Assembly (NCBI RefSeq): GCF_024979315.1
Contig: NZ_JANLCK010000006.1
Span: 62,001 to 126,000, forward strand
Origin: Herbiconiux oxytropis
Lineage (GTDB): Bacteria; Actinomycetota; Actinomycetes; Actinomycetales; Microbacteriaceae
Reading direction: 5' to 3'
DNA length: 64,000 nt
Shown here: positions 1-64,000 of the stretch, piece by piece
Numbering within the stretch: the stretch's first letter is position 1
How the letters are laid out: each line of letters starts with the position of its first letter
Translations under genes and position numbers: made by a program
Notes under the pieces: generated by a model
What the model was told of the DNA's origin: nothing
The model's input: only the letters and a program-made list of their open reading frames with translations
The model's database searches: none

Positions 1-995
1 CCGAGCTCGGCGGCTACGAGTTCTCGCCCACCCAGGTCATCAAGGCGGTCGAGCGGATCGCGGCCGCCGACGCCTCGACCGCGTGGGTCACGATGGCCCT
101 CCAGATGGAGACCGGGAGCACCGCGGCCTACCTCGACCCCGCCGCCGCCCGGGAGCTCTACGCCCACGGCTTGCCGTTGCACGCCGGACAGGGCACCAAG
201 CCCGGCACCGCGGTGCCGGTCGAGGGCGGCTACCGCCTCTCGGGCTCGTGGTCGTTCGCCTCGGGAATGCACCAGGCCACCCGCCTCCAGACGGCGGCGC
301 TCGTGCGCGAGACGGGCGAGTCGCTCATGATCACGGTGCCCGCCGGATCCGCGACCCTCATCGACAACTGGGACGTGATGGGGCTGAAAGCGACCGGCAG
401 CATCGACTACGACCTCGACGACGTGTTCGTGCCCGCCGAGCACGCCTGGCCCGCCGCCACCATGGAGCCGCGCACGGGTGGTGCCCTCTACCGCATCGGC
501 ATCGTGAACCTCTCGGGGCTCGGCCACGCGGGCTGGGCGCTCGGTGTGGCGCGCCGCATGCTCGACGAGATGGCCGAGCTCGCCCGCCGCAAGACGGGAT
601 CGCGCGGCGCGACCGTCGACTCCGCCCACTTCTACGCCGATTACGCGAAGGCCGAGGCGAAGGCGCGCTCGGCCCGCGCCTGGCTCCTGGAGGTGTGGGC
701 AGACAACGAGGCCACGCTCGCCGCCGGGCTCCCGCTCTCGGCCGAGCAGGAGACGCTCATCCGGCTCGCCCTCAGCAACGCCACCTGGATGGCCCACGAG
801 GTCACGATGACCGTCTACACGTGGGCCGGCACGGCAGCGCTCCGCTCGGGCGACCTGCAGCGCTACTTCCGTGACATGCACGCCGGAACCCAGCACGTGA
901 CGAGCGGGCCGGGGGTGGTGCAGGGCTGCGGGCAGATGCTCGCGGGCCTCGCCCCCGGCAAGCGGTGGATGTTCCTCGACCTCGTACCCGCCTGA
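1..995 (+). CDS. Acyl-CoA-dehydrogenase-fold flavoprotein, 5' end outside window
   Basis: The reading frame is already open at base 3 and runs without a start of its own kind to the TGA at 993-995, so the N-terminus lies upstream of the window; the ATG at 93 is internal. The visible part has the middle beta domain and C-terminal helical domain of the acyl-CoA dehydrogenase superfamily, including a GLKATGSIDYDLDDVFVPAE-type strand and a C-terminal RDMHAGTQHV segment. This fold includes true dehydrogenases and two-component flavin hydroxylases (HsaA, IacA and indole-oxygenase types). Another member of the fold lies at 4683-5951. Given the surrounding importers and aromatic enzymes, a hydroxylase or an acyl-CoA oxidising step is plausible; which one cannot be told. 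No flavin reductase partner is visible in the window. Confidence 0.85.
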   Translation, partial: ELGGYEFSPTQVIKAVERIAAADASTAWVTMALQMETGSTAAYLDPAAARELYAHGLPLHAGQGTKPGTAVPVEGGYRLSGSWSFASGMHQATRLQTAALVRETGESLMITVPAGSATLIDNWDVMGLKATGSIDYDLDDVFVPAEHAWPAATMEPRTGGALYRIGIVNLSGLGHAGWALGVARRMLDEMAELARRKTGSRGATVDSAHFYADYAKAEAKARSARAWLLEVWADNEATLAAGLPLSAEQETLIRLALSNATWMAHEVTMTVYTWAGTAALRSGDLQRYFRDMHAGTQHVTSGPGVVQGCGQMLAGLAPGKRWMFLDLVPA

Positions 996-1096
996 CCCGT
1001 CCGTCCCGCCTGACCCGTCCATCCCGCCCACCCGTTCCGTTCCCCGCCCCTCCCCATCCCGATCCACTCGCAGCACGACGAAGCAAAGGACGCACC

Positions 1097-2134
1097 ATGA
1101 GAAACCGCAGACCGGCCGCCGTCGCCGCCGTCCTGGCCACCGCCACCGCCGTGGCCCTCGCCCTGACCGGCTGTGCCACGTCGTCGACCGCCACGCCCGA
1201 CTCCACGAGCGAAGGCTCGGCCGAGGGCGAGACCAAGACCGTCACGGTCGGCATCGACATCCCGTTCCACCCGCTCTACGCCTACCTCACCGCCAAGAGC
1301 GACGAGATCTTCGCCGATTCCGGCTACGACATCGACTTCGAGGTGCTCGACGCCACGACCCTCGTGCCGAGCTTCGGGCGCGGCGACATCGACATCGTCA
1401 CGACCGTGCCGTCGTTCCAGCCCCGGATCAAGGACCAGTACGGCATCGACACCCAGTTCTTCTACCCGATGGCCCGCTGGACCCCGGGCTCCGAGCTCTA
1501 CGTCGCGGGCGACTCCGACATCCAGTCGATCGAGGACCTCGCGGGCAAGAAGGTCGCCATCCCGCCGCTCGCCACCCGCTTCGGCGCCGAGGAGGCCGCG
1601 GTGCTCGCCACCACCGGCGAGACCATCCAGGACTACTTCGAACTCACCGAGACCGACGCCGCGGCCCAGGAGCTCACCCTCGGCCGGGCCGACGCCGCGT
1701 TCATCGAGGCCCCCGCCACGGCGCCGCTGATCGAGGCGGGTTTCCGCCCGGTCTACAACGTGCAGGAGGCCTTCGAGGAGGAGTTCGGCGACCCCGCGGT
1801 GCTGAGCGGCGGGTTCATCGCGAGCAACGAGTTCGCCGAGGCCAACCCCGAGGTGATCGACCTCATCGTGCAGGCCACCCAGGATGTCTGGACCCAGTTC
1901 CAGGAGGATCCCGAATCGGTGCTCACCGTGGCGAGCGACGAGACCGGCATCCCGGTCGAGCAGCTCGAGCTCGTCTCCCAGATCCTCAACCTCGCCGAGA
2001 TGCCCGACGACCAGAAGATCGTCTCCGAGACCGACGTGGCCACCTGGAGCGCGATCTTCCCGCTGCTCGTCGAGGCCGGATTCCTCACCGAGGAGCCCGA
2101 GGACCCGGCGTCGATGTTCATCGTCACGGAATGA
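1097..2134 (+). CDS. ABC transporter substrate-binding lipoprotein (SsuA/NMT1 type)
   Basis: Extracytoplasmic solute receptor of an importer for small organic anions. The ATG at 1097 is preferred over the upstream in-frame start at 965 because it gives a clean lipoprotein signal: basic MRNRR start, hydrophobic stretch, and lipobox LTGC with the modified Cys at residue 26. The mature part carries the NMT1/THI5-like pattern (GIDIPFHPLYAYLTAK near the N-terminus, GRGDIDIVTTVPSF, then a VAIPPLATRFGAEEA hinge region). Length 345 aa is usual for the family. It is followed with an ATGA overlap by the permease and then the ATPase, so the three form one importer. Relatives carry sulfonates, taurine, nitrate, pyrimidines or phthalate; here an aromatic or heterocyclic acid is inferred from the neighbours. 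Confidence 0.9.
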   Translation: MRNRRPAAVAAVLATATAVALALTGCATSSTATPDSTSEGSAEGETKTVTVGIDIPFHPLYAYLTAKSDEIFADSGYDIDFEVLDATTLVPSFGRGDIDIVTTVPSFQPRIKDQYGIDTQFFYPMARWTPGSELYVAGDSDIQSIEDLAGKKVAIPPLATRFGAEEAAVLATTGETIQDYFELTETDAAAQELTLGRADAAFIEAPATAPLIEAGFRPVYNVQEAFEEEFGDPAVLSGGFIASNEFAEANPEVIDLIVQATQDVWTQFQEDPESVLTVASDETGIPVEQLELVSQILNLAEMPDDQKIVSETDVATWSAIFPLLVEAGFLTEEPEDPASMFIVTE

Positions 2135-2987
2135 GCACGATGACCTCGACCATCGAGCCCGCCGCGGGGGCGGCCGCCGTGCCGGGCGCCCCCGCCGCCG
2201 CGGCCCGCCCCGCTGCCGCCGCCTCTGCTCGGCGCGGTGGCTGGAAGCGCCCCGCCCGCGTGATCCTGAGCGTCATCGTGATCTTCGCGGGCTGGGCGAT
2301 CGCCTCCACCCAGTTCCCGTCCTACATCCTGCCCTCGCCGCTGGACGTCTGGGACCAGTTCCTCAGCGCCGTCGGCCGGGGGGTCTGGGTCGAGGAGATC
2401 CTCGCCACCGTGCAGCACCTGCTCGCCGCCTTCGGGCTGGTGATCGTGATCGGCCTGCCGCTGGGCATCCTGATCGGCCGTTCGAAGATCGCCGAGGACC
2501 TCGCCCGGGTGCCGATGATCTTCCTGCAGACCGTGCCCACGATCGTGCTGATCGCCCTCGCCCTCGTGATCATGGGCGTGAGCGACACCGCGGTGATCGG
2601 GGTGACCGTTGCGGGCTCGATCAGCTACTTCCTCATCAACGTCATCCAGGGAACGCGCTCGATCGATCCCGACCTCACCGAGATGAGCCGGGCCTACCAG
2701 GCCTCCGAGGGCTCGATCATGCGCTCCGTCGTGCTGCCCTCGGTGGTTCCCTACCTCCTCGCGGGGGCCAGGATCACGCTCGGTGTGGCCTGGCAGATCA
2801 CGCTCTTCTCGGAGTACCTGATGGGCACCGCGGGCGTGGGCTTCCAGGTCAACACGTCCATCAAGCTCCTCGACACCGCGGCGGTGTTCATGTGGGGCCT
2901 GTCCATCGTCGCACTCACCCTGCTGGTGGAGTACGGCATCTTCCGGCCGGTGGAGCGACTGCTCACCCGCCACGTGAAAGGACGATC

Positions 2988-2991
<4 letters not shown>
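2131..2991 (+). CDS. ABC transporter permease (SsuC/TauC type)
   Basis: Membrane subunit of the importer, 286 aa. After an Ala/Pro-rich cytoplasmic leader of about 40 residues it shows a first TM segment (VILSVIVIFAGWAIAST) and several more. The EAA-type loop that contacts the ATPase is seen in the region EMSRAYQASEGSIMRSVVLPS. The start ATG at 2131 overlaps the stop of the binding protein (ATGA) and its own stop overlaps the start of the ATPase gene in the same way, showing tight translational coupling. This is the binding-protein-dependent transport family of SsuC/TauC/ThiX. Substrate not determined by sequence. Confidence 0.9.
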
Positions 2992-3742
<751 letters not shown>

Positions 3743-3746
<4 letters not shown>

Positions 3747-4249
3747 CGGAGAGCACCCCCGGCGAGGTCGTGATCGTCCGCGACACCGAGCGCGAGTCGC
3801 TGTGGTTCCTCGGCGACCTCGTCGAGATCATCGTCGACGGCTCCAAGACCGGCGGCCGCCTCACGGTGGCCATGCACCACGCCCGCCCGAGCTCGCAGCC
3901 GCCGCTGCACGAGCACGACGCCGAGGACGAGATCTTCTTCATCCTCGAGGGCGAGATCACCTACTGGGCGCAGGGCATCACCGCGACGCTCGGCGCGGGC
4001 GACTTCATCCTGCTGCCGAAGGACGTGCCGCACAGCTTCCAGGTCTCGCCCGACCGGGAGGCGCGCTGGCTCGTCATCCTCGCCCCCTCGGGTTTCGAGG
4101 ACTTCCTGCGCGAGGCCTCCGACCCGGCCGGGCATCGCGGGCTGCCGGAGGACTTCACGATGACCCCCGAGATCGAGTCGCGCCTCATGACCGCGGCCGA
4201 GACGGCGGGCATCACCATCCTCGGCCCTCCCGGCACCCGCCCGTCCTGA
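3743..4249 (+). CDS. Single-domain cupin protein
   Basis: 168 aa, start ATG 3743 overlapping the ATPase stop. Contains a classic cupin barrel: motif 1 PPLHEHDAEDEIFFILEGEI (His, His, Glu metal ligands) at about residues 52-71 and motif 2 GDFILLPKDVPHSFQV with the third His. The C-terminal 45 residues are helical and lie outside the barrel. It resembles quercetinase-like cupins found in catabolic and antibiotic operons, which are usually metal-dependent oxygenases or isomerases. It is too short and lacks the two-domain form of gentisate dioxygenase. Its position directly behind the importer and before a SnoaL-like protein suggests a step in the same catabolic route; the reaction is unknown. 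Confidence 0.85.
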
Positions 4250-4260
4250 CAGGAGTAACC

Positions 4261-4668
4261 ATGTCCAACCTCCCCCTCGTCGAGCGCTTCTGGGCGGCCA
4301 ACGCCACGGGCGACGTCGACACCCTGAAAGCGGTGCTCGCCCCGGATGTCGAGTGGACGGTCGTCGGCCGCACCGTGCCGATCGCGAAGACCTACCACGG
4401 TCAGGACGAGTTCTTCGGCGAGCTCATCGCCACCCTCATCGCCTCGTTCACGCCGGGCACCGTGCAGATGACGGTCACCGGCATGTTCGAGGACCTCGAG
4501 CGCTCCACCGTCGTCACGCAGGTGCACGAGCGGGCGGAGTCGATCACCGGCGCCACCTTCGACAACGACATCGTGACCGTCATGACCATCGCGGACGGCA
4601 GGATCGTGGCCTCCGCCGAGTACATGGACCTCCTCGAGGTCTCCCGCAGCATCCCCACCCCTGAATAA
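4261..4668 (+). CDS. SnoaL-like / NTF2-fold protein
   Basis: 135 aa with an AGGAGT ribosome binding site just upstream. The pattern is that of ketosteroid-isomerase-like cone folds: VERFWAANATGDVDTLKAVLAPDVEWTV at the start and the AERTVVT.../ITGATFDNDIVTVMTIADGRI strands at the end. Members act as isomerases, cyclases, small hydroxylase partners or dehydratases; in indole-acetate degradation clusters a SnoaL-like gene (iacI) is also found, but I cannot claim orthology. It lies between a cupin and a flavoprotein with short spacing, so it is part of the same operon. Confidence 0.8.
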   Translation: MSNLPLVERFWAANATGDVDTLKAVLAPDVEWTVVGRTVPIAKTYHGQDEFFGELIATLIASFTPGTVQMTVTGMFEDLERSTVVTQVHERAESITGATFDNDIVTVMTIADGRIVASAEYMDLLEVSRSIPTPE

Positions 4669-4682
4669 GAGGAGTCAGCATC

Positions 4683-5951
4683 ATGGAAAGCACCGCAACC
4701 CTCGAGGCCCCCGCAGCGCCCACGCCGGGATCGCCCACATCCGCAGCGCCCGCGCCCGCGCCCGCAGAGAGCGTCGCGACCACCGCGGAGATCGTGCGCC
4801 GCATCCACGAGATCGGCCCCACCCTCCGTGCCAACTGGGCCGCAGGGGAGGCCGGCCGCTGCCTGCCCGCCGAGTCGATCGCCGCGATCCAGTCGACCGG
4901 AGCCTTCGACATCGCCCGCCTCGCGCGCTACGGCGGCTACGAGGGCGGTGCGCTCATGCTCGCCGAGGTCGCCCGCACGCTCGCCTACTACTGCGCGGCA
5001 TCCGGGTGGGTCACCGTGATCTCGAACGGCTCGGTCATGCTCACCAACCGCTTCGAGGACTCCGTGGTGGAGGAGGTCTTCGGCTCGGGCGAGACCGTGA
5101 AGATGGCCTCGATCTTCGTGAGCCCGCACGGCTTCGCGAAAGGCGAGGACGGCGGCTACCGGGTGGCGGGGGAGTGGCCGTACTCCTCGAACGTCAACGA
5201 CTCCGACTGGGCCATCGGCATCCTCCCCGTGCAGCGAGAAGGTGCCCCAGAGGGCGAGACCGAGATCGGCTTCGCCCTCATGAAGCGCGGCGAGTACACC
5301 GTGAAGGACACCTGGCACACCGTCGGCATGCGCGCCACCGGCAGCAACACGATCGTGGCCGAGGACGTCTGGATCCCCGCCGACCGCGTCTGCTTCTACG
5401 AACGACTGATGGGCGAGGCGTTCGAGACGGATGCCGAGGCGCCGCTCGGCCGCCGGCTCACCCCGATGGCCACCATGGCCACCACCATCTCGGCGCCGAT
5501 CGTGGGGGCCGCCCAGGCCGCCCTCGACATCGTGGCCGCGAACGCGAAGAAGAGGGGTGTGGCGAACACGACCTACGCGAAGCAGAACGAGTCGGGCGCG
5601 TTCGTGAAGGATCTCGGCGAGGCCGCCATGAAGATCGACACCTCCATCCTGCACCTCACCCGCGCGGCGGAGCTCATCGACCGCACCGCGCAGGGCACGG
5701 TGCCGCTCACCTCCGAGCAGCGCGCGAAGATCCGCGGCGACGCCGGGCACTCGGGCCGCAGCACGGTCGAGGCGATGAACGAGCTGATGTGGCTGGCCGG
5801 TTCGTCGGCGTTCGCCGCGTCGAGCCCGCTCGAGAAGCTGTGGCGCGACGTCAACACCGGCGCGCGGCACGGTGCCGTGGCCGCCCCGATGAGCTACGAG
5901 GTGTTCGCCGACGGACTCGTGGGCGCCGAGTACATCGTTCCCGTGCTCTAG
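4683..5951 (+). CDS. Acyl-CoA-dehydrogenase-fold flavin-dependent monooxygenase-like protein
   Basis: 422 aa, RBS AAGAGGAG upstream. Begins with an Ala/Pro/Thr-rich leader of about 35 residues, then helices with a LARYGGYEGG loop, a central beta domain (WPYSSNVNDSDWAIG and the TVGMRATGSNTIVAEDVWIP strand) and a C-terminal helical bundle ending RDVNTGARHGAVAAPMSYEV. The C-terminal pattern and the lack of the dehydrogenase catalytic Glu context point to the group D hydroxylases (HsaA/HpaB-like, also IacA and indole oxygenase) that use reduced flavin from a partner reductase. No reductase gene is visible near it. It is likely to hydroxylate or epoxidise the ring substrate imported by the neighbouring ABC system; that is inference. 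Confidence 0.85.
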   Translation: MESTATLEAPAAPTPGSPTSAAPAPAPAESVATTAEIVRRIHEIGPTLRANWAAGEAGRCLPAESIAAIQSTGAFDIARLARYGGYEGGALMLAEVARTLAYYCAASGWVTVISNGSVMLTNRFEDSVVEEVFGSGETVKMASIFVSPHGFAKGEDGGYRVAGEWPYSSNVNDSDWAIGILPVQREGAPEGETEIGFALMKRGEYTVKDTWHTVGMRATGSNTIVAEDVWIPADRVCFYERLMGEAFETDAEAPLGRRLTPMATMATTISAPIVGAAQAALDIVAANAKKRGVANTTYAKQNESGAFVKDLGEAAMKIDTSILHLTRAAELIDRTAQGTVPLTSEQRAKIRGDAGHSGRSTVEAMNELMWLAGSSAFAASSPLEKLWRDVNTGARHGAVAAPMSYEVFADGLVGAEYIVPVL

Positions 5952-5952
5952 C

Positions 5953-7236
5953 GTGAACCGCATCGTCGCGTCGCTCGGGCTGCGCTATGCCGAGCTTGCG
6001 GGCGGCGAGCGGTTCGCCGCTCCCGTGCGTGCCCGTGGCCAGCTGGGGGTGCGGCGCCTCGTCGACGTGCCCGTCTTCCCGCAGCTGCCCAGCCGCCTCT
6101 CGGCCGCCATGGGCACGGAGCTCGAGCGCAACCCGCAGTCCGAAGACGCCTTCCACCTCAACGTGTGGGCGCCGGAGGGTGCCCGCGACCTCCCCGTGCT
6201 GGTCTACCTGCACGGTGGGGCGTGGGCGACGGGCGGCGGGTCGGCGGCCTGGTACGACGGCTCGGTGCTCGCGGCCCGCGGCATCGTGGTGGTCACCGTC
6301 AACTACCGGGTGGGCCCGCTCGCGCACCTGCAGCCGGACGACACCGAGGTGCTGCACAACCGCCCGGTGGAGGATCTGCTGCTCGCGCTGGACTGGGTGC
6401 AGGAGAACATCTCCTCCTACGGCGGCGATCCGCTCGAGGTGACGGTCGCCGGCCATTCCGCGGGCGGCTGGTACGGGCACGCGCTGAGCGTGCATCCGGC
6501 CGCTCGGGGCCTTCTCCGGCGGGTGGCCCACCTCAGCATGGGCACCGAGCCCGGGCGCTCGCCGGAGCTCGCACGCGCGATCACGGCCCGGGTGCAGGAG
6601 CTCACGGGGGATGCGTCGCTCCAGCGGGTGCCCCTCGGCGAGCTGCTCGCGGCGGGTCGTGCGGCGCTTGCGTTCGACCGCCCGCTCGGTGAGCTCCCCC
6701 GCTCGTACCTGCCGGCGGAGGGCGAGTTCGCGGCGCCCGATCTGTTCGACCCGCAGGTCGCCGCGGCCACCTGCCACGCCGACGCCGTGTACATCCGCAC
6801 CACCGCCGACGAGACGGGGATCTTCGGCTTCGCCGACCCGGTCGATCGCGCCGTGACCGACGCGCAGGTCGACCGGCTCGCGGGGGAGTGGGGCGCCCCG
6901 CCGCCCGCCGGTGGCACGCCCTACGAGCGCCTCGTCTCCCTCACCACCTGGCGGCACTTCTCGGGGTTCGCCGTGGCGCTCGCCGCCGCCCACGCAGCCC
7001 TCGGCCGGCCCGTGCAGCTCGAGCGCTTCGAGGAGCGCAGCCCGCTCGAGGGCCTCGGCGCCGCACACTGCTTCGATCTGCCGTTCCAGTTCGGCAACCG
7101 GCCGCTCTGGGGTGATGCACCGATGCTCCGCGATGTGCATCCCGTGCGCTTCGCCGAGGTCTCCGCCCACTGGGTGACGAACCTGGCCGACTTCGTCTCG
7201 GGACATCCGGTGCCGAAAAAATCCATTCCGCACTAG
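5953..7236 (+). CDS. Type B carboxylesterase / para-nitrobenzyl esterase family protein
   Basis: 427 aa, GTG start two bases after the preceding stop. Shows the alpha/beta hydrolase landmarks of the family: oxyanion loop HGGAW (residues 87-91), LNVWAP strand before it, and nucleophile elbow GHSAGG with Ser169. A candidate catalytic His lies in the LGAAHCFDLPFQFG segment near the C-terminus. It is somewhat shorter than typical members (about 480-500 aa). No signal peptide, so cytoplasmic. It probably cleaves an ester or lactone formed in the pathway; last gene of the first transcription unit, as a new promoter follows at once. Confidence 0.88.
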   Translation: MNRIVASLGLRYAELAGGERFAAPVRARGQLGVRRLVDVPVFPQLPSRLSAAMGTELERNPQSEDAFHLNVWAPEGARDLPVLVYLHGGAWATGGGSAAWYDGSVLAARGIVVVTVNYRVGPLAHLQPDDTEVLHNRPVEDLLLALDWVQENISSYGGDPLEVTVAGHSAGGWYGHALSVHPAARGLLRRVAHLSMGTEPGRSPELARAITARVQELTGDASLQRVPLGELLAAGRAALAFDRPLGELPRSYLPAEGEFAAPDLFDPQVAAATCHADAVYIRTTADETGIFGFADPVDRAVTDAQVDRLAGEWGAPPPAGGTPYERLVSLTTWRHFSGFAVALAAAHAALGRPVQLERFEERSPLEGLGAAHCFDLPFQFGNRPLWGDAPMLRDVHPVRFAEVSAHWVTNLADFVSGHPVPKKSIPH

Positions 7237-7262
7237 TGACGATCGTAACTGCAATGTAATCT
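7235..7262 (+). promoter_or_regulatory. Promoter with shared palindromic operator, copy 1
   Basis: GTGACGATCGTAAC at 7236-7249 is a palindrome with one mismatch, centred between 7242 and 7243. TGTAAT follows at 7255-7260, its first base 12.5 bases from the centre. The same arrangement recurs at 14231 and 19088. It lies between the esterase stop and the CoA ligase start at 7340, and partly overlaps the esterase stop codon. Confidence 0.65.
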
Positions 7263-7339
7263 GGCCGAAACGAACGATGCCTACTGTCGATGGAGTACCC
7301 GCTCCATCACGCCGGAATCGAACGAAAGGTGATTCGCTG

Positions 7340-8659
7340 ATGAATGACAGCCCGTACTGGAACCCGAAGACGGAGACGATGTCGAGGGACGACCTGCGCG
7401 CCCTCCAGTTCGTGAAGTTCAAGCGGGTGGTGGAATGGGCCGAAGCGCGCAGCGTGTTCTACCAGAAGTCGTTCCAGCGGGCCGGGTTCGACTCGTCTCA
7501 GCTGAACAGCTGGGACGACTACGACCGCGTGCCGTTCCTCACCCGTGAGGAGTGGATGCGCAGCCAGAACGACTTCCCGCCCTACGGCGAGCTGCCGGTG
7601 GCCGGTCACGAGAACGCGATCCGCTTCCACACCACGAGCGGCACCTCGGGCAAGACCCCGCTGCGGGCGCTCGACAGCCGCAAGGACTGGTCGTGGTCGG
7701 CCGAGATGTGGTCGTACGCCCTCTGGGGCATGGGCGTGCGCCCGCACGACATCGGCTACGTGGCCTTCGGCTACGGCACCTTCATCGGCTTCTGGGGCCT
7801 GCACAACGGCCTCGAGAAGCTCGGCGCCACCACGATCCCGGGCGGTGCCCAGCCCACCCCCACCCGCGTGAAGCAGATCATCGACTACGACGTCACGGTC
7901 GTGGCCTCCACCCCCACCTACGCCCTGCGGCTCGCGCAGGAGGCGGAGAGCCTCGGCATCGACCTGAAGAACTCCAAGGTGAGCCGGATCGTGCTCTCGG
8001 GCGAGCCCATCCCGCCGAAGACCAAGGAGCTCATCGAGGAGCTGTGGGGCGCCAAGTCGTTCGACACCGCCGGAATGACCGAGATCTCGACCATCTTCAT
8101 GTTCGAGCCGGAGGACCAGCCGGGCGGCACCCACATCATCGAGGACCAGTTCGTGGAACGCGTGATCGATCCCGAGACCGGCATCGAGCTGCCCTACGGC
8201 GAGCGGGGTGAGCGCATCACGACGTCGTTCGGCCGCAGCATGATCCCCCTCATCAAGTACCGCACCTCCGACCTCGTGGTGAAGGTGCCGCACACCACCA
8301 CCTCGAACGGGCGCACCTGGGACCTCTACCAGGGCGGCATCCTCGGCCGGGTCGACGACATGAAGCTCGTGCGCGGCACGAACGTCTACCCCCGCGCCGT
8401 CGAGGCCATCGTGCGGGCGTTCCCCGTGATCGACGAGTTCCAGGTGAAGATCACCCGGGAGGGCATCCGCGACGAGATCACGCTGCTCGCCGAGCCCGTG
8501 CCCTCGGTGACCGATGCGGAGTGGACCGAGCTCATCGCGAAGCTCGGCACCGAGCTGGCCGACGGCCACGAGGGCCTGCGTTTCATCATCGAGCGCGCGC
8601 CCGAGAACACCCTCCCCCGCTTCGAGCTGAAGGCCAAGCGCCTCCAGGACCTGCGCTGA
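7340..8659 (+). CDS. Aryl/acyl-CoA ligase, phenylacetate-CoA ligase (PaaK-like) family
   Basis: 439 aa. ATG 7340 is preferred over the in-frame start at 7277 because of the GAAAGGTGA ribosome binding site and the usual N-terminus of the family. Adenylation motifs: phosphate loop TTSGTSGKTP (residues 98-107), a DTAGMTEI acceptor-like motif, and the hinge region GILGRVDDMKLVRGTNVYPRAVEA typical of PaaK-type ligases. It activates an aromatic carboxylic acid to its CoA thioester at the cost of ATP. It opens the second transcription unit behind the shared operator. In combination with the CoA-level hydroxylase at 19161 it suggests a hybrid aerobic pathway in which the ring is attacked as CoA thioester. 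Substrate unknown. Confidence 0.9.
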   Translation: MNDSPYWNPKTETMSRDDLRALQFVKFKRVVEWAEARSVFYQKSFQRAGFDSSQLNSWDDYDRVPFLTREEWMRSQNDFPPYGELPVAGHENAIRFHTTSGTSGKTPLRALDSRKDWSWSAEMWSYALWGMGVRPHDIGYVAFGYGTFIGFWGLHNGLEKLGATTIPGGAQPTPTRVKQIIDYDVTVVASTPTYALRLAQEAESLGIDLKNSKVSRIVLSGEPIPPKTKELIEELWGAKSFDTAGMTEISTIFMFEPEDQPGGTHIIEDQFVERVIDPETGIELPYGERGERITTSFGRSMIPLIKYRTSDLVVKVPHTTTSNGRTWDLYQGGILGRVDDMKLVRGTNVYPRAVEAIVRAFPVIDEFQVKITREGIRDEITLLAEPVPSVTDAEWTELIAKLGTELADGHEGLRFIIERAPENTLPRFELKAKRLQDLR

Positions 8660-8719
8660 AGCACCCGACTCCCACCGCAGACAACCGACAGCAGACAGTA
8701 GAAACAAGGAGCTGACGAC

Positions 8720-8923
8720 ATGGCCGTTGACCTCATCGGCAACGAACTGACCGCCAAGGAGCAGCAGCTCCTCGACGCCTACGAGAGCCTGAAGGCCCTC
8801 GAGGCCGGCGGCGGACTCGCCCCCAGCACCGAGTCGAACGTGCGGGTGGCTCTCGCGGCGCTCGGCGTGGCGGTGGGCGATCTCGCGCTCTGCTACGAGC
8901 ACCTCACCGACAGCAGCTGCTGA
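8720..8923 (+). CDS. Small helical protein of unknown function
   Basis: 67 aa with a good AAGGAG ribosome binding site (8707-8712) and in-operon spacing: 60 bases after the ligase and 2 bases before the FAH-family gene. The sequence is acidic and predicted helical (NELTAKEQQLLDAYESLKAL, then VRVALAALGVAVGDLALCYE), with a C-terminal Cys. I do not recognise a family. The codon bias matches the neighbours, which supports a real gene rather than a shadow. It could be a small subunit or chaperone for one of the pathway enzymes. Confidence 0.65.
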   Translation: MAVDLIGNELTAKEQQLLDAYESLKALEAGGGLAPSTESNVRVALAALGVAVGDLALCYEHLTDSSC

Positions 8924-8925
8924 GG

Positions 8926-9831
8926 ATGCGGCTCGCACGCATCGCGCTCGGCGACGCAGGCTCCACGGATGCCCCGCGCACGGCCGTGGTGGAGGGCGAG
9001 CAGCTGCTCGTGCTGCCCGCCGGCGCCCCCACGATCGACGACCTCGTGCGGCTCGGCCTCGCGGCCGCGCTCGCCGCGGTCGAGGAGCTGCTGCCGACGG
9101 CCGAGACGGTGGCGCTCGCCGACGCCGTGCTGCTCGCCCCGCTCGCGCGCTTCAACCGCGACATCCTCTGCACGGGCTGGAACTACACCGACCACTTCTA
9201 CGAGTCGCTCGGCAAGCGCGCGGGCCAGGGGCCGGACGAGATGCCCGAGCACCCCACGTTCTTCACGAAGGGCCCGGGCGTCGTGATCGGGCCGACCGAT
9301 CCGATCGCCTTCGACGCCGCGCTCTCGGCGAAGTGGGACTACGAGGCCGAGGTGGCGCTCGTCATCGGCACCGGCGGGCGCTCGCTCCGCGCCGAGACCG
9401 CCGCTCGGCACGTGTTCGGCTACTTCGTGGCCAACGACGTCTCGCAGCGCGACCTGCAGCGCCAGCACGGCGGGCAGTGGCTGAAGGGCAAGTCCGTCGA
9501 CGGCACGATGCCGATCGGCCCGTGGATCACGACGGCCGACGAGGTCGACCTCGACGCCCTGCACCTCTCGCTCACCGTCAACGGCGAGCTGCGGCAGAAC
9601 TCCTCCGCCACCGCGATGGCGTTCCCCGTGCCCGTGCTGCTCGAGGAGCTCAGCCGCGGAATGACCCTCGAGGCCGGCGACGTGCTGCTCACGGGCACGC
9701 CGAGCGGCATCGGCAGCGCGCGCGAGCCCGCGGTGTTCCTGGCCGACGGCGACGAGATCGTCACGCGTGTCGACGGCCTCGGCGAACTCCGCAACCGCGT
9801 GACGGCGACGGATCTGACCTCACCCGCCTAG
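8926..9831 (+). CDS. Fumarylacetoacetate hydrolase family protein
   Basis: 301 aa, start ATG 8926 two bases after the small protein. FAH catalytic core is complete: metal ligands in DYEAEVALVIG (two Glu) and GYFVANDVSQRDLQ (Asp), the KGKSVDGTMPIGPWI loop, and the LLTGTPSGIG signature near the C-terminus. The family hydrolyses or decarboxylates beta-diketo acids made after ring cleavage, such as fumarylpyruvate, oxohexenedioate or acylpyruvates. It is probably the C-C bond cleaving step of this route. No ring-cleaving dioxygenase of a recognised class is seen in the window apart from the small cupins and the VOC protein. Confidence 0.92.
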   Translation: MRLARIALGDAGSTDAPRTAVVEGEQLLVLPAGAPTIDDLVRLGLAAALAAVEELLPTAETVALADAVLLAPLARFNRDILCTGWNYTDHFYESLGKRAGQGPDEMPEHPTFFTKGPGVVIGPTDPIAFDAALSAKWDYEAEVALVIGTGGRSLRAETAARHVFGYFVANDVSQRDLQRQHGGQWLKGKSVDGTMPIGPWITTADEVDLDALHLSLTVNGELRQNSSATAMAFPVPVLLEELSRGMTLEAGDVLLTGTPSGIGSAREPAVFLADGDEIVTRVDGLGELRNRVTATDLTSPA

Positions 9832-9884
9832 ACCAGCCGCCCCCGGCATCCACCCAGGCATCCACCCCGAAGGAACGAGACACC

Positions 9885-10376
9885 ATGGCCACGCCTCCCC
9901 CCGCCACCGCCTTCAGTCACGCCGGCGTCACCGTGCCCGACCTCGAGGCCGCCATCGACTGGTACCGCGACACGCTCGGCTACTACCTGCTGGCCGGCCC
10001 GCTCGAGGTGCTGGAGGACGACAGCCCCCTCGGCATCGCGGCGACCAACATCTACGGCGTGGGCTTCACGAGCTTCCGGTTCGCGCACCTCTGCGGTGCC
10101 GACGGTGCGGGGCTCGAGCTCTTCACCTTCGCCTCGCCCGCCACGGTGGCGCCCGAGGACAACTTCGAGTTCTGGAAGACGGGCATCAACCACATCTCGC
10201 TCACGGCCGTCGACTTCGAGGGCGTGAGCGACCGGATCGTGGCCGCCGGCGGCCGTGCCCGCTCGGAGACGGTGGTCATCGACCCGGCGAAGAACTACCG
10301 CATCCAGTACATGGAGGACCCCTGGGGCACGGTCGTGGAGCTCTGCTCCCACCCCTATACCCAGATGTGGGCCTGA
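9885..10376 (+). CDS. VOC-fold (glyoxalase/dioxygenase superfamily) protein
   Basis: 163 aa; ATG 9885 has a GAAGGAACG ribosome binding site, whereas the longer in-frame opening from 9333 is a shadow of the FAH gene. Starts with the VOC strand FSHAGVTVPDLEAAIDWYRDTLGY and has the expected metal ligands: His12, His in INHISLTAVD and Glu in GTVVELCSHP. One pair of beta-alpha-beta-beta-beta modules, length typical of lactoylglutathione lyase, methylmalonyl-CoA epimerase or small extradiol-type enzymes. Last gene of its unit. Function in the pathway cannot be fixed from sequence. Confidence 0.88.
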   Translation: MATPPPATAFSHAGVTVPDLEAAIDWYRDTLGYYLLAGPLEVLEDDSPLGIAATNIYGVGFTSFRFAHLCGADGAGLELFTFASPATVAPEDNFEFWKTGINHISLTAVDFEGVSDRIVAAGGRARSETVVIDPAKNYRIQYMEDPWGTVVELCSHPYTQMWA

Positions 10377-10452
10377 CTCCCTCTGCAGAGGGCGCTAGTT
10401 GTTGCTGGCCAGGAGGTTGTCGACGCGCACACTCGTAGGGCTGAGAGCAGGC

Positions 10453-11019
10453 TTACTGAAGTATGCGGTCGACGAGTTCGTCAACAGCGGCGTCGACAGA
10501 TAATCCCGTGTCGAGTGGCGCGGTGAGGTGGTCGAGCATCAGTCCGTCGATGGCGTAGTGGAACAAGGCGATCTCGGTTCGCCCCCCGGGCAGGCCAGAA
10601 GCGTCGTTGAATGCGACATCCTCCTGGAATGCTCGCTGTCGCCACGTTCCGAGCGTCGCGGCGATTGCGGGGCGTCGAGCGGCCTCCAGCCGCAGCTCGA
10701 AGAGGGCAAGCGACACATGCGGGTCAGCGCTGAGTCGTCGCACGACGTCTCGCAGGTAGTCGGCAAAGAGTGCCCGGTCGGCAGATCGAGCGCCACGGGA
10801 AGGAACGATGTCGGGATCGGGTGTTAGTCGCTCTCCGATGCGGTCAACGAGTGCGGAGATGAGATCGTCGCGGGTCGGGAAGTAGTTCGACGCGGTGCCG
10901 CGTGGCGTGCCGGCTGCGGCGTCGACAGCTCGGTGGGTGAGACCGCGGGCTCCTTCCTGAGCGAGCACGCGGATCCCGGCGTCGGCGAGAGCGGAGCGTC
11001 GTTCATCATTGCGGGCCAT
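10453..11019 (-). CDS. TetR family transcriptional regulator
   Basis: About 188 aa from ATG 11019 (alternatives ATG 11028 and TTG 11037 are in frame). N-terminal TetR DNA-binding domain: RRSALADAGIRVLAQEGARGLTHRAVDAAAGTPRGTASNYFPTRDDL spans the helix-turn-helix. The C-terminal ligand domain follows the pattern of TetR_C family regulators. It is divergent from the dihydrofolate-reductase-like gene and an inverted repeat lies between them, so it most likely represses both. It interrupts the aromatic block and does not itself look like the regulator of the GTGACGATCGTCAC sites. Confidence 0.88.
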   Translation of the reverse strand: MARNDERRSALADAGIRVLAQEGARGLTHRAVDAAAGTPRGTASNYFPTRDDLISALVDRIGERLTPDPDIVPSRGARSADRALFADYLRDVVRRLSADPHVSLALFELRLEAARRPAIAATLGTWRQRAFQEDVAFNDASGLPGGRTEIALFHYAIDGLMLDHLTAPLDTGLSVDAAVDELVDRILQ

Positions 11020-11052
11020 GTCGCCCATGCTAGCCAAACCACGACTGCTGTT

Positions 11053-11077
11053 GTAGTTTAACTACGACAAATGTCGT
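11053..11077. promoter_or_regulatory. Candidate TetR operator in divergent intergenic region
   Basis: GTAGTTTAACTAC at 11053-11065 is a perfect inverted repeat around a single central T, directly followed by an overlapping imperfect one, ACGACAAATGTCGT at 11064-11077. It lies between the divergent starts of the TetR gene (minus) and the dihydrofolate-reductase-like gene (plus), the usual place for an autoregulatory TetR site. Confidence 0.6.
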
Positions 11078-11090
11078 GATTGGAGAGATC

Positions 11091-11666
11091 GTGCGAGAAC
11101 TGATCTATTACGTCGCCGTCAGCATCGACGGGTATATCGCCGACCCGACGGGTGGGTTCGACGCGTTCCTTGTCGAAGGCGACCATTCGTCGGTGGTGTT
11201 CGGCGAGTACGCAGATGCGTTGCCCGCGCATGCACATGCAGCGCTGGGCATCGAACCGCCAAGAAAGCGATTCGACACGGTGATCATGGGGTGGAAGACA
11301 CTCAGACCCGCACTCGATATGGGCATCACCAGCCCCTACCCTCACCTGCGTCAGATCGTCGCGAGTCGCCACTCACGCGACGTCGACCCGGCGATCATCC
11401 TCACTGACGATCCGCGCGCCACGGTCCGCAGCCTGAAGCAAGAAGACGGTCTGGACGTCTGGCTCTGCGGTGGTGGCGAGCTTGCAGGCACGCTTCTGCC
11501 CGAGATCGATCGCCTCGTCATCAAACGCAACCCCGTCGTCTTCGGCTCTGGCATCTCCATGTTCGGCGGTGCCCCCTACGAGCTGTCCGCGTTCGCTCTG
11601 ACCGAAACCCGCTCCTTCGAGTCGGGTGTCGTGATCGAGGAGTACGTCTCCCGTGGCAGAGCATGA
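11091..11666 (+). CDS. Dihydrofolate reductase family protein (RibD C-terminal-like)
   Basis: 191 aa from GTG 11091, which has GGAGAG 4 bases upstream; another GTG at 11076 is in frame. N-terminus RELIYYVAVSIDGYIADPTG and the MGWKTLRPALDMG and LWLCGGGELAGTLL segments are typical of the DHFR/RibD C-terminal superfamily proteins of unknown substrate found beside TetR regulators. They are NADPH-dependent reductases or resistance-like proteins. Divergent from, and probably controlled by, the TetR gene next to it. No clear link to the aromatic pathway. Confidence 0.88.
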   Translation: MRELIYYVAVSIDGYIADPTGGFDAFLVEGDHSSVVFGEYADALPAHAHAALGIEPPRKRFDTVIMGWKTLRPALDMGITSPYPHLRQIVASRHSRDVDPAIILTDDPRATVRSLKQEDGLDVWLCGGGELAGTLLPEIDRLVIKRNPVVFGSGISMFGGAPYELSAFALTETRSFESGVVIEEYVSRGRA

Positions 11667-11753
11667 GTATCGTGAACGGGCCATCGCGCGAAGGCCACCG
11701 CATGCGAACGCTCGAGCTCGCTCTCGAAGGCGTAGCAATCAGTCGCCGGACAG

Positions 11754-13382
11754 CTAGTGGCCTTTGAAGGCCTCGTGCAGCCACCAGGAGCCGCCGTCGG
11801 AGGCGATCTTCGCGTCGATCACCAGGGGCGCCGTGGGTGAGGATGCGAGCCAATCGGTCACGCCCGCCAGGTCGGCGGGGCTCCGCACCGTGAGGGCGGC
11901 CGCCCCGTAGCCGCGCGCGATCGAGGCGATGTCGGTCTCCGGGAACGTGACGGTCGAGAGGTCCGTGCCCTCGCCGAAGTGGTGCACCTCCGCGCCGTAG
12001 GCGGCGTCGTTGTAGACGACCACCACGAGCGGCAGCCCGATCCGCACGGCCGTCTCGAGCTCCGCGATGGCCATCAGGAACCCGCCGTCTCCCGTGCCGA
12101 GCACGGGCAGCCGCGACGGCTGCGCGAGCGCGGCGCCGATGGCGGTGGCGAGCCCGAGGCCGATCGACTGGAAGGCCTGCGTGAAGCAGAAGCCCCGCTC
12201 GTCCGGCACCGCGAGGTAGGCGCTCGGGTAGCCCATGAAGTTGCCCGAGTCGATCGACACGATCCGTTCGGCGGGCAGCAGCCGGTCGAGCTCCTTCGAG
12301 AGCTCACGCGGGTCGATCGCCGTGGCGGTCGAGACGTCCGGCGTCTCCTCGTCGTTCCAGCGCACCGAGCCCTCGAGCGGCGCCGAGCGGTAGCCGGCGC
12401 CCTCGCGCGGCGACGCCTCGAGCGCCGCGAGCACGTCGACGGCGGTGAGAGCGGAGTCGCCCACCACGCCGAGGTCGATCGGGCGATTGGCGCCGAGGGC
12501 CCGGCCCTCGACATCCACCTGCACGACGGTCGCGTCGGGGCCGATGAGGTTGCCGTGCCGCATGGTCCACATGTTGAGCGCGCAGCCCCAGCCCACCACG
12601 AGGTCGGCGGAGGAGATGAGCTCGGCCGTGCGGGGCGACGAGAAACCGCCCGAGATGCCGAGCGCGAACGGCTGGCCCTGGAAGAGTCCGTTGGCCACGG
12701 CCGAGGTGGCCAGAAGGGCTCCGGATGCCTCGGCGAGGGCCACGAGCTCGGGCCCCGCACCACGGGCTCCGCGGCCGGCCACGAACACCGGGCGGGAGGC
12801 GGCGCGGATGGCGGCGGCGAGCTCCTCGACGGCTGCGGCCGACGGGCGGATCGGCGTGTCGGCCAGCACCGAGAGGTCGTCCGGCAGAGCGGGAGCGGCG
12901 GCGGCCTGCACGTCGAGGGGCAGGCTGATCACGACCGTGCGGCGCTCGTTGACGGCCGTGCGGTAGGCCCGCACGACATCCGCGAGCGCCGTGCCCGCCG
13001 AGTGCACGCGCTCGGCGACGGCGCCGAGACTGCGGGCCAGCGCATCCTGATCGATCTTGAAGTTCGAGGTGACCGAGCCGTTCGCCACGTCGGCCGTGAG
13101 CACGATCATCGGCGTGCGGCTCTTGGCCGCCTCGCCGATGCCCGTGGCCGCGTTGGTGAGGCCGCAGCCCTGGTGCGTGGTGAGCACGGCGGGCAGGTCG
13201 CTCATGCGGGAGAAGGCGTCGGCCATCGTGGCCGCACCGCCCTCGTGCCGGGCCGTGGTGACCGGCACGCCGGCGGCCGCGAGCGCGTTGGTGACCTCGA
13301 AGTTGCCACTGCCGACCACGGTGAAGACGTGGCCGACACCGAGCCGGCCGAGGGCGGTTCCGACGAGTTCTGCGACGTTCAC
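11754..13382 (-). CDS. Thiamine-diphosphate-dependent decarboxylase/synthase, acetolactate synthase large-subunit/benzoylformate decarboxylase type
   Basis: 542 aa, GTG start 13382 three bases after the stop of the cyclase-family gene, so both form one operon. Three-domain TPP enzyme: N-terminal Pyr domain with the activating Glu47 in ARHEGGAA, a central domain, and the PP domain with GTGDGGFLMAIAEL and the VVVYNDAAYGAE metal site. Family members decarboxylate 2-oxo acids or join them to aldehydes. Its partner at 13386 belongs to the fold that opens isatin and N-formylkynurenine amide bonds. A hydrolase plus 2-oxo acid decarboxylase pair fits isatin to isatinate to decarboxylated product, but other arylglyoxylates are equally possible; this is inference. 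Confidence 0.88.
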   Translation of the reverse strand: MNVAELVGTALGRLGVGHVFTVVGSGNFEVTNALAAAGVPVTTARHEGGAATMADAFSRMSDLPAVLTTHQGCGLTNAATGIGEAAKSRTPMIVLTADVANGSVTSNFKIDQDALARSLGAVAERVHSAGTALADVVRAYRTAVNERRTVVISLPLDVQAAAAPALPDDLSVLADTPIRPSAAAVEELAAAIRAASRPVFVAGRGARGAGPELVALAEASGALLATSAVANGLFQGQPFALGISGGFSSPRTAELISSADLVVGWGCALNMWTMRHGNLIGPDATVVQVDVEGRALGANRPIDLGVVGDSALTAVDVLAALEASPREGAGYRSAPLEGSVRWNDEETPDVSTATAIDPRELSKELDRLLPAERIVSIDSGNFMGYPSAYLAVPDERGFCFTQAFQSIGLGLATAIGAALAQPSRLPVLGTGDGGFLMAIAELETAVRIGLPLVVVVYNDAAYGAEVHHFGEGTDLSTVTFPETDIASIARGYGAAALTVRSPADLAGVTDWLASSPTAPLVIDAKIASDGGSWWLHEAFKGH

Positions 13383-13385
13383 GAC

Positions 13386-14168
13386 TCAGGCGCCGGTGAT
13401 CGCGAACACGCGGGTGGGGCTGCCCGTGCCGCCGACGATCGGCAGCGGGCTGACCACGATCATGGCGCCGGTGGCGGGGAGGTCGCCGAGGTTCTGGAGC
13501 GATGTGAGGCCGTACTTGTCGGCGCCGAGCAGGTAGTAGTGGGCCGGGAACGCCGGGTCCATGCCGCCGGCCGAGCCGGCGTCGATGCCCACGGTCTCCA
13601 CGCCGAAGCCCGAGATCGGGCGCTCCTCGGCGAGCCACTGGGCGCAGGCGGCCGAGATGCCCGGGGTGTGCGGGCCGTTCTCGTCGGCGTTGAGGAACGC
13701 GTCCTGGTCGTCCGAGAACTTCTCCCAGCCGGTGCGGAGGAGGAGCCAGCTGTTCGCGGGGAGCTCGCCGTGCTCGGCCTCCCAGGCCAGGATGTCGTCG
13801 ACCTCGAGCAGGAAGTCGGCGTCGGCCTCCACCTCGGCGGTCTTGTCGATCACACAGGCCGGGCCGATCAGGCGCTCGGGCAGGATCTCGGAGACGTCGA
13901 GGCCCTCGCGGCCCGAGGCCCAGTGCACCGGGGCGTCGATGTGCGTGCCGATGTGCTCGCCGGTGTGGATGTTGTGGTGCTTCCAGTACGGGCCGGGCTC
14001 GTTGTAGGCGCTGACCTCTTCGAGGCTGAAGTCGATCAGATTGGCGAACGGATCCGGCAGGCGGAGGGTTGGGGTGGTGCTGCTCAGCCTGTTCGTCAGG
14101 TCGACGACCTTCAGTGAGCCTCCGGTGATCCCGGAGAGGAATTCTGCGATGACATTCGATCCGCTCAC
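13386..14168 (-). CDS. Cyclase family metal-dependent hydrolase (kynurenine formamidase / isatin hydrolase fold)
   Basis: 260 aa, ATG 14168. The signature HxGTHxDxPxH is present as HIGTHIDAPVH at residues 72-82, with further metal-site region near the C-terminus. The family binds Mn or Zn and hydrolyses amide or lactam bonds (N-formylkynurenine, isatin) or closes rings. It is first in a two-gene minus-strand operon with the TPP enzyme, divergent from the Liv-type importer, and shares the intergenic region that contains operator copy 2. A second cyclase-family gene occurs at 56370 in another cluster, also with a TPP enzyme. Confidence 0.9.
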   Translation of the reverse strand: MSGSNVIAEFLSGITGGSLKVVDLTNRLSSTTPTLRLPDPFANLIDFSLEEVSAYNEPGPYWKHHNIHTGEHIGTHIDAPVHWASGREGLDVSEILPERLIGPACVIDKTAEVEADADFLLEVDDILAWEAEHGELPANSWLLLRTGWEKFSDDQDAFLNADENGPHTPGISAACAQWLAEERPISGFGVETVGIDAGSAGGMDPAFPAHYYLLGADKYGLTSLQNLGDLPATGAMIVVSPLPIVGGTGSPTRVFAITGA

Positions 14169-14230
14169 GATTCTCCAATCAGATGTGTGACCCGACTCTA
14201 GCGCCCACCGTCCGAATCTGGCACCCTCAA

Positions 14231-14255
14231 CTAACGATCGTCATGCGGCTGTAAT
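14231..14255. promoter_or_regulatory. Promoter with shared palindromic operator, copy 2
   Basis: CTAACGATCGTCAT at 14231-14244 keeps the core ACGATCGT (14234-14241) of the shared palindrome, centred between 14237 and 14238. TGTAAT follows at 14250-14255, again starting 12.5 bases from the centre. It is in the divergent region between the cyclase/TPP operon (minus) and the Liv-type importer (plus), so it may control both. Confidence 0.62.
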
Positions 14256-14349
14256 TCTCCGGAAACGAAAGCACCGTAGCTTGAGTCTCCAGACAGCACC
14301 GCAACGCACCGCACAGCAACGCACCCGTATCCCTACCCGGAGGTCCGTC

Positions 14350-15564
14350 ATGAAACCCATCGTCGCCCGAAGCGGAGCCGCCGTCGCGGTCGCCGCGTCG
14401 TTCGTGCTCCTCGCCGGCTGCGTCAGCAGCGCCCCGGCCGAGTCCGACTCCACCTCGTCCGCCGCCGGTGAGGGCGGGGGTCTCACCATCGGCGTCGTCA
14501 TGGCCGAGACCGGCTTCATGTCGCCGTTCGACATCCCCGCGCTCAACACCATCAAGATGGAGGTCGACGCGGTCAACGAGGCCGGGGGCATCGACGGAGC
14601 GCCGATCGAGCTCAACATCGTCGACACCGGCTCGGACCTCGACCAGTACGCCTCGGCGGCCCAGGAGGTCATCGACGCGGGCGCCGACGTCATCGTCGTG
14701 ACCTGCGACTACGACGTCGCGAGCCCCGCCTCCCTCGTGGCCGAGGCCGCGGGCATCCTCAACATCGCCCCGTGCGTGGGTGACACCATCTACGGCCCCG
14801 CGGGCGGCCTCGAGCTCGGCTTCTCGATGGGCAACGGCACCCCCGGCGAGTCGTCGGTGATGGCCGAGTTCGCCGTCGACGAGGGCTGGAAGAACGCCGT
14901 GTTCCTCACCGACACCTCGATCAAGTACACGGTCGGCCAGTGCGACGTGGCCCAGAAGCGCTTCGAGGAGCTCGGCGGCACCACGGTCGGCACCTACGAC
15001 TACGTGCAGGGCGAGTCGATCGTCGAGACCGTCTCCCAGATCACCGCGGGCACCGCGCCCGACGTGGTGTTCAACTGCGGCTACAGCCCGGGCGGCGCCC
15101 AGGCGGCCAAGGATCTCCGCGACAACGGCGTGACCGCCCCGATCGTCTCGGGGTTCGGCATGGACGGCACCTTCTGGCTCGACTCCGTTCCCGGGCTGAG
15201 CGACTACTACACCGTGACCTACTCCTCCATCATGGGCGACGACCCCAACGCGGCGGTCAACGAGCTGGCCGACGGCTACGAGGCCGAGTACGGTGAGCGC
15301 CCGAGCGTGGGCAGCTTCGTGACCGGCACGTCGACCGTGCAGGCGCTCGTCGCGGCTCACGAGACCGCGGGTTCGTGGGACGGCAAGGCCCTCGCCGACG
15401 CCTTCCTCGCCTTCGACGGCGAAGACCTCCTGGTGGGGCCGACGAGCTTCACCGATGAGCTGCACATCAACGTCGAGCGCCCCCAGCGCGTGATGAAGAT
15501 CACCGGCGGCGAGCTCGCGTTCCTCGAGGAGCGGGCGCCCGAGAAGGTCGTCTTCGTTGACTGA
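14350..15564 (+). CDS. ABC transporter substrate-binding lipoprotein (Liv/branched-chain amino acid type)
   Basis: 404 aa from ATG 14350; the upstream in-frame opening at 14281 lacks a signal start. Lipoprotein signal with lipobox LAGC, Cys24, followed by a Ser/Glu-rich linker. The mature domain has the periplasmic-binding fold type I pattern of Liv-type receptors (LTIGVVMAETGFMSPFDIPALNTIKM..., then VDAVNEAGGIDGAPIEL). Liv-type systems carry branched amino acids but also urea, amides and many aromatic acids. It is the first gene of a five-gene importer operon, expressed from the shared-operator promoter. Confidence 0.92.
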   Translation: MKPIVARSGAAVAVAASFVLLAGCVSSAPAESDSTSSAAGEGGGLTIGVVMAETGFMSPFDIPALNTIKMEVDAVNEAGGIDGAPIELNIVDTGSDLDQYASAAQEVIDAGADVIVVTCDYDVASPASLVAEAAGILNIAPCVGDTIYGPAGGLELGFSMGNGTPGESSVMAEFAVDEGWKNAVFLTDTSIKYTVGQCDVAQKRFEELGGTTVGTYDYVQGESIVETVSQITAGTAPDVVFNCGYSPGGAQAAKDLRDNGVTAPIVSGFGMDGTFWLDSVPGLSDYYTVTYSSIMGDDPNAAVNELADGYEAEYGERPSVGSFVTGTSTVQALVAAHETAGSWDGKALADAFLAFDGEDLLVGPTSFTDELHINVERPQRVMKITGGELAFLEERAPEKVVFVD

Positions 15565-16354
15565 CAGCTCCACCCCGCAGGGGTCGCCCTCTTCGCAGCC
15601 AGGGCCTTCGGGCACCCTGGCCGCGGAGGGGGTGACCCGGCACTTCGCCGGGGTCAAGGCCCTGAGCGACGTGCACCTCGAGGTGCCGGCCGGGCGCATC
15701 ACGGGCCTGATCGGCCCGAACGGCGCCGGCAAGTCGACCCTCGTGAACATCCTGAGCGGCTACGACCGGCCCGACGAGGGCCGGGTGCTCCTCGGCGGCG
15801 TCGACCGCACCCGGGAGCGCTCCTACCGGCGCACCCGCCGCGGGGTCGCGCGCACCTTCCAGCACGGTCACATCTTCAAGGAGCAGACCATCCTCGAGAA
15901 CGTGCAGCTCGGCGCCCTGGGCGTCGGCCGCAGCTCCCGGGCCGCCCGGCGGGAGGCGATCGAGATCCTCGACCGCTTCGACCTGCTCGAGCACGCCGGC
16001 GAGAGCGCCGCGCACCTCCCGCACGGCGTCGAGCGCCGGCTCGGGGTGGCCAGAGCCCTCGCCACGCGCCCCACCCACCTGCTGCTCGACGAGCCGGCCG
16101 CCGGACTCAATGACGGCGAGATGGAGCTGTTCAAGAGCGCCATCCGCTCGGTCGTCGACGACCTCGACGTGGGCGTGCTGCTCATCGACCACAACATGCG
16201 GCTGATCTTCGGCGCCTGCGACCACATCCACGTGCTCGCCGCGGGCGCCAACGTGGTCGACGGGCCGCCCGAGACGGTGCGCGCCGACCCGCGCCTGGCC
16301 GAGTCCTATCTCGGCAGCATGGCCGCCACGATCGCGGGAGGCGACGATGCCTGA
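15557..16354 (+). CDS. ABC transporter ATP-binding protein (LivG type)
   Basis: 265 aa from a TTG at 15557 that overlaps the stop of the binding protein by 8 bases, with GAAGG upstream; a GTG at 15632 in frame is the alternative. Walker A GPNGAGKSTLVN, Q-loop region VARTFQHGHIFKEQT, signature variant LPHGVERRLGVARAL and Walker B LLLDEPAAGLN. The HGVERR signature and the GLN after DEPAA are typical of LivG. Works with the LivF-type ATPase as a heterodimer. Confidence 0.92.
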   Translation: MTDSSTPQGSPSSQPGPSGTLAAEGVTRHFAGVKALSDVHLEVPAGRITGLIGPNGAGKSTLVNILSGYDRPDEGRVLLGGVDRTRERSYRRTRRGVARTFQHGHIFKEQTILENVQLGALGVGRSSRAARREAIEILDRFDLLEHAGESAAHLPHGVERRLGVARALATRPTHLLLDEPAAGLNDGEMELFKSAIRSVVDDLDVGVLLIDHNMRLIFGACDHIHVLAAGANVVDGPPETVRADPRLAESYLGSMAATIAGGDDA

Positions 16355-17120
16355 CACCCCTGTGAACGGTGAGACACCTCAGAACGCTGCGTCCGCATCC
16401 GCCCGCCCCGAGCCCATCCTCGACGTGCAGAACCTCTCGGTGGCCTACGGCGGCGTCACCGCGGTGGCGGGCGTCTCGTTCCACGTCGGCCCCGGCGAGC
16501 TCGTGGGCGTCATCGGCCCGAACGGCGCCGGCAAGTCCTCCACCCTGCTCGCCCTCGCGGGGGCCGTGCGCGGCAAAGCGGATCGGCTGACCTTCGAGGG
16601 CACGTCCCTGCTCGGCCGCAAGCCCGAGCAGATCGCCCGCTCCGGCTTCGCCCTCGTGCCCGAGGGCCACCACATCTTCGGGGCCCTCTCGGTGAGCGAC
16701 AACCTCCGCCTCGGCGAGGTCGCGCGGCGCGACAGAGCGGGCCTCGCCACCACGCGGGAGTGGGTGCTCGAGCTCTTCCCGATTCTGCGGGAGTTCCTCG
16801 GCCGGCCCGCCGGCCTGCTCTCCGGCGGGCAGCAGCAGCAGCTCGCCATCGCGCGCGCCCTGCTCTCCGAGCCCCGTCTGCTCGTGCTCGACGAGCCCTC
16901 GCTCGGCCTCTCGCCCACCGCGATCGACACCGTCTTCGAGGCCATCGCCGCAGTGCAGCAGGCCGGCACCGCCGTGCTGCTCGTGGAGCAGCGCGCGCAG
17001 CAGACGGTGGCCGCGGCCGCCCGCACCCATGTCCTCGGCGAAGGCAGGATCACGATGACCCTCGGCCCCGCCGACGCCACCGACGCCGAACTCCTCGCGA
17101 AGGCCTACCTCGGATCATGA
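16347..17120 (+). CDS. ABC transporter ATP-binding protein (LivF type)
   Basis: 257 aa, ATG 16347 overlapping the LivG-type stop by 8 bases. Walker A GPNGAGKSSTLLA, the LVPEGHHIFGALSVSDNL segment typical of LivF, signature LSGGQQQQLAIARALL, Walker B LLVLDEPSLGLS. Starts with about 25 residues of low-complexity leader. Second ATPase of the Liv-type importer. Confidence 0.93.
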   Translation: MPDTPVNGETPQNAASASARPEPILDVQNLSVAYGGVTAVAGVSFHVGPGELVGVIGPNGAGKSSTLLALAGAVRGKADRLTFEGTSLLGRKPEQIARSGFALVPEGHHIFGALSVSDNLRLGEVARRDRAGLATTREWVLELFPILREFLGRPAGLLSGGQQQQLAIARALLSEPRLLVLDEPSLGLSPTAIDTVFEAIAAVQQAGTAVLLVEQRAQQTVAAAARTHVLGEGRITMTLGPADATDAELLAKAYLGS

Positions 17121-18001
17121 CCTCCTTCCTCCAGGCACTCATCGACGCCACCTCCGCGGGCGCCGTCTACGCGCTCGCGGCGCTCGGCATCGGCCTCGTC
17201 TTCGGCGTGCTGCGGCTCGCGAACTTCGCCTACGGCGAGATCATCACCGCCTCGGCCTACACGCTCATCATCGTCTGGCCGATGAACCCGGTGCTCGCCG
17301 TGCTGGGCGCCGCGGTGGTGGGCGTGGCCGTCGCGCTCGCCATGAACTACGCCGTGTTCTCCTGGCTGCGCTCGCAGTCGGCGGCCACGCTGCTCATCGC
17401 GAGCTTCGGCCTCAGCATCCTGCTGCAGCGCATCTACGAGGGCATCTTCGGCGCCAACGTGCTCTCGGCCTCCGTGGCGAGCGGGCTCTCGACCTCCGTG
17501 AACCTCGGCGGCGTGCGGCTCAACCTGCTCTCGGTCGTCACGATCGTGCTCGCCGCCATGCTCCTCGTGGGGGTGCAGCTCTTCCTCACCCGCACGAGCA
17601 TCGGGCTGCAGGTGCAGGCCGCGTCGGCCGACTTCCGGATCGCGCGCCTGCTCGGTGTGCGCTCGGGTCTCGTGATCGCCGTCACCTTCGCCATCAGCGG
17701 CTTCATCGCCGCGGCCGTCGCCTTCGTGCTCACCGTGCAGTCGGGCACCGTGGGGCCCTCGTTCGGCGTGCAGCCCACGCTCTTCGGCCTCATCGGCGCC
17801 GTGATCGGCGGTCTTCGCAACCTCCGCGGCGCGGTCGTCGGCGGCTTCGTGGTGGGCGTGGCGCTCTCCCTCCTCACCAGCTGGCTGCCGCCGGAGATCA
17901 ATCCGTTCCGCACGGCCTTCGTCTACCTCCTCGTCATCGCCGTGCTCGTGCTGCGGCCGAACGGCCTGTTCTCCGCAGGCGCCGGAAAGGTGCGCACATG
18001 A
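17117..18001 (+). CDS. ABC transporter permease (LivH type)
   Basis: 294 aa, ATG 17117 in an ATGA overlap with the LivF-type gene. Starts directly with a hydrophobic segment (LIDATSAGAVYALAALGIGLVFGVLRLANFAYG) characteristic of LivH, then further TM helices and the cytoplasmic loop region FRIARLLGVRSGLVIAVTFAISG. The ORF opening extends to 16760 but that part is a shadow of LivF. Pairs with the LivM-type permease. Confidence 0.92.
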   Translation: MTSFLQALIDATSAGAVYALAALGIGLVFGVLRLANFAYGEIITASAYTLIIVWPMNPVLAVLGAAVVGVAVALAMNYAVFSWLRSQSAATLLIASFGLSILLQRIYEGIFGANVLSASVASGLSTSVNLGGVRLNLLSVVTIVLAAMLLVGVQLFLTRTSIGLQVQAASADFRIARLLGVRSGLVIAVTFAISGFIAAAVAFVLTVQSGTVGPSFGVQPTLFGLIGAVIGGLRNLRGAVVGGFVVGVALSLLTSWLPPEINPFRTAFVYLLVIAVLVLRPNGLFSAGAGKVRT

Positions 18002-19077
18002 TGCGTCGCGACCGCAAGGCCCAGGGCCTCGTGCCCGTTCCCGAGTGGGTGGGCGACGCCTGGACGATCGCCGCGCCGCTCGGCCTGCTCTACCTCGTCA
18101 CCGCCCTCGCGAGCGGCGTCTCCTCCTCGGCCAGGGTCGACCTCGGCTACATGCTGGTCAACCTCGTGATCGTGGTGGGCCTGTCGATCTTCGTGAGCAA
18201 CAGCGGCGTGCTGTCGTTCGGGCACCTCGCCTTCGTGGCGATCGGTGCGTGGACGATGTCGCTCCTCACCATCCCCGTGAACATGAAGGACTCGATCATG
18301 CCGGCGCTCCTGCCGGTGCTCCGCGACGCGTCGCTCCCGCCGCTCGTGGCGGTGCTCGTGGCCGCGGTCGTCGGCGGCGTCGTGGCGCTCCTCGCCGGGG
18401 CCGCCCTCATGCGGCTGCACGGGCTCGAGGCCGGCATCGCGACCTTCGCGCTGCTCATGCTCGTGGTGCAGGTGCTCACCTACTCCACGGCCCTCGGCCC
18501 GCGCTCGGGCCAATCCATGGTCGGCATCCCGCAGTCCCTCGACCTGCAGAGCATGCTCGTGATCGCACTCCTCATGGTGGTGGTGGCCTGGTTCTACAGC
18601 CGCTCCCGCAGTGCTCGACTGCTCCGCGCATCCCGCGACGACATCACCGCGGCCCCGGCCTCGGGCATCCACGTGACCAAGCACCGGATCATCGCGTTCG
18701 CGATCTCGGGAGCCGTCGCCGCGGTCGGCGGGGCGCTCTGGGCGCAGACGAACCGGGTGGTTCAGGCCTCGCAGTTCAACCTCGACTTCACCTTCACCAC
18801 GATCGCGATGCTCGTGATCGGCGGCATGTTCTCGCTCTGGGGAGCCGTGGTGGGCGTGATCGTGGTGTCGGTGCTCAACCACGTGCTGGGGCTCCTGGAA
18901 TCGGGTCTCCAGCTCGGCGGCGTGATCGTGTCGCTGCCCTCGGGCAGTCGGCTGATCATCGTGGGCCTCGTGCTGATCGTCGTGCTGATCCTCCGCCCGG
19001 GCGGTCTCACCGGCGGGCGCGAGGCGAGGTGGCCGCTCCGGCCGAAGCTCGCCCTGGGACTCTCCCGCAACTCCTAA
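17998..19077 (+). CDS. ABC transporter permease (LivM type)
   Basis: 359 aa, ATG 17998 in an ATGA overlap. About ten hydrophobic segments; LivM features are the NLVIVVGLSIFVSNSGVLSFGHLAFVAIGAW stretch and the loop RLLRASRDDITAAPASGIHVTKHRIIAFAISG. Last gene of the importer operon; a separate promoter with operator copy 3 follows it. Confidence 0.92.
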   Translation: MMRRDRKAQGLVPVPEWVGDAWTIAAPLGLLYLVTALASGVSSSARVDLGYMLVNLVIVVGLSIFVSNSGVLSFGHLAFVAIGAWTMSLLTIPVNMKDSIMPALLPVLRDASLPPLVAVLVAAVVGGVVALLAGAALMRLHGLEAGIATFALLMLVVQVLTYSTALGPRSGQSMVGIPQSLDLQSMLVIALLMVVVAWFYSRSRSARLLRASRDDITAAPASGIHVTKHRIIAFAISGAVAAVGGALWAQTNRVVQASQFNLDFTFTTIAMLVIGGMFSLWGAVVGVIVVSVLNHVLGLLESGLQLGGVIVSLPSGSRLIIVGLVLIVVLILRPGGLTGGREARWPLRPKLALGLSRNS

Positions 19078-19087
19078 TTCGTAAATC

Positions 19088-19113
19088 GTGACGATCGTCA
19101 CTTCCGAGTAATA
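19088..19113 (+). promoter_or_regulatory. Promoter with shared palindromic operator, copy 3 (best copy)
   Basis: GTGACGATCGTCAC at 19088-19101 is a perfect 14-base palindrome centred between 19094 and 19095. AGTAAT follows at 19107-19112, starting 12.5 bases from the centre as in the other two copies, and runs into TATAA. It precedes the bifunctional hydroxylase gene at 19161. Confidence 0.7.
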
Positions 19114-19160
19114 TAAAACTCGTATCCCACTCGACTCGACGGAACGGAAAGCACCCCACG

Positions 19161-21434
19161 ATGAAAATCGCATGCATCGGTGGAGGCCCCGGCGGCCTGT
19201 ACAGCGCCATCCTGCTCAAGCTCGCCGATCCCGCCCACGAGGTGACGGTCTACGAGCGCAACGCCGTCGACGAGACCTTCGGCTTCGGCGTCGTGTTCTC
19301 GGAGGAGACCCTCGACGGCCTCCGCGCGGCCGATCCGGTGAGCTTCGAGCGCATCGAGAAGCTCTGGCGCAAGTGGAGCGCCATGGACGTCGACTTCCTC
19401 GGCTACCAGGAGCGCAGCGACGGCCACGCCTTCGCGGCCCTCGCCCGCAAGGACCTGCTGATGGTGCTCGCCGACCGCGCCGCCGAGCTCGGCGTCGAGC
19501 TCGTGCACAACACGGATGCGCCGCTCGCCGAGGAGCTGCGGCTCACCCACGACCTCGTGATCGCCTCCGACGGCGTCAACAGCCGCACCCGCGAGACCTA
19601 CGCGGCTGAGTTCGGCGAGAAGGTCGAGGTGCGACCCTTCAAGTACGCCTGGTTCGGCACCGACCGGCCGATCGAGTGCTTCACGTTCGTGTTCGTCAAC
19701 ACGCCCTACGGCATGTTCTGGGCCCACATCTACCCGTTCGGTGAGAACGGATCGACCTTCCTCGTCGAGACCGATCCCGAGACCTGGCACCGCGCCGGGC
19801 TCGACGACTCGGTGCGGGTGCCGGGGCAGACCGACGAGAAGGCCCTGAAGTTCTGCGAGGAGATCTTCGCGGAGTACCTGCAGGGCCATGCGCTGCAGGG
19901 CAACAACTCCAACTGGCTGAACTTCCGCGACGTCACGAACGAGCACTGGCACACCGGCAACGTCGTGATCATCGGCGACGCAGCGCACACCGCCCACTTC
20001 TCCATCGGCTCCGGCACCAAGCAGGCGCTCGAAGACGCGGTGGCGCTCGTGGGCGCGGTCGCGGGGGAGCCCACCGTCGAAGACGCGCTCCTGCGCTACG
20101 AGGAGATCCGCCGGCCCGTCGCCGCGTCGCTCCGGCGCTCGGCCATGACGAGCCTCGAGTGGTTCGAGAGCATCCACCGCTACACCGTGCTGCCGCCCGC
20201 GCAGTTCGTGTTCCAGCTGCTCACCCGCAGTCAGCGCATCACCTACGACAACCTGCGCGTGCGCGATCCGCTCTACATGGCCCGCGTCGACGACTGGTTC
20301 GCCGAGGATCAGGCCGCCCGCGGCACCGGCGCACCCTCGGGCACGCCGCCCATGTTCTTCCCCTACAAGCTGCGCGACCTCGAGCTGAAGAACCGCGTGG
20401 TGGTCTCGCCCACGGCGCAGTACTCGGCCGTCGACGGCGTGCCCACCGACTGGCACCTCGTGCATCTCGGCTCCCGCGCCGTGGGTGGCGCCGGGCTCGT
20501 CTTCACCGAGATGACCTGCGTGTCGCCCGAGGGCCGCATCACCCCCGGCTGCCCCGGCATCTACGACGACGAGCAGGAGCAGGCGTGGGCGCGGGTCGTC
20601 GACTTCGTGCACTCCAACAGCTCGGCCGCCATCGGGCTGCAGATCGGCCACTCGGGCCGGAAGGGCAGCACCAAGCTCATGTGGGAGGGTATGGACGAGG
20701 CGCTCGACGAGGGCAACTGGCCCATCGTCGCCCCGTCGCCCATCCCGTACCTGGCCGACGGACAGGTGCCGCACGAGCTCACCGAGGCCGAGATCGCAGG
20801 GATCGTGGAGGAGCACGTGCAGGCCGCTCTCCGCGGGGCGAGGGCCGGCTTCGACATCCTCGAGCTGCACTTCGCGCACGGCTACCTCGTGTCGAGCTTC
20901 CTCTCTCCGCTGTCGAACAAGCGCACCGACGGCTACGGCGGCGACGCCGCGGGCCGCAGCCGGTTCGCGATCGAGGTGTTCGACGCCGTGCGCGCCGTGT
21001 GGCCGGAGTCCAAGCCCATCAGCGTGCGCATCAGCGCCACCGACTGGGTCGACGGCGGATTCTCGGGCGACGACGCGGTGGAGCTCTCGCGCGTGCTCAA
21101 GGAGCACGGCTGCGACATCATCGACGTCTCGACCGGGCAGACGAGCACCGAGGCGAAGCCCAACTACGGCCGGCTCTACCAGACGCCGTTCGCCGACCGG
21201 ATCCGCCTCGAGGCCGGCATCCCGACCATGACGGTGGGGGCGGTGTCGTCGATCGACGACGTCAACACCATCCTCGTGGCCGGCCGTGCCGACCTCTGCC
21301 TGCTGTCGAGGCCGCACCTCGTCGACCCGTACTGGACGCTCAACGCCGCGCTCGACCTCGGCTACCGCGACAAGACCGTGCCCAAGCAGTACAAGTCGGG
21401 GCTGCGCGCACGCCGGCGGGCGCAGACGCCGTGA
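19161..21434 (+). CDS. Bifunctional FAD monooxygenase / old yellow enzyme: salicylyl-CoA 5-hydroxylase or 2-aminobenzoyl-CoA monooxygenase/reductase family
   Basis: 757 aa with two enzymes in one chain. Residues 1 to about 390 are a class A FAD monooxygenase: dinucleotide fold [15 protein letters not shown] at the start, the [14 protein letters not shown] segment, and the FAD site [20 protein letters not shown]. Residues from about 395 form an OYE-type FMN barrel ([20 protein letters not shown], active-site [34 protein letters not shown]). This architecture is known for SdgC (salicylyl-CoA hydroxylase) and for 2-aminobenzoyl-CoA monooxygenase/reductase, which hydroxylates and then reduces the ring. 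It is the key enzyme of the block, acting on the CoA thioester made by the ligase at 7340. Followed by a thioesterase with a 4-base overlap. Confidence 0.9.
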
Positions 21435-21874
21435 GCGCGGCAGGCGCCGGTCCGGGCCCGTCGGTGGGCCCGTCGGTGGGCCCGTTCTCGGAGTCGCCCT
21501 TCGATCAGCACTACGGTCTCGAGATCGTGTCGCTGGGGGAGGGCGTGGCCGAGGCGCGGCTCGAGACCGGGCCGCAGCACGCCCAGCCCACGGGCGTCGT
21601 GCACGGCGGGGTCTACTGCGCCATCGCCGAGGCGATCGCCTCCGAGGGCACGAACCACGCCGTGCGGCCGTCGGGGCGGGTGGGCATGGGGCTGTCGAAC
21701 AGCACGAACTTCCTGCGCTCGGCGCCCGTGCCCGGAGTGCTCGTGGCGCGCGCCGAGGCGCTGCACCGGGGCCGCAGCACGTGGGTCTGGGACGTCACGA
21801 TCGGCGACGAGGCTGGCGCCGTGCGCTACGCCGTGACGCGCATGGTGATCGCCGTGCGTGATCTCCCGGCCTAG
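21431..21874 (+). CDS. PaaI-type hotdog thioesterase
   Basis: 147 aa, GTG 21431 overlapping the stop of the hydroxylase (GTGA). Hotdog fold with the motif [17 protein letters not shown], where the Glu after the HGG helix start matches the 4-hydroxybenzoyl-CoA thioesterase class II/PaaI catalytic acid. The N-terminus carries a GPSV repeat encoded by a 12-base tandem. Coupled to the CoA-level hydroxylase, it likely releases the hydroxylated acid or rescues CoA from dead-end thioesters. Confidence 0.9.
21454..21484 (+). repeat. 12-base tandem repeat, about 2.6 copies
   Basis: Unit GGGCCCGTCGGT at 21454-21465 and 21466-21477, followed by a partial copy to 21484. It encodes [10 protein letters not shown] in the thioesterase leader, before the hotdog domain, so copy-number change would leave the frame intact. 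Confidence 0.85.
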
Positions 21875-21906
21875 CCGGCGGCCCCGCCGGCCGCGATCCC
21901 GTTCGA

Positions 21907-21967
21907 AACCGCAAACCTCCCGTCACCCGGCCGCTGTGAGGCGCCGGATGCCGGGAGGTTTGCGGTT
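21907..21967. terminator. Long hairpin between convergent genes, probable bidirectional terminator
   Basis: Perfect 16-base arms, AACCGCAAACCTCCCG at 21907-21922 and its complement at 21952-21967, with a 29-base loop that itself can pair CCGGC (21927-21931) with GCCGG (21943-21947). It lies between the convergent thioesterase and FAD oxidoreductase genes. There is no strong U tract on either side, so an intrinsic terminator is likely but not certain. Confidence 0.65.
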
Positions 21968-21987
21968 CTGAACCGATCCGGGGCCGA

Positions 21988-23580
21988 TCAGGCGCGGGGG
22001 CGGTGGGCCTTCGCGAGGGCGGTGGCCACCAGGTGGCCCGAGCCCGCGCCGAGGCCGGGGCCAGGATGCGACGAGGCGCCGAGGTGCCAGACGCCCTTCA
22101 CGGAGGTCTTGTGGGTGCCGGCCGAGGGGAGGGGGCGCCAGAGCAGGTTCTGGTCGATCTCGGCGGAGCCCGCGTAGGGGTCGCCCGCGACGGCGTTGGG
22201 GTTGTAGGCCTCGAGGTCCTGCGGAGTGATGACCTCGGTGGCGAGGATCGAGTCGCGGAGGCCGGGCGCCACCGACTGCACGCGGTCGAGCACGCGGTCG
22301 ACGTAGGCGCGCACGACGTCGGGCGACCAGCCGCCGTCGGCACCCGCGATGGTGCCGGACGCGTCGCCCTTCAGCTCGAACGGCACCTCCTGCAGCTGCA
22401 GCCACAGCGAGCCCTTGCCCTCGGGCACCCGTGTGGGGTCGAGCAGGTGCTGACGGCCGATCACCACCGTGGGGGCGCTCGGCAGGAGGCCCGCCTCGGC
22501 CTGGGCGCAGGCGACTCCGGTCGATCCGGAGCCGTCGCTGACGTGCACGAGCGGTGCTTCGTCGAGGCGCGCATCCGTGAAGGTCAGGGGTGCGTCGAGC
22601 GCGAGGTGCAGCTGCATGGCCGCGCGGCCGTAGCGGTAGCGGGCGGCCTCGCTGCGGGTGCGCGCGGGCACGGCTGCCGAGGGCAGGAGGTCGCGGTAGA
22701 GGGCGCCGGGGGTCGTGCCGGCCAGCACGGCGCGGCGGGCCAGGATGCGGCCGGAGCTCGTCTCGACGCCGGTGGCGCGGCCGTCGGCCACGATGATCTT
22801 CTCCACGCTCGTGCCCGTCACGATCTGCACGCCGTTCGCTTCGAGCACGCCACGGAAGGCCTTGACGAACTCGCCGGCGCCGCCCTTGACCACGGGCAGG
22901 CCGAAGCCGTGCATCGAGAGGGCCATGATGGCGAACATCATGCCTCCCGTCGCGCTGTCGGGCGAGAGCCCCGCGTGCAGCAGCCACGGTGCCCACAGGC
23001 GGTCGGCCTCGTCGCCCTTGAAGCGCTCTCGGGCGAACGAGCGGCCGCTCATCAGGGCGTCGCGGACGAGCGATTCGCTGCCCTTGAGCTTGAAGGTGCG
23101 CAGGGCCTTCGCGGCGAGGCCCACGGCGGCCGGCGTGCGGAGCTCGGAGCCGAGGGCGCCGAACACCACGGGGGCGCGGCCGCCCATCTGCTCGAGCATG
23201 AGGCCGTAGTTCTCGCGGTCGGAGGCGTGCTCGAAGGCAGCGGCGGTGGCCACGGGGTCGCGATGCGCCACGGCGGCTTGGCCGTCGGGGGAGATGCTGC
23301 CCGTGAGCGGGCCGTCGGTGTTGCAGTACTCCAGGCCCTGGGCGTGCAGGTCGGGGCCGAGGGCCGCGTAGGCGGCGCCCGAGACGAAGAGCGGATGCCA
23401 CGACGAGTACGTGTCGTGCACGAAGCCGGGTTCGGTGAGCTCGCCCGAGGCGATGAAGCCGCCGATCTCGGGGTTCTTCTCCACCAGCGCCACCGACCAG
23501 CCGGCCTTGCCGAGCTCGGCTGCGGCCACGAGGGCGTTGATCCCGGATCCGATGATGACGGCGTCGACTGTGCGCTCCAT
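21988..23580 (-). CDS. Phytoene-desaturase-like FAD-dependent oxidoreductase
   Basis: 530 aa. N-terminal dinucleotide-binding fold VIIGSGINALVAAAELGKAGWSVALVEKN followed by a GGF motif, and a C-terminal FAD site LGASSHPGPGLGAGSGHLVA, the pattern of the CrtI/CrtO-like and PDS-like NAD(P)/FAD oxidoreductases. No other carotenoid genes are near, so carotenoid desaturation is not supported; many members of this family act in catabolism or have unknown roles. Transcribed alone on the minus strand between the hydroxylase operon and the cupin operon, both on plus. Confidence 0.85.
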   Translation of the reverse strand: MERTVDAVIIGSGINALVAAAELGKAGWSVALVEKNPEIGGFIASGELTEPGFVHDTYSSWHPLFVSGAAYAALGPDLHAQGLEYCNTDGPLTGSISPDGQAAVAHRDPVATAAAFEHASDRENYGLMLEQMGGRAPVVFGALGSELRTPAAVGLAAKALRTFKLKGSESLVRDALMSGRSFARERFKGDEADRLWAPWLLHAGLSPDSATGGMMFAIMALSMHGFGLPVVKGGAGEFVKAFRGVLEANGVQIVTGTSVEKIIVADGRATGVETSSGRILARRAVLAGTTPGALYRDLLPSAAVPARTRSEAARYRYGRAAMQLHLALDAPLTFTDARLDEAPLVHVSDGSGSTGVACAQAEAGLLPSAPTVVIGRQHLLDPTRVPEGKGSLWLQLQEVPFELKGDASGTIAGADGGWSPDVVRAYVDRVLDRVQSVAPGLRDSILATEVITPQDLEAYNPNAVAGDPYAGSAEIDQNLLWRPLPSAGTHKTSVKGVWHLGASSHPGPGLGAGSGHLVATALAKAHRPRA

Positions 23581-23689
23581 GACTCGACGATACCGGGCAT
23601 CCGGTCACGAATGGCACATTCATGTTACGAACGGAATAAAAGTGTGTGATTCGAGCGCTCTGGTGATAGCGTGCCGGTGGAGGTAGACC

Positions 23690-24115
23690 ATGTCAGCAGA
23701 GATCGTCCCCGTCGTCACCCGCCGCGGTGAGGAGCACACCGAGACCGGCCAGTCCGGTGGAGCCGTCCGCGTCTCCGGAGTGAGCATCCAGCACACCCCC
23801 GCCACGAAGATCTGGTTCGGCCAGGTCAGCAACGAGCCGGGCTACCGGTCGTTCCCCCACCACCACGGCGAGGCCGAGACCGGCGGCTACGTGCTGCGCG
23901 GCTCCGCCCGCATCTACTTCGGCGAGGGCTTCTCGGAGTGGCTCGACATGAGCGAGGGCGACTGGGTCTTCGTGCCGCCGTTCATGCCGCACGTCGAGGC
24001 GAACATGTCGACCACCGAGGAGCTCGTGTGGCTGACCACCCGCACGCCCGAGAACATCGTGGTGAACCTCGACGACGTCGACGACTCGACGCTCGAGGGC
24101 TACCGGCGGGCATGA
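23690..24115 (+). CDS. Single-domain cupin protein
   Basis: 141 aa, preceded by GGAGGTAG. Cupin motif 1 is seen in FPHHHGEAETGGYVLRGSARIYFG (His-His, Glu) and motif 2 in EGDWVFVPPFMPHVEAN. It shares the operon with the TesB-type thioesterase (ATGA overlap) and the Rid protein. Too short for gentisate dioxygenase. Could be a small metal-dependent oxygenase or isomerase or a sensor-like cupin; not resolved. Confidence 0.85.
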   Translation: MSAEIVPVVTRRGEEHTETGQSGGAVRVSGVSIQHTPATKIWFGQVSNEPGYRSFPHHHGEAETGGYVLRGSARIYFGEGFSEWLDMSEGDWVFVPPFMPHVEANMSTTEELVWLTTRTPENIVVNLDDVDDSTLEGYRRA

Positions 24116-25026
24116 GCTCCGCACAGTCGCCGTCGGCAGCACCCTCGCTCGAGCCCACGTCGGCGCCGTTCCTCGCAGCGGTCGATCTGACGGATGCCGG
24201 TGGCGACGTGTTCACCGCGCGCACCCAGTACGTGCCGTGGCCCAAGGCCTACGGCGGGGACATGGTGGTGCAGGCGCTCGCCGCCGCCATCCGCACCACC
24301 GACTCCGACCGGCGGGTCAACTCGTTCCACGGTCACTTCCTGCGGCCCGTCGACGTCTCGAGCGAGGTCTCGTACGCCGTCGATCGTGTGCGGGACGGCC
24401 GCGGGTACTCCACCCGCACCGTCACCGGGCAGCAGAACGGCAAGTCGGCGTTCATCGCGACCGTGACCTTCCAGGTGCCGGAGGACGGGCCCGACCTGCA
24501 GATCGAGATGCCCACGTCGCTGCCCGCGCCTTCTTCGTTGCCGTCGTCGGCCGAGGCCGTCGCCGGGGTCGAGGGGCCGGCCGCGGCCTATTGGGCCTCC
24601 GGTCGGAGCTTCGACATGAGGCACGTGCCCTCGCCCGTCTACTTCGACGTCGACGGAGCCGCGGTGCCGCACCAGGCCGTGTGGGTGAGGGCGTTCGACG
24701 CCCTGCCCGACGACCTCGACGTGCACCGCACCGCGCTCGCCTACGTGTGCGACTACACGATCCTCGAGAGCGCCCTGCGCGCCACCTCGACCCCGTGGGC
24801 CGCCGCCGGGCTCGCGACCGCGAGCCTCGACCACGCCATGTGGTTCCACCGCGACGGCCGTGCCGACGAGTGGGTGCTCTACGCCCAGCAGCTGCAGTCG
24901 CTGCAGAGTTCGCGCGCTCTCGTGCACGGCTCCTTCTTCTCCATTGACGGGCGGCTGCTCGCCTCCGTCGCCCAGGAGGGCATGATCCGCCTTCCCTCCC
25001 CGACACCACCAGGAGCCTCGTCATGA
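24112..25026 (+). CDS. TesB-type acyl-CoA thioesterase (double hotdog)
   Basis: 304 aa from ATG 24112, overlapping the cupin stop. Two hotdog domains: the first with YGGDMVVQALAAAIRTT and VNSFHGHFLRPVDVSSEVSYAV, the second with AYVCDYTILESALRAT (the Asp is the usual TesB active-site residue) and ATASLDHAMWFHRDGRADEWVLY. It hydrolyses acyl-CoA thioesters; in this setting it is the second thioesterase of the aromatic block, together with the PaaI-type one at 21431. Confidence 0.92.
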   Translation: MSSAQSPSAAPSLEPTSAPFLAAVDLTDAGGDVFTARTQYVPWPKAYGGDMVVQALAAAIRTTDSDRRVNSFHGHFLRPVDVSSEVSYAVDRVRDGRGYSTRTVTGQQNGKSAFIATVTFQVPEDGPDLQIEMPTSLPAPSSLPSSAEAVAGVEGPAAAYWASGRSFDMRHVPSPVYFDVDGAAVPHQAVWVRAFDALPDDLDVHRTALAYVCDYTILESALRATSTPWAAAGLATASLDHAMWFHRDGRADEWVLYAQQLQSLQSSRALVHGSFFSIDGRLLASVAQEGMIRLPSPTPPGASS

Positions 25027-25451
25027 CCACGCCTGTGCGCGCCAAAGAAACCATCAACCCGCCGAGCCTGTCGAAGCCCTCGGGGTTCGCGCACGGCACG
25101 AAGGTGGGCGACACCGTCTACCTCGGCGGGCAGACCGCCATGGGGGCCGACGGCGCGATCGTGCCCGGCGGCATCGTGGAGCAGTTCCGGCAGGCGTTCT
25201 CGAACGTGCTCGCCACGCTCGAGCACGCCGGCGGGGTGCCATCGGATCTCGTCGACGTGACGATCTATCTGACCGACATCCCGGACTACCAGGCCCACGG
25301 GCGGGAGATCGGGCGCATCTGGCGGGAGCTCGCCGGGTCGGACTACCCGGCCATGGCGGGGATCGGGACGACCGGGCTGTGGCAGGCCGAGGCGCTCATC
25401 GAGATCAAGGGTGTTGCCGTGATCGGGTCTTCGGCGGCTGCTGCTTCTTAG
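25023..25451 (+). CDS. Rid family protein (YjgF/YER057c/UK114) without the archetypal Arg
   Basis: 142 aa, ATG 25023 in an ATGA overlap with the thioesterase. Rid fold pattern: VGDTVYLGGQTAMGADGAIVPGG, then VEQFRQAFSNVLATLEHAGG and DVTIYLTDIPDYQ. The catalytic Arg of RidA imine deaminases, usually in a PAR motif, is replaced by Met here (DYPAMAGIG). The protein thus belongs to one of the Rid1-7-like groups common in catabolic operons, whose reactions are mostly unknown. Last gene of the operon. Confidence 0.9.
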   Translation: MTTPVRAKETINPPSLSKPSGFAHGTKVGDTVYLGGQTAMGADGAIVPGGIVEQFRQAFSNVLATLEHAGGVPSDLVDVTIYLTDIPDYQAHGREIGRIWRELAGSDYPAMAGIGTTGLWQAEALIEIKGVAVIGSSAAAAS

Positions 25452-25476
25452 CCCTCGGTATCGGGCTCGGGGCGGC

Positions 25477-25581
25477 GTGCCGCGGGGTGGATCTTCCTGT
25501 CGCGTTGCATCCCGCGTCCGCGTCGCGGACGCCCGCCAGTCCCGAGCCTGCAACGCGACAGGAAGACCCACCCCGCGGCAC
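25477..25581. repeat. Long inverted repeat with 33-base arms
   Basis: Left arm 25477-25509 begins GTGCCGCGGGGTGG and ends GTCGCGTTGCA; right arm 25549-25581 is its complement with a single A/G difference that still pairs as G-U in RNA. The 39-base centre holds a second hairpin, GCGTCCGC at 25514-25521 with GCGGACGC at 25525-25532. It follows the Rid gene and could act as terminator, but the size suggests a mobile palindromic element. I saw no other copy in this window and no clear target duplication. Confidence 0.8.
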
Positions 25582-25613
25582 ACCTCGGGTGCGCGGGCGT
25601 CAGGTTTGCTCGG

Positions 25614-25665
25614 GGGTAGCGCTTGTTGCGGTAAGCAGCTCGGTGTGGAGCGGGTGGCGCTACCC
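25614..25665. repeat. Short inverted repeat, possible terminator
   Basis: GGGTAGCGC at 25614-25622 and GCGCTACCC at 25657-25665 are complementary 9-base arms around a 34-base unstructured loop. It lies just behind the long inverted repeat and before DUF4287. Confidence 0.4.
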
Positions 25666-25708
25666 GGGTGGGGTGACGGTCGCGGGGGCTCTTGGCTAGC
25701 ATGGCGGC

Positions 25709-25957
25709 ATGAGTGAGCATCGGGTGGTGGCGCCGACGATCGTGGCGGGGGAGAAGGTCAAGGGGCCTGCCTCGTACTTTCCCAGCATCGAGAAGACGTA
25801 TGGGCGGCCCGTGCAGGAGTGGCTCGATCTGGTGGCCGATCGGCTGGACACGGAGCGGCACATGGATGTCGTGGCCTGGCTGAAGACCGAGCACGGGCTG
25901 GGGCACGGGCACGCGAATGCGATCGTGGCCTACGTGAAGGCGAACCTTCCCAGCTGA
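25709..25957 (+). CDS. DUF4287 domain protein
   Basis: 82 aa, ATG 25709. The whole chain is the DUF4287 pattern: GPASYFPSIEKTYGRPVQEWLDLV and HMDVVAWLKTEHGLGHGHANAIVAY. Function of the family is unknown; members are small, soluble and common in actinobacteria. Single gene with its own upstream region; no operon partner evident. Confidence 0.9.
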   Translation: MSEHRVVAPTIVAGEKVKGPASYFPSIEKTYGRPVQEWLDLVADRLDTERHMDVVAWLKTEHGLGHGHANAIVAYVKANLPS

Positions 25958-25999
25958 GAGGTCGATCCCCGCGGGAAGATGCGCGGGCGGAGGTGATCG

Positions 26000-26677
26000 A
26001 TGGACGCGGTGGAATGGGAGGCCGTCGTCCGGGGCGTGCTCCCCGGGCCGGCGTGGGCCTTTCGCGGCTCGTTGTGCTATTCGCTCCCCGTCGGCCGGGT
26101 GCTGTTCGGCGTGCGCATGGAGGCGACGCACGACCCGGAGACGATCCGCATCGCCCGGGTGTCGAGCCCGCTGTTCGTGCCGACCGATCGTATCGATCGC
26201 GGGATGCTCGTCACGGGCGCGACGGGCGAGGACATCTCGCTCATCAGTGACGACGTGCGAGCGATCGTGCGATCTGTCGTCACGATCGGGTACGACGAGC
26301 GCGAGGAGCTCGAGACGCTGATCAGCGAGGGTCTCGACACCCGCAGTCTGGAGCGCGCGGAGATCGCGGGCTACGCGCTCCTGCTGTCGGGTGACGCGCC
26401 GTCGGCGCTCCGCATCCTCCATCGAGTGGGGGAGCGCGCCGCCGACGACGCGGGACCGGCAGAATTGGCGCTCTGGACACGCGTCGGTGCGATCTGCGAC
26501 CTGCTTCGGGCCGGTGGTTTCGCCGCCGCCAGGGAGCAGCTCGAGCGCTGGACGGATGTGTCGGTGCATGAGCTCGGGCTTGTGCGCGTGCACGGCGTCG
26601 CGGGGCGGGCGGGGCTGCCGACGATGCGGTCGCGAAGGGGGATCGGGTCTCTTCGTCCTAGTCGAGGTTCTCGGTGA
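26000..26677 (+). CDS. Hypothetical protein
   Basis: 225 aa, ATG 26000 with GGAGGTGAT upstream. I do not recognise a family. The N-terminal half looks like a globular mixed domain (RGSLCYSLPVGRVLFGVRME, VPTDRIDRGMLVTGATGEDI), the second half is helical with Leu/Ala/Arg repeats. The last 20 bases overlap the 3' end of the convergent DUF72 gene, and the C-terminal 25 residues are Arg/Gly-rich and may be non-native, for example after a frameshift. No signal peptide or membrane segment. Confidence 0.65.
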   Translation: MDAVEWEAVVRGVLPGPAWAFRGSLCYSLPVGRVLFGVRMEATHDPETIRIARVSSPLFVPTDRIDRGMLVTGATGEDISLISDDVRAIVRSVVTIGYDEREELETLISEGLDTRSLERAEIAGYALLLSGDAPSALRILHRVGERAADDAGPAELALWTRVGAICDLLRAGGFAAAREQLERWTDVSVHELGLVRVHGVAGRAGLPTMRSRRGIGSLRPSRGSR

Positions 26678-27392
26678 GGTGCTGGAGGGTCCGGGCGTTC
26701 CGCACGGCGTGGCCGGCGCCGTCGTTGTTGAAGTAGACGAGCACGTCGTGGCCGGATGACTGCCACTCGCGGCAGCGGTCGGCCCACCAGGCGAGGTCGG
26801 CGTCGGAGTACGAGCCGGCGTAGAGGTGCTCGTGGTCGGGGCCGTGCATGCGCACGTAGACGGTCGGCGCGGTCGCGCGCAGGATGCAGGGCTGGCCGGC
26901 TCCGCTCATGACGCAGTAGGCGGCGCCGTGCCGCTCGAGCAGAGCGAACACCTCGTCGACGTGCCAGGAGTCGTGGCGGAACTCGACCGCGACCTGCAGC
27001 CACTCGGGCAGGGCGCCGAGGAAGTGGTCGAGGCGAGCGTCGTCGCGCGCGAGGTCCGGGGGCAGCTGCACGAGGAACATGCCGCGGCGGTCGCCCAGTT
27101 CGTGCAGTGAGCTCCGGATGCGTTCGACCCAGGCCTCGGGCTCGCGCAGGCGCTTCGCGTGGGTGAGTCCGCGCGGTGCCTTCACCGCCATCGTGAAACC
27201 CTCGGGCAGGCTCTCGCGCCAGGCGGCGAAGGCGCGATCGCCGGGCCAGCGGTAGAAGCTGCCGTTCAGTTCGACGGTGGGGAACTCCTGCACGTAGCGC
27301 TCGAGCCGGTGCTGACGGTCGTGCGGAGTCGTGTAGAGCACGTCGTTCCAGTGCGGGTAGCTCCAGCCCGAGGTGCCGATCCGGATGCTCAT
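26658..27392 (-). CDS. DUF72 (YecE-like) protein
   Basis: 244 aa from ATG 27392; the longer opening to 27563 encodes an Arg-rich, non-conserved extension. Typical DUF72 pattern: IRIGTSGWSYPHWNDVLY at the start, FPTVELNGSFYRWP, TMAVKAPRGLTHAKRL, LVQLPPDLARDD, AVEFRHDSWHVDEV, and YFNNDGAGHAVRNA at the end. TIM-barrel-like proteins of unknown function, suggested to relate to nucleic acid or Fe-S chemistry. Convergent with the hypothetical gene at 26000. Confidence 0.92.
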   Translation of the reverse strand: MSIRIGTSGWSYPHWNDVLYTTPHDRQHRLERYVQEFPTVELNGSFYRWPGDRAFAAWRESLPEGFTMAVKAPRGLTHAKRLREPEAWVERIRSSLHELGDRRGMFLVQLPPDLARDDARLDHFLGALPEWLQVAVEFRHDSWHVDEVFALLERHGAAYCVMSGAGQPCILRATAPTVYVRMHGPDHEHLYAGSYSDADLAWWADRCREWQSSGHDVLVYFNNDGAGHAVRNARTLQHLTENLD

Positions 27393-27562
27393 GGCGTCGA
27401 CGCTACGCCTGCTCCCGGTAGAGCGCTGCAGCGCCCGAACCGGCTCGCTTCGGTGCGTACTGCTGCGTCTGACGCAGCCGAGCGGATGGTGCCTTAGCGT
27501 GGAGTTGCACTGACCTGACCGTTGTCGAGGACCGTGTCGAGCCCGCGACGGAAGGAACCACA

Positions 27563-29464
27563 ATGAGCATGGAAAGCGCGGCCTGGAGCTCGCTGTACAA
27601 GATCTCGAGCGCCAGGGACGGCAAGCACGGCATCTCCCGTGAGGCAGTGCGGCGGATCATGACGTTCGCAGTGCCCTACCGGGCCAAGCTGCTGATCTTC
27701 ATCGCGCTCTCCGTCGTGGGCGCTTTCCTCGCGGTCGCGACGCCGGTGCTCGCCGGCCAGGTGGTCAACGTCATCGTCGCGCGGGGCGCGGTCAGCACGA
27801 TCGTGTGGCTCGCCGTCGTCATCGCCCTCGTGGCCGTGGCCGACGCCGCCGTGTCACTCGTGACGCGCTGGTTCTCGGCGCGGATAGGCGAAGGCGTGAT
27901 CCTGGATCTGCGCACCGCCGTCTTCAACCACGTGCAGAAGATGCCGATCGCGTTCTTCACCCGCACACGAACGGGCGCCCTCGTGAGCCGCCTCAACAAC
28001 GATGTGATCGGCGCTCAGCAGGCCTTCAGCGGCACGCTGTCCGGCGTGGTCACGAATCTCGTGGCTCTGATCCTCACCCTGATCGTCATGCTCAGCACCT
28101 CCTGGCTCGTGACGCTTCTCGCCGTGATCATGCTCCCCATCTTCTTGATACCCGCACGCCGCATGGGCAGCCGTCTCGCCGCGCTGCGCCGCGAGGCCGC
28201 CGACCACAATTCCGCCATGAGCACGCAGATGACCGAGCGCTTCTCGGCGCCAGGCGCCACCCTCGTGAAGCTGTTCGGCCGGCCCGACGAGGAGGCCGAA
28301 GAGTTCCGCATGCGTGCCGCCCGCGTGCGAGACATCGGGGTGCGCACAGCGATGCTGCAGTTCGTCTTCGTCACCGCGCTGACGCTCGTCTCGGCTCTGG
28401 CTCTCGCGCTCGTGTACGGCCTTGGAGGTTTCCTCGCACTCGCCGGGCAGCTCGACACCGGCGATGTGGTGACGCTGGCGCTCCTCCTCACACGCCTCTA
28501 CGTGCCGCTGACCGGGCTCGCCAACGCACGCGTCGAGATCATGAGCGCTGTCGTGAGCTTCGAGCGCGTCTTCGAGATCCTGGATCTCGAACCGCTCATC
28601 ACGGAGAAGCCCGACGCCGCCTCCGTGCCCGAGGGGGCGGTTTCGGTCGAGTTCGACGACGTGCGCTTCGCCTACCCGTCTGCCGACAAGGTGTCGCTCG
28701 CGTCCCTCGAGGAGGTCTCCACGCTCGACACCCGCGGTGGCGAGGAGGTGCTGCACGGCGTCTCCTTCAGGATCGAGCCGGGGCAGACCGTCGCCCTTGT
28801 CGGTACCTCCGGTGCGGGCAAGTCCACGATCGCCCAGCTGCTCTCACGCCTTTACGACGTCGACAGCGGCACCGTGCGCCTCGGGGGGACGGACGTCCGC
28901 GACGTCACCTTCGCCTCCATGAAGCACACCCTGGGCATGGTGACGCAGGACGGTCACCTGTTCCACGAGACCATCCTCTCCAACCTGCGCCTCGCGCGGC
29001 CGGAGGCGTCCGACGACGAGGTGTGGGACGCCGTCCGCCGGGCGCGGCTCGAGCCGCTCATCCGGTCCCTGCCGGACCAGCTGGACACCATGGTGGGAGA
29101 GCGTGGCTACCGGTTGTCCGGCGGCGAGCGTCAGCGGATGACCATCGCGAGGCTCCTGCTCGCCCAGCCGCGCGTCGTCATTCTCGACGAGGCGACGGCG
29201 GCGCTGGACTCGACGTCGGAGGCCGCCGTGCAGGCGGCGCTCAGCGAGGCGCTCGAAGGACGAACGGCGCTGGTCATCGCACACCGGCTCTCCACCATCC
29301 GCAACGCGGACGTGATCCTCGTGGTCGAGGACGGCTCGATCGTGGAGTGCGGTACGCACGAGGAACTGCTGGCGGTGGGTGGGCGGTACGAGGAACTGCA
29401 CCGCACCCAGTTCGCGGTGCAGAAGAACGTCGCGGCCGACGAAGAGGCACCGAGCGGGAACTAG
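27563..29464 (+). CDS. ABC exporter, fused permease and ATP-binding protein
   Basis: 633 aa, GGAAGGAA ribosome binding site. Residues about 40-330 hold six TM helices of the type I exporter fold with the intracellular loop region HVQKMPIAFFTRTRTGALVSRLNNDV. The ATPase domain follows: Walker A GTSGAGKST, Q-loop GMVTQDGHLFHETI, signature LSGGERQRMTIARLLL, Walker B VVILDEATAALDS and H-loop VIAHRLSTI. A half-transporter of the MsbA/LmrA class that must dimerise; likely a multidrug or lipid exporter. Transcribed alone, convergent with the GH32 gene with a 4-base overlap. Confidence 0.94.
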   Translation: MSMESAAWSSLYKISSARDGKHGISREAVRRIMTFAVPYRAKLLIFIALSVVGAFLAVATPVLAGQVVNVIVARGAVSTIVWLAVVIALVAVADAAVSLVTRWFSARIGEGVILDLRTAVFNHVQKMPIAFFTRTRTGALVSRLNNDVIGAQQAFSGTLSGVVTNLVALILTLIVMLSTSWLVTLLAVIMLPIFLIPARRMGSRLAALRREAADHNSAMSTQMTERFSAPGATLVKLFGRPDEEAEEFRMRAARVRDIGVRTAMLQFVFVTALTLVSALALALVYGLGGFLALAGQLDTGDVVTLALLLTRLYVPLTGLANARVEIMSAVVSFERVFEILDLEPLITEKPDAASVPEGAVSVEFDDVRFAYPSADKVSLASLEEVSTLDTRGGEEVLHGVSFRIEPGQTVALVGTSGAGKSTIAQLLSRLYDVDSGTVRLGGTDVRDVTFASMKHTLGMVTQDGHLFHETILSNLRLARPEASDDEVWDAVRRARLEPLIRSLPDQLDTMVGERGYRLSGGERQRMTIARLLLAQPRVVILDEATAALDSTSEAAVQAALSEALEGRTALVIAHRLSTIRNADVILVVEDGSIVECGTHEELLAVGGRYEELHRTQFAVQKNVAADEEAPSGN

Positions 29465-30669
29465 TCGCTGAGCTGGGTACCCCGCCAGACCGGGGAGAAG
29501 GGGGCGTCCGCGCCCACGGCGAACGAGGCGTGCCCGGCGAAGACCTCGACCGTCTCTGCGTCCACGAGCACATCGACTGCGCCGGCCCAGGCCGGTACTT
29601 CAGTGTCCTGACCGTTCCAGGAGCAGCGGACGGCTCGTTCGTCGCGATGCAGCAGGAGGGGCCCCGCCGGGTTCGCGATCTGGATCCGGTCTCCGATCCC
29701 GATCGTGAGTGGAGCGGGTGAGGACGCCCCGGCGAACGCCGCGGTGGCCACGGCGGGGTGCGGGGTGGCGATCAGGCTGTCGCCCTCGAGGTGGAGCACG
29801 TGCGGCACGCTCAGCGCGCTGGCCCGGCCGGCCTCCTCGTCGAGTGCGCCGCGCATCCAGTAGATGAGGCAGGGCTGCCCGTCGCGGTCGCGGAAGAACG
29901 ACGGTGCGTAGTAGCTGTCACCGAAGGTGAGGCGTCCCCAGTGCGCGGCCTCGAAGCGGCCGTCCGTGAACTCGCCGATCGCGTAGACCACGTAGTGCAG
30001 GTCGTCGTCGTCCCAGACGGACGTCACCATGACGTCGCGGTCGCCGACGGAGAAGATCTGCGGGCATTCCCAGAGGGTCCCTGTCCACACCGGCTCGGTG
30101 TCGCGGGTGCTGCGCGAGGCCGCCAGGCCCTCGTAGGTCCAATCGGCCAGATCGTGCGAGACGAAGGAGCTCGCCGCTGCGTCTCCGCCGGCGATGGCAG
30201 TGCCCACGAGCATCCGCCAGCGGTCGCCGTCGCGCAAGAGGAACGGGTCGCGGAAGGCGACGAGGTCGAGCGGGGGAGCCTCGACGACGACGTCGCCCTT
30301 CGCCCAGGTCAGCCAGTCGTCGTCGACGGGGGTGGCCGTGCGGATCCTGCCGACACCGAAGTCGGGGGTGGAGACGGCCGTGTAGAAGATCGTCGGCCGG
30401 CCCTCGTCGTCGACCGCGATCGAGCCCGACCAGATGCCGTCGTCGCCGTCGCCGGGCTCGAGGGCGACCGGGTGCTCCGTCCAGGTGACCAGGTCAGGAG
30501 ACGTCGCATGCCCCCAGCGGCACTCGGGGGCCCAGGTTGTGCGCCCGGGCACGTACTGGAAGAACAGGTGGTACAGCCCGTCGTGCCAGGTCACCGCGAG
30601 GGGGTCGTTCATCCACCCGGACTGCGGGGTGAAGTGGATGCGAGGGCGTGGGCGCTGCGCGTCCGGCAT
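29461..30669 (-). CDS. Glycoside hydrolase family 32 beta-fructosidase, cytoplasmic
   Basis: 402 aa from ATG 30669, with AGGAG upstream. GH32 landmarks: WMNDP with the nucleophile Asp near residue 21, the FRDP motif (LVAFRDPFLL) and WECP with the acid/base Glu, followed by a C-terminal beta-sandwich. No signal peptide, so it acts on imported sugar. Divergent from the sugar importer and sharing the LacI operator region. It would cleave beta-fructosyl links in sucrose, inulobiose or short fructans; given the DFA hydrolase-like gene at 36032, inulobiose to fructose is the best guess. Confidence 0.92.
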   Translation of the reverse strand: MPDAQRPRPRIHFTPQSGWMNDPLAVTWHDGLYHLFFQYVPGRTTWAPECRWGHATSPDLVTWTEHPVALEPGDGDDGIWSGSIAVDDEGRPTIFYTAVSTPDFGVGRIRTATPVDDDWLTWAKGDVVVEAPPLDLVAFRDPFLLRDGDRWRMLVGTAIAGGDAAASSFVSHDLADWTYEGLAASRSTRDTEPVWTGTLWECPQIFSVGDRDVMVTSVWDDDDLHYVVYAIGEFTDGRFEAAHWGRLTFGDSYYAPSFFRDRDGQPCLIYWMRGALDEEAGRASALSVPHVLHLEGDSLIATPHPAVATAAFAGASSPAPLTIGIGDRIQIANPAGPLLLHRDERAVRCSWNGQDTEVPAWAGAVDVLVDAETVEVFAGHASFAVGADAPFSPVWRGTQLSD

Positions 30670-30725
30670 GGGCGGCTCCTTCTGCGTCCGCCCTCCATGG
30701 CGGTCGCGGTCGAACCAGTATGGGC

Positions 30726-30755
30726 TTGACAAGACGTTTTGGCAAAACGTATTGT
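30726..30755 (+). promoter_or_regulatory. Promoter with LacI-family operator
   Basis: -35 TTGACA at 30726-30731, 18-base spacer, -10 TATTGT at 30750-30755. The spacer is filled by ACGTTTTGGCAAAACGT (30734-30750), a perfect 17-base inverted repeat around a central G, the classic form of a LacI/GalR operator. Repressor bound here would block RNA polymerase. It lies between the divergent GH32 gene and the sugar importer. Confidence 0.85.
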
Positions 30756-30842
30756 CATGGTCAGTCGCCTCGGCGGCGGGCGCCGTCCCTCGGCGCGTAT
30801 CCTCGCAACCACACCACGCCGCACAGAATTGGAGTCGGAGTA

Positions 30843-32159
30843 ATGATGCTTCGCAAACACCGGCAGATCCCTCGACGAGTCCTCGCCGGAGCAACCGGAG
30901 CGCTCGCCGCTCTCGTGGCCGTGACCCTCACCGGGTGCGGCGCAGGAGGCGGGACGACCGCCTCCGGTGACGACTCGATCACCGTGCTCGTCGAGGCCGG
31001 CGGCCACGGCGAGCTGCAGCCCATCGCCGATCAGTTCGAGAAGGACACCGGAACCTCGGTCACCTTCGTCGAACTGCCCTACGACGGTCTCTACAACCGC
31101 CTCAACAGCGAGTTCAGCTCGGGTGCGCTCTCGTTCGACGTCGCCGCGCTCGACTCCATCTGGCTGCCCACCTTCGCCGAAGCCCTCACGCCCCTCGACG
31201 ACATGATGACCGACGACGTGCAGTCCGACCTCTTCCCGGCCCTCGTGACCGAGGCGCAGGTCGACGGATCGTTCGTGGGGATGCCCGCGTGGACGAACTC
31301 CGAGATCCTGTACTACCGCACCGACCTCTTCGAGGATCCGGCCCAGCAGGCCGCCTTCAAGGCCGAGTACGGCTACGACCTCGTGCCGCCGACGACGTGG
31401 GAGCAGTACGCGGACATCGCCGCGTTCTTCACGCAGGACACCGACGGCGACGGCCAGGTCGACGTCTTCGGCACCGATGTCAAGGGCGCCGTGGAGACCG
31501 AGTGGCTCGCCACCCTCTCGCAGACCGGGGAGACCGAGATGGTGGTCGGCGACGACGGTGCCGTCTCGCTCGGCGACGCCGAGAGCCTCGAAGCGCTCGA
31601 CTTCTACACCAGCCTCCTGCCCTACGCCCCTTCAGGTGCCGCGCAGCTCGACTGGGCCGGATCGCAGAACCTCTTCAACCAGGGCCAGCTGGCGATGATG
31701 CGGTTCTGGGCCCACGCCTACAAGCAGATCCCCGCCGACTCCGCGGTCGCCGGCAACGTCGGTGTCACCACCATGATCGGAGGCCCCGGCGGAGTCGCGG
31801 GTGTTCCGGGCGCCTGGTACCTCTCCGTGCCCTCCGGCACGAGCAAGCAGGAGAAGGCGCTGGAGTTCGTGCAGTACGCCTACGACCACAACGAGCTCTC
31901 CGTCGACACCGACCTCGGGCTGGCGTCGCGCATCTCCGTGCTCGAGCAGTATCAGGACGAGCCCGGCTACGAGAACTACGGGCCGCTCATCGACACCCTG
32001 AACGCGGCGTCGACCATCCCTCGGCCTGCCAACCCGCAGTGGCAGGAGATCGTCGACTCGGCGCTGATCCCGATGATCCAGAAGGCCGTGGTGCCGGGAG
32101 CCGACAACCAGAAGCTCCTCGACGAGGCCAAGGCGCAGGTCGAATCCATCATCGGCTGA
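30843..32159 (+). CDS. Sugar ABC transporter substrate-binding lipoprotein
   Basis: 438 aa, GGAGTCGGAG upstream of ATG 30843 (ATG 30846 also possible). Lipoprotein signal with lipobox LTGC, Cys32, then a Gly/Thr/Ser linker. CUT1-type binding protein pattern: FEKDTGTSVTFVELPYDGLYNRLNSEF, FDVAALDSIWLPTFAEAL, GMPAWTNSEILYYRTDLF. First gene of the importer; the ATPase (MsmX/UgpC type) is not encoded here, as is usual for CUT1 systems that share one. Confidence 0.92.
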   Translation: MMLRKHRQIPRRVLAGATGALAALVAVTLTGCGAGGGTTASGDDSITVLVEAGGHGELQPIADQFEKDTGTSVTFVELPYDGLYNRLNSEFSSGALSFDVAALDSIWLPTFAEALTPLDDMMTDDVQSDLFPALVTEAQVDGSFVGMPAWTNSEILYYRTDLFEDPAQQAAFKAEYGYDLVPPTTWEQYADIAAFFTQDTDGDGQVDVFGTDVKGAVETEWLATLSQTGETEMVVGDDGAVSLGDAESLEALDFYTSLLPYAPSGAAQLDWAGSQNLFNQGQLAMMRFWAHAYKQIPADSAVAGNVGVTTMIGGPGGVAGVPGAWYLSVPSGTSKQEKALEFVQYAYDHNELSVDTDLGLASRISVLEQYQDEPGYENYGPLIDTLNAASTIPRPANPQWQEIVDSALIPMIQKAVVPGADNQKLLDEAKAQVESIIG

Positions 32160-32164
32160 CCCCG

Positions 32165-32204
32165 CGGCTGCGGCGCCACCGGCCTGACCGGAGCGCCGCA
32201 GCCG
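32165..32204 (+). promoter_or_regulatory. Intercistronic hairpin between binding protein and permease genes
   Basis: Perfect 12-base stem CGGCTGCGGCGC (32165-32176) and GCGCCGCAGCCG (32193-32204) with a 16-base loop, placed 5 bases after the binding-protein stop. Such hairpins protect or attenuate the upstream message so that more binding protein than permease is made. No U tract follows. Confidence 0.7.
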
Positions 32205-32288
32205 AGCCCACCGATCAGCCGAGCTCACCGATCTCCCGACCCCGCCGATCTCCACGGCCCCGCCCACCTCCCGACCGAAAGTCTCCTC

Positions 32289-33182
32289 GTGCGTCTCACA
32301 GATCGCCGGTTCGCCTTCCTCCTGATGCTGCCGGCCACCGTCTTCCTCGCCGTGTTCGTGGCGTGGCCTCTCGTGCAGTTCATCTCGGACTCGTTCTTCG
32401 AGATCAGCAAGTTCGCCGGCGGTCCGCGCACCTTCGTGGGTCTCGACAACTACGTCGAGGCGTTCACCTCGGGCGACTTCGGCAACGCCGCCTGGCGCAC
32501 CGTGGTCTACACGGTGATCGTGGTGGTCTTCGAGTTCGTGCTCGGTCTCGCCGTGGCGCTCATCTTCACCGCCCTCGGCAACTCCTCGAGGATCTTCCGC
32601 ACGATCTTCCTCTACCCCCTGATGATCGCCCCGATCGTGGCGGGGCTCCTGTGGCGGTTCCTGCTCATCGACAACTTCGGCATCGTCAACCAGCTGCTGA
32701 CGGATGCGCACATCCTCCAGGATCCGGGACAGATCCAGTGGCTGAGCGACCCGAACATCGCCCTCTTCTCGGTGGCCATCCCCGACATCTGGCTCACCAC
32801 GTCGTTCATCTCGCTCGTGCTCTTCGCCGGGCTGCAGAACATCCCCGGTGACGTCATCGAGGCCGCCCGCCTCGACGGCGCCCGCTACCCGACGATCCTG
32901 TTCCGGATCATCATCCCGTTGCTCCGGCCCGTGATCGCCGTCGCCTTGATCCTCCGCGGCATCGACGCAGCGCGTGCCTTCGACGTCATCCTCATCCAGA
33001 CCAACGGTGGCCCGCAGCAGAGCACGGAGACGATGTCGCTGCTGGTCTACCGCACCATGGTGAGGTTCGGCGACCCGGGGCTCGCGAGCGCGATGGGGAC
33101 CATCTACCTGGTGGCCATGCTCGCGGTGTCGGTCGCGGCCATCCTCTTCATCTGGCGTCCCGGAAGTGAGAACCAACGATGA
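32289..33182 (+). CDS. Sugar ABC transporter permease (MalF/UgpA type)
   Basis: 297 aa, GTG start 32289 after GAAAGTCTCCTC. Six hydrophobic segments and the EAA loop EAARLDGARYPTILFRIIIPLLRP near residue 200, which contacts the shared ATPase. CUT1 family. Its stop overlaps the next permease start (ATGA). Confidence 0.92.
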   Translation: MRLTDRRFAFLLMLPATVFLAVFVAWPLVQFISDSFFEISKFAGGPRTFVGLDNYVEAFTSGDFGNAAWRTVVYTVIVVVFEFVLGLAVALIFTALGNSSRIFRTIFLYPLMIAPIVAGLLWRFLLIDNFGIVNQLLTDAHILQDPGQIQWLSDPNIALFSVAIPDIWLTTSFISLVLFAGLQNIPGDVIEAARLDGARYPTILFRIIIPLLRPVIAVALILRGIDAARAFDVILIQTNGGPQQSTETMSLLVYRTMVRFGDPGLASAMGTIYLVAMLAVSVAAILFIWRPGSENQR

Positions 33183-34018
33183 ACGGCCTCGAGACCACCC
33201 GCATCAGCTCGAGGGTCATCCTCTGGATCGCCCTCGTGCTCCTCGTCGTGCTGTACGGCTTCCCCTTCCTCTACATGCTGCTCACGTCGTTCAAGACCCC
33301 GCTGGAGACGATCGCGGTGCCGCCGACGGTGCTGCCCTCGACCTGGACGATCGAGAACTACGCCTCGGCCATCGGGCGCGACGGCGTGGTGGCCTCGTTC
33401 GTCAACAGCGTCGTCACCGCCGTGCTCAGCACCCTCATCTCCCTGGTGCTGGCCGTGCCGGCCGCCTACGCGGTCACCCGGTTCCGCACTCGGTTCGGCC
33501 GGTTCTTCATCGTGGGTGCGCTCGTGATGCGGATGGTCCCTCCGATCGTGATCGGAGTGCCGATGATCGCGATCTTCCGGAACCTGGGCATCTCGGACAC
33601 CTCGTTCGCCTTGGCGATCGCCCACGCCACCATCTCGCTGCCTTTGTCGATCTGGCTCATGTCGAGCTTCTTCGAGGCGGTCCCCGAAGAGCTCGAGGAG
33701 GCCGCGAAGATCGATGGCGCAAGTCGGTTGGGCGCGCTCTGGCGGGTCGTGCTTCCGGTCACGGCCGGAGGAGTGGCGGTCACGGCCATCTTCGCGTTCC
33801 TCGCCTCGTGGAACGAGTTCCTCTTCGCGCTGCTGCTCACGGCCACCCGATCGCAGACCACTCCGATCGTCATCGCGAACTTCCAGACCCAGTTCGGTCT
33901 CGATTGGGGAGCCATGACCGCCCTGGCTGTGCTCTACTCGGTTCCGGTGATCCTGTTGGCGCTCGTTCTTCAGCGCCACATCGTCGCCGGGCTGACCGCC
34001 GGTGCGGTCAAGGGTTGA
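33179..34018 (+). CDS. Sugar ABC transporter permease (MalG/UgpE type)
   Basis: 279 aa, ATG 33179 overlapping the first permease. Six TM segments; first one VILWIALVLLVVLYGFPFLYM followed by the LLTSFKTPLETIA segment typical of MalG. EAA loop EEAAKIDGASRLGALWRVVLPVTAGG. Completes the membrane channel of the importer. Confidence 0.93.
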   Translation: MNGLETTRISSRVILWIALVLLVVLYGFPFLYMLLTSFKTPLETIAVPPTVLPSTWTIENYASAIGRDGVVASFVNSVVTAVLSTLISLVLAVPAAYAVTRFRTRFGRFFIVGALVMRMVPPIVIGVPMIAIFRNLGISDTSFALAIAHATISLPLSIWLMSSFFEAVPEELEEAAKIDGASRLGALWRVVLPVTAGGVAVTAIFAFLASWNEFLFALLLTATRSQTTPIVIANFQTQFGLDWGAMTALAVLYSVPVILLALVLQRHIVAGLTAGAVKG

Positions 34019-34045
34019 GACGGCAGCGGAGCGCAGGGGAAGACG

Positions 34046-35107
34046 ATGGCCAGGAAGACAGTAGGCATCCGGGATGTCGCACGCGAGGCGGGTGTGTCGG
34101 TCACGACCGTATCCCACATCCTCAACGACGTCGAGTCCGCTCGGGCGAGTGACGAGACGCGCGAGCGGGTCCGCGCCACGGCGGAGCGCCTCGGCTACGG
34201 CGCCAACCGGATAGCCAGGAGCCTGCGCCGGCAGCAGTCCGAGATGATCGGACTGCTGAGCGAGGAGATCGCCACCACGCCGCACGCCGGCCGGATCATC
34301 CTCGGTGCGCAGCAGGCCGCGCGGGAACGAGGACTGACCCTCGTGCTCATCAACACCAGCCGCAACCAGCTCGACATCCAGCGTGACACCGACGCCCTGC
34401 TGCGTCAGCAGGTCGACGGTGTGCTCTACGCCACCATGTACCACCGCGAGATCGCTCTGCCGCGATCGCTGCAGTCGGTTCCGACCGTGCTGATCGACTC
34501 GACCTCCGACGACGGCAGCGTGCCCTCGGTCGTGCCGGACGAGGAGGGCGGGGCCTACGCGGCGGTCGGCGAGCTGATCCAGCACGGTCATCGGCGCATC
34601 GGGTTCGTCACCAACATCGACGACGTGCCCGCCACGCGAGGGCGACTGGCCGGCTACCGCCGGGCCCTCGGGGATGCCGGACTCGAGTTCGACGAGTCGC
34701 TCGTCGTCGCCGAGCAGTCCGAGACCCCGGGCGGCTACAAGGCCTCCCTGGCCGTGCTCGACCGGGCCGACCGCCCCAGCGGGCTGTTCTGCTACAACGA
34801 CCGCATGGCGATGGGCGCCTACCGCGCTGCCGCCGAACTGGGGATCCGCATCCCCTCCGACCTCTCGATCGTCGGGTTCGACAACCAGGAGCTCATCGCC
34901 GAAGGGCTCTACCCGGCCCTCACGACCGTGGCGCTGCCCCACTTCGAGATGGGGGAGTGGGCGCTCGACGCGCTCGCGGCCTTGATGCAGGATGACGCTG
35001 CAACCGAGGCGGTCGCCTCCTACGAGCCCGCGGTGCTCTCGTGCCCGCTCGTGCGCCGCCAGTCGGTCGCCGCGCCAGCCGAGGATGGAGCGAGTTCGAG
35101 TGACTGA
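34046..35107 (+). CDS. LacI family transcriptional regulator
   Basis: 353 aa. N-terminal HTH IRDVAREAGVSVTTVSHILN with hinge helix region ERVRATAERLGYGANRIARSL, followed by a periplasmic-binding-like effector domain (GLFCYNDRMAMGAYRAAAELG, LSIVGFDNQE). It is the only LacI protein in the window and sits inside the sugar operon, so it very likely binds the operator at 30734-30750 and responds to the imported sugar or a product. Confidence 0.93.
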   Translation: MARKTVGIRDVAREAGVSVTTVSHILNDVESARASDETRERVRATAERLGYGANRIARSLRRQQSEMIGLLSEEIATTPHAGRIILGAQQAARERGLTLVLINTSRNQLDIQRDTDALLRQQVDGVLYATMYHREIALPRSLQSVPTVLIDSTSDDGSVPSVVPDEEGGAYAAVGELIQHGHRRIGFVTNIDDVPATRGRLAGYRRALGDAGLEFDESLVVAEQSETPGGYKASLAVLDRADRPSGLFCYNDRMAMGAYRAAAELGIRIPSDLSIVGFDNQELIAEGLYPALTTVALPHFEMGEWALDALAALMQDDAATEAVASYEPAVLSCPLVRRQSVAAPAEDGASSSD

Positions 35108-36035
35108 GTTCCTCGTGGTCGGTGAGGCACTGGTCGACGTCGTGTCGACCGCAGCCGGGCGCACCACGCACCCGGGAGGGAGCCCCATGAACGTGGCCGT
35201 CGGGCTCGCGCGACTGGGAGCTCCGGTGGCCCTCGCAACCCGTCTCGGTGCCGACGAGCACGGTCGGCTCCTCGCGCGGCACCTCGCGGAGTCGGGAGTG
35301 CGACTGGCTCCCGGATCCGTCGACCCGTTGATCCGCACCTCCTCGGCGACCGCGACGATCCGGGCCGATGGTTCGGCGGAGTACGACTTCGACATCGCAT
35401 GGAACCTCGACGATCTGCCGACGAGCGGGTATGACGTGGTGCACACCGGGTCGATCGGGGCGATCCTCGCACCGGGCGGCGCCGCCGTCGCCGCCGGTTT
35501 CGAGCGTGCGCGCGCCGATGTCCTCCGATCGTTCGACCCCAACATCCGGCCATCCGTCCTGGGAGCGCGTGACACCGTGCTCCCCCTCGTCGAGCGCCTC
35601 GCACGCATGAGCGGTGTCGTGAAGCTGAGCGATGAAGACGCGGACTGGCTGCACCCCGAGCTCGATCCGCTCGGGGTCGCGGCGCACTACGCGAGGCTCG
35701 GGGCGTCCGTCGTCGTCGTGACGCGGGGCGCCGAGGGCAGTCTTCTCCGGCTGGGTCCGGAGACCCTCCTCGTCCCGGCCCAGCCCGTCGAGGTCGCCGA
35801 CACCATCGGTGCGGGCGACTCGTACATGGCCGGACTGCTCTTCTCCCTCGCCACGACCATCGGGACCGCTGCCGTGCTCGGGGGAACGGTGCAGCTCGCC
35901 GAAGCGGCCGAGGCCTGTCGCTTCGCCGCCGCCTGCGCCGCCGTGACAGTGAGCCGCCCCGGCGCCGACCTGCCGCGCCTCGGCGAGGTCGCCGTCCCCT
36001 CCTCCTCGTTCCCCTCCGAAGGTGAGACACCATGA
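35100..36035 (+). CDS. PfkB family sugar kinase, probable fructokinase
   Basis: 311 aa from GTG 35100, which has GGAG 9 bases upstream; ATG 35085 in frame is an alternative. The start overlaps the LacI stop. PfkB signatures: GEALVDVV and GGSPMNVAVGLARLGAP near the N-terminus, and the C-terminal motif DTIGAGDSYMAGLL with the catalytic Asp. Phosphorylates a sugar, most likely fructose released by GH32, to feed glycolysis. Stop overlaps the next gene (ATGA). Confidence 0.9.
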   Translation: MTEFLVVGEALVDVVSTAAGRTTHPGGSPMNVAVGLARLGAPVALATRLGADEHGRLLARHLAESGVRLAPGSVDPLIRTSSATATIRADGSAEYDFDIAWNLDDLPTSGYDVVHTGSIGAILAPGGAAVAAGFERARADVLRSFDPNIRPSVLGARDTVLPLVERLARMSGVVKLSDEDADWLHPELDPLGVAAHYARLGASVVVVTRGAEGSLLRLGPETLLVPAQPVEVADTIGAGDSYMAGLLFSLATTIGTAAVLGGTVQLAEAAEACRFAAACAAVTVSRPGADLPRLGEVAVPSSSFPSEGETP

Positions 36036-37372
36036 CGAACGGCAACCGCTACGACGTGACCACCTGGCCCGTCGGCGACCCGGTCGAGGACATCGGCGAG
36101 GTCATCAACAGCATCATCGCCGACATCACGAGCAGGCAGGTCGGCGCGGACGACCGCGACGGCGGCAAGCCCGGCGCCGTCATCTACGTGCCTCCCGGCG
36201 ACTACCGCCTCCGCACCCAGGTCGTCATCGACATCAGCTTCCTCCGGATCGAGGGCTCGGGGCACGGCTTCACCTCGTCGAGCATCCGGTTCAACGTGCC
36301 CGAGGAGGAGTGGCCGGACCTGCACGAGCTCTGGCCGGGGGGCAGCCGCATCCTCGTGGACATGCCGTTGACGGAGGGCTCCACCGAGGTCGAGGGTGCC
36401 GCCTTCTACGTCGAGCGGGCGGGCAGCCCCCGCATCAGCTCGGTCGAGTTCTCGAACTTCTGCATCGACGGGCTGCATTTCCGCCCCGACGGATCCCGGA
36501 AGCATCCGGAGAACACGTACGTCAACGGCAAGACCGGGATCTACGTCGCGAGCGCCAACGACTCGTTCCGCATCAACGGCATGGGCTTCGTCTACCTCGA
36601 GCACGCGCTGACGGTCTGTCAGGCCGACGCGCTCTCGATCCACGACAACTTCATCGCGGAATCCGGCAGCTGCATCGAGCTGCGGGGCTGGGGTCAGGCC
36701 TCGAAGATCACCGACAACCTCATCGGTGCAGGCCCGGACGGCTACTCGATCTACGCCGAGAACCACGGCGGTCTGCTCGTCACCGCGAACAACGTCTTCC
36801 CGCGCGGTGCGAGCAGCGTGCACCTCGAGGGGGTCTCGCGCTCCAGCGTGAGCAGCAACCGGCTGCACTCGTTCTACCCGGGCATGGTGGTCCTGGCCGG
36901 CGACAGCTCCGAGAACCTCATCGGCGCCAACCACCTCCTCCGCGATGAGGAGCCGTGGACGCCGTTCCTCGGTGTCGGCAACGGGGCGGACGACCTGTAC
37001 GGCGTCATCCGCGTGGAAGGGAGCTTCAACTCCGTCATCGGCAATCACATCTCGGAGGTCGTCGACACCCACAGCATCCGACCGGCCGGGGTGACGCCGG
37101 TCATGGTGCGGCTGGCGTCCGGAAGCGGCAACTACGTCGCGAGCAACCACGTGGTCGCCAGGGGCGTGCACGCCGCGTCCGGCGGCTCCGCCTTCGAAGC
37201 CCAGGTGGGCGCCCTGCTCACGACCGCGTCGGCCGAAGCGCTCGCCGTCACGGCTGTCGTCGTCGATTCGGAATCCACGGGGAACACGGTGCTCGACACG
37301 GGAACGGACGACCAGATCACCGCGGACCGGAATGCCAACGCCATCAGACCTGCTCCGGCGCCAGGGGCCTAG
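36032..37372 (+). CDS. Inulin fructotransferase / difructose-anhydride hydrolase family beta-helix protein
   Basis: 446 aa. Right-handed beta-helix protein with strong family features: YDVTTWPVGDPVEDIGEVIN at residues 7-26, GAVIYVPPGDYRLRTQVV, GSGHGFTSSSI, NGKTGIYVASANDSFRINGM, and the active-site strand pair with Asp205 (SIHDN) and Glu216 (SCIEL), 11 residues apart as in the catalytic pair of the family. Inulin fructotransferases that release difructose anhydride from inulin are secreted; this one has no signal peptide, as in the intracellular DFA-III hydrolases of Arthrobacter. Placed in an importer/kinase operon, hydrolysis of imported difructose anhydride to inulobiose is the best reading. 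DFA-I versus DFA-III specificity is not resolved. Confidence 0.9.
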   Translation: MTNGNRYDVTTWPVGDPVEDIGEVINSIIADITSRQVGADDRDGGKPGAVIYVPPGDYRLRTQVVIDISFLRIEGSGHGFTSSSIRFNVPEEEWPDLHELWPGGSRILVDMPLTEGSTEVEGAAFYVERAGSPRISSVEFSNFCIDGLHFRPDGSRKHPENTYVNGKTGIYVASANDSFRINGMGFVYLEHALTVCQADALSIHDNFIAESGSCIELRGWGQASKITDNLIGAGPDGYSIYAENHGGLLVTANNVFPRGASSVHLEGVSRSSVSSNRLHSFYPGMVVLAGDSSENLIGANHLLRDEEPWTPFLGVGNGADDLYGVIRVEGSFNSVIGNHISEVVDTHSIRPAGVTPVMVRLASGSGNYVASNHVVARGVHAASGGSAFEAQVGALLTTASAEALAVTAVVVDSESTGNTVLDTGTDDQITADRNANAIRPAPAPGA

Positions 37373-37475
37373 CGCAGCAGCACCGCACCTGCTCGCGGAT
37401 GTCGGCGCAGATCTCGGCGGGGGAGGAGAGTCGTCGACCGAGCGCCCTCCTGTCGGTTGGCGACAGCGTCGGCTT

Positions 37476-38378
37476 TCAGTCGGTTGTGACTCGAGGGCGT
37501 GTCGATAGGTCGCGGGCGGTATCGGCGATGCGCTCTGTTGCCGCCCAGCTAGCAAGAAGCCGCATACCTTCCTCCGACGGGCTGCCAGGGGCCGGCGTGT
37601 AGACGGTGAGGGTGTGGCCTGGGTCATCTTCCAGGTCCATGACGTGGTAGGTCAGCTCGAGCAGACCGACCGCCGGGTGCTGGAACTGTTTGGCCCCTGA
37701 GTAGTGGCGGCGAACGTCGTGGGCGCCCCACAGTGTTCGGAACTCTTCGCTTCGCACCGAGAGCTCCCCGATGAGATTGCTGAGCTCTTTGTCGAAGGGG
37801 CTGCGGCCGGCGTCTCGGCGAAGGATCTGCACGTTCACGTTCGCCGCGCGGTTCCAGTCGGGGTAGAAGTCGTGTGCGCGAGGATCGAGGAAGATGAACC
37901 GAGAATGGTTCGCCGGTCGTGCCGGGCCTCGGTACATCTCGGAGTAGAGCGCGAACCCGAGATCGTTGGCGGCCACGAGGTCCATCCGGTTGTTGCCCAC
38001 GAATGCCGCTGCCCCGGTGATCGAATCGAGCAGATGCTGGGTCGCGGGCCGCAACGACGGAGCGGGCGGTTTGGGCGCCCGAGGCCTCGCCCCGATGTTG
38101 GCTGTTCGGGCGAGGTCGTGCAGGTGATCGCGTTCGGCACGGTCGAGGGCGAGCGCCCTCGACACGGCGTCGAGCACACTGTCCGAAACCCCGGTGAGGT
38201 TCCCGCGTTCGACTCGCGTGTAGTAGTCGACGCTGAGGCCGGCGAGTCGGGCCACCTCGTCGCGTCGAAGTCCTGGCACCCGACGTCGTCCGCCCGTCGG
38301 CTCCACCCCGGCTCGTTCGGGGCTGATCCGAGCCCGGCGTGACACCAGGAACTCGCGTACCTCGCTGCGATTGTCCAT
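37476..38378 (-). CDS. XRE family regulator with MmyB-like ligand domain
   Basis: 300 aa. N-terminal HTH in GLRRDEVARLAGLSVDYYTRVERG, preceded by RARISPERAGV, then the MmyB-like domain from about residue 105 (LLDSITGAAAFVGNNRMDLVAAN..., FIFLDPRAHDFYPDWNRAANVNVQILRRDAG). A second protein of the same family is at 44202. These regulators usually repress a divergent redox or efflux gene set; here a lipoprotein-CMD-MFS-ADH run starts on the other strand behind an inverted repeat. Confidence 0.92.
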   Translation of the reverse strand: MDNRSEVREFLVSRRARISPERAGVEPTGGRRRVPGLRRDEVARLAGLSVDYYTRVERGNLTGVSDSVLDAVSRALALDRAERDHLHDLARTANIGARPRAPKPPAPSLRPATQHLLDSITGAAAFVGNNRMDLVAANDLGFALYSEMYRGPARPANHSRFIFLDPRAHDFYPDWNRAANVNVQILRRDAGRSPFDKELSNLIGELSVRSEEFRTLWGAHDVRRHYSGAKQFQHPAVGLLELTYHVMDLEDDPGHTLTVYTPAPGSPSEEGMRLLASWAATERIADTARDLSTRPRVTTD

Positions 38379-38397
38379 GGCACCACGGTAGATCCCC

Positions 38398-38459
38398 GAC
38401 CAGTCAGGAGGGAGGGTCTACTGAAACCCGTTTAGACAGCACCCTCCCTCCGACTGATC
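38398..38459. promoter_or_regulatory. Inverted repeat in the XRE/lipoprotein divergent region
   Basis: Left arm 38398-38417 (core CAGTCAGGAGGGAGGGT) and right arm 38441-38459 (core ACCCTCCCTCCGACTG) are complementary with one mismatch and one extra base; inside them GTCTA and TAGAC extend the pairing. It lies between the divergent regulator and the lipoprotein gene, so it is a candidate operator for the XRE protein. Confidence 0.6.
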
Positions 38460-38479
38460 AGTACGGCTTGACTTCCTCT

Positions 38480-39037
38480 GTGACCACACTTCCTTTGAAG
38501 GCATCCGGCCGAATGTTCGCAGTGGCCGCCGCTGTTGCGCTTGGGCTCTCGGGATGTGCGGCCGACGCCGCCACCGTCCCTGGCGATGAGGCGGCGACTC
38601 GCCCTGCCTCGGCGGTGCCGACCGTCATGCCCCCCACCGCACCGCCTGCCACCCCTGTACCTGATGTCCCGGAGGTTCCCGTGTCGTCGGACACTCGCAT
38701 CACGGTCACGGTGAACGGCAGCACCGTGACCGGCACGCTTGTCGAGAGCGCCGCTACCGCCTCCCTTGTGGCCCAGCTACCGCTCGAGCTCTCGTTCACC
38801 GATTTCGGCGGGCAGGAGAAGATCGCCACGATCCCCGCCCCGCTCGACCTCGACGGAATGCCCTCCGGTGGCAGTGCCGAACCGGGCACGGTCGGTTACT
38901 ACGCTCCGGACCAGGCGCTCGTTCTGTATTACGACTCCGTCGGCTACTACGAAGGCATCATCCCGCTCGGAACATTCGACGACGTAGCTGCGGTGCGCGA
39001 CGCCCCGGCATTCACCGGCACGCTCGACTCGAAATGA
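38480..39037 (+). CDS. Lipoprotein with cyclophilin-like (Cyclophil_like2) domain
   Basis: About 185 aa from GTG 38480 (TTG 38468 or ATG 38513 also possible); 38480 gives a basic n-region before the hydrophobic stretch. Lipobox LSGC, then a long Pro/Thr/Val linker. The C-terminal domain matches the cyclophilin-like fold: ITVTVNGSTVTGTLVESAAT, LPLELSFTDFGGQEKIATIP and the YYDSVGYYEGIIPLGTFDD end. Such proteins sit next to redox genes in many operons; activity unknown. First gene of the run 38480-42534. Confidence 0.82.
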   Translation: MTTLPLKASGRMFAVAAAVALGLSGCAADAATVPGDEAATRPASAVPTVMPPTAPPATPVPDVPEVPVSSDTRITVTVNGSTVTGTLVESAATASLVAQLPLELSFTDFGGQEKIATIPAPLDLDGMPSGGSAEPGTVGYYAPDQALVLYYDSVGYYEGIIPLGTFDDVAAVRDAPAFTGTLDSK

Positions 39038-39084
39038 GCCGACCGCCTGACAGCCGAACCTCACACTCTTTCAAGGAGCACTCC

Positions 39085-39429
39085 ATGAACGATCAGCCCC
39101 GCCAGGTCGGCGGTGGTCGCCGCAGCATCGGCGACATCGCCCCGAAGCTCGCCGCCCTCACCGACGACGTGCTCTTCGACGACGTCTGGAACGGGCCCGG
39201 TCTCGGCGCCCGGGACCGCAGCCTCATCACCGTCGCTGCCCTCGTGCGCGGCGGTGACACCGAGCAGCTCCGCTTCCACGTCGGCCGTGCGCTCGAGAAC
39301 GGCGTCACTGCCGACGAACTCGTCGAGACCGTCACCCATCTCGCTTTCTACGCCGGCTGGCCGAAGGCGATGAGCGCCACCACCATCCTGAAAGACGTGC
39401 TTGGCGCGTCCGAGGCAGAGCACGAATGA
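39085..39429 (+). CDS. Carboxymuconolactone decarboxylase family protein, copy 1
   Basis: 114 aa from ATG 39085 with AAGGAG upstream; the opening from 39034 is not needed. CMD pattern ARDRSLITVAALVRGGDTEQL and HLAFYAGWPKAMSA. The CxxC of AhpD-type peroxidases is absent, so it is the decarboxylase-like or non-catalytic type. Overlaps the MFS gene (ATGA). A close relative is at 45898. Confidence 0.92.
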   Translation: MNDQPRQVGGGRRSIGDIAPKLAALTDDVLFDDVWNGPGLGARDRSLITVAALVRGGDTEQLRFHVGRALENGVTADELVETVTHLAFYAGWPKAMSATTILKDVLGASEAEHE

Positions 39430-40673
39430 GCACGGCCACCGCCAGTGTCCCCGTGATGCCGGCCACCACTGAGCGCAGGCTGCCGGTCGTCGCGCTGATC
39501 ACGCTTGCCCTGATCGGGTTCATCTTGATCGCGATGGAGACCATGCCGGCCGGTCTGCTGCCCGACATCGCCTCGGGCATGGGAACGAGTGAAAGCACCG
39601 TCGGGCTGTTCGTCAGCGCGTACGCCCTCGGCACGGTCATCGTCACTGTCCCGGCCATCTCGCTCACCAGGGGCTTCCGTCGCAGGCCTTTGCTGCTGGT
39701 CGGTGTGGCGGGCCTGATTCTGGCGAATGCTGTCACGGCCGTGTCGCCCGACGTCACCGTCTCGCTCATCTCCCGCTTCGTGGCCGGATCGTTCTCCGGG
39801 GTGATCTGGGGCATGCTCGCGAACTATGCCATCCGCATCAGCCCCCCGGCCCGCTCGGGACTCGCGCTGTCGATCATGTCGACCGGAGCTCCGCTCGGAT
39901 TCGCATTCGGCACGCCGCTCGGAGCGTTCATCGGCGGTGCCACCGATTGGCGCTGGTCGTTCATAGGTCTGAGCCTGCTCGGCCTCGTCGTGGGCGCACT
40001 CATCCTGGTCGTCGTGCCTGACGCGCCCGGGCTGCCCGCCAGTGGCCGCCTGCCGCTGCGCCGGGTGCTCGGTCTTCGCGGGGTACCGATCGTGCTTGTC
40101 GTGATCGTGGTGTGGATGCTCGCCCACAGCACCCTGTACACCTACGTCGCCCCCTATCTTCGTGTCACCGGCACCGGCATCACCCCCGATCTGATGCTGC
40201 TCGTGTACGGCATCGCGTCGCTCGGCGGCGTCGCTCTGGTCGGGGCCTTCCTCGACCGGCACCCCAGGGCGCTACTGCATCTCTCTGCAGCGACCTTCAC
40301 CGCAGCAGGGACCGTGCTGCTCGTCGGCCACGGATCGGTGCCGGCGATCCTCATTGCGGCCGTGCTGTGGGGTGTCAGCTTCGGTGGCACCGCCCCTCAG
40401 CTGCAGAACGCCCTCACCCACGCGGGTGGTGACAACGCCGACATTGCCAACTCGTTCCTGCCGGTGGCGTTCAACCTCGCCATCTTCGGCGCCGGCATTC
40501 TCGGCGGCCTCCTCCTCACAGACTTCGACGCCCTCATCCTCCCCGCCACCATGGCCGTCCTAGGTCTCGCTGCACTCGGCCTCACCCTGCACGGGCGGCG
40601 CTCCGCCTTCACCGATTCCTCACTGCCCCCCTCCAGAGAAAAGAACCATCATGCGCGCAACACTCATGTATGA
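39426..40673 (+). CDS. MFS transporter (DHA1/arabinose-efflux type)
   Basis: 415 aa, 12 hydrophobic segments. First helix LITLALIGFILIAMETMPAGLLP and the GLFVSAYALGTVIVTVPAI loop are typical of the DHA1 sugar-efflux/drug-efflux group; GAPLGFAFGTPLGAFIGG is the motif C-like antiporter stretch. Probably exports a small toxic compound. Its last 23 bases overlap the next gene. Confidence 0.9.
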   Translation: MSTATASVPVMPATTERRLPVVALITLALIGFILIAMETMPAGLLPDIASGMGTSESTVGLFVSAYALGTVIVTVPAISLTRGFRRRPLLLVGVAGLILANAVTAVSPDVTVSLISRFVAGSFSGVIWGMLANYAIRISPPARSGLALSIMSTGAPLGFAFGTPLGAFIGGATDWRWSFIGLSLLGLVVGALILVVVPDAPGLPASGRLPLRRVLGLRGVPIVLVVIVVWMLAHSTLYTYVAPYLRVTGTGITPDLMLLVYGIASLGGVALVGAFLDRHPRALLHLSAATFTAAGTVLLVGHGSVPAILIAAVLWGVSFGGTAPQLQNALTHAGGDNADIANSFLPVAFNLAIFGAGILGGLLLTDFDALILPATMAVLGLAALGLTLHGRRSAFTDSSLPPSREKNHHARNTHV

Positions 40674-41688
40674 AGCCGGTGACGTCCGCGTCGAGACCGT
40701 CCCCGACTCCCGCATCGAAGAACCCACCGATGCCCTCGTGCGGGTCACCGCCGCCTGCATCTGCGGCAGCGACCTACACCCCTACCACTCGATGACCGCC
40801 GAGAACGGCTCTGCCCGGATGGGTCACGAGTTCATCGGCATCGTCGAGGACACCGGCACCGCCGTCACCACCCTGAAAAAGGGCGACCTCGTCGTCGCCC
40901 CCTTCGCGATCTCCGACGGCACCTGCGAGTACTGCCGGGAGGGCCTCCAGACCTCGTGCGTTCACGGTTCGTTCTGGGACACCCAGCCGCGCGAGGGCGG
41001 CCAGGCCGAAGCCGTCCGAGTGCCCTTTGCCGACGGCACTCTGGTGAAACTCCCCGTCGACGCCGACTCCGCGCTCATCCCCTCGCTGCTGACCTTGTCC
41101 GACGTTCTTGGCACCGGCTACCACGCCGCCGTCCGAGGCGGGGTGAAGCCCGGATCGACCGTCACCGTCATCGGCGACGGTGCCGTCGGGCTCCTCGCAG
41201 TGCTGTCGGCGAAGCGACTAGGCGCCGAGCAGATCATCCTGATGGGCCGCCACCAGGCCCGCACCGATCTCGGTCGCGAATTCGGTGCCACCGACGTCGT
41301 CTCCGAGCGTGGCGACGAAGGGATTCAGAAGGTGCGCGACCTCACCGGCGGCCAGGGCACGCGCGTCGTGCTCGAGGCCGTGGGCCACATGCCCGCCTAC
41401 GAGCAGGCCTACGGAATCGTGCGCCCCGGCGGCACCATCAGCCGCGTCGGCGTGCCCCAGTACGAAGCTGCCCCTGTCGGTTTCGGTAGCCTGTTCGGCA
41501 AGAACGTCACCCTCACCGGCGGCCCCGCACCCACCCGCGCCTACATCGAAGAACTGATGCCCGACATCCTGAACGGCAGCATCGAGCCGGGGAAGGTCTT
41601 CGACACCACCACCGACCTCGACGGCGTTCCCGCCGGCTACAAGGCGATGGACGAGCGGCGTAACCTCAAGGTGCTCGTCACTCCGTGA
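40651..41688 (+). CDS. Zinc-dependent alcohol dehydrogenase (MDR)
   Basis: 345 aa. Catalytic zinc site CGSDLHPYH and GHEFIG, a lobe with GTCEYCREGLQTSC that has only three of the four usual structural-zinc Cys, and Rossmann motif GDGAVGLL. NAD(P)-dependent oxidation of an alcohol or reduction of an aldehyde. Start ATG 40651 lies 23 bases inside the MFS gene. A decayed fragment of a related gene is at 45129-45215. Confidence 0.92.
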   Translation: MRATLMYEAGDVRVETVPDSRIEEPTDALVRVTAACICGSDLHPYHSMTAENGSARMGHEFIGIVEDTGTAVTTLKKGDLVVAPFAISDGTCEYCREGLQTSCVHGSFWDTQPREGGQAEAVRVPFADGTLVKLPVDADSALIPSLLTLSDVLGTGYHAAVRGGVKPGSTVTVIGDGAVGLLAVLSAKRLGAEQIILMGRHQARTDLGREFGATDVVSERGDEGIQKVRDLTGGQGTRVVLEAVGHMPAYEQAYGIVRPGGTISRVGVPQYEAAPVGFGSLFGKNVTLTGGPAPTRAYIEELMPDILNGSIEPGKVFDTTTDLDGVPAGYKAMDERRNLKVLVTP

Positions 41689-41706
41689 CCGACTGATCTG
41701 AGCGTG

Positions 41707-42093
41707 ATGACCGTCGAGGCCGCCGGGGCAGCTCTGCACGATGGGAACATCGTGCAGGCGGCCCTGGCAGCGCGTGCCGCCCTGGTCGTCGGTGACGCCA
41801 TCGCGCGTTCGCACGCGGTCTCACTGCGCGATGCTGGCCCTGACACCGAACAAGGAGCCTGGATCAGAACCCGCCTCTCTCAGGAACTGGCAGCGGCACG
41901 CACGACCCTCCGCAGTGTGCTGAACGGGGAGGTCGCTCTCGATTACCCGGACCGCCTCGCCGAGGCTCTACAACTGTGTCGCATCTGGCGAGAGCTGGAT
42001 GCCGAGTTCGCACTGAACGAGAGTCTCATCGTGCGTGAGCTGCGCGAACGGCACGGCATCGTCCTCCCGATCCCCCAACCGGAAGTGAAGTGA
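41707..42093 (+). CDS. Hypothetical protein
   Basis: 128 aa from ATG 41707 (GTG 41704 also in frame). Mostly helical, with no family I recognise: AALAARAALVVGDAIARSHAV, then RTRLSQELAAARTTLRSVLNGEV and LCRIWRELDAEFALNESLIV. Lies between the alcohol dehydrogenase and the cupin with close spacing, so it is part of that operon. No signal or membrane segment. Confidence 0.6.
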   Translation: MTVEAAGAALHDGNIVQAALAARAALVVGDAIARSHAVSLRDAGPDTEQGAWIRTRLSQELAAARTTLRSVLNGEVALDYPDRLAEALQLCRIWRELDAEFALNESLIVRELRERHGIVLPIPQPEVK

Positions 42094-42096
42094 AAC

Positions 42097-42534
42097 ATGA
42101 CCAGCAACAGCAGATTCGACCAGATGTTTCCTCTCGGCGAGAAGAACGACGCCTACGCCCAGTACTTCTCGGGCCAGAGCTATTTGGCGCCTCTCACCGC
42201 CGGAAGCGTGCCCGTGAGCAACGTCAGCTTCGAACCAGGCTGCCGTAACAACTGGCACATCCATCACGGCGCAGACGGAGCGGGCGACCAGATCCTGCTC
42301 GTCACCGCGGGGAGCGGCTGGTACCAGGCCGAGGGTGAAGAACCCATCAGCCTTGAACCAGGTACAGCGATCCGAGTGCCGGCCGGCACCAAGCACTGGC
42401 ATGGAGCGAAAGCCGACGCGTGGTTCTCTCACGTTGCCTTCATCACGCCCGGTGACGGCGTCTGCAACGAGTGGCTCGAGCCCGTCACCAATGAGGAATA
42501 CGATCAGTTGCCGACCACCGCACAGCAGGCATAG
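42097..42534 (+). CDS. Cupin protein, copy A
   Basis: 145 aa, start 3 bases after the previous stop. Cupin motif 1 NNWHIHHGADGAGDQILLVTAG and motif 2 EPGTAIRVPAGTKHWHGAK, a full set of metal His residues. Relatives sit beside CMD and oxidoreductase genes, as here. Last gene of the run that begins at 38480. A second cupin in the same kind of context is at 46241. Confidence 0.9.
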   Translation: MTSNSRFDQMFPLGEKNDAYAQYFSGQSYLAPLTAGSVPVSNVSFEPGCRNNWHIHHGADGAGDQILLVTAGSGWYQAEGEEPISLEPGTAIRVPAGTKHWHGAKADAWFSHVAFITPGDGVCNEWLEPVTNEEYDQLPTTAQQA

Positions 42535-42594
42535 GCGCTACCAGGACGAGGTAAGAGGTCATGTCGCGGGTGATTCCACCGGCATCGATGACTG

Positions 42595-42700
42595 CACGGC
42601 CCTGTCGAACCGCCCGAATAAACCAACGCGTGCCACCCAGATCGGCACGAACACCAGACGGTTGTGGAGGGTCGTGCCGATCCGCAACTCCTCGGCATCC
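42595..42700 (-). pseudogene. Possible N-terminal remnant of an OYE-type flavin oxidoreductase
   Basis: On the minus strand the frame reads DAEELRIGTTLHNRLVFVPIW before turning into unrelated sequence. The spacing of IG, LHNR and VFVP is like the first strand of old-yellow-enzyme proteins. Only about 35 codons are visible, with no start or stop that would make a gene. Short match, so uncertain. The rest of the gap 42535-42716 shows nothing. Confidence 0.3.
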
Positions 42701-42716
42701 CCCTCGTGTGTTCGGG

Positions 42717-43055
42717 CTAGCGGACGCGGGTCCAGGTGCCGGTGAGCTGTACGAAGTGGCCGCCGATGACGGAGCTGGCCATGCAGGCGCCCTCGGTGTA
42801 GTCCTCGATGTGGGTGACGTGGTCGCCGGAATCCGGTTCGGTCCATCGCACGACGTACAGGCCGTCGCGGACCTTCGTGGTGGTGTAGTCCATCGTCTCA
42901 GTGCGGCCGGCGATTGCGCCGCCGGTGACGGTGAAGGTGACGCTGGTCTCGGTGTTGAAGGTGATCTCGACGGTGAAGTGACCGAGCGGCGTGTCGGGCC
43001 CGAGGTCGGCCAGCCAGGTCTGTCCGACGCTGGGGAGGGTTGCGGTGGTGTCCAT
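42717..43055 (-). CDS. MoaF-like small protein
   Basis: 112 aa, ATG 43055 with AGAAAGC upstream. Beta-rich chain with the MoaF-related pattern TVTGGAIAGRTETMDYTTTKVRDGLYVVRWTE and HVTHIEDYTEGACMASS. Calycin-like fold, function unknown, common next to oxidoreductases. In operon with the quinone oxidoreductase upstream of it (33-base gap). Confidence 0.75.
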   Translation of the reverse strand: MDTTATLPSVGQTWLADLGPDTPLGHFTVEITFNTETSVTFTVTGGAIAGRTETMDYTTTKVRDGLYVVRWTEPDSGDHVTHIEDYTEGACMASSVIGGHFVQLTGTWTRVR

Positions 43056-43088
43056 CGCTTTCTGCTTTCTTCTAGGGTTCGTCGGTGA

Positions 43089-44036
43089 TCAGAACTCGAG
43101 GATCTGGCGGCCGCGGAGGCCACCTTGCTCGAGTCGTCGATGGGTGGCGGCCGCATGGGCGGCGGGGTAGGAGGCGGCCACTCGGGTGGTGAGCTCGTTT
43201 CGCTCGACCGCCCTGGCTAGGCGGACGATCGCATCGTGGCGCAGGTTGGAGCGCATCACGTAGGAGCCGAACACGCGGATGCCGCGGCCGGGGACCACGT
43301 CGGTCGGGAGGTAGAAGGCGACCTGGCCGCCGTCCCGCACAGCACCGATGACCGCGTCGGTGAGGATCGCGGCGTCGGCGAGGGCATCCGCGCCTCGTCC
43401 GTGTGTGGCCTCGAGGACGCCGGCGACGAAATCGGCCTCGCGGTCGAGCACAACGGCTGCGCCGAAACTGCGCACCAGGGCTTGGTCGCTGCTGGGCGCG
43501 TCGGCGATCACCGTCAGGCCTCGTTGGGCGGCACGTTCGACGAGGTAGCCTCCGACCGCGCCGGTGGCGCCTGTCACGGCCAGCGTGTCGCCGGGCTGGA
43601 GGTCGAGTTCCTCCAGAGTGATTTCCGCGGTCAACGCATTCGAGAGGAAGGAAGCGCCCTCCACGTAGTCCACATTCGCGGGCATGGCCGTGACGGACTC
43701 GGACGGAAGAACGATCAACTCGCTGTAGCCCCCATGGCTGCCATCCGGAACCACGAACCCGATCACGGAGTCGCCGATGCTCAGGTCGAACCCCGCGGGC
43801 TGGCCCGGGCCGATCTCATCGATGGTTCCAGCGACATCCATCCCGGGGACGACCGGTTCGGTGACCGTGCCGTCTTTGCCGGCGAACCCGCCCGAGCGGA
43901 TGATCGCGTCGACCGGATTGACCGCTGCCGCCCGAACCTCGATACGAACCTGCCCAGCGCCCGCGTGCGGCTCAGGGAGCTTGACCGGACGCAGCACGTC
44001 CGCGTCGCCGAACCGGGTAAGACCGATTGCCTTCAT
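43089..44036 (-). CDS. NADP-dependent quinone oxidoreductase (zinc-less MDR)
   Basis: 315 aa from ATG 44036; the longer opening to 44453 is non-conserved. MDR pattern: GQVRIEVRAAAVNPVDAIIRSGGF, PGMDVAGTIDEIG, Rossmann motif TGATGAVGGYL. No zinc-ligand Cys cluster, so QOR type. Reduces quinones or alpha,beta-unsaturated carbonyls with NADPH. Divergent from the XRE regulator at 44202, with an inverted repeat between them. Confidence 0.92.
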   Translation of the reverse strand: MKAIGLTRFGDADVLRPVKLPEPHAGAGQVRIEVRAAAVNPVDAIIRSGGFAGKDGTVTEPVVPGMDVAGTIDEIGPGQPAGFDLSIGDSVIGFVVPDGSHGGYSELIVLPSESVTAMPANVDYVEGASFLSNALTAEITLEELDLQPGDTLAVTGATGAVGGYLVERAAQRGLTVIADAPSSDQALVRSFGAAVVLDREADFVAGVLEATHGRGADALADAAILTDAVIGAVRDGGQVAFYLPTDVVPGRGIRVFGSYVMRSNLRHDAIVRLARAVERNELTTRVAASYPAAHAAATHRRLEQGGLRGRQILEF

Positions 44037-44149
44037 AGTTTTCTCGCTTCTCAAAGATGTGGACGGCATCCCGTGCCTGCCCACAGGCAGCTGGGATCGT
44101 TCTTCGATCACAGCGCAGGAGCCGCCGCCGGGGGAGTCTGCGATGTGAG

Positions 44150-44170
44150 GTGTTCCCGCAGGGAACCCCA
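44150..44170. promoter_or_regulatory. Inverted repeat, candidate operator for XRE regulator
   Basis: GGTGTTCCC at 44150-44158 and GGGAACCCC at 44162-44170 are complementary with one mismatch around a GCA centre. It lies between the divergent quinone oxidoreductase and XRE regulator genes. Confidence 0.55.
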
Positions 44171-44201
44171 CGGACGTGACTGATGGAATTACCGTGGAGG
44201 C

Positions 44202-45083
44202 ATGACCAATCGCGAGGATGTGCGCGCGTTCCTGATGTCCCGTCGCGCCAATGTGACTCCCGAGGACGTCGGACTGCACGGCGATTCGAACCGGCGCGTT
44301 CCGGGGCTTCGCCGCAACGAGGTTGCTGTTCTCGCCGGCGTCAGCGTCGAGTACTACTCGCGGGTCGAGCGCGGCAACCTCGCTGGTGTGTCCGACGCTG
44401 TGCTGGATGCGCTCGCTGAAGCGCTTCGCCTCGACGACGCCGAGCGGGCGCACCTGTTCGATCTGTCCGGTGCGGCGAACGCGTCACCGGTGCGCCGGTC
44501 ACGACGCGCGCCCGCTCAGACCGTTCCGGCGTCGATGGCGTGGACACTGGAAGCGGTCACGAGGGGTGCCGCGTTCATTCGAAACAACCGGCTCGACATC
44601 GTGGCCGAGAACGCCCTGATGCGAGGGCTGTACAACGAGGCATACTCGCACCGAGAGCGCCCCGTGAACCTGGCCCGATTCGCATTTCTGCAGCGTGATC
44701 TCGCGGAGCAGTTCTATGTGGACTGGGATGCCGCCGCCGACCTGAACGTGGGCCTTCTCCGAACCGAAGCCGGAAAGAGCCCTCACGACAAAGCCCTCCA
44801 CGATCTGATCGGGGAGCTCGGAGCGCGAAGTGACGATTTCCGGCAGAGGTGGGCAGCTCACGACGTCCGAGTGCACACCAACGGTCCGAAGCTCATCCGG
44901 CACTCCGTCGTGGGGGACCTCGACCTCGTCTTCCAATCATTCGATGCGGGCATCGATCCTGGCCTCCACCTCGTCACCTATACGGCGGCACCTGGGTCAC
45001 CTTCGGAACAGAGCCTCGCCTTGCTGGCGACGTGGGTTGCAACGAACGAGTCGGAGAACGCGACCTCGACGCTGCCGCAGTAG
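44202..45083 (+). CDS. XRE family regulator with MmyB-like ligand domain, second copy
   Basis: 293 aa. Same layout as the protein at 37476: REDVRAFLMSRRANVTPEDVG, HTH GLRRNEVAVLAGVSVEYYSRVERG, then the MmyB-like domain with TLEAVTRGAAFIRNNRLDIVAEN and FAFLQRDLAEQFYVDWDAAADLNVGLLR. Divergent from the QOR/MoaF-like pair, which it probably represses. Downstream on the same strand only a decayed dehydrogenase fragment remains. Confidence 0.92.
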   Translation: MTNREDVRAFLMSRRANVTPEDVGLHGDSNRRVPGLRRNEVAVLAGVSVEYYSRVERGNLAGVSDAVLDALAEALRLDDAERAHLFDLSGAANASPVRRSRRAPAQTVPASMAWTLEAVTRGAAFIRNNRLDIVAENALMRGLYNEAYSHRERPVNLARFAFLQRDLAEQFYVDWDAAADLNVGLLRTEAGKSPHDKALHDLIGELGARSDDFRQRWAAHDVRVHTNGPKLIRHSVVGDLDLVFQSFDAGIDPGLHLVTYTAAPGSPSEQSLALLATWVATNESENATSTLPQ

Positions 45084-45128
45084 CCGATTTGTGGGGTGCC
45101 CTGGTGGTACGCGTCACCACAGACGGGA

Positions 45129-45215
45129 GCCGGTGGTGTGATCTCCCGAGTCGGCGTAACGCAGTACGAGGAGGCCCCATCGGTTTCATGTCGCTCTTCG
45201 GCAAGAGCTCCGAAT
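45129..45215 (+). pseudogene. Remnant of a zinc-type alcohol dehydrogenase
   Basis: Bases 45129-45179 encode AGGVISRVGVTQYEEAP and, after a one-base loss, 45179-45211 in the next frame encode IGFMSLFGKS. Joined, they match the TISRVGVPQYEAAPVGFGSLFGK segment of the intact dehydrogenase at 40651 almost residue for residue. No start, no Rossmann domain and no C-terminus remain. A decayed copy behind the second XRE regulator. Confidence 0.8.
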
Positions 45216-45802
45216 CAAGGTGTAGCCGCGAGTCGGCGGGCTGCCTCCACGACGCTCGCTCGGCGGCGTGCAACTTCGGCGACGCTTTGGTCGTTGGTCA
45301 TCATCCGCGCGACCTGGGGAAGGACTGACCAGTAGCCGGCGAGGGCCAAAAGGAGAAAATTCAGATGCTCCGGCGGAAGTGCAGCGGAGAGATCCCCGGA
45401 CGTCTGAGCCTCACCGAAAGAGTTCGTTTTGCCGGCGTAATAGTCGCGGCGCTGCTGCTCCTCCGGGACGTCGGCAGGGAACGACAGCGCCTCCCAGAGC
45501 ACCAGCCTCACGAGGTCGGGGTGTTCGTAGTTGTAGTCGAAAAGCTTGCCCGCATATTCGCCGATCCCTTCCGGAGTGAATGAGTCGACCGGTATCGCCT
45601 CAGCGATGATCGCAAGCTTCTCGCGAAGCACGATCTCGAACAGCTCGTGCTTGCCGCCGAAGTAGTTGTAGACCCGCTCCTTGTTCACGCCGGCGAGCTT
45701 CGCGATCCGCTCCATCGTCGTACCGTCCGGGCCTCGCTGGGTGAACTCTCGCGCAGCAGCGTCGAGGATCTTGCGTTTGGTACCTGCTACGTCCCACGCC
45801 AT
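45215..45802 (-). CDS. TetR family transcriptional regulator
   Basis: 195 aa from ATG 45802 with AAGGAGAG upstream; the opening to 45871 is not needed. HTH region GTKRKILDAAAREFTQRGPDGTTMERIAKLAGVNKERVYNYFGGKHELF. C-terminal domain typical of TetR_C_AcrR-like regulators. Divergent from the CMD-cupin-SDR run; two CAACGTTGG sites lie between. Confidence 0.93.
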   Translation of the reverse strand: MAWDVAGTKRKILDAAAREFTQRGPDGTTMERIAKLAGVNKERVYNYFGGKHELFEIVLREKLAIIAEAIPVDSFTPEGIGEYAGKLFDYNYEHPDLVRLVLWEALSFPADVPEEQQRRDYYAGKTNSFGEAQTSGDLSAALPPEHLNFLLLALAGYWSVLPQVARMMTNDQSVAEVARRRASVVEAARRLAATP

Positions 45803-45815
45803 GTTCTCTCCTTTT

Positions 45816-45877
45816 CCAACGTTGGCGTTGCATTTCTTCGCCAACGCTACTACATTGATAACCAACGGCAACGTTGG
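45816..45877. promoter_or_regulatory. Two palindromic CAACGTTG sites, candidate TetR operators
   Basis: CCAACGTTGG at 45816-45825 and CAACGTTGG at 45869-45877 (the core CAACGTTG is self-complementary), with centres 52 bases apart, plus a half site CCAACGC at 45841-45847. They flank the divergent promoters of the TetR gene and the CMD operon. Confidence 0.65.
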
Positions 45878-45897
45878 ATAATGAGAGAAGGACGCCC

Positions 45898-46218
45898 ATG
45901 CCCGATTCAGACCAGACGCCCATGCAGAAGATGATGGGCGACTTTGCCCCCACCTTCGTGTCCCTCACGGACGACGTGCTCTTCGGGCAGGTGTGGGCGC
46001 GGCCGGAGCTCTCCAAGCGCGACCGCAGCTTGATCACCATCAGCAGCCTCGTCTCGGCCGGCAACATCGAGCAGTTGAGCGCACATATCCCGATGGGAAT
46101 CACGAACGGGCTGAACAAGGACGAGATCATCGAGGCCATCACACACGTCGCGTTCTACGCGGGCTGGCCGCGAGCGGTCTCCGCCCTCACTTTGGCCCAA
46201 GAGATCTCCACCGACTAA
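45898..46218 (+). CDS. Carboxymuconolactone decarboxylase family protein, copy 2
   Basis: 106 aa from ATG 45898 with AGAAGGA upstream. KRDRSLITISSLVSAGNIEQLSAH and HVAFYAGWPRAVSALTLAQE are the CMD pattern, close to copy 1 at 39085; no CxxC. First gene of the run CMD-cupin-SDR-LLM remnant-MFS. Confidence 0.92.
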   Translation: MPDSDQTPMQKMMGDFAPTFVSLTDDVLFGQVWARPELSKRDRSLITISSLVSAGNIEQLSAHIPMGITNGLNKDEIIEAITHVAFYAGWPRAVSALTLAQEISTD

Positions 46219-46240
46219 CGGCACCAGCAGAAAGACGATC

Positions 46241-46642
46241 ATGATCATCGAACCTCAGCGCGAGACCGTCCTGAACCCGGAGGAGCAGTTCCCCGGCGGC
46301 GTCTGGCTTGACGTCCTCGCAGCTCCCCATGGGCCCGAGCAGCGAGCCACCATGGCGAAAGTCCGCTTCCAGCCAGGTGCCCGGACCGCGTGGCACTCCC
46401 ATGCGCGGGGCCAGTATCTGCACGTCACTGACGGCGTTGCTCGCTTCGGCGACCGGGACGGAAACATCATCGAAGTCCACCCCGGCCAAACCCTCTACAC
46501 GCCCCCCGGGGAACAGCATTGGCACGCCGCAGCGCCAGGCGTGTTCATGGAACACCTGGTGCTCCTCGAAGCCGACGACGGGGCCGACCACGCCTCCTGG
46601 TGGGGCGAGCAGATCACGGAGGACGAGTACGAAGGCCGCTGA
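46241..46642 (+). CDS. Cupin protein, copy B
   Basis: 133 aa. Motif 1 RTAWHSHARGQYLHVTDGVA and motif 2 PGQTLYTPPGEQHWHAA carry the metal ligands. Short spacing behind the CMD gene. Cupin/CMD pairs like this are frequent in oxidoreductase operons and are thought to act on small aromatic or quinone-type compounds; specific function unknown. Confidence 0.9.
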   Translation: MIIEPQRETVLNPEEQFPGGVWLDVLAAPHGPEQRATMAKVRFQPGARTAWHSHARGQYLHVTDGVARFGDRDGNIIEVHPGQTLYTPPGEQHWHAAAPGVFMEHLVLLEADDGADHASWWGEQITEDEYEGR

Positions 46643-46741
46643 CAAACACCTGCACCCACCTCTTCCCAACCTCTCCATTCCTGATTCCCGCCAATCCGTG
46701 CCCGTCCGCCAGGGCGGCCTCACACAGAAGGAACAACAACG

Positions 46742-47419
46742 ATGACCGATTCACCCTCCACCCCTCAGGCACTCATTGTGGGTGTGGGACCCGGCCTGGG
46801 TCTCTCCCTCGCACGTAAGTTCGGGAACGAAGGATTTGCCCTGACCATCGCCGGCCGCAGCGAGCAGAAGCTGGCCGAGTTTGCCACACAGCTTCGTTCC
46901 GAAGGGCTCAGGGTCGACACGGCGATCGCCGACGCCGCCGACCCCAAAGGCTTCCAGGCCTCCCTGCAGGAACTCGCTGGAAAGATCACTCCCAGCGTGG
47001 TGGTCTACAACGCCGCGATCGTCGCCAGCGACAACATCCTCACCAGCGACATCGACTACCTGATCACCAACTACAACATCGATGCTCTCGGTGCGATCAT
47101 CGCCGCTCAGGTGTTCACCCCCGCGATGCGCCACGCCGGCACAGGAACGTTCCTCACCTCCGGCGGGTACGCCTACATCGACCCGTATCCCGCCTACGCC
47201 ACGATCGCGCTCGGCAAGGGCGGTCTGCGCGTCGCGACGGTTCTCATCCACAAGGAACTGAAGGACGAGGGTGTGCACGTCGCGTCCGTCACCATCGCCG
47301 GCGGCATCGAGCCCGGAACCGCCATGGCGCCCGAGCTGATCGCCGACACCTTCTGGGAACTGCACACCCAGCCGGCCGACGAGTGGACCGCCGAGACCGT
47401 CTTCGACGGCACCAAGTAA
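46742..47419 (+). CDS. SDR-fold protein lacking the usual catalytic Tyr
   Basis: 225 aa. Cofactor motif VGVGPGLGLSLARKF (GxxxGxG) and the VVYNAAIVAS region are typical SDR. Where classical enzymes have YxxxK the sequence reads IALGKGGLR: the Lys is kept but the Tyr position is Ile. The TSGGYAYIDPYPAYA stretch before it supplies other Tyr residues that might substitute. Atypical SDR; may be a binding protein or use another acid. Behind the cupin by 99 bases. Confidence 0.85.
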   Translation: MTDSPSTPQALIVGVGPGLGLSLARKFGNEGFALTIAGRSEQKLAEFATQLRSEGLRVDTAIADAADPKGFQASLQELAGKITPSVVVYNAAIVASDNILTSDIDYLITNYNIDALGAIIAAQVFTPAMRHAGTGTFLTSGGYAYIDPYPAYATIALGKGGLRVATVLIHKELKDEGVHVASVTIAGGIEPGTAMAPELIADTFWELHTQPADEWTAETVFDGTK

Positions 47420-47451
47420 CACCCGGCCACACCAGAGAGAAGACGACGGCC

Positions 47452-47778
47452 ATGGCGAGACGCTTCCGAGTGGGCTACCACTTCTTCCAGGAGCACACCA
47501 GCGTCACGGAGCTGCGGCTGGTTGCCCAGTACGCCGATATGTGGAGCACCTTCGGACCGCCCGAGAGCTGGACGGCGAAGAACAAGGTCCTGGATGAGTG
47601 GTGCAACCGTGTAGGCCGGAGCCCCGCCGACACCGAACGCACCGTCTTCATCCGCGATAGCGAAATCCCGAACGTCGATCAGTGCGTCGACGCCGGCGCC
47701 CAACACATCGTCGTCGGCGGACCCGCGCCCTTCGACCTCGGCCCCCTCCGAACTCTGCTGGCCGCAGCCGACCGCTGA
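47452..47778 (+). pseudogene. C-terminal remnant of an LLM-class F420-type oxidoreductase
   Basis: 108 codons. From about residue 18 it matches the end of the luciferase-like F420 family: ELRLVAQYADMWSTFGPPESW, KVLDEWCNRVGRSPADTERTV, DAGAQHIVVGGPAPFDL. Intact members have about 200 further N-terminal residues including the coenzyme site, absent here. An ATG and a weak ribosome site happen to precede it, so it may be translated, but it cannot be a working enzyme. Confidence 0.8.
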
Positions 47779-47854
47779 ATCGCCCGCATCCCGCCGCACG
47801 CAGACCCGCGGTCAGCCGGCCCACACTCCACCAGACACGAGAGACACGATCTCC

Positions 47855-49051
47855 ATGACCACCTCGGCCACAAGCACTCAAACACGGGGGATGAGCCGCG
47901 GGCTCACCCTGCTGTTCGCCATCGCCGCCAGCGCTGCAGTCGGAAACCTCTATTGGGCCCAGCCCCTTCTCAACGTCATCGGTGAGGACTTCAACGTCCC
48001 GACCGGGTCCACCGGGCTCATCGTCACCGTCACCCAAATCGGCTACGCGGTGGGCGTGTTCCTCCTTCTCCCGCTCGGTGACATGGTGAACCGGAAATTC
48101 TTCATTCCCGGCCTGATGATCCTCACCGCGGTCTTCTTGCTCGCCACCGCCGCTGCCCCCGCCTATCCGGTGATGCTCGGAACACTCGCCCTGATCGGAT
48201 TCAGCGCGGTCGCGGGACAGTTCCTGATCCCGCTCGCCGGCGACCTCGCCCGCGACGACCAGCGCGGACGAGTCCTCGGCACCGTGGCTGCCGGAATCAT
48301 GATCGGCCTGCTCATCGCCCGTGCCCTCAGCGGGGTCGTCGCCGAGCACTTCGGGTGGCGCGCGGTGTTCATCATGGCCGCTGTCATCATGGTCGTGCTC
48401 GCGGCATTCCTCGCCCCCCGCATCCCCACAATGGAAGCGCGACCGAAAGTGCCCTACTGGCGCCTGCTGCTCGCCGTCGTGCGCACCATCACCGGAAATC
48501 GGACAGTGCAGGTGACGATGCTGATCGGCGCGTCCGCGATGTGCGTGTTCACGATGTTCTGGACGGGCATGACGTTCCTGCTGTCCTCGCCGTCGTTCGG
48601 TTTCTCGGTGTCGCTGATCGGCGCCGTGAGCCTAGTGGGTGTCGTCGGCGCCCTCGCAGCTCAGCGGGTCGGCGTGCTCTTCGACCGCGGACTGTTCATC
48701 CCCGCTCTGGGTGTCGGCCTCCTCATCACCGTCGTCGGGCTGATCGTCGCCGCGTTCGGCTCGGAGTCGATCATCGTGCTGATCATCGGCGCGGTCATCT
48801 TCGGGGTAGGCCTGCAAGCGGTCCAGATCCTCGCGCAGACCCGCATGCTGTCGATCGACGCGTCCGCTCGAAGCCGCCTCAACACCGCGTTCGTCTTCGG
48901 GAACTTCGTCGGCGGCGCCATCGGCTCCGCCCTCGCCGGAGCATTCTGGCAACTCGGCGGCTGGGTCCCTGTCATGATCGCCGCCTCCGTCGTTGTCGCC
49001 CTCGCACTCCTGATCTGGGTAATCTCCCACAAAGGTGCCCTCGCCCGCTGA
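47855..49051 (+). CDS. MFS transporter (YnfM/inner-membrane transport family)
   Basis: 398 aa, 12 hydrophobic segments. AVGNLYWAQPLLNVIGEDFN and TQIGYAVGVFLLLPLGDMVNRKF are characteristic of the YnfM/YgaY-like MFS group. Probable drug or metabolite exporter. Last intact gene of the run started at 45898. Confidence 0.9.
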   Translation: MTTSATSTQTRGMSRGLTLLFAIAASAAVGNLYWAQPLLNVIGEDFNVPTGSTGLIVTVTQIGYAVGVFLLLPLGDMVNRKFFIPGLMILTAVFLLATAAAPAYPVMLGTLALIGFSAVAGQFLIPLAGDLARDDQRGRVLGTVAAGIMIGLLIARALSGVVAEHFGWRAVFIMAAVIMVVLAAFLAPRIPTMEARPKVPYWRLLLAVVRTITGNRTVQVTMLIGASAMCVFTMFWTGMTFLLSSPSFGFSVSLIGAVSLVGVVGALAAQRVGVLFDRGLFIPALGVGLLITVVGLIVAAFGSESIIVLIIGAVIFGVGLQAVQILAQTRMLSIDASARSRLNTAFVFGNFVGGAIGSALAGAFWQLGGWVPVMIAASVVVALALLIWVISHKGALAR

Positions 49052-49089
49052 CGCGTCGCAACTACTCGAGTCGGAGAGAAAGAGAACCA

Positions 49090-49225
49090 ATGCAGATCGC
49101 GATACTCGGGACCGGAGTAGTCGGACGCACCCTGGCCAGCCGTCTCGACGAGCTCGGACACCACATCGTCATGGGAGCGAGAGACCCTGAATCGACCCTC
49201 GCCCGGACCGGCCCCGTCGTCGTCG
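49090..49225 (+). pseudogene. N-terminal remnant of an NADP-dependent F420/dinucleotide reductase
   Basis: Starts with an ATG and GAGAGAAAGAG upstream and reads MQIAILGTGVVGRTLASRLD, then a dinucleotide fold typical of NADPH:F420 reductase-like proteins (IVMGARDPESTLARTG). After about 45 codons the sequence changes abruptly into the antisense of an aldehyde dehydrogenase. The frame stays open to 49383 but codes no known protein there. Truncated by rearrangement. Confidence 0.8.
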
Positions 49226-49555
49226 GCGATCATGACGGGTGCTTGGAAGAAGCCCGGCCCCGAGGGCGCGGCCCCGCTCGTGAGGAACCCGACGCCGTCT
49301 TCCCGCGCCGTCGCCAGGTGCTCCTGCACGAGCGAGAGCTGGCGCGACGAGACGAGCGGCCCGAGCTCGGTGGCACGAGCTGACGCTGCTCGGCCGAGGT
49401 GCGCGACCAGGCCGGGAAGGCCGCCTGAGCGGCGCGCACGGCGTCGTCGACATCGGCCGGTGAGCTCTCCGGCAGCACGGCCCAGGCCTCGCCGACACTC
49501 GGATCGATGGCGTCGAATCCGCCGGCCGCCGGCCGCCAGCGGCCCCCGATTTGGC
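49226..49555 (-). pseudogene. Aldehyde dehydrogenase remnant with large internal deletion
   Basis: On the minus strand 49555-49380 encodes an ALDH N-terminus (IGGRWRPAAGGFDAIDPSVG, then VDDAVRAAQAAFPAWSRTSA); from about 49378 to 49226, in another frame, follows the late region ELGPLVSSRQLSLVQEHLAT and GAAPSGPGFFQAPVMI. The piece between, which holds the NAD site and the catalytic Cys, is missing. Both ends are cut by foreign sequence. Confidence 0.8.
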
Positions 49556-49557
49556 CT

Positions 49558-49791
49558 GAACATCCGCTGATCGAATCGCTCGCCAGCGTCATAGAGCGCG
49601 GACACGGCGCGCAGGTACTGCTCGGCGCCGACATCGCCCGAGCAAGCCGCTACACGTCTTATAGAGGGATGCCGGGCTTGGCTTACCTCGGACGCCATTT
49701 CGTACCGCGCTTGACCGAGCGCATCGGTGCTGAAGGCATGCACCGCATTGCTGTGACGAATCCAGCTCGCTTCCTTACCTGGCATCACTGA
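49558..49791 (+). pseudogene. C-terminal remnant of a phosphotriesterase-like metal hydrolase
   Basis: The frame ending at 49791 reads VIERGHGAQVLLGADIARAS, GMPGLAYLGRHFVPRLTERI and IAVTNPARFL, the end of phosphotriesterase-family amidohydrolases, including the metal-binding Asp in LLGADIAR. The first three quarters of the gene are absent. It begins exactly where the ALDH remnant ends. Confidence 0.75.
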
Positions 49792-49970
49792 GAAGTCGGT
49801 CCCCACATCTCGGGCAGTGTCGGAGCCATGCGAATTGGTCCGAGCTGCGGCCCCAGGACATGCGAAGACGCGCGACTCGTGGAGTTCGGAGGGTGTTCCG
49901 CCCGACTGAGGTGAGCAAGAGGACCTAACTGTCGCTGACACGGCCAGCCGGGCGGAAGAGGATGGTGCGG

Positions 49971-50741
49971 TCAGTGCAGGTGGCTGCCGCCGTTGATGTC
50001 GATCGTGGTGCCGGTGAGGTAGGACGCGTCGTCGGACGAGAGGAACGCGATCACTCCGGTGACCTCGTCGACGGTGGCCGTGCGGCCCATCGGGATCGAC
50101 GCCGCGATCGCTGCTTCCTGCTCGTCGGTGGAGCCGACCCGGATGTCGGTGTCGACGGCACCGGGCGCGACGGCGTTAATTGTGACGCCGCTGTCCTCCA
50201 GTTCGCGAGCCAGAGCCTTCGTGAAGCCGAGCAGCGCGGCCTTCGCCGCGGAGTAGGGCACTTTGCCGAACACGCCTCCACCGCGCTGGGCGGAGACGGA
50301 TGACATGACGATGATGCGACCCCAGCCGTTCTCGAGGAAGTGGGGGAGGAAGGCACGTGTCATGAGATAGGTGCCGGTGGCGTTGACGGCCAGCACCCGG
50401 TTCCAGATCTCGAGGGTCGTGTCGAGGAACGGCACGGGCGAGGTGATGCCGGCGATGTTCGCGAGTGCGCCGAGGGCCGGCAGGCGGCCGGTCGTGACCT
50501 CCGCGATCACGGCGTCGTGGGCGGCGGTCACCGACTCTTCGCTGGCCACGTCGACGAGGCCGCCGAACACGGGCACGCCGAACTCGGCACCGATCTCGGC
50601 GGCGGCGGCGACAGCGGCTTCGCCGTCGATGTCGAGCACCACGACGCCCCATCCGTCGCGGGCGTAGCGGCGGGCGACCCCTCGGCCGATGCCGCGCGGG
50701 GAGGCCGCTCCGGTGACGATGGCGGTGCGTGCAGGAGACAT
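49971..50741 (-). CDS. SDR family NAD(P)-dependent dehydrogenase (FabG-like)
   Basis: 256 aa from ATG 50741 with GGAAGGACC upstream; the opening to 50774 is not needed. Classical SDR: TGAASPRGIGRGVA, NIAGITSP, catalytic Ser in VMSSVSAQRGG and YSAAK (YxxxK), and the PGAVDTDI segment. Divergent from the MHS transporter, sharing operator A. Probably oxidises a hydroxyl on the imported substrate. Confidence 0.93.
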   Translation of the reverse strand: MSPARTAIVTGAASPRGIGRGVARRYARDGWGVVVLDIDGEAAVAAAAEIGAEFGVPVFGGLVDVASEESVTAAHDAVIAEVTTGRLPALGALANIAGITSPVPFLDTTLEIWNRVLAVNATGTYLMTRAFLPHFLENGWGRIIVMSSVSAQRGGGVFGKVPYSAAKAALLGFTKALARELEDSGVTINAVAPGAVDTDIRVGSTDEQEAAIAASIPMGRTATVDEVTGVIAFLSSDDASYLTGTTIDINGGSHLH

Positions 50742-50811
50742 GATGGTCCTTCCGAGGGAGAGGCCGGAGTTCATCAGCTCGTCTGCGCTGCTTGTCCCCG
50801 TCGACGGCCTC

Positions 50812-50880
50812 AGTCTGTCGTGTAGGCGTCATAATGTCAACAGTCGGCAGTTGACACTCATCCGGTAAAGCGCTCATACT
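50812..50880. promoter_or_regulatory. Divergent promoters with shared operator A
   Basis: TGTCAAC (50835-50841) and GTTGACA (50850-50856) form an inverted repeat whose arms contain the two divergent -35 boxes. Plus strand: TTGACA 50851-50856, 18-base spacer, CATACT 50875-50880. Minus strand: TTGACA (50840-50835), 17-base spacer, CAGACT (50817-50812). The stretch TGTCAACAGTCGGCA (50835-50849) recurs inverted at 54963-54977. Confidence 0.7.
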
Positions 50881-50927
50881 GATGCGACACCGACGACGGT
50901 GAACGTCGTCAGACGAAAGGTATTCAG

Positions 50928-52265
50928 ATGAGCAATGACGCTCTCTCCATGCGCGGTCCGGTGCAGGGCACGAAGGACGTCAGGCGGGTGGCCCTCGGAT
51001 CCAGCGTGGGAGCGGTGATCGAGACCTACGATTTCATCGGCTTCGGCACCGCCGCCGCCCTGTACTTCGGCACCGTCTTCTTCCCGGGCGCCGACCCCCT
51101 CACCGGCACCCTCGCCTCGTTCGCCACCCTCGGTGTCGGATTCGCGGCCCGCCCCCTCGGGGGCATCATCGGAGGCCATCTCGGCGACAAGCTGGGCCGG
51201 AAGCCCGTTCTCGTGATGTCTCTCATCATCATGGGTCTCGCGACCTTCGCCATCGGGCTCCTGCCCACCTACGCTATGGTCGGCGTGCTCGCTCCCACCC
51301 TCCTCGTGATCGTCCGCATCGTGCAGGGCCTCGCCTTCGGTGCCGAGTGGGGTGGGGCGATCCTCATGACCTACGAGCATGCGCCATGGAAGCGCAAGGG
51401 CTTCTTCACCGGCCTCGTGCAGGCCGGCTTCCCGGTGGGTCTCCTCCTGGCCAACCTCGTCTTCCTGGGCAGTGGGATCCTCCCTGGCGACTGGGCCTGG
51501 CGGGTGCCCTTCCTCGCCAGCATCGTGCTCGTGATCGTGGGACTCATCATCCGCTCGAAGGTGCCGGAGTCGCCGGTGTTCGAGCAGGTCAAGAGCTCGG
51601 GGCAGATCGTGAAGTCGCCGATCATCCAGGTGATCAGGGAGGACTGGCGCAACATCCTCCGCGGCATCGGCCTGCGGATCGCGGAGACGGCGGGCTACGC
51701 GGTGTCGATCACCTACATGATCTCGTACATCAATACCACCGAGATCGCCGACAAGCAGGCCACCCTCGTAGCGCTGTGCATCGCCGCGGGCATCGGAGTG
51801 GTGGCCACACCGCTGTGGGGCGCGCTCACCGACCGCATCGGCCGCAGGCCCCTCTACCTCGTCGTCTGCGCGGTGATCATCCTCTTCGGCATCCCGATGT
51901 TCCTGCTCGTGAACACGGGACTGTTCGTTCTGATCATCGTCACCTTCGCCATCTCGTACGCGATCTGCCAGAACGCCCTCGCCGGAGTGCAGGGGTCGTG
52001 GTTCCCCGAGCTCTTCCAGGCTCAGACCCGCTCCTCGGGGGCCTCGCTCGCCTATCAGATCTCGGCCATGGTGTCGGGCTTCACGCCCTTCATCACGACC
52101 TTGCTGTTCGTGGGGCTCGGCTGGCTGGGCCCGGCGCTGCTGTTCAGCGCGTACGGACTCATCGGCCTCATCGCCGCCGTGGTCACCCGAGAGACCTGGG
52201 GCCCGCGGGAACGCCGCCTGGCCGACGAGGCGACGACCGCCTCGATCGCCACCATCAAGGCCTGA
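50928..52265 (+). CDS. MHS-family MFS transporter, copy 1
   Basis: 445 aa, 12 TM segments. Metabolite:H+ symporter features: SSVGAVIETYDFIGFGTAAAL in the first helix and the loop motif GGHLGDKLGRKPVLV. The group (KgtP, ProP, ShiA, PcaT relatives) imports organic acids and aromatic acids with protons. First gene of an operon with the split transketolase. Confidence 0.93.
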   Translation: MSNDALSMRGPVQGTKDVRRVALGSSVGAVIETYDFIGFGTAAALYFGTVFFPGADPLTGTLASFATLGVGFAARPLGGIIGGHLGDKLGRKPVLVMSLIIMGLATFAIGLLPTYAMVGVLAPTLLVIVRIVQGLAFGAEWGGAILMTYEHAPWKRKGFFTGLVQAGFPVGLLLANLVFLGSGILPGDWAWRVPFLASIVLVIVGLIIRSKVPESPVFEQVKSSGQIVKSPIIQVIREDWRNILRGIGLRIAETAGYAVSITYMISYINTTEIADKQATLVALCIAAGIGVVATPLWGALTDRIGRRPLYLVVCAVIILFGIPMFLLVNTGLFVLIIVTFAISYAICQNALAGVQGSWFPELFQAQTRSSGASLAYQISAMVSGFTPFITTLLFVGLGWLGPALLFSAYGLIGLIAAVVTRETWGPRERRLADEATTASIATIKA

Positions 52266-52283
52266 GACAGAGGGAAGAGCACT

Positions 52284-53198
52284 GTGACATCGACCACCCC
52301 CACCACCGCACAGCACGCCTACGGATCGGGCCCCGACCGCGGGATCGGTTTCGAGGAACGCGTGCGTCGCGTGCAGGACGCCGCCTACCGCATCCGGCAC
52401 CACGTGCTCACCATGGGCGAGGTGCAAGGCCAGGGCTACGTGGGCCAAGGCCTCGGCGTCGCAGACATCCTCGCGGCCGCCTATGCCGACCAGCTCCGCT
52501 ACCGAGCGGACGATCCCCATTGGGAGGAGCGCGATCGGTTCCTCCTCTCGATCGGGCATTACGCCATCGGGCATTACGCGGCCCTGGCTGAAGCGGGGAT
52601 CGTGCCCGTTGCCGAACTCGAGACCTACGGATCCGACGACTCTCGGCTTCCCATGTCGGGCATGGCGAGCTACACGCCGGGGATGGAGATCTCCGGCGGC
52701 TCGCTCGGCCACGGGCTCGGGGTGGCCGTCGGTATGGCTCTGGGGCTCCGCTTGCAGGGTCGGGACGAACGCGTCTTCAACCTGCTCTCCGACGGAGAGC
52801 TCGATGAGGGGTCGACCTGGGAAGCCGCCATGGGAGCCCACCACCATCAACTGGGCCGACTGCTCGCCCTCGTCGACGTCAACGCCCTGCAGGCCGACGG
52901 CAAGACCGAGACAGTGCTGCGCACCGAGCCGCTGCTCGACAAGTGGACCGCCTTCGGCTGGTTCGCCCAGCGCGTCGACGGGAACGACGTCTCGGCGCTC
53001 CTGCGCGCTTACGACGAAGCCGAGGTCCATTCCGAACTCACCGGACGGCCCTCGGTGATCCTCTGCGACACCCGGATCGGACGAGGTGTGCCCCTGCTGG
53101 AGAACCGCGAGAAAGCCCACTTCATGCGCATCGAGGAGAGCGAATGGCAACTGTGCCGCGACGAGCTCACCGCCGGACACGAAGGAGCGAACCGATGA
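52284..53198 (+). CDS. Transketolase-like protein, N-terminal (TPP-binding) subunit
   Basis: 304 aa, ATG? The start codon is GTG 52284 with GAGGGAAGAG upstream. TPP-binding site LLSDGELDEGSTWEAAMGAHHHQLG...LVDVN (GDG-type motif as SDGE) and SGGSLGHGLGVAVGMA, typical of the transketolase N-terminal half. Coupled by ATGA overlap to the C-terminal half, as in other split transketolases (apulose-4-phosphate transketolase AptAB is one characterised case). Transfers a two-carbon ketol unit; acceptor and donor unknown here. Confidence 0.92.
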   Translation: MTSTTPTTAQHAYGSGPDRGIGFEERVRRVQDAAYRIRHHVLTMGEVQGQGYVGQGLGVADILAAAYADQLRYRADDPHWEERDRFLLSIGHYAIGHYAALAEAGIVPVAELETYGSDDSRLPMSGMASYTPGMEISGGSLGHGLGVAVGMALGLRLQGRDERVFNLLSDGELDEGSTWEAAMGAHHHQLGRLLALVDVNALQADGKTETVLRTEPLLDKWTAFGWFAQRVDGNDVSALLRAYDEAEVHSELTGRPSVILCDTRIGRGVPLLENREKAHFMRIEESEWQLCRDELTAGHEGANR

Positions 53199-54217
53199 CC
53201 ACCGCACCCGCCAGCGGCACCGCCGACGCACCCTCGGCCACGCCCAAGCTCAAGACCTCCGCCATGATCGCCTCCTTCGCCGACCCCGGGCAGAAGACGG
53301 CCCCCGCGCCCTTCGGCCACGCCCTCGCGGCAGCCGCCGAGACGGATCCGCGGATCGTCGGGCTCACGGCAGACCTCGGCAAGTACACCGACATGCACGT
53401 GTTCCAGAAGGCGCACCCCGAGCGCTTCTTCCAGATGGGCATGGCCGAGCAGCTGCTGTTCGGAGCCGCGGCCGGCATGGCCGAGACCGGATTGGTGCCC
53501 TTCGCCTCCACCTACTCGGTGTTCGCCGCGCGCCGCGCCTACGACTTCCTGTGCCTCGACATCGCCGAACCCGGGCTCAACGTGAACATCGTGGGCGGAC
53601 TGCCAGGGCTCACCACGGGATACGGTCCGAGCCATCAGGCGACCGAGGACATCGCCATCTTCCGCGGTATGCCGGGTCTCACGATCGTGGATCCGTGCGA
53701 CTCGATCGACATCGAGCACGCAGTGCCGCAGCTCGCCGCAGCGGCCGGCCCGAGCTATCTGCGACTGCTCCGAGGGAACGTGCCGACCGTGCTCGATGAG
53801 TACGACTACACCTTCCAGCTCGGCAAAGCGGCGATACTCCGCGGGGGCGCGGACGTCGTCTTCGTCTCGAGCGGGCTCATGACCATGCGGGCGCTGCAGG
53901 CCGCCGAGGAGCTCGCGGTGCACAAGATCGATGTCGCGGTCGTGCACACGCCGACCATCAAGCCGTTCGACGCGGAAACGGTCCTCGCCGAGATCGACAC
54001 GCCACGACTCGCCTTCACGCTGGAGAACCATACGGTCGTGGGCGGGCTGTTCGAGACCGTCGCGTCGGCCGCGACCCGCCGAGGGCTCGGCAAGCGCGTG
54101 GTGCCCATCGGACTGCCCGACGAGTTCCTCGACGCGGGGGCCCTGCCCACTTTGCATGACCGCTACGGCCTCAGCCGATCGAGCATCGTTGCGAGGGTCC
54201 TCTCTGAGCTCGGCTAG
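53195..54217 (+). CDS. Transketolase-like protein, C-terminal (pyrimidine-binding) subunit
   Basis: 340 aa from ATG 53195 overlapping the first subunit's stop. The Pyr-domain catalytic Glu lies in FFQMGMAEQLLFGAAAGMAE, followed by FASTYSVFAARRAYDFLCLDIA and the transketolase C-terminal domain (TLENHTVVGGLFETV). An N-terminal Ala/Pro-rich leader of about 20 residues precedes the domain. Forms the active dimer with 52284. Confidence 0.93.
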   Translation: MTTAPASGTADAPSATPKLKTSAMIASFADPGQKTAPAPFGHALAAAAETDPRIVGLTADLGKYTDMHVFQKAHPERFFQMGMAEQLLFGAAAGMAETGLVPFASTYSVFAARRAYDFLCLDIAEPGLNVNIVGGLPGLTTGYGPSHQATEDIAIFRGMPGLTIVDPCDSIDIEHAVPQLAAAAGPSYLRLLRGNVPTVLDEYDYTFQLGKAAILRGGADVVFVSSGLMTMRALQAAEELAVHKIDVAVVHTPTIKPFDAETVLAEIDTPRLAFTLENHTVVGGLFETVASAATRRGLGKRVVPIGLPDEFLDAGALPTLHDRYGLSRSSIVARVLSELG

Positions 54218-54240
54218 TCACGGGGCTGGATAGGATCGAG

Positions 54241-54255
54241 TGTCGGCAGGCGACA
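54241..54255 (+). promoter_or_regulatory. Possible operator C upstream of GntR gene
   Basis: TGTCGGCAGGCGACA has complementary 5-base arms and contains GTCGGCA (54242-54248), shared with operators A and B. It is 22 bases before the GntR start. Weak on its own. Confidence 0.4.
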
Positions 54256-54277
54256 TTCACAGACGGGTGATCCAGGC

Positions 54278-54928
54278 ATGGAGAAAGCGCTCCTCGGGCT
54301 CGAGAAGACGAATCTGCGCGAGCAGGCGGCCGTCGCTCTGCGCCAGGCAATCACGTCGGGCGCACTCCGGCCGGGCACTCATCTGCGCGAGACGGAGCTG
54401 TCGAGCCAGCTGCAGATCAGCCGGGGCACGCTGCGGGAGGCCTTCCGGGAACTCCAACAAGAGGGACTCGTCGTGCAGGCGACCCGTGGTCGGCTGCTCG
54501 TGCGCTCGCTCTCGCCGAAGGAGATCGAGGACATCTTCGTGGTGCGCGGCGCCCTCGAGTCCCTGGCCGCGGAGCTGCTCGTCTCCAGTCCTGATCTGAA
54601 GCGGCACGTCGACCAGCTCGGACGTGCCGTCGAACGGATGGCCGAGGCTGAGCCCGGTTCCCTGGAGAGCCGTGTGGAGGCCGACCTGGCGTTCCATCGC
54701 CTGCTGTGCTCGCTCACGGAGAACGAATCGCTCGTGACATCCTGGGAGGGCCTCGAGGGGGCGATCCGGATGTCGATCATGTTCGCCGGCATCGAGCGCG
54801 GAACCCGCAACATGGACATCGCCCGCCACCAGGCGATCGTCGATGCCGTGGCCTCGGGCGACCGCGCGAGTGTTCGCGAGGCGATCAGTGAGCATATGGG
54901 CCAAGCCGCGCGCACCCTCATCGGCTGA
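54278..54928 (+). CDS. GntR family regulator, FCD (FadR-like) subfamily
   Basis: 216 aa. N-terminal winged helix: REQAAVALRQAITSGALRPGTHLRETELSSQLQISRGTLREAFREL; C-terminal all-helical FCD domain with the metal/ligand residues in DLAFHRLLCSLTENESL and RHQAIVDAV. It sits between two transport operons that share the TGCCGACTGTTGACA motif, so it is the likely local regulator, responding to the carboxylic acid substrate. Confidence 0.93.
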   Translation: MEKALLGLEKTNLREQAAVALRQAITSGALRPGTHLRETELSSQLQISRGTLREAFRELQQEGLVVQATRGRLLVRSLSPKEIEDIFVVRGALESLAAELLVSSPDLKRHVDQLGRAVERMAEAEPGSLESRVEADLAFHRLLCSLTENESLVTSWEGLEGAIRMSIMFAGIERGTRNMDIARHQAIVDAVASGDRASVREAISEHMGQAARTLIG

Positions 54929-54960
54929 CGGACGCTCGCGGTAGGGTGAAATCGACCTAC

Positions 54961-54999
54961 AATGCCGACTGTTGACAGTCGGCATTAAAGCCGTAGAGT
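54961..54999 (+). promoter_or_regulatory. Promoter with operator B
   Basis: AATGCCGACTGT (54961-54972) and ACAGTCGGCATT (54975-54986) are perfect 12-base arms around TG. TTGACA (54972-54977) within it works as -35, followed after 16 bases by TAGAGT (54994-54999). Contains TGCCGACTGTTGACA (54963-54977), identical to the complement of operator A. Confidence 0.75.
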
Positions 55000-55039
55000 C
55001 GTCTGAGACAGTCAGACCCCCTAGGCAATGGAGCCCTCG

Positions 55040-56377
55040 ATGTCAGCAGCAGCAGCACCAGCCGCACCCACCGCGACACCAGATCGGAAGACCATCAGGC
55101 GCGTCGTCGGGGCGAGCGTCATCGGCAACACGATCGAGACCTACGACCTCTTCATCTACGGCACGGCCGCGGCCCTGGTCTTCCCCACAGTGTTCTTCTC
55201 CAATCTCGACGGCACGGCGGCTGTGCTCTTCTCGTTCCTGACGTTCGGAGCGTCGTTCCTGGCCCGGCCGCTCGGTGCGATCATCCTGGGACACTTCGGC
55301 GACCGCATCGGGCGCAAGAAGCTGCTGGTGTTCTCGCTGCTGCTCATGGGCATCGCGACCTTCGCGATCGCGCTCCTGCCCGGTTACGACGCTTGGGGGC
55401 CGGCCGCCCCGATCATCCTCGTCCTCCTGCGGATCTGCCAGGGCTTCGGCTACGGCGGCGAATGGTCCGGCGCCATCACCATGGTCAGCGAGTACGCTCC
55501 GGCCAACAAGCGATCGCTGTTCACGAGCTTCCCGCAGGTCGGCACGCCGCTCGGCTTGATCGCCGCCAACCTCATCTTCATCATCATGAGCGCGGTTCTC
55601 CCGAACGACCAGTTCCTCTCATGGGGCTGGCGGGTTCCGTTCCTGCTCAGCATCGTGCTTGTGGGAGTGGGCTTCTACCTGCGACGCCGGGTCGACGAGA
55701 CCCCTCAATTCAAGGAGCTCGAGAAGAAGGGCGACAAGTCCAAGGCGCCTCTGCTCGACGTGCTCCGCCACCCGTCTGGCCTCCTGCTCGTGACGGGGTC
55801 GACCATCGCGGCGTTCGGCATCTACTACGTCGTCACCACCTATCTGCTCTCCTACGTCACGGGCACCGAGGGCATCGATCGCTCCATCGCTCTCACCTGC
55901 CTCCTGGTCGCCGCAGCGGTGCAGGGCCTCGGCGTGCTCGGCTGGGGCTGGCTGTCCGGAAAGGTGAACCCCACGAAGCTGCTGCTGGTCTCCGTGATCT
56001 TCATGGGGCTCTGGGCCTTCCCCCTCGTCTGGCTCACCGCCACCGCGGTGCCACTGCTCATCGGCGTGGCGTTCGTGGGCTTCATGGCCATCCAGTCGAT
56101 GTTCTACGGCCCGATGGGAGGCGTGTTCCACGGGCTCTTCGACACGCGCTACCGCTACACCGGCCTCGGCATGGGGCTCAACCTGGGCGGCCTGCTCGGC
56201 GGCGGCATCGCGCCGCTGATCGCCGTCACCATCCCCTTCGGCCCGGGCATCGCGGTGATGGTCATCGTCATGGCGGTGATCTCGCTGCTGTTCGTGATCG
56301 GCATCATGGTGCGCTGGCGCGCCCTTCACCCGAGCGGGCACGCCGACACCACCGTCGAAGCGACGACCCGTGGTTGA
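55040..56377 (+). CDS. MHS-family MFS transporter, copy 2
   Basis: 445 aa from ATG 55040, which has GGAG six bases upstream; ATG 55028 in frame has no ribosome site. Same family as 50928: VIGNTIETYDLFIYGTAAAL and GHFGDRIGRKKLLVF. Behind operator B and followed by the cyclase-family gene with an 8-base overlap. Two related importers in one cluster suggest two related substrates or different affinities. Confidence 0.93.
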   Translation: MSAAAAPAAPTATPDRKTIRRVVGASVIGNTIETYDLFIYGTAAALVFPTVFFSNLDGTAAVLFSFLTFGASFLARPLGAIILGHFGDRIGRKKLLVFSLLLMGIATFAIALLPGYDAWGPAAPIILVLLRICQGFGYGGEWSGAITMVSEYAPANKRSLFTSFPQVGTPLGLIAANLIFIIMSAVLPNDQFLSWGWRVPFLLSIVLVGVGFYLRRRVDETPQFKELEKKGDKSKAPLLDVLRHPSGLLLVTGSTIAAFGIYYVVTTYLLSYVTGTEGIDRSIALTCLLVAAAVQGLGVLGWGWLSGKVNPTKLLLVSVIFMGLWAFPLVWLTATAVPLLIGVAFVGFMAIQSMFYGPMGGVFHGLFDTRYRYTGLGMGLNLGGLLGGGIAPLIAVTIPFGPGIAVMVIVMAVISLLFVIGIMVRWRALHPSGHADTTVEATTRG

Positions 56378-57326
56378 ACCGCAGCTCCCGCGGTACGCCG
56401 ACCTCCCGAAGGCCGACGGAGGTGCCCGGTCGGGCTGGCACCTCTTCGGCGCCGACGACCAGGTCGGGCTGATGAACCTGCAGACTCCCGAGCGGATCGC
56501 GGCCGCAGCCGCCCTCGTGCACAGCGGTGAGGTCTATCCGCTTGGGGCCACGCTCGGGCAGCCCGATCCGCCGCTCTTCGGCCGTGGCGCCCCCCGCCGC
56601 ACGCAGCTCGAGCCGCGCGAGAGCTGGTACTTCGATGACGTGCACGACAACCTTTTCCCGCAGGCGGGCAGCCAATGGGACGCCCTCGGGCACATCGGCT
56701 TCCGCGAAGGAGAGTTCTACAACGGCGCCACCGCCGACGACATCCGAGGCGGACGACGCAACACGATCGAGCACTGGGCGCGTCGCGGGATCGTGGGCCG
56801 AGGCATCCTGCTCGACCTCCAGGCCACGGCTCCAGAAGCCTACGATCCAGCATCCAGCAAGGCGTTCAGCGTCGACGACCTCGAGCGGGCACGGATCGCC
56901 GCCGGTGTCGAGTACCAGCCGGGTGACATCGTGATGCTGCGCACCGGGTTCCTCGAGCACAACGTCACATCGGATGTCGCCTCCCGGAAGTCGCAGTCCG
57001 TGCGCACGACCCTGAAGGCGCCCGGTATCGAGCACACCGAGGAGATGGCGGAGTACGTCTGGAACACGCACGCCTCTGCCTTCGTGGGCGACAACCCCAC
57101 CGTGGAGGTCTGGCCGCCGGATGAGCGGCCGGAGGCGTGGCCGTTCGGTTACCTGCACTACATGCTCATCGGCCAGTTCGGCCTCGGCCTCGGTGAGCTG
57201 TGGTGGCTGAAAGACCTGGCCGACGCCTGCACCGCCGACGGGCGACACGAGTTCTTCGTGAGCAGCGCACCGACGGATGCGCCTGGCGCGGTCGGGTCGA
57301 TGGCGAATGCCATCGCCATCCGGTAG
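56370..57326 (+). CDS. Cyclase family metal-dependent hydrolase, second copy
   Basis: 318 aa, GTG 56370 overlapping the transporter stop by 8 bases. Longer subgroup of the cyclase family; the HxGTHxDxPxH motif appears in the variant form SQWDALGHIGF, as in other long members. Further conserved parts: NTIEHWARRGIVGRGILLDL and PGDIVMLRTGFLE. Likely opens a lactone, lactam or amide in the pathway that also uses the split transketolase and alpha/beta hydrolase. Confidence 0.88.
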   Translation: MVEPQLPRYADLPKADGGARSGWHLFGADDQVGLMNLQTPERIAAAAALVHSGEVYPLGATLGQPDPPLFGRGAPRRTQLEPRESWYFDDVHDNLFPQAGSQWDALGHIGFREGEFYNGATADDIRGGRRNTIEHWARRGIVGRGILLDLQATAPEAYDPASSKAFSVDDLERARIAAGVEYQPGDIVMLRTGFLEHNVTSDVASRKSQSVRTTLKAPGIEHTEEMAEYVWNTHASAFVGDNPTVEVWPPDERPEAWPFGYLHYMLIGQFGLGLGELWWLKDLADACTADGRHEFFVSSAPTDAPGAVGSMANAIAIR

Positions 57327-57341
57327 AGATCGGAGCGCGCC

Positions 57342-58217
57342 TTGGCTGACGTGACGCTGCATCACCAGTTGATGCGAGCCCAGGGGCAGGGCGAGTCCGC
57401 ACGCGAACTCCTCGTCCTGGGGCCGGCGCTCGGCACGACCCTCCGGTGCTGGGTGCCGGCGTCGCGTTCACTGCTGGCGCACCCGTCGGGCGTCCTCCCT
57501 GATCTGCTGACTTACGACCTGCCGGGCCACGGGGAGTCTCCACCCGCCCGCGAGCCGTTCTCGATCGCAGACCTCGGATCGGCGGTGGTCGAGGCTGCCC
57601 GGAGTCGTGGTTACAGCCGTTTCGCGTATGCCGGGATCTCGGTGGGCGGGGCGATCGGCCTCGAGCTGGCCGCAGCGTGCTCGCCGGCTCTCACCGGCCT
57701 CGCGCTCTTCGGCAGCGACGCAGTGCTCGGCTCGCCGGATCGTTGGAACGCCCGTGCCGCCAGCGTGCGAGAGCTCGGCATGCTCTCGCAGGTGGAGACG
57801 AGCGCGGCGAGATGGTTCGCTCCCGACTTCGCTCTTCGACAGAAGAAGTCGTTCGTTGTCTCCCTCGCGGAACTCTCGCGCATCGATCCTGAGTCGTACG
57901 CCCTCTGCCTGGAGGCCGTCGCCGTCTACGACGTGCGAGCCGATCTCGCGGGAATCGCGGTGCCCACGACGATCGTGTGCGGATCTGCCGACATCGTGAC
58001 CCTTCCCGCCGAGCTGAGGACTCTCGCACTCACGATCCCCGGAGCTCGCTACCAGGAGATTCCGGGCGCTGGGCACGTCGTGCCACTGGAGAGTCCTGAG
58101 CCGACCGCGTCCGTGCTCCGCCTTCTCCTGGGCGAGATCCGCACGCGAGCGCGAGCAATCCCTGGCGGGTCACCTGCCGACGGTGAGCTGCGGGTACACC
58201 GCGGTGAGAGGTGCTGA
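57342..58217 (+). CDS. Alpha/beta hydrolase (3-oxoadipate enol-lactonase-like)
   Basis: 291 aa from TTG 57342 with GGAG six bases upstream; GTG 57351 is an alternative with poorer spacing. Nucleophile elbow GISVGG, catalytic Asp region VCGSADIVT and His in GAGHVVPLE, spacing as in PcaD-like lactonases. The last 48 bases overlap the 3' end of the convergent SDR gene, so the final 15 residues may be extra. Last gene of the GntR-linked cluster. Confidence 0.88.
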   Translation: MADVTLHHQLMRAQGQGESARELLVLGPALGTTLRCWVPASRSLLAHPSGVLPDLLTYDLPGHGESPPAREPFSIADLGSAVVEAARSRGYSRFAYAGISVGGAIGLELAAACSPALTGLALFGSDAVLGSPDRWNARAASVRELGMLSQVETSAARWFAPDFALRQKKSFVVSLAELSRIDPESYALCLEAVAVYDVRADLAGIAVPTTIVCGSADIVTLPAELRTLALTIPGARYQEIPGAGHVVPLESPEPTASVLRLLLGEIRTRARAIPGGSPADGELRVHRGERC

Positions 58218-58883
58218 CAGTCCGGCCTTGAGCTGCACAGAGGTGTCGTCGGCGAGGACCTCGTAGCCGCCGGCCTCGAGGGTGTCGAAGACCTGGGTAA
58301 CGAGGTCGGCCGGGTCGAGCTTGGGGCCTTCGGCGTGGGCGGCCATGGCGGTGTCGACATAGCCGACGTGCACGCCGACGACCTGGACACCCTGGGGCTG
58401 CAGTTCCAGGCGCAGGGAGTTCGTGGCCGACCACAGGGCGGCTTTGGTGGCCGAGTAGATGCCAGCGACGGCCCACCACGACAGGGCCGAGTGGATGTCG
58501 ACGATGGCGGTGTCGCCGCTCTTCGCGGAGAGGATCGGGGCGACGGCGCGGGCCAGGAACAGGGGGCCGAGGAAGTTGGTCTCGACGTTCTGGCGGATCT
58601 CTTCGTCGGTGTGGGTGAGGATGCCCGGGGTGGAGACGGATGTGCCGGCATTGTTGATCAGTACGGTCACGTCGAGTGCCTGCTCGACGGCGGCCTGGAT
58701 GGAGACGGGGTCCGTGACGTCGAGAGAGAGGGGCACGACGCGCCCGTCGTCCCACTCTCGGGGGCTGCGAGCGGTGGCGTACACCTTGGCGGCTCCTCGG
58801 GCGAGGGCTTCGCGGACGAAGTGACCGCCGATACCGCCGTTCGCGCCGGTGATAAGGACGACAGCGCCGTTGAGGGAAGTCAT
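58170..58883 (-). CDS. SDR family oxidoreductase
   Basis: 237 aa, ATG 58883. GANGGIGGHFVREAL cofactor motif, NNAG in VLINNAGTSV, Ser in VDIHSALSWW and YSATK as YxxxK. Classical SDR of the small CsgA-like type. In operon order behind the alkene reductase on the minus strand (55-base gap). Confidence 0.92.
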   Translation of the reverse strand: MTSLNGAVVLITGANGGIGGHFVREALARGAAKVYATARSPREWDDGRVVPLSLDVTDPVSIQAAVEQALDVTVLINNAGTSVSTPGILTHTDEEIRQNVETNFLGPLFLARAVAPILSAKSGDTAIVDIHSALSWWAVAGIYSATKAALWSATNSLRLELQPQGVQVVGVHVGYVDTAMAAHAEGPKLDPADLVTQVFDTLEAGGYEVLADDTSVQLKAGLSAPLTAVYPQLTVGR

Positions 58884-58937
58884 GGGATAGATCTCCTGAG
58901 GGTGTGATGTTCGATTGGACGAGAAGGGTGGCTGGGG

Positions 58938-60014
58938 TCAGGGGTGAGTGAGGGTCGGGTAGTCGGTGTACCCGTGCGCGCCCCCGGTGTAGAGCGTTTC
59001 CGGGTCGAGGTCGTTCAGGGGGGCATCGATGCGCAGGCGCTCGACGATGTCGGGGTTCGCAAGGGCGAACCGGCCCAGCGGGGCGATGTCGGCGAGCCCA
59101 GCGTCGATGTCTGAGGCGATGCCGTCGCGCTCTCGCCCGTACCGGACGACGAGGACGGCCGTCGGCCACGCCTCGCGGAGGGAGGTGAGGAGTTCGTCAT
59201 CGCCGAGGTGGTGGACGTGCAGATAGACCAGGTTCAGCTTCGCGAGCTCGCCCACGAGGTACCGGTACTGGCCGCGCACCGCCGCGGCGTCGCCCTCATC
59301 GAGCCCGCCGAGCGGGAACGCCGGGGAGATGCGGATACCGGTGCGATCCGCGCCGATCTCCTCGGCGACCGCCTTCGCGACCTCGATCGAGAACCGTGCC
59401 CGGTTCTCGATCGACCCGCCGTACTCATCGGTGCGCCGGTTCGCGTTGGGAGCCAGGAACTGGTGCAGCAGGTAGCCGTTGGCGGCGTGGATCTCCACCC
59501 CGTCGGCGCCGGCGGCGATCGCGGCGGCGGCGGCGTGCCGGAACTCACCTATCACGTCCCGGATCTCACCGACGCTCAGCTCACGCGGCACGGGGCTCTT
59601 CTTCGGGCCCTCGGCGGTGAACATGTCCTGATCCGCGGAGATCGCCGACGGAGCCACCGGCTGATGGTGGTGCGGAGTGTTGTCGGGGTGGGAGATGCGC
59701 CCCACGTGCATCAGCTGGATGAACAGGTGCCCACCGTTCTCGTGCACCGTCTCGGAGACTTTCGCCCATCCCGCCACCTGCTCCGGGGTGTGGATGCCGG
59801 GGGTGTTCAGGTACCCCTGCCCGTCTTCGGACGGCTGCGTGCCCTCGGTGATGATCAGTCCGAGCGAAGCGCGCTGGCCGTAGTACCCCGCAGCGTGTTC
59901 ACCCGGTGTTCCGTCTGCGTTCGCACGGTTGCGGGTCATCGGTGCGAGCGCGAGACGGTGGGGGAGTTCGATGCGGCCGAGGGTGAACGGTTGCCAAAGA
60001 GATGGGGAGGTCAT
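58938..60014 (-). CDS. Alkene reductase, old yellow enzyme family (NemA-like)
   Basis: 358 aa from ATG 60014; the opening to 60119 is not conserved. FMN barrel pattern LWQPFTLGRIELPHRLALAPMTRNRA, active-site pair in EIHAANGYLLHQFLAPNANRRTDEYGG and the C-terminal FALANPDIVERL. Reduces activated C=C bonds or nitro groups with NAD(P)H. Divergent from the TetR gene at 60180, which likely controls it together with the SDR. Confidence 0.94.
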   Translation of the reverse strand: MTSPSLWQPFTLGRIELPHRLALAPMTRNRANADGTPGEHAAGYYGQRASLGLIITEGTQPSEDGQGYLNTPGIHTPEQVAGWAKVSETVHENGGHLFIQLMHVGRISHPDNTPHHHQPVAPSAISADQDMFTAEGPKKSPVPRELSVGEIRDVIGEFRHAAAAAIAAGADGVEIHAANGYLLHQFLAPNANRRTDEYGGSIENRARFSIEVAKAVAEEIGADRTGIRISPAFPLGGLDEGDAAAVRGQYRYLVGELAKLNLVYLHVHHLGDDELLTSLREAWPTAVLVVRYGRERDGIASDIDAGLADIAPLGRFALANPDIVERLRIDAPLNDLDPETLYTGGAHGYTDYPTLTHP

Positions 60015-60140
60015 GACGGGTGGTGTTCCTTTCGAAGGAGGCAATCGCTGCCGATCCCGGTGGGCGACGGTCGTCGCGCACCGGCGTGGGAAAATGAGTC
60101 GAAACACAGGCGAGCCCACGCGACAATGATTACACTCATA

Positions 60141-60156
60141 ACTGAGGTAAGTCAGT
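60141..60156. promoter_or_regulatory. Candidate TetR operator
   Basis: ACTGA at 60141-60145 and TCAGT at 60152-60156 form an inverted repeat with a 6-base centre in the divergent region between the alkene reductase and TetR genes, 24 bases before the TetR start. Confidence 0.5.
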
Positions 60157-60179
60157 GTCTATTCCCGGGGAGGAACACG

Positions 60180-60782
60180 ATGTCGGTGGCGACACAGCCG
60201 CTCGGGCGGCGCGAGCGAGAGAAGCAGGCCAAGCTCGCGCGCATCACCGCGGCGGCCAGCGAGCTGTTTGCGAAGCGCGGCGTGGATGAGGTCACGACGC
60301 AGCAGATCGCCGACGCGGCCGACATCGGCACCGGCACGCTGTTCCTGTACGCGAAGACCAAGGGCGAGCTGCTCCTGCTGGTGCAGAACGCCCGCTACGC
60401 CGACGCTCTCACGCGTGGCAGAAAGGCAGCGAAAGCGGAGCGGACGACACTGGACGCACTGCTCGCGCTTCTCGCGCCGATCGCGGAGTGCAATCGCGCG
60501 CAGGTCGATAACGGCCGCACGTACCTCCGGGAGATGGTCTTCGGCGATTCCGGCGAGCCGCATCATGCCGAAGCGCTGTCCATCGTCGCGCGGACCGAGG
60601 AAGCTATCGCCGACATCCTCGCCGAACGGGCGGGTGTCGCACCCGGGCAGGCGGCGACGCTTGCCCGGGTGATCTCGGCCATTCAGTTCCTCGAACTCGC
60701 GGCCAGCGTCAACACGGGCTCGACGGTCCCCGACCTGCTCGCGAGCATCCGCGCCCAGGTCGCGGCGATCCTGCCGGGCTGA
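60180..60782 (+). CDS. TetR family transcriptional regulator
   Basis: 200 aa from ATG 60180 with GGGGAGGAA upstream. HTH region KLARITAAASELFAKRGVDEVTTQQIADAADIGTGTLFLYAKTKGELL. C-terminal ligand domain ends with LASIRAQVAAIL. Divergent from the OYE/SDR pair and followed by a PaaI-type thioesterase. Confidence 0.94.
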   Translation: MSVATQPLGRREREKQAKLARITAAASELFAKRGVDEVTTQQIADAADIGTGTLFLYAKTKGELLLLVQNARYADALTRGRKAAKAERTTLDALLALLAPIAECNRAQVDNGRTYLREMVFGDSGEPHHAEALSIVARTEEAIADILAERAGVAPGQAATLARVISAIQFLELAASVNTGSTVPDLLASIRAQVAAILPG

Positions 60783-60790
60783 TTCCGCTC

Positions 60791-61309
60791 ATGATGACAG
60801 ACGAACAGGATTCCGAGCGGTCGCGCACGATCCGCTATCAGGTCCCGGGCAGGGACAAGCGGACGCTGTTCGCTCGCTCCGGGCTCGAGCAGTTGCGGGC
60901 CGTTGCCGCAGGCGAAGCACCGGCCCCGCCGATCAGCAGTCACATCGGGCTCGAGTTCGTCACGGTGACCGAGGGCGACGTGGTGATGACGGCGGTCCCG
61001 GACGAGTCCCACTACAACCCGATCGGATCGGTGCACGGCGGCTTCTTCGCTACCGTGCTCGACTCCGCATGCGGGTGCGCCGTGCACACCACCCTTCCGG
61101 TCGGCGTCGGATACACCAGCCTGGAGATCAAGGTGTCGTTCCTGCGTCCCATCACCGCGGACACCGGTCCCGTCACCGCGCACGGTTGGGTCACCCGCAC
61201 GGGTCGAAGTGCCGTGTTCGCAGAGGCTGACCTCCGCGACAGCCAAGGGCGGGTCCTCGCGACCGCGTCCAGCACCTGTCTCGTCGTCCGCCCGGACCCT
61301 GCTCCGTGA
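60791..61309 (+). CDS. PaaI-type hotdog thioesterase
   Basis: 172 aa, start 8 bases after the TetR stop. N-terminal extension of about 45 residues, then the hotdog with GSVHGGFFATVLDSACGCAV (Asp after HGG, 4HBT/PaaI type) and SLEIKVSFLRPIT. Thioesterase of unknown substrate; unlike the one at 21431 it has Asp rather than Glu. Confidence 0.92.
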   Translation: MMTDEQDSERSRTIRYQVPGRDKRTLFARSGLEQLRAVAAGEAPAPPISSHIGLEFVTVTEGDVVMTAVPDESHYNPIGSVHGGFFATVLDSACGCAVHTTLPVGVGYTSLEIKVSFLRPITADTGPVTAHGWVTRTGRSAVFAEADLRDSQGRVLATASSTCLVVRPDPAP

Positions 61310-61381
61310 CGCGTCTCGATCGAGAACCACCTCATCGCTTATGTACTTCAGGCGGTGACCGGGAACGGCCCGGCCTGCGGG

Positions 61382-62239
61382 TCAGGTGGTGAGGAATCTC
61401 GCGGCGACGGGGGCGAACTTCTCCCAGTTCTGGAAGATGCCGCCGTGGCCGGAGTTCGGGTAGATGATCAGCTCGGAACCCTCGATGCGCTTGTGCAGGT
61501 CCTCGGAGAGCACCGAGGGGACCATGCGGTCGTTGTCGCCGTTGGCGATCAGGGTCGGCTGCGAGATCACCGACAGGTCCGAGGGGGCCGAGCGCCCATA
61601 TCGCTGAATGGCCTTGAGCTGGCGGCTGAACGAGGCGTTGCTGATGGGCTTGTCGCGGTCGGTGGTGCGCTCCTTGAGGCGTTCGACGAACGCCTTGCCG
61701 GCCCGCTTGCCGATGGTGTCGCGGTTGAAGAAGAGGAACTCCTTCGGGTCAGACCGGGTGATCAGGGATCGGAAGATGTCCCAGTAGGTGGTTCCCACGA
61801 CCTTGTCGATGTTGTTTCCACCTCGAGGGCCGGTGCCGGTGAGCACGAGTTTGCGCACCAGCGCCGGGTGAGCGACGACGAGGTCCTGGGCGATCATGCC
61901 GCCCATCGAGAAGGCGAAGATGTCGATCTTGTCGTAACCGAGGCCCTTCGTGATGAACCGGTAGGCATCGGTCGCGGCTTCTTCGAGAGTGTCGGGAACC
62001 CGCCCGGAGGACGCTCCGACGCCGAGCTGATCGAAGGTGATGACGTGGCGGGTTTTCGCGACCTGGTCGATGAGGCGTGGGTCCCAGTTGTCCAGGGTCG
62101 CGGCCAGGTGCACGAAGAAGACCACGGGGATCGTTCCTCTTGGGCCGAGTTCGCGGTAGGCGAAGGTGTCGGCGCCGACGGAGACCGTCTTGGCGGGGGC
62201 CTCCGCGTACGAGGTGATGACGGGTTCGGTGGCGCTCAT
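61382..62239 (-). CDS. Alpha/beta hydrolase
   Basis: 285 aa from ATG 62239 with AAGGAGC upstream; the opening to 62515 is not conserved. FFVHLAATLDNWDPR oxyanion region, nucleophile in AFSMGGMIAQ, Asp in NGDNDRMVP and His in NSGHGGI. Related to the decayed hydrolase at 63320-63731. In operon behind the quinone oxidoreductase. Confidence 0.92.
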   Translation of the reverse strand: MSATEPVITSYAEAPAKTVSVGADTFAYRELGPRGTIPVVFFVHLAATLDNWDPRLIDQVAKTRHVITFDQLGVGASSGRVPDTLEEAATDAYRFITKGLGYDKIDIFAFSMGGMIAQDLVVAHPALVRKLVLTGTGPRGGNNIDKVVGTTYWDIFRSLITRSDPKEFLFFNRDTIGKRAGKAFVERLKERTTDRDKPISNASFSRQLKAIQRYGRSAPSDLSVISQPTLIANGDNDRMVPSVLSEDLHKRIEGSELIIYPNSGHGGIFQNWEKFAPVAARFLTT

Positions 62240-62300
62240 GAGAAATGCTCCTTGCTGGGTTCGGGTGCTGTGTGCGACAAGCGGATGGGGAGACCGGAGG

Positions 62301-63308
62301 TCACGCAGACTGGTCGGCGCCGATGATGACGGCCTTGCCGCGGATGCTGCTCGTGCCGAGGGAGGCCAGGGCGTGGGCGGTCTGGTCGAAGGGGAAGGTC
62401 GCACTGACGACGGGGCGGATGACGCCGCGGTCGACGAGCTGGGTGATCTGACGCAGTTGATCGCCGGAAGCGTGCATGAGCAGGAACTCGTAGGACACGC
62501 CGAGCTTCTCCGCAAGGGCGCGGATCCTGCGGCTGAGAGCCGTGATGGCCAGGCGCACGACCGGGTTCAGGCCGGCGGACTTCGCGAACGTGGGGGTGGG
62601 TGGCCCGGAGATGCCGACGGCCTTTCCACCGCGCTTCAGGATCGTGAGGGACTTTGCGAGGTTGTCGCCACCGAGGGGGTCCAGGACGAAATCGTAGCCC
62701 GAGAGTTCGGTCTCGAATTCCTGGGTGCGGTAGTCGATGACCACGTCGGCGCCGAGCTCGCGGGCGAAGTCCGCGTTCTTGCCCGATACGGTCGTCGCTA
62801 CCTCGGCGCCGAGGTGCTTGGCGAGCTGGATCGCGATCGATCCGACTCCGCCCGCACCGGCGTGTATGAGCACCTTCTGACCGGCCTGCACGTTGCCCTT
62901 CTCCACCAGGGCCTGCCACGCCGTCAGTGCCACCAGCGGCAGGGACGCGGCCTCCACGATGCTGATCGACGTCGGAGCCAGCGAGACGTCTGCTTCATCG
63001 ACAGCGATGCGTTCTGCGAACGTGCCGATGCGGTGATCCCGCGGCCTGGAGTAGACCCGGTCTCCGGCGACGAAGTGGGTGACCTTGGAACCTGTGCGGA
63101 TAACTGTGCCGGCCAGGTCGTGGCCGAGGGTGAGAGGGGTCTTGTACGGCAGGATCGCCTTGAACTCTCCCGCCCGGAGCCGCTCGTCGAGGTGGTTCAG
63201 CCCTGCGGCCTCCACCCGGATCAGGAGATCCCTGTCGCCGACCGCGGGCTCGGGGATCTCGGCCTCGTGGACGGGCTGCTTGTAGTTGTCGAACACGAAC
63301 GCTCGCAT
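62301..63308 (-). CDS. NADP-dependent oxidoreductase (zinc-less MDR, quinone oxidoreductase type)
   Basis: 335 aa from ATG 63308 with AGGAGAGAG upstream. MDR pattern LLIRVEAAGLNHLDERLRAGEF, LGHDLAGTVIRTG, Rossmann motif HAGAGGVGSIAIQLAKHLG. The frame stays open upstream to 63731 through the hydrolase remnant, but the ribosome site and family length mark 63308 as start. Confidence 0.92.
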   Translation of the reverse strand: MRAFVFDNYKQPVHEAEIPEPAVGDRDLLIRVEAAGLNHLDERLRAGEFKAILPYKTPLTLGHDLAGTVIRTGSKVTHFVAGDRVYSRPRDHRIGTFAERIAVDEADVSLAPTSISIVEAASLPLVALTAWQALVEKGNVQAGQKVLIHAGAGGVGSIAIQLAKHLGAEVATTVSGKNADFARELGADVVIDYRTQEFETELSGYDFVLDPLGGDNLAKSLTILKRGGKAVGISGPPTPTFAKSAGLNPVVRLAITALSRRIRALAEKLGVSYEFLLMHASGDQLRQITQLVDRGVIRPVVSATFPFDQTAHALASLGTSSIRGKAVIIGADQSA

Positions 63309-63319
63309 GATGCTCTCTC

Positions 63320-63731
63320 CTTGAATGTGGAAGGTTGTGGTCAGCGTTGCAGGAACGCGGTGACGGTCCATCCGGTCACGGTCGCCGTGCAGAATCAGCG
63401 TCGGAGCTGTGGACGACGCCCCGGTCGGTATCTGATGACCCCATCGGTTCACGGCGCGCAACTGGGCGCGGAAGACGCCAGGAGTGACGGGCTTGTCCCG
63501 GCCGGTGCGGCGCCGTTTCATCCGCACCAGATATGCCTTCGCGGCCCGACGGCCGGCAGGGGCTGTCATGCCCCCCGTCGACAGCCCGAGCAGGTCCACC
63601 TGGGAGAGGCCGAGCGTGTGGATCGCGGCGATCGCATCGGCCGCCATGTCCTCGAACCGGTCCCGCACCATTCCGGCGGATGCCCCCACACCGCGGTAGT
63701 CGAGGAGGATCACCCTCCGGTGCCCTGCCAT
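63320..63731 (-). pseudogene. Decayed alpha/beta hydrolase upstream of the quinone oxidoreductase
   Basis: The frame reads HRRVILLDYRGVGASAG and LSQVDLLGLSTGGMTA (nucleophile elbow), then jumps to RRRTGRDKPVTPGVFRAQLR and TLILHGDRDRMD. Compared with the intact hydrolase at 61382 the first 60 or so residues, about 70 residues in the middle and the C-terminal His region are missing. Frame is open and continues into the oxidoreductase, but no working triad remains. Confidence 0.75.
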
Positions 63732-63794
63732 GATCGCACCTTCCTGATCTCACTGCCGATGGACATCGGGGCTCACCCTTGCTCAAGCGAGCAG

Positions 63795-63863
63795 ACTCAA
63801 TCTTGAGTGTCCTCAGATCAATTGTCAAGTAAGAGCGAGTATGCTCATTCATGAGTCAACTCA
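63795..63863. promoter_or_regulatory. Two TGAGT-type palindromes, candidate TetR operators, with minus-strand promoter
   Basis: ACTCAATCTTGAGT (63795-63808) and TGAGTCAACTCA (63852-63863) are perfect inverted repeats with a 2-base centre and share the TGAGT half site. On the minus strand TTGACA (63828-63823), a 17-base spacer and CAAGAT (63805-63800) form a promoter that overlaps the first site. Confidence 0.65.
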
Positions 63864-63887
63864 GTATGCCAGCCAAGGGAGGCCCTT

Positions 63888-64000
63888 ATGGGCAGTGATC
63901 AGCCGGTTCCGGGACGGCGAGAACGCGCGAAGGAAGACAAGCGTCTCCGAATCATGTCTGTCGCTCGCACCCTGTTCGCCGAGTACGGCGTCGATGGCGT
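63888..64000 (+). CDS. TetR family regulator, 3' end outside window
   Basis: First 37 codons only. GGGAGG upstream of ATG 63888. RRERAKEDKRLRIMSVARTL and FAEYGVDGV match the first helix of TetR DNA-binding domains. Divergent from the hydrolase remnant and quinone oxidoreductase, with two palindromes between; it is the likely repressor of that unit. Confidence 0.85.
   Translation, partial: MGSDQPVPGRRERAKEDKRLRIMSVARTLFAEYGVDG

What the first reader, a model, noticed from the sequence alone, without database searches (positions are those of the whole stretch)
1..25451. Candidate undescribed catabolic route for an aromatic or N-heterocyclic acid through CoA thioesters
The set PaaK-like ligase, FAD-hydroxylase/OYE fusion (salicylyl-CoA 5-hydroxylase / 2-aminobenzoyl-CoA monooxygenase-reductase family), two thioesterases, FAH hydrolase, Rid protein, two ACAD-fold flavoproteins and two importers is a coherent catabolic kit. 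The cyclase-fold hydrolase plus TPP decarboxylase pair would suit opening isatin to isatinate and decarboxylating it, giving an anthranilate-level compound that the ligase and fusion enzyme could take on. A salicylate/gentisate-type route is the main alternative, but no gentisate dioxygenase is seen. The exact combination is not one I know from a described pathway.
Basis: partly seen in the sequence, partly recalled or inferred. Interest (0 to 1): 0.72.

Follow-up and report, generated by a model that had tools for sequence, protein, structure and literature searches.

The report
Likely indole and anthranilate breakdown genes
An actinobacterium appears to carry, on two separate stretches of its genome, the enzymes to break indole down through isatin and anthranilate, with a lower half that runs on coenzyme A and differs from the best-known version of that route.

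Summary
The kit is real: ligase, FAD/OYE fusion, two thioesterases, FAH, Rid, two ACAD-fold flavoproteins and two ABC importers sit where stated. A core (fusion, cupin, TesB, FAH, Rid, a ligase) recurs in actinobacteria and shares three plasmids with anthranilate-making genes, among them pAL1 of Arthrobacter Rue61a, whose anthranilate-CoA ligase was assayed in print. The cyclase's nearest solved relatives are isatin hydrolases. It is tied to the TPP enzyme: all 22 cyclase-bearing genomes of 248 have it, and it adjoins in 66 of 80 scan loci; five others carry an indolepyruvate-oxidoreductase-type enzyme instead. In Paeniglutamicibacter one 17-kb locus joins an indole-monooxygenase operon to this pair and the core; the window's own genome has such an operon on another contig. 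Proposed route: indole, 3-hydroxyindolin-2-one, isatin, isatinate, anthranilate, anthraniloyl-CoA, dearomatised CoA ester, deamination, ring opening. Unproven: every substrate, the TPP product, the ring opening, the role of operon 1's two flavoproteins. Against it: the cyclase lacks two isatin-hydrolase motifs, and a gentisate-type operon elsewhere keeps a salicylate rival alive. A new variant of known pathways, not a new kind.

The parts
1..995 (+). ACAD-fold flavoprotein 1 (gene starts 204 bases before the window)
   Evidence: NCBIfam HsaA model 97 bits, cut-off 450; best solved relative Rv3094c 126 bits, then HsaA 101; role unassigned
1094..3746 (+). SBP, permease and ATPase of a sulfonate/taurine-type ABC importer
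   Evidence: SBP scanned (SsuA family below cut-off); permease and ATPase named by eye
3746..4668 (+). small cupin and SnoaL-like protein
   Evidence: PF07883, PF12680; role unassigned
4683..5951 (+). ACAD-fold flavoprotein 2, nearest solved relative XiaF indole hydroxylase
   Evidence: phmmer 272.8 bits to XiaF, next HsaA 166.2
5953..7236 (+). carboxylesterase
   Evidence: PF00135 159 bits; role unassigned
7277..8659 (+). PaaK-like acyl-CoA ligase, candidate anthranilate-CoA ligase
   Evidence: found in 4 of 248 order genomes at E<=1e-110, all four with the fusion and the core cupin; the assayed Rue61a-type ligase has no relative above 34% in the own genome (9 matches)
8720..8923 (+). 67-aa DUF6052-like protein paired with the ligase
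   Evidence: PF19522 21.3 bits, cut-off 25; pair kept in G101, G135, G107 and in Streptomyces clusters
8926..9831 (+). FAH-family hydrolase
   Evidence: NF053535 and HpaG domains below cut-off; 59% and 53% to the FAH near PaaK in G135 and G107, 39% in G101
9846..10376 (+). VOC/glyoxalase-fold protein
   Evidence: PF00903; 62% relative in Leucobacter locus L092
11754..13382 (-). TPP-dependent enzyme, candidate isatinate decarboxylase
   Evidence: PF02775/02776/00205; adjoins the cyclase across genomes
13386..14168 (-). isatin-hydrolase-like cyclase-fold hydrolase
   Evidence: phmmer 249, 242, 242 and 224 bits to isatin hydrolase chains, two of them constructs of one protein; metal motif kept; GLTS instead of GLQC/GLAS
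14350..19077 (+). branched-chain-type ABC importer (LivK, G, F, H, M)
   Evidence: LivK, LivG, LivH scanned; LivK/G/F relatives of 60-67% near the fusion in Leucobacter L092
19161..21434 (+). FAD monooxygenase/OYE reductase fusion, candidate 2-aminobenzoyl-CoA monooxygenase/reductase
   Evidence: NF006101 above cut-off; contexts
21431..21874 (+). 4HBT thioesterase
   Evidence: PF03061
21988..23580 (-). CrtO-like FAD oxidoreductase, candidate producer of isatin
   Evidence: NF045689 156 bits, cut-off 1000; within 10 kb of the cyclase in 11 of 80 scan loci and in an Azospirillum indole-type cluster, 42.5%
23690..24115 (+). small cupin of the core, candidate ring-cleavage or isomerase step
   Evidence: 69-83% identity to relatives, H57, H58, H59, E61, E63 and H101 invariant in 14 sequences
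24115..25026 (+). TesB-type acyl-CoA thioesterase
   Evidence: PF02551; in the fusion locus of 15 of 18 other genomes
25023..25451 (+). Rid protein, candidate deaminase of the dearomatised CoA ester
   Evidence: TIGR00004 46.9 bits, cut-off 106; in the fusion locus of 17 of 18 other genomes

Best explanation
The region is most of an actinobacterial indole (or indole-derivative) catabolic pathway. Upper arm (inferred): an indole-monooxygenase operon on contig C27 of the same genome gives 3-hydroxyindolin-2-one; the CrtO-like flavoenzyme oxidises it to isatin; the cyclase-fold hydrolase opens isatin to isatinate (2-aminophenylglyoxylate); the adjoining TPP enzyme decarboxylates this 2-oxo acid to 2-aminobenzaldehyde or straight to anthranilate. 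Lower arm (inferred for this organism; ligase step and some CoA esters shown in Arthrobacter Rue61a by others): the PaaK-like ligase with its DUF6052-like partner makes anthraniloyl-CoA; the fusion hydroxylates and reduces the ring; Rid removes the amino group as ammonia; the cupin, FAH and thioesterases open the ring and free the product, in place of the beta-oxidation set of the Azoarcus route. The order of the last three steps is a guess. Shown here: homology, gene co-occurrence and context. Not shown: any activity.
For: Core on plasmids that carry anthranilate-making genes: quinaldine plasmid pAL1 (upper-pathway genes on it per PMC3534580), about 2.4 kb from aqdC1 in strain BG43, next to tryptophan 2,3-dioxygenase and a class V aminotransferase in NJ-530. 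Rue61a: ligase ARUE_113p00220 (by gene order the AMP-binding gene of the core) active on anthranilate; anthraniloyl-CoA found in anthranilate-grown cells, and C7H7NO3-CoA and C7H8O4-CoA only in those (PMC3534580, passages). Cyclase: isatin hydrolases are its best solved relatives. Cyclase and TPP: 22 of 22 cyclase genomes among 248; of 80 scan loci 70 have TPP, 66 within 400 bases, all same strand, and 5 more an IOR alpha/beta pair; two unrelated TPP enzyme families at one place point to a 2-oxo acid. One Deinococcus row: fusion, SDR, MarR, ECH, ACAD, ligase, cyclase, TPP, Rid. Indole link: IMO-like, SDR and AraC genes near CrtO-like and cyclase in 8 loci; L091 has the complete set; own IMO-type operon C27:146760-150468, with 5 of 6 IMO fingerprint residues at a one-residue shift (fingerprint from PMC13101512, passage). 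The iad preprint saw C8H7NO3 and C7H7NO, read there as likely intermediates before anthranilate (PMC12633357, section 5).
Against: The own cyclase has GLTS, not GLQC/GLAS, and W-x-H where isatin hydrolases have W-x-W or F-x-W. IifA of the iif route is reported to act on 3-hydroxyindolin-2-one without isatin (PMC6221969). Of 23 TPP-bearing order genomes 12 lack the full fusion, and in 69 of 80 scan loci, some cut by contig ends, no fusion is in reach, so the pair also serves elsewhere. L089 and L092 have core and cyclase but neither TPP nor IOR in reach. Four of six IOR loci keep a ligase. The IMO operon is on another contig. No aldehyde dehydrogenase is among the frames identified at 1-27 kb. 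Rue61a cells grown on 1H-4-oxoquinaldine showed no anthraniloyl-CoA, and a strain without pAL1 still grew on anthranilate, which its authors lay to paralogues. The gentisate-type operon on C28 fits a salicylate reading. Related genomes are not independent samples.
Confidence: 0.62

Rival explanations
1. Anthranilate-through-CoA is right, but the cyclase acts like IifA/IadI on 3-hydroxyindolin-2-one or a related lactam, and the TPP enzyme serves another 2-oxo acid; isatin is not an intermediate.
For: GLQC-type relatives sit in an iif-type and an iad-type cluster; own motif differs from isatin hydrolases; IifA reported on 3-hydroxyindolin-2-one.
Against: Cyclase and a TPP-type enzyme go together in 75 of 80 scan loci; a CrtO-like oxidase that could make isatin recurs near them in 11 of 80.
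Confidence: 0.2
2. Salicylate route: the ligase makes salicylyl-CoA, the fusion makes gentisyl-CoA, a thioesterase frees gentisate, and the C28 operon cleaves it.
For: NF006101 name and score; C28 carries a gentisate-dioxygenase-like bicupin, FAH, a mycothiol-dependent maleylpyruvate-isomerase-family protein and a MarR-type regulator; Caballeronia L168 has fusion, a 375-aa cupin and FAH in a row.
Against: The same product name is given to the fusion on pAL1, in an anthranilate setting; Rid and the anthranilate-making neighbours would be idle; the OYE half is not needed for a plain hydroxylation; Rue61a, which has this core, does not grow on salicylate or gentisate.
Confidence: 0.12
3. Two pathways lie side by side (not exclusive of the best explanation): much of operon 1 (1-7236) degrades another aromatic ester or acid, and only the rest belongs to the isatin/anthranilate route.
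For: ACAD1, ACAD2, esterase, SnoaL and the taurine-type importer have no counterpart of 40% or more in the 18 other core genomes (ACAD1 30% in G135, 33% in G107).
Against: They share operon 1 with PaaK, the 67-aa protein and FAH, which belong to the core in G101, G135 and G107; ACAD2 is nearest to an indole hydroxylase.
Confidence: 0.25

Closest known systems
Anthranilate-CoA pathway of Arthrobacter sp. Rue61a (pAL1)
   Same: fusion, cupin, TesB, FAH and Rid in one block
   Different: 551-aa AMP ligase there, PaaK-like protein plus DUF6052-like partner here; PaaX-type regulators there; genes split over several blocks here; no cyclase or TPP gene of this type in the 30 kb of pAL1 looked at
Azoarcus evansii 2-aminobenzoyl-CoA pathway (known to me here through PMC4539516, passages)
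   Same: monooxygenase/reductase acting on an aryl-CoA
   Different: beta-oxidation-type genes, as beside the fusion in Phyllobacterium and Deinococcus, were not seen here; cupin, FAH and TesB stand in their place
iif/ind indole cluster (regulator, cyclase-type protein, SDR, indole monooxygenase, flavin reductase)
   Same: AraC, SDR, IMO-like, flavin reductase on C27 and a cyclase-fold protein in the window
   Different: split over two contigs; cyclase of another motif type; TPP enzyme added. IifA itself was not compared
Isatin hydrolases (5nmp, 5nnb, 4j0n)
   Same: fold family, length, metal-site residues
   Different: GLTS for GLQC/GLAS, W-x-H for the aromatic pair
iad auxin pathway of Variovorax (PMC12633357, PMC9613470)
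   Same: a cyclase-family enzyme on the way to anthranilate; related cyclase in a Sulfitobacter iad-type cluster
   Different: no Rieske oxygenase or thiolase among the frames identified at 1-27 kb

Membership tests
Isatin hydrolase | cyclase fold, PF04199 | tested here: met
   138 bits; best solved relatives are isatin hydrolases
Isatin hydrolase | Mn ligands H-x3-H-x-D and catalytic His | tested here: met
   HTGEHIGTHIDAPVHW kept; pattern found in 104 of 108 loci; residue roles from PMC6117287 passages
Isatin hydrolase | GLQC or GLAS signature | tested here: not met
   GLTS; among 108 loci 4 are GLQC, the other 104 G[LIV]T or close variants, 7 of them read by eye
Isatin hydrolase | WxW/FxW aromatic pocket motif | tested here: not met
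   own YWKH, i.e. WxH; WxW in 8 of 16 aligned rows and 72 of 108 loci
Isatin hydrolase | hydrolysis of isatin | not testable with these tools
   needs enzyme assay
2-aminobenzoyl-CoA monooxygenase/reductase | FAD monooxygenase fused to OYE | tested here: met
   PF01494 + PF00724, 757 aa, NF006101 above cut-off
2-aminobenzoyl-CoA monooxygenase/reductase | activity on anthraniloyl-CoA | not testable with these tools
   context only
Azoarcus-type aerobic anthranilate pathway | beta-oxidation genes beside the fusion | tested here: not met
   no ECH or 3-hydroxyacyl-CoA dehydrogenase among the frames identified at 1-27 kb; the ACAD-fold proteins are HsaA/XiaF-like
PaaK phenylacetate-CoA ligase | TIGR02155 over cut-off | tested here: not met
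   224.5 against 646.3 bits
iif indole pathway | IMO, flavin reductase, SDR and cyclase-fold protein | tested here: met
   by homology: IMO-type operon on C27, cyclase in window
iif indole pathway | one gene cluster | tested here: not met
   two contigs, C27 and C29
Salicylyl-CoA/gentisate pathway | gentisate 1,2-dioxygenase | tested here: inconclusive
   C28 protein 252 bits, cut-off 442; the control genome C. glutamicum also rings below the cut-off
DUF6052 | PF19522 over cut-off | tested here: not met
   21.3 against 25 bits; 31% and 29% identity to two annotated DUF6052 proteins

The most novel reading that the evidence does not exclude
The TPP enzymes bound to these GLT-type cyclases are the unassigned isatinate decarboxylases (with indolepyruvate-oxidoreductase-type enzymes making anthraniloyl-CoA directly in some genera), and the cupin/FAH/TesB/Rid set is a further, so far unassigned way to open the dearomatised 2-aminobenzoyl-CoA ring in Actinomycetota.
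Probability: 0.42. Interest if true: 0.66.

Novelty: new variant of a known kind. Interest (0 to 1): 0.5.

Why it matters
If right, it names a gene for the step from isatinate towards anthranilate; in the parts of the iad papers that I read these compounds are detected but that step has no assigned enzyme. It also gives a gene list for the lower anthranilate-CoA pathway in actinobacteria; one pathway-curation effort left out tryptophan degradation via anthraniloyl-CoA monooxygenase/reductase for lack of knowledge (PMC9007349, passage). Indole is a widespread microbial signal, and alkylquinolone signals are broken down towards anthranilate (recalled; aqdC1 context), so the module may also bear on signal-degrading strains.

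Tried and rejected
Salicylate/gentisate as main reading: kept as a rival only, since the family name NF006101 does not separate substrates and the neighbours make anthranilate. Core cupin as gentisate dioxygenase: it is a single 141-aa domain; the solved-structure search gave weak hits only, best a cupin-domain protein at 3.6e-06, oxalate decarboxylases from 8.9e-06, 3-hydroxyanthranilate dioxygenase from 0.005. Its AlphaFold model failed (mean pLDDT 35.7) and was not searched. IOR as a clean replacement of the ligase: only 2 of 6 IOR loci lack a ligase in the stretch held, so not claimed. SDR upstream of the window (L009:12441-13169) as part of the route: relatives of 33-36% only, dropped. 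IifA itself was not compared: no sequence was at hand by name.


Full report
WHAT IS THERE. The frames and families of the finding were confirmed. The window is contig C29, 62001-126000, of a 4.13-Mb genome. Four blocks matter: operon 1 (+), from 204 bases before the window to 10376; TPP and cyclase (-) 11754-14168; importer, fusion and 4HBT (+) 14350-21874; CrtO-like (-) 21988-23580 back to back with cupin, TesB, Rid (+) 23690-25451.

CORE MODULE. I searched the fusion in 248 genomes of the same order: 19 have it full length, window included (25 pass the threshold, of which 6 match only the OYE half and were left out). In the fetched stretches (up to 20 kb; two for G101) of the 18 others: cupin 15 of 18, TesB 15, FAH 15, Rid 17; one miss, G016, lies on a 4-kb contig. 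All 16 genomes with the cupin have the fusion. The PaaK-like ligase at E<=1e-110 occurs in 4 of 248 genomes, all four with fusion and cupin, and with the 67-aa protein beside it. Others have an AMP ligase instead, seen by eye in L042 and L045, by annotation, by tblastn in L055; I did not tabulate this for all 18.

ANTHRANILATE. On named plasmids the core stands on pAL1, the quinaldine plasmid of Arthrobacter Rue61a (the upper-pathway genes were not in the 30 kb that I fetched), about 2.4 kb from aqdC1 in Rhodococcus BG43, and next to tryptophan 2,3-dioxygenase and a class V aminotransferase in NJ-530. For Rue61a the paper (PMC3534580, passages only) reports anthranilate-CoA ligase activity of ARUE_113p00220 and of a chromosomal paralogue, anthraniloyl-CoA in anthranilate-grown cells, and, only there, CoA esters of C7H7NO3 and C7H8O4 acids, read as presumably hydroxyanthraniloyl-CoA and perhaps cyclohexanedione-carboxyl-CoA. 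[quoted passage not shown] that link is my inference, and so is the match of ARUE_113p00220 to the core's AMP-binding gene, made by gene order. Told against: no anthraniloyl-CoA in 1H-4-oxoquinaldine-grown cells; growth on anthranilate without the plasmid. Rue61a did not grow on 5-hydroxyanthranilate (cometabolic conversion only), gentisate or salicylate.

CYCLASE AND TPP ENZYME. The cyclase's best solved relatives are isatin hydrolases, 249, 242, 242 and 224 bits. The metal motif is kept. Two signature motifs named in PMC6117287 (passages) are not: GLQC/GLAS is GLTS, and the aromatic pair is W-x-H. So I say it works like an isatin hydrolase and do not file it as one. In the order, 22 genomes have the cyclase at E<=1e-40 and all 22 are among the 23 with the TPP enzyme at E<=1e-90. 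Of 19 fusion genomes 10 have the cyclase (Fisher P 2e-7) and 11 the TPP enzyme (P 2e-8); genomes are related, so these P values are too small. TPP lies in 70 of 80 (66 within 400 bases, all same strand; 69 at the cut). In 5 of the other 10 the partner is an indolepyruvate-oxidoreductase-like alpha/beta pair; L089, L092, L134 (contig end), L154 and L158 have neither in reach. The fusion lies in 11 of 80 loci, i.e. within 10 kb; by chance I would expect far less than one (own estimate: about 8% of genomes times 0.5% of a genome). Deinococcus psychrotolerans has fusion, SDR, MarR, ECH, ACAD, ligase, cyclase, TPP and Rid in one row. Tsukamurella has cyclase, an indolepyruvate-oxidoreductase-type pair, a nitrilase-related gene and the core on one plasmid, with an AMP ligase.

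INDOLE. In L080, L081, L091, L092, L096, L099, L152 and L163 an AraC regulator, SDR and StyA/IMO-like protein stand near the CrtO-like gene and the cyclase; 7 of these 8 have the TPP gene too (not L092), and 3 the fusion (L091, L092, L096). Six of the 8 are from the 80-locus scan, two from the order search. The IMO-like proteins of L080 and L092 match StyA below its cut-off, that of L080 also PF17885. L091, Paeniglutamicibacter antarcticus, 3.1-20.6 kb, holds AraC, SDR, two IMO-like, reductase, CrtO-like, cyclase, TPP, fusion, ligase, TesB, cupin, FAH and Rid. The window's genome has AraC, SDR, an IMO-like protein (61% to that of L092, 64-68% to others) and a flavin reductase at C27:146760-150468. 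At a one-residue shift the IMO-like protein shows S, Q, M, V, I of the IMO fingerprint given in PMC13101512 (abstract and passages); the sixth residue does not match at that shift. An Azospirillum plasmid carries AraC, SDR, IMO, reductase, transporter, FAD oxidoreductase and cyclase in a row, no TPP in reach. These are the gene kinds of the iif route in print (PMC6221969 passages) and of a Providencia cluster with a PF04199 protein (PMC9871250 passages).

CYCLASE TYPES. Over 108 cyclase loci (a few are one genome twice, e.g. L057 and L111), 4 have GLQC (Azospirillum, Sulfitobacter, Caballeronia, Agrobacterium), one of them with a TPP gene in reach. The other 104 (7 of them outside my pattern and read by eye) have G[LIV]T or close variants: 93 with TPP, 6 with IOR, 5 with neither. 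The set was chosen by likeness to the window's protein, so GLQC types are under-sampled.

RIVALS AND GAPS. A gentisate-type operon on C28 (dioxygenase-like 252 bits, FAH, mycothiol-dependent maleylpyruvate-isomerase-family protein, MarR-type regulator) keeps the salicylate reading open. ACAD2 is nearest to XiaF, for which indole hydroxylation was shown (PMC5481743, passages), and may be a second indole-type oxygenase; ACAD1, esterase, SnoaL, cupin1 and VOC are unassigned. PaaK plus DUF6052 pairs also sit in Streptomyces clusters with anthranilate-synthase-type or sgcD genes, which hints at aminobenzoate-type substrates.

PRINT. Nine searches of the held library listed no paper whose title or shown abstract ties a TPP enzyme to isatinate or assigns the cupin, FAH, TesB, Rid set; in the papers named here I saw passages, and sections 5 and 11 of PMC12633357 in full. 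Subscription journals, the 2007 pAL1 paper among them (recalled, not seen), are not covered. The names 2-aminobenzaldehyde and isatinate for the C7H7NO and C8H7NO3 are mine; PMC9613470 reports isatin and isatinic acid in Variovorax (passages), and PMC12633357 later argues for a different, epoxide-first start of that pathway.

Noticed in passing
G000:C28, L166:8029-11207: Gentisate-dioxygenase-like bicupin, FAH, mycothiol-dependent maleylpyruvate-isomerase-family protein and a MarR-type regulator in a row elsewhere in the genome.
   Followed up: partly
L062:12052-13522, L063:11995-13483: PaaK-like ligase plus DUF6052 pairs in Streptomyces antibiotic-type clusters (C-1027 among them) that also hold anthranilate-synthase-type genes; the small protein may be a general partner of these ligases.
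   Followed up: partly
L168:1-7780: Caballeronia plasmid: fusion, 375-aa cupin, FAH, carbon-nitrogen hydrolase, racemase, MarR and GLQC-type cyclase, perhaps a gentisate-type variant of the same route.
   Followed up: no
L069, L067: Cyclase and TPP gene near thiolase, organic-hydroperoxide-resistance protein, zinc-type dehydrogenase and Asp/Glu racemase in both Agrobacterium pusense and Rhodococcus R138: another pathway may share the pair.
   Followed up: no
window 56370-57326: A second, distant PF04199 cyclase-fold protein (49 bits) after an MFS transporter, in a second catabolic-looking region with SDRs, small cupins and MFS transporters (about 39-59 kb).
   Followed up: no
window 36032-37372: Beta-helix protein with a short match to an inulin-fructotransferase repeat (PF18835, 29 residues), after what look by eye like sugar ABC permeases and a LacI-type regulator.
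   Followed up: no
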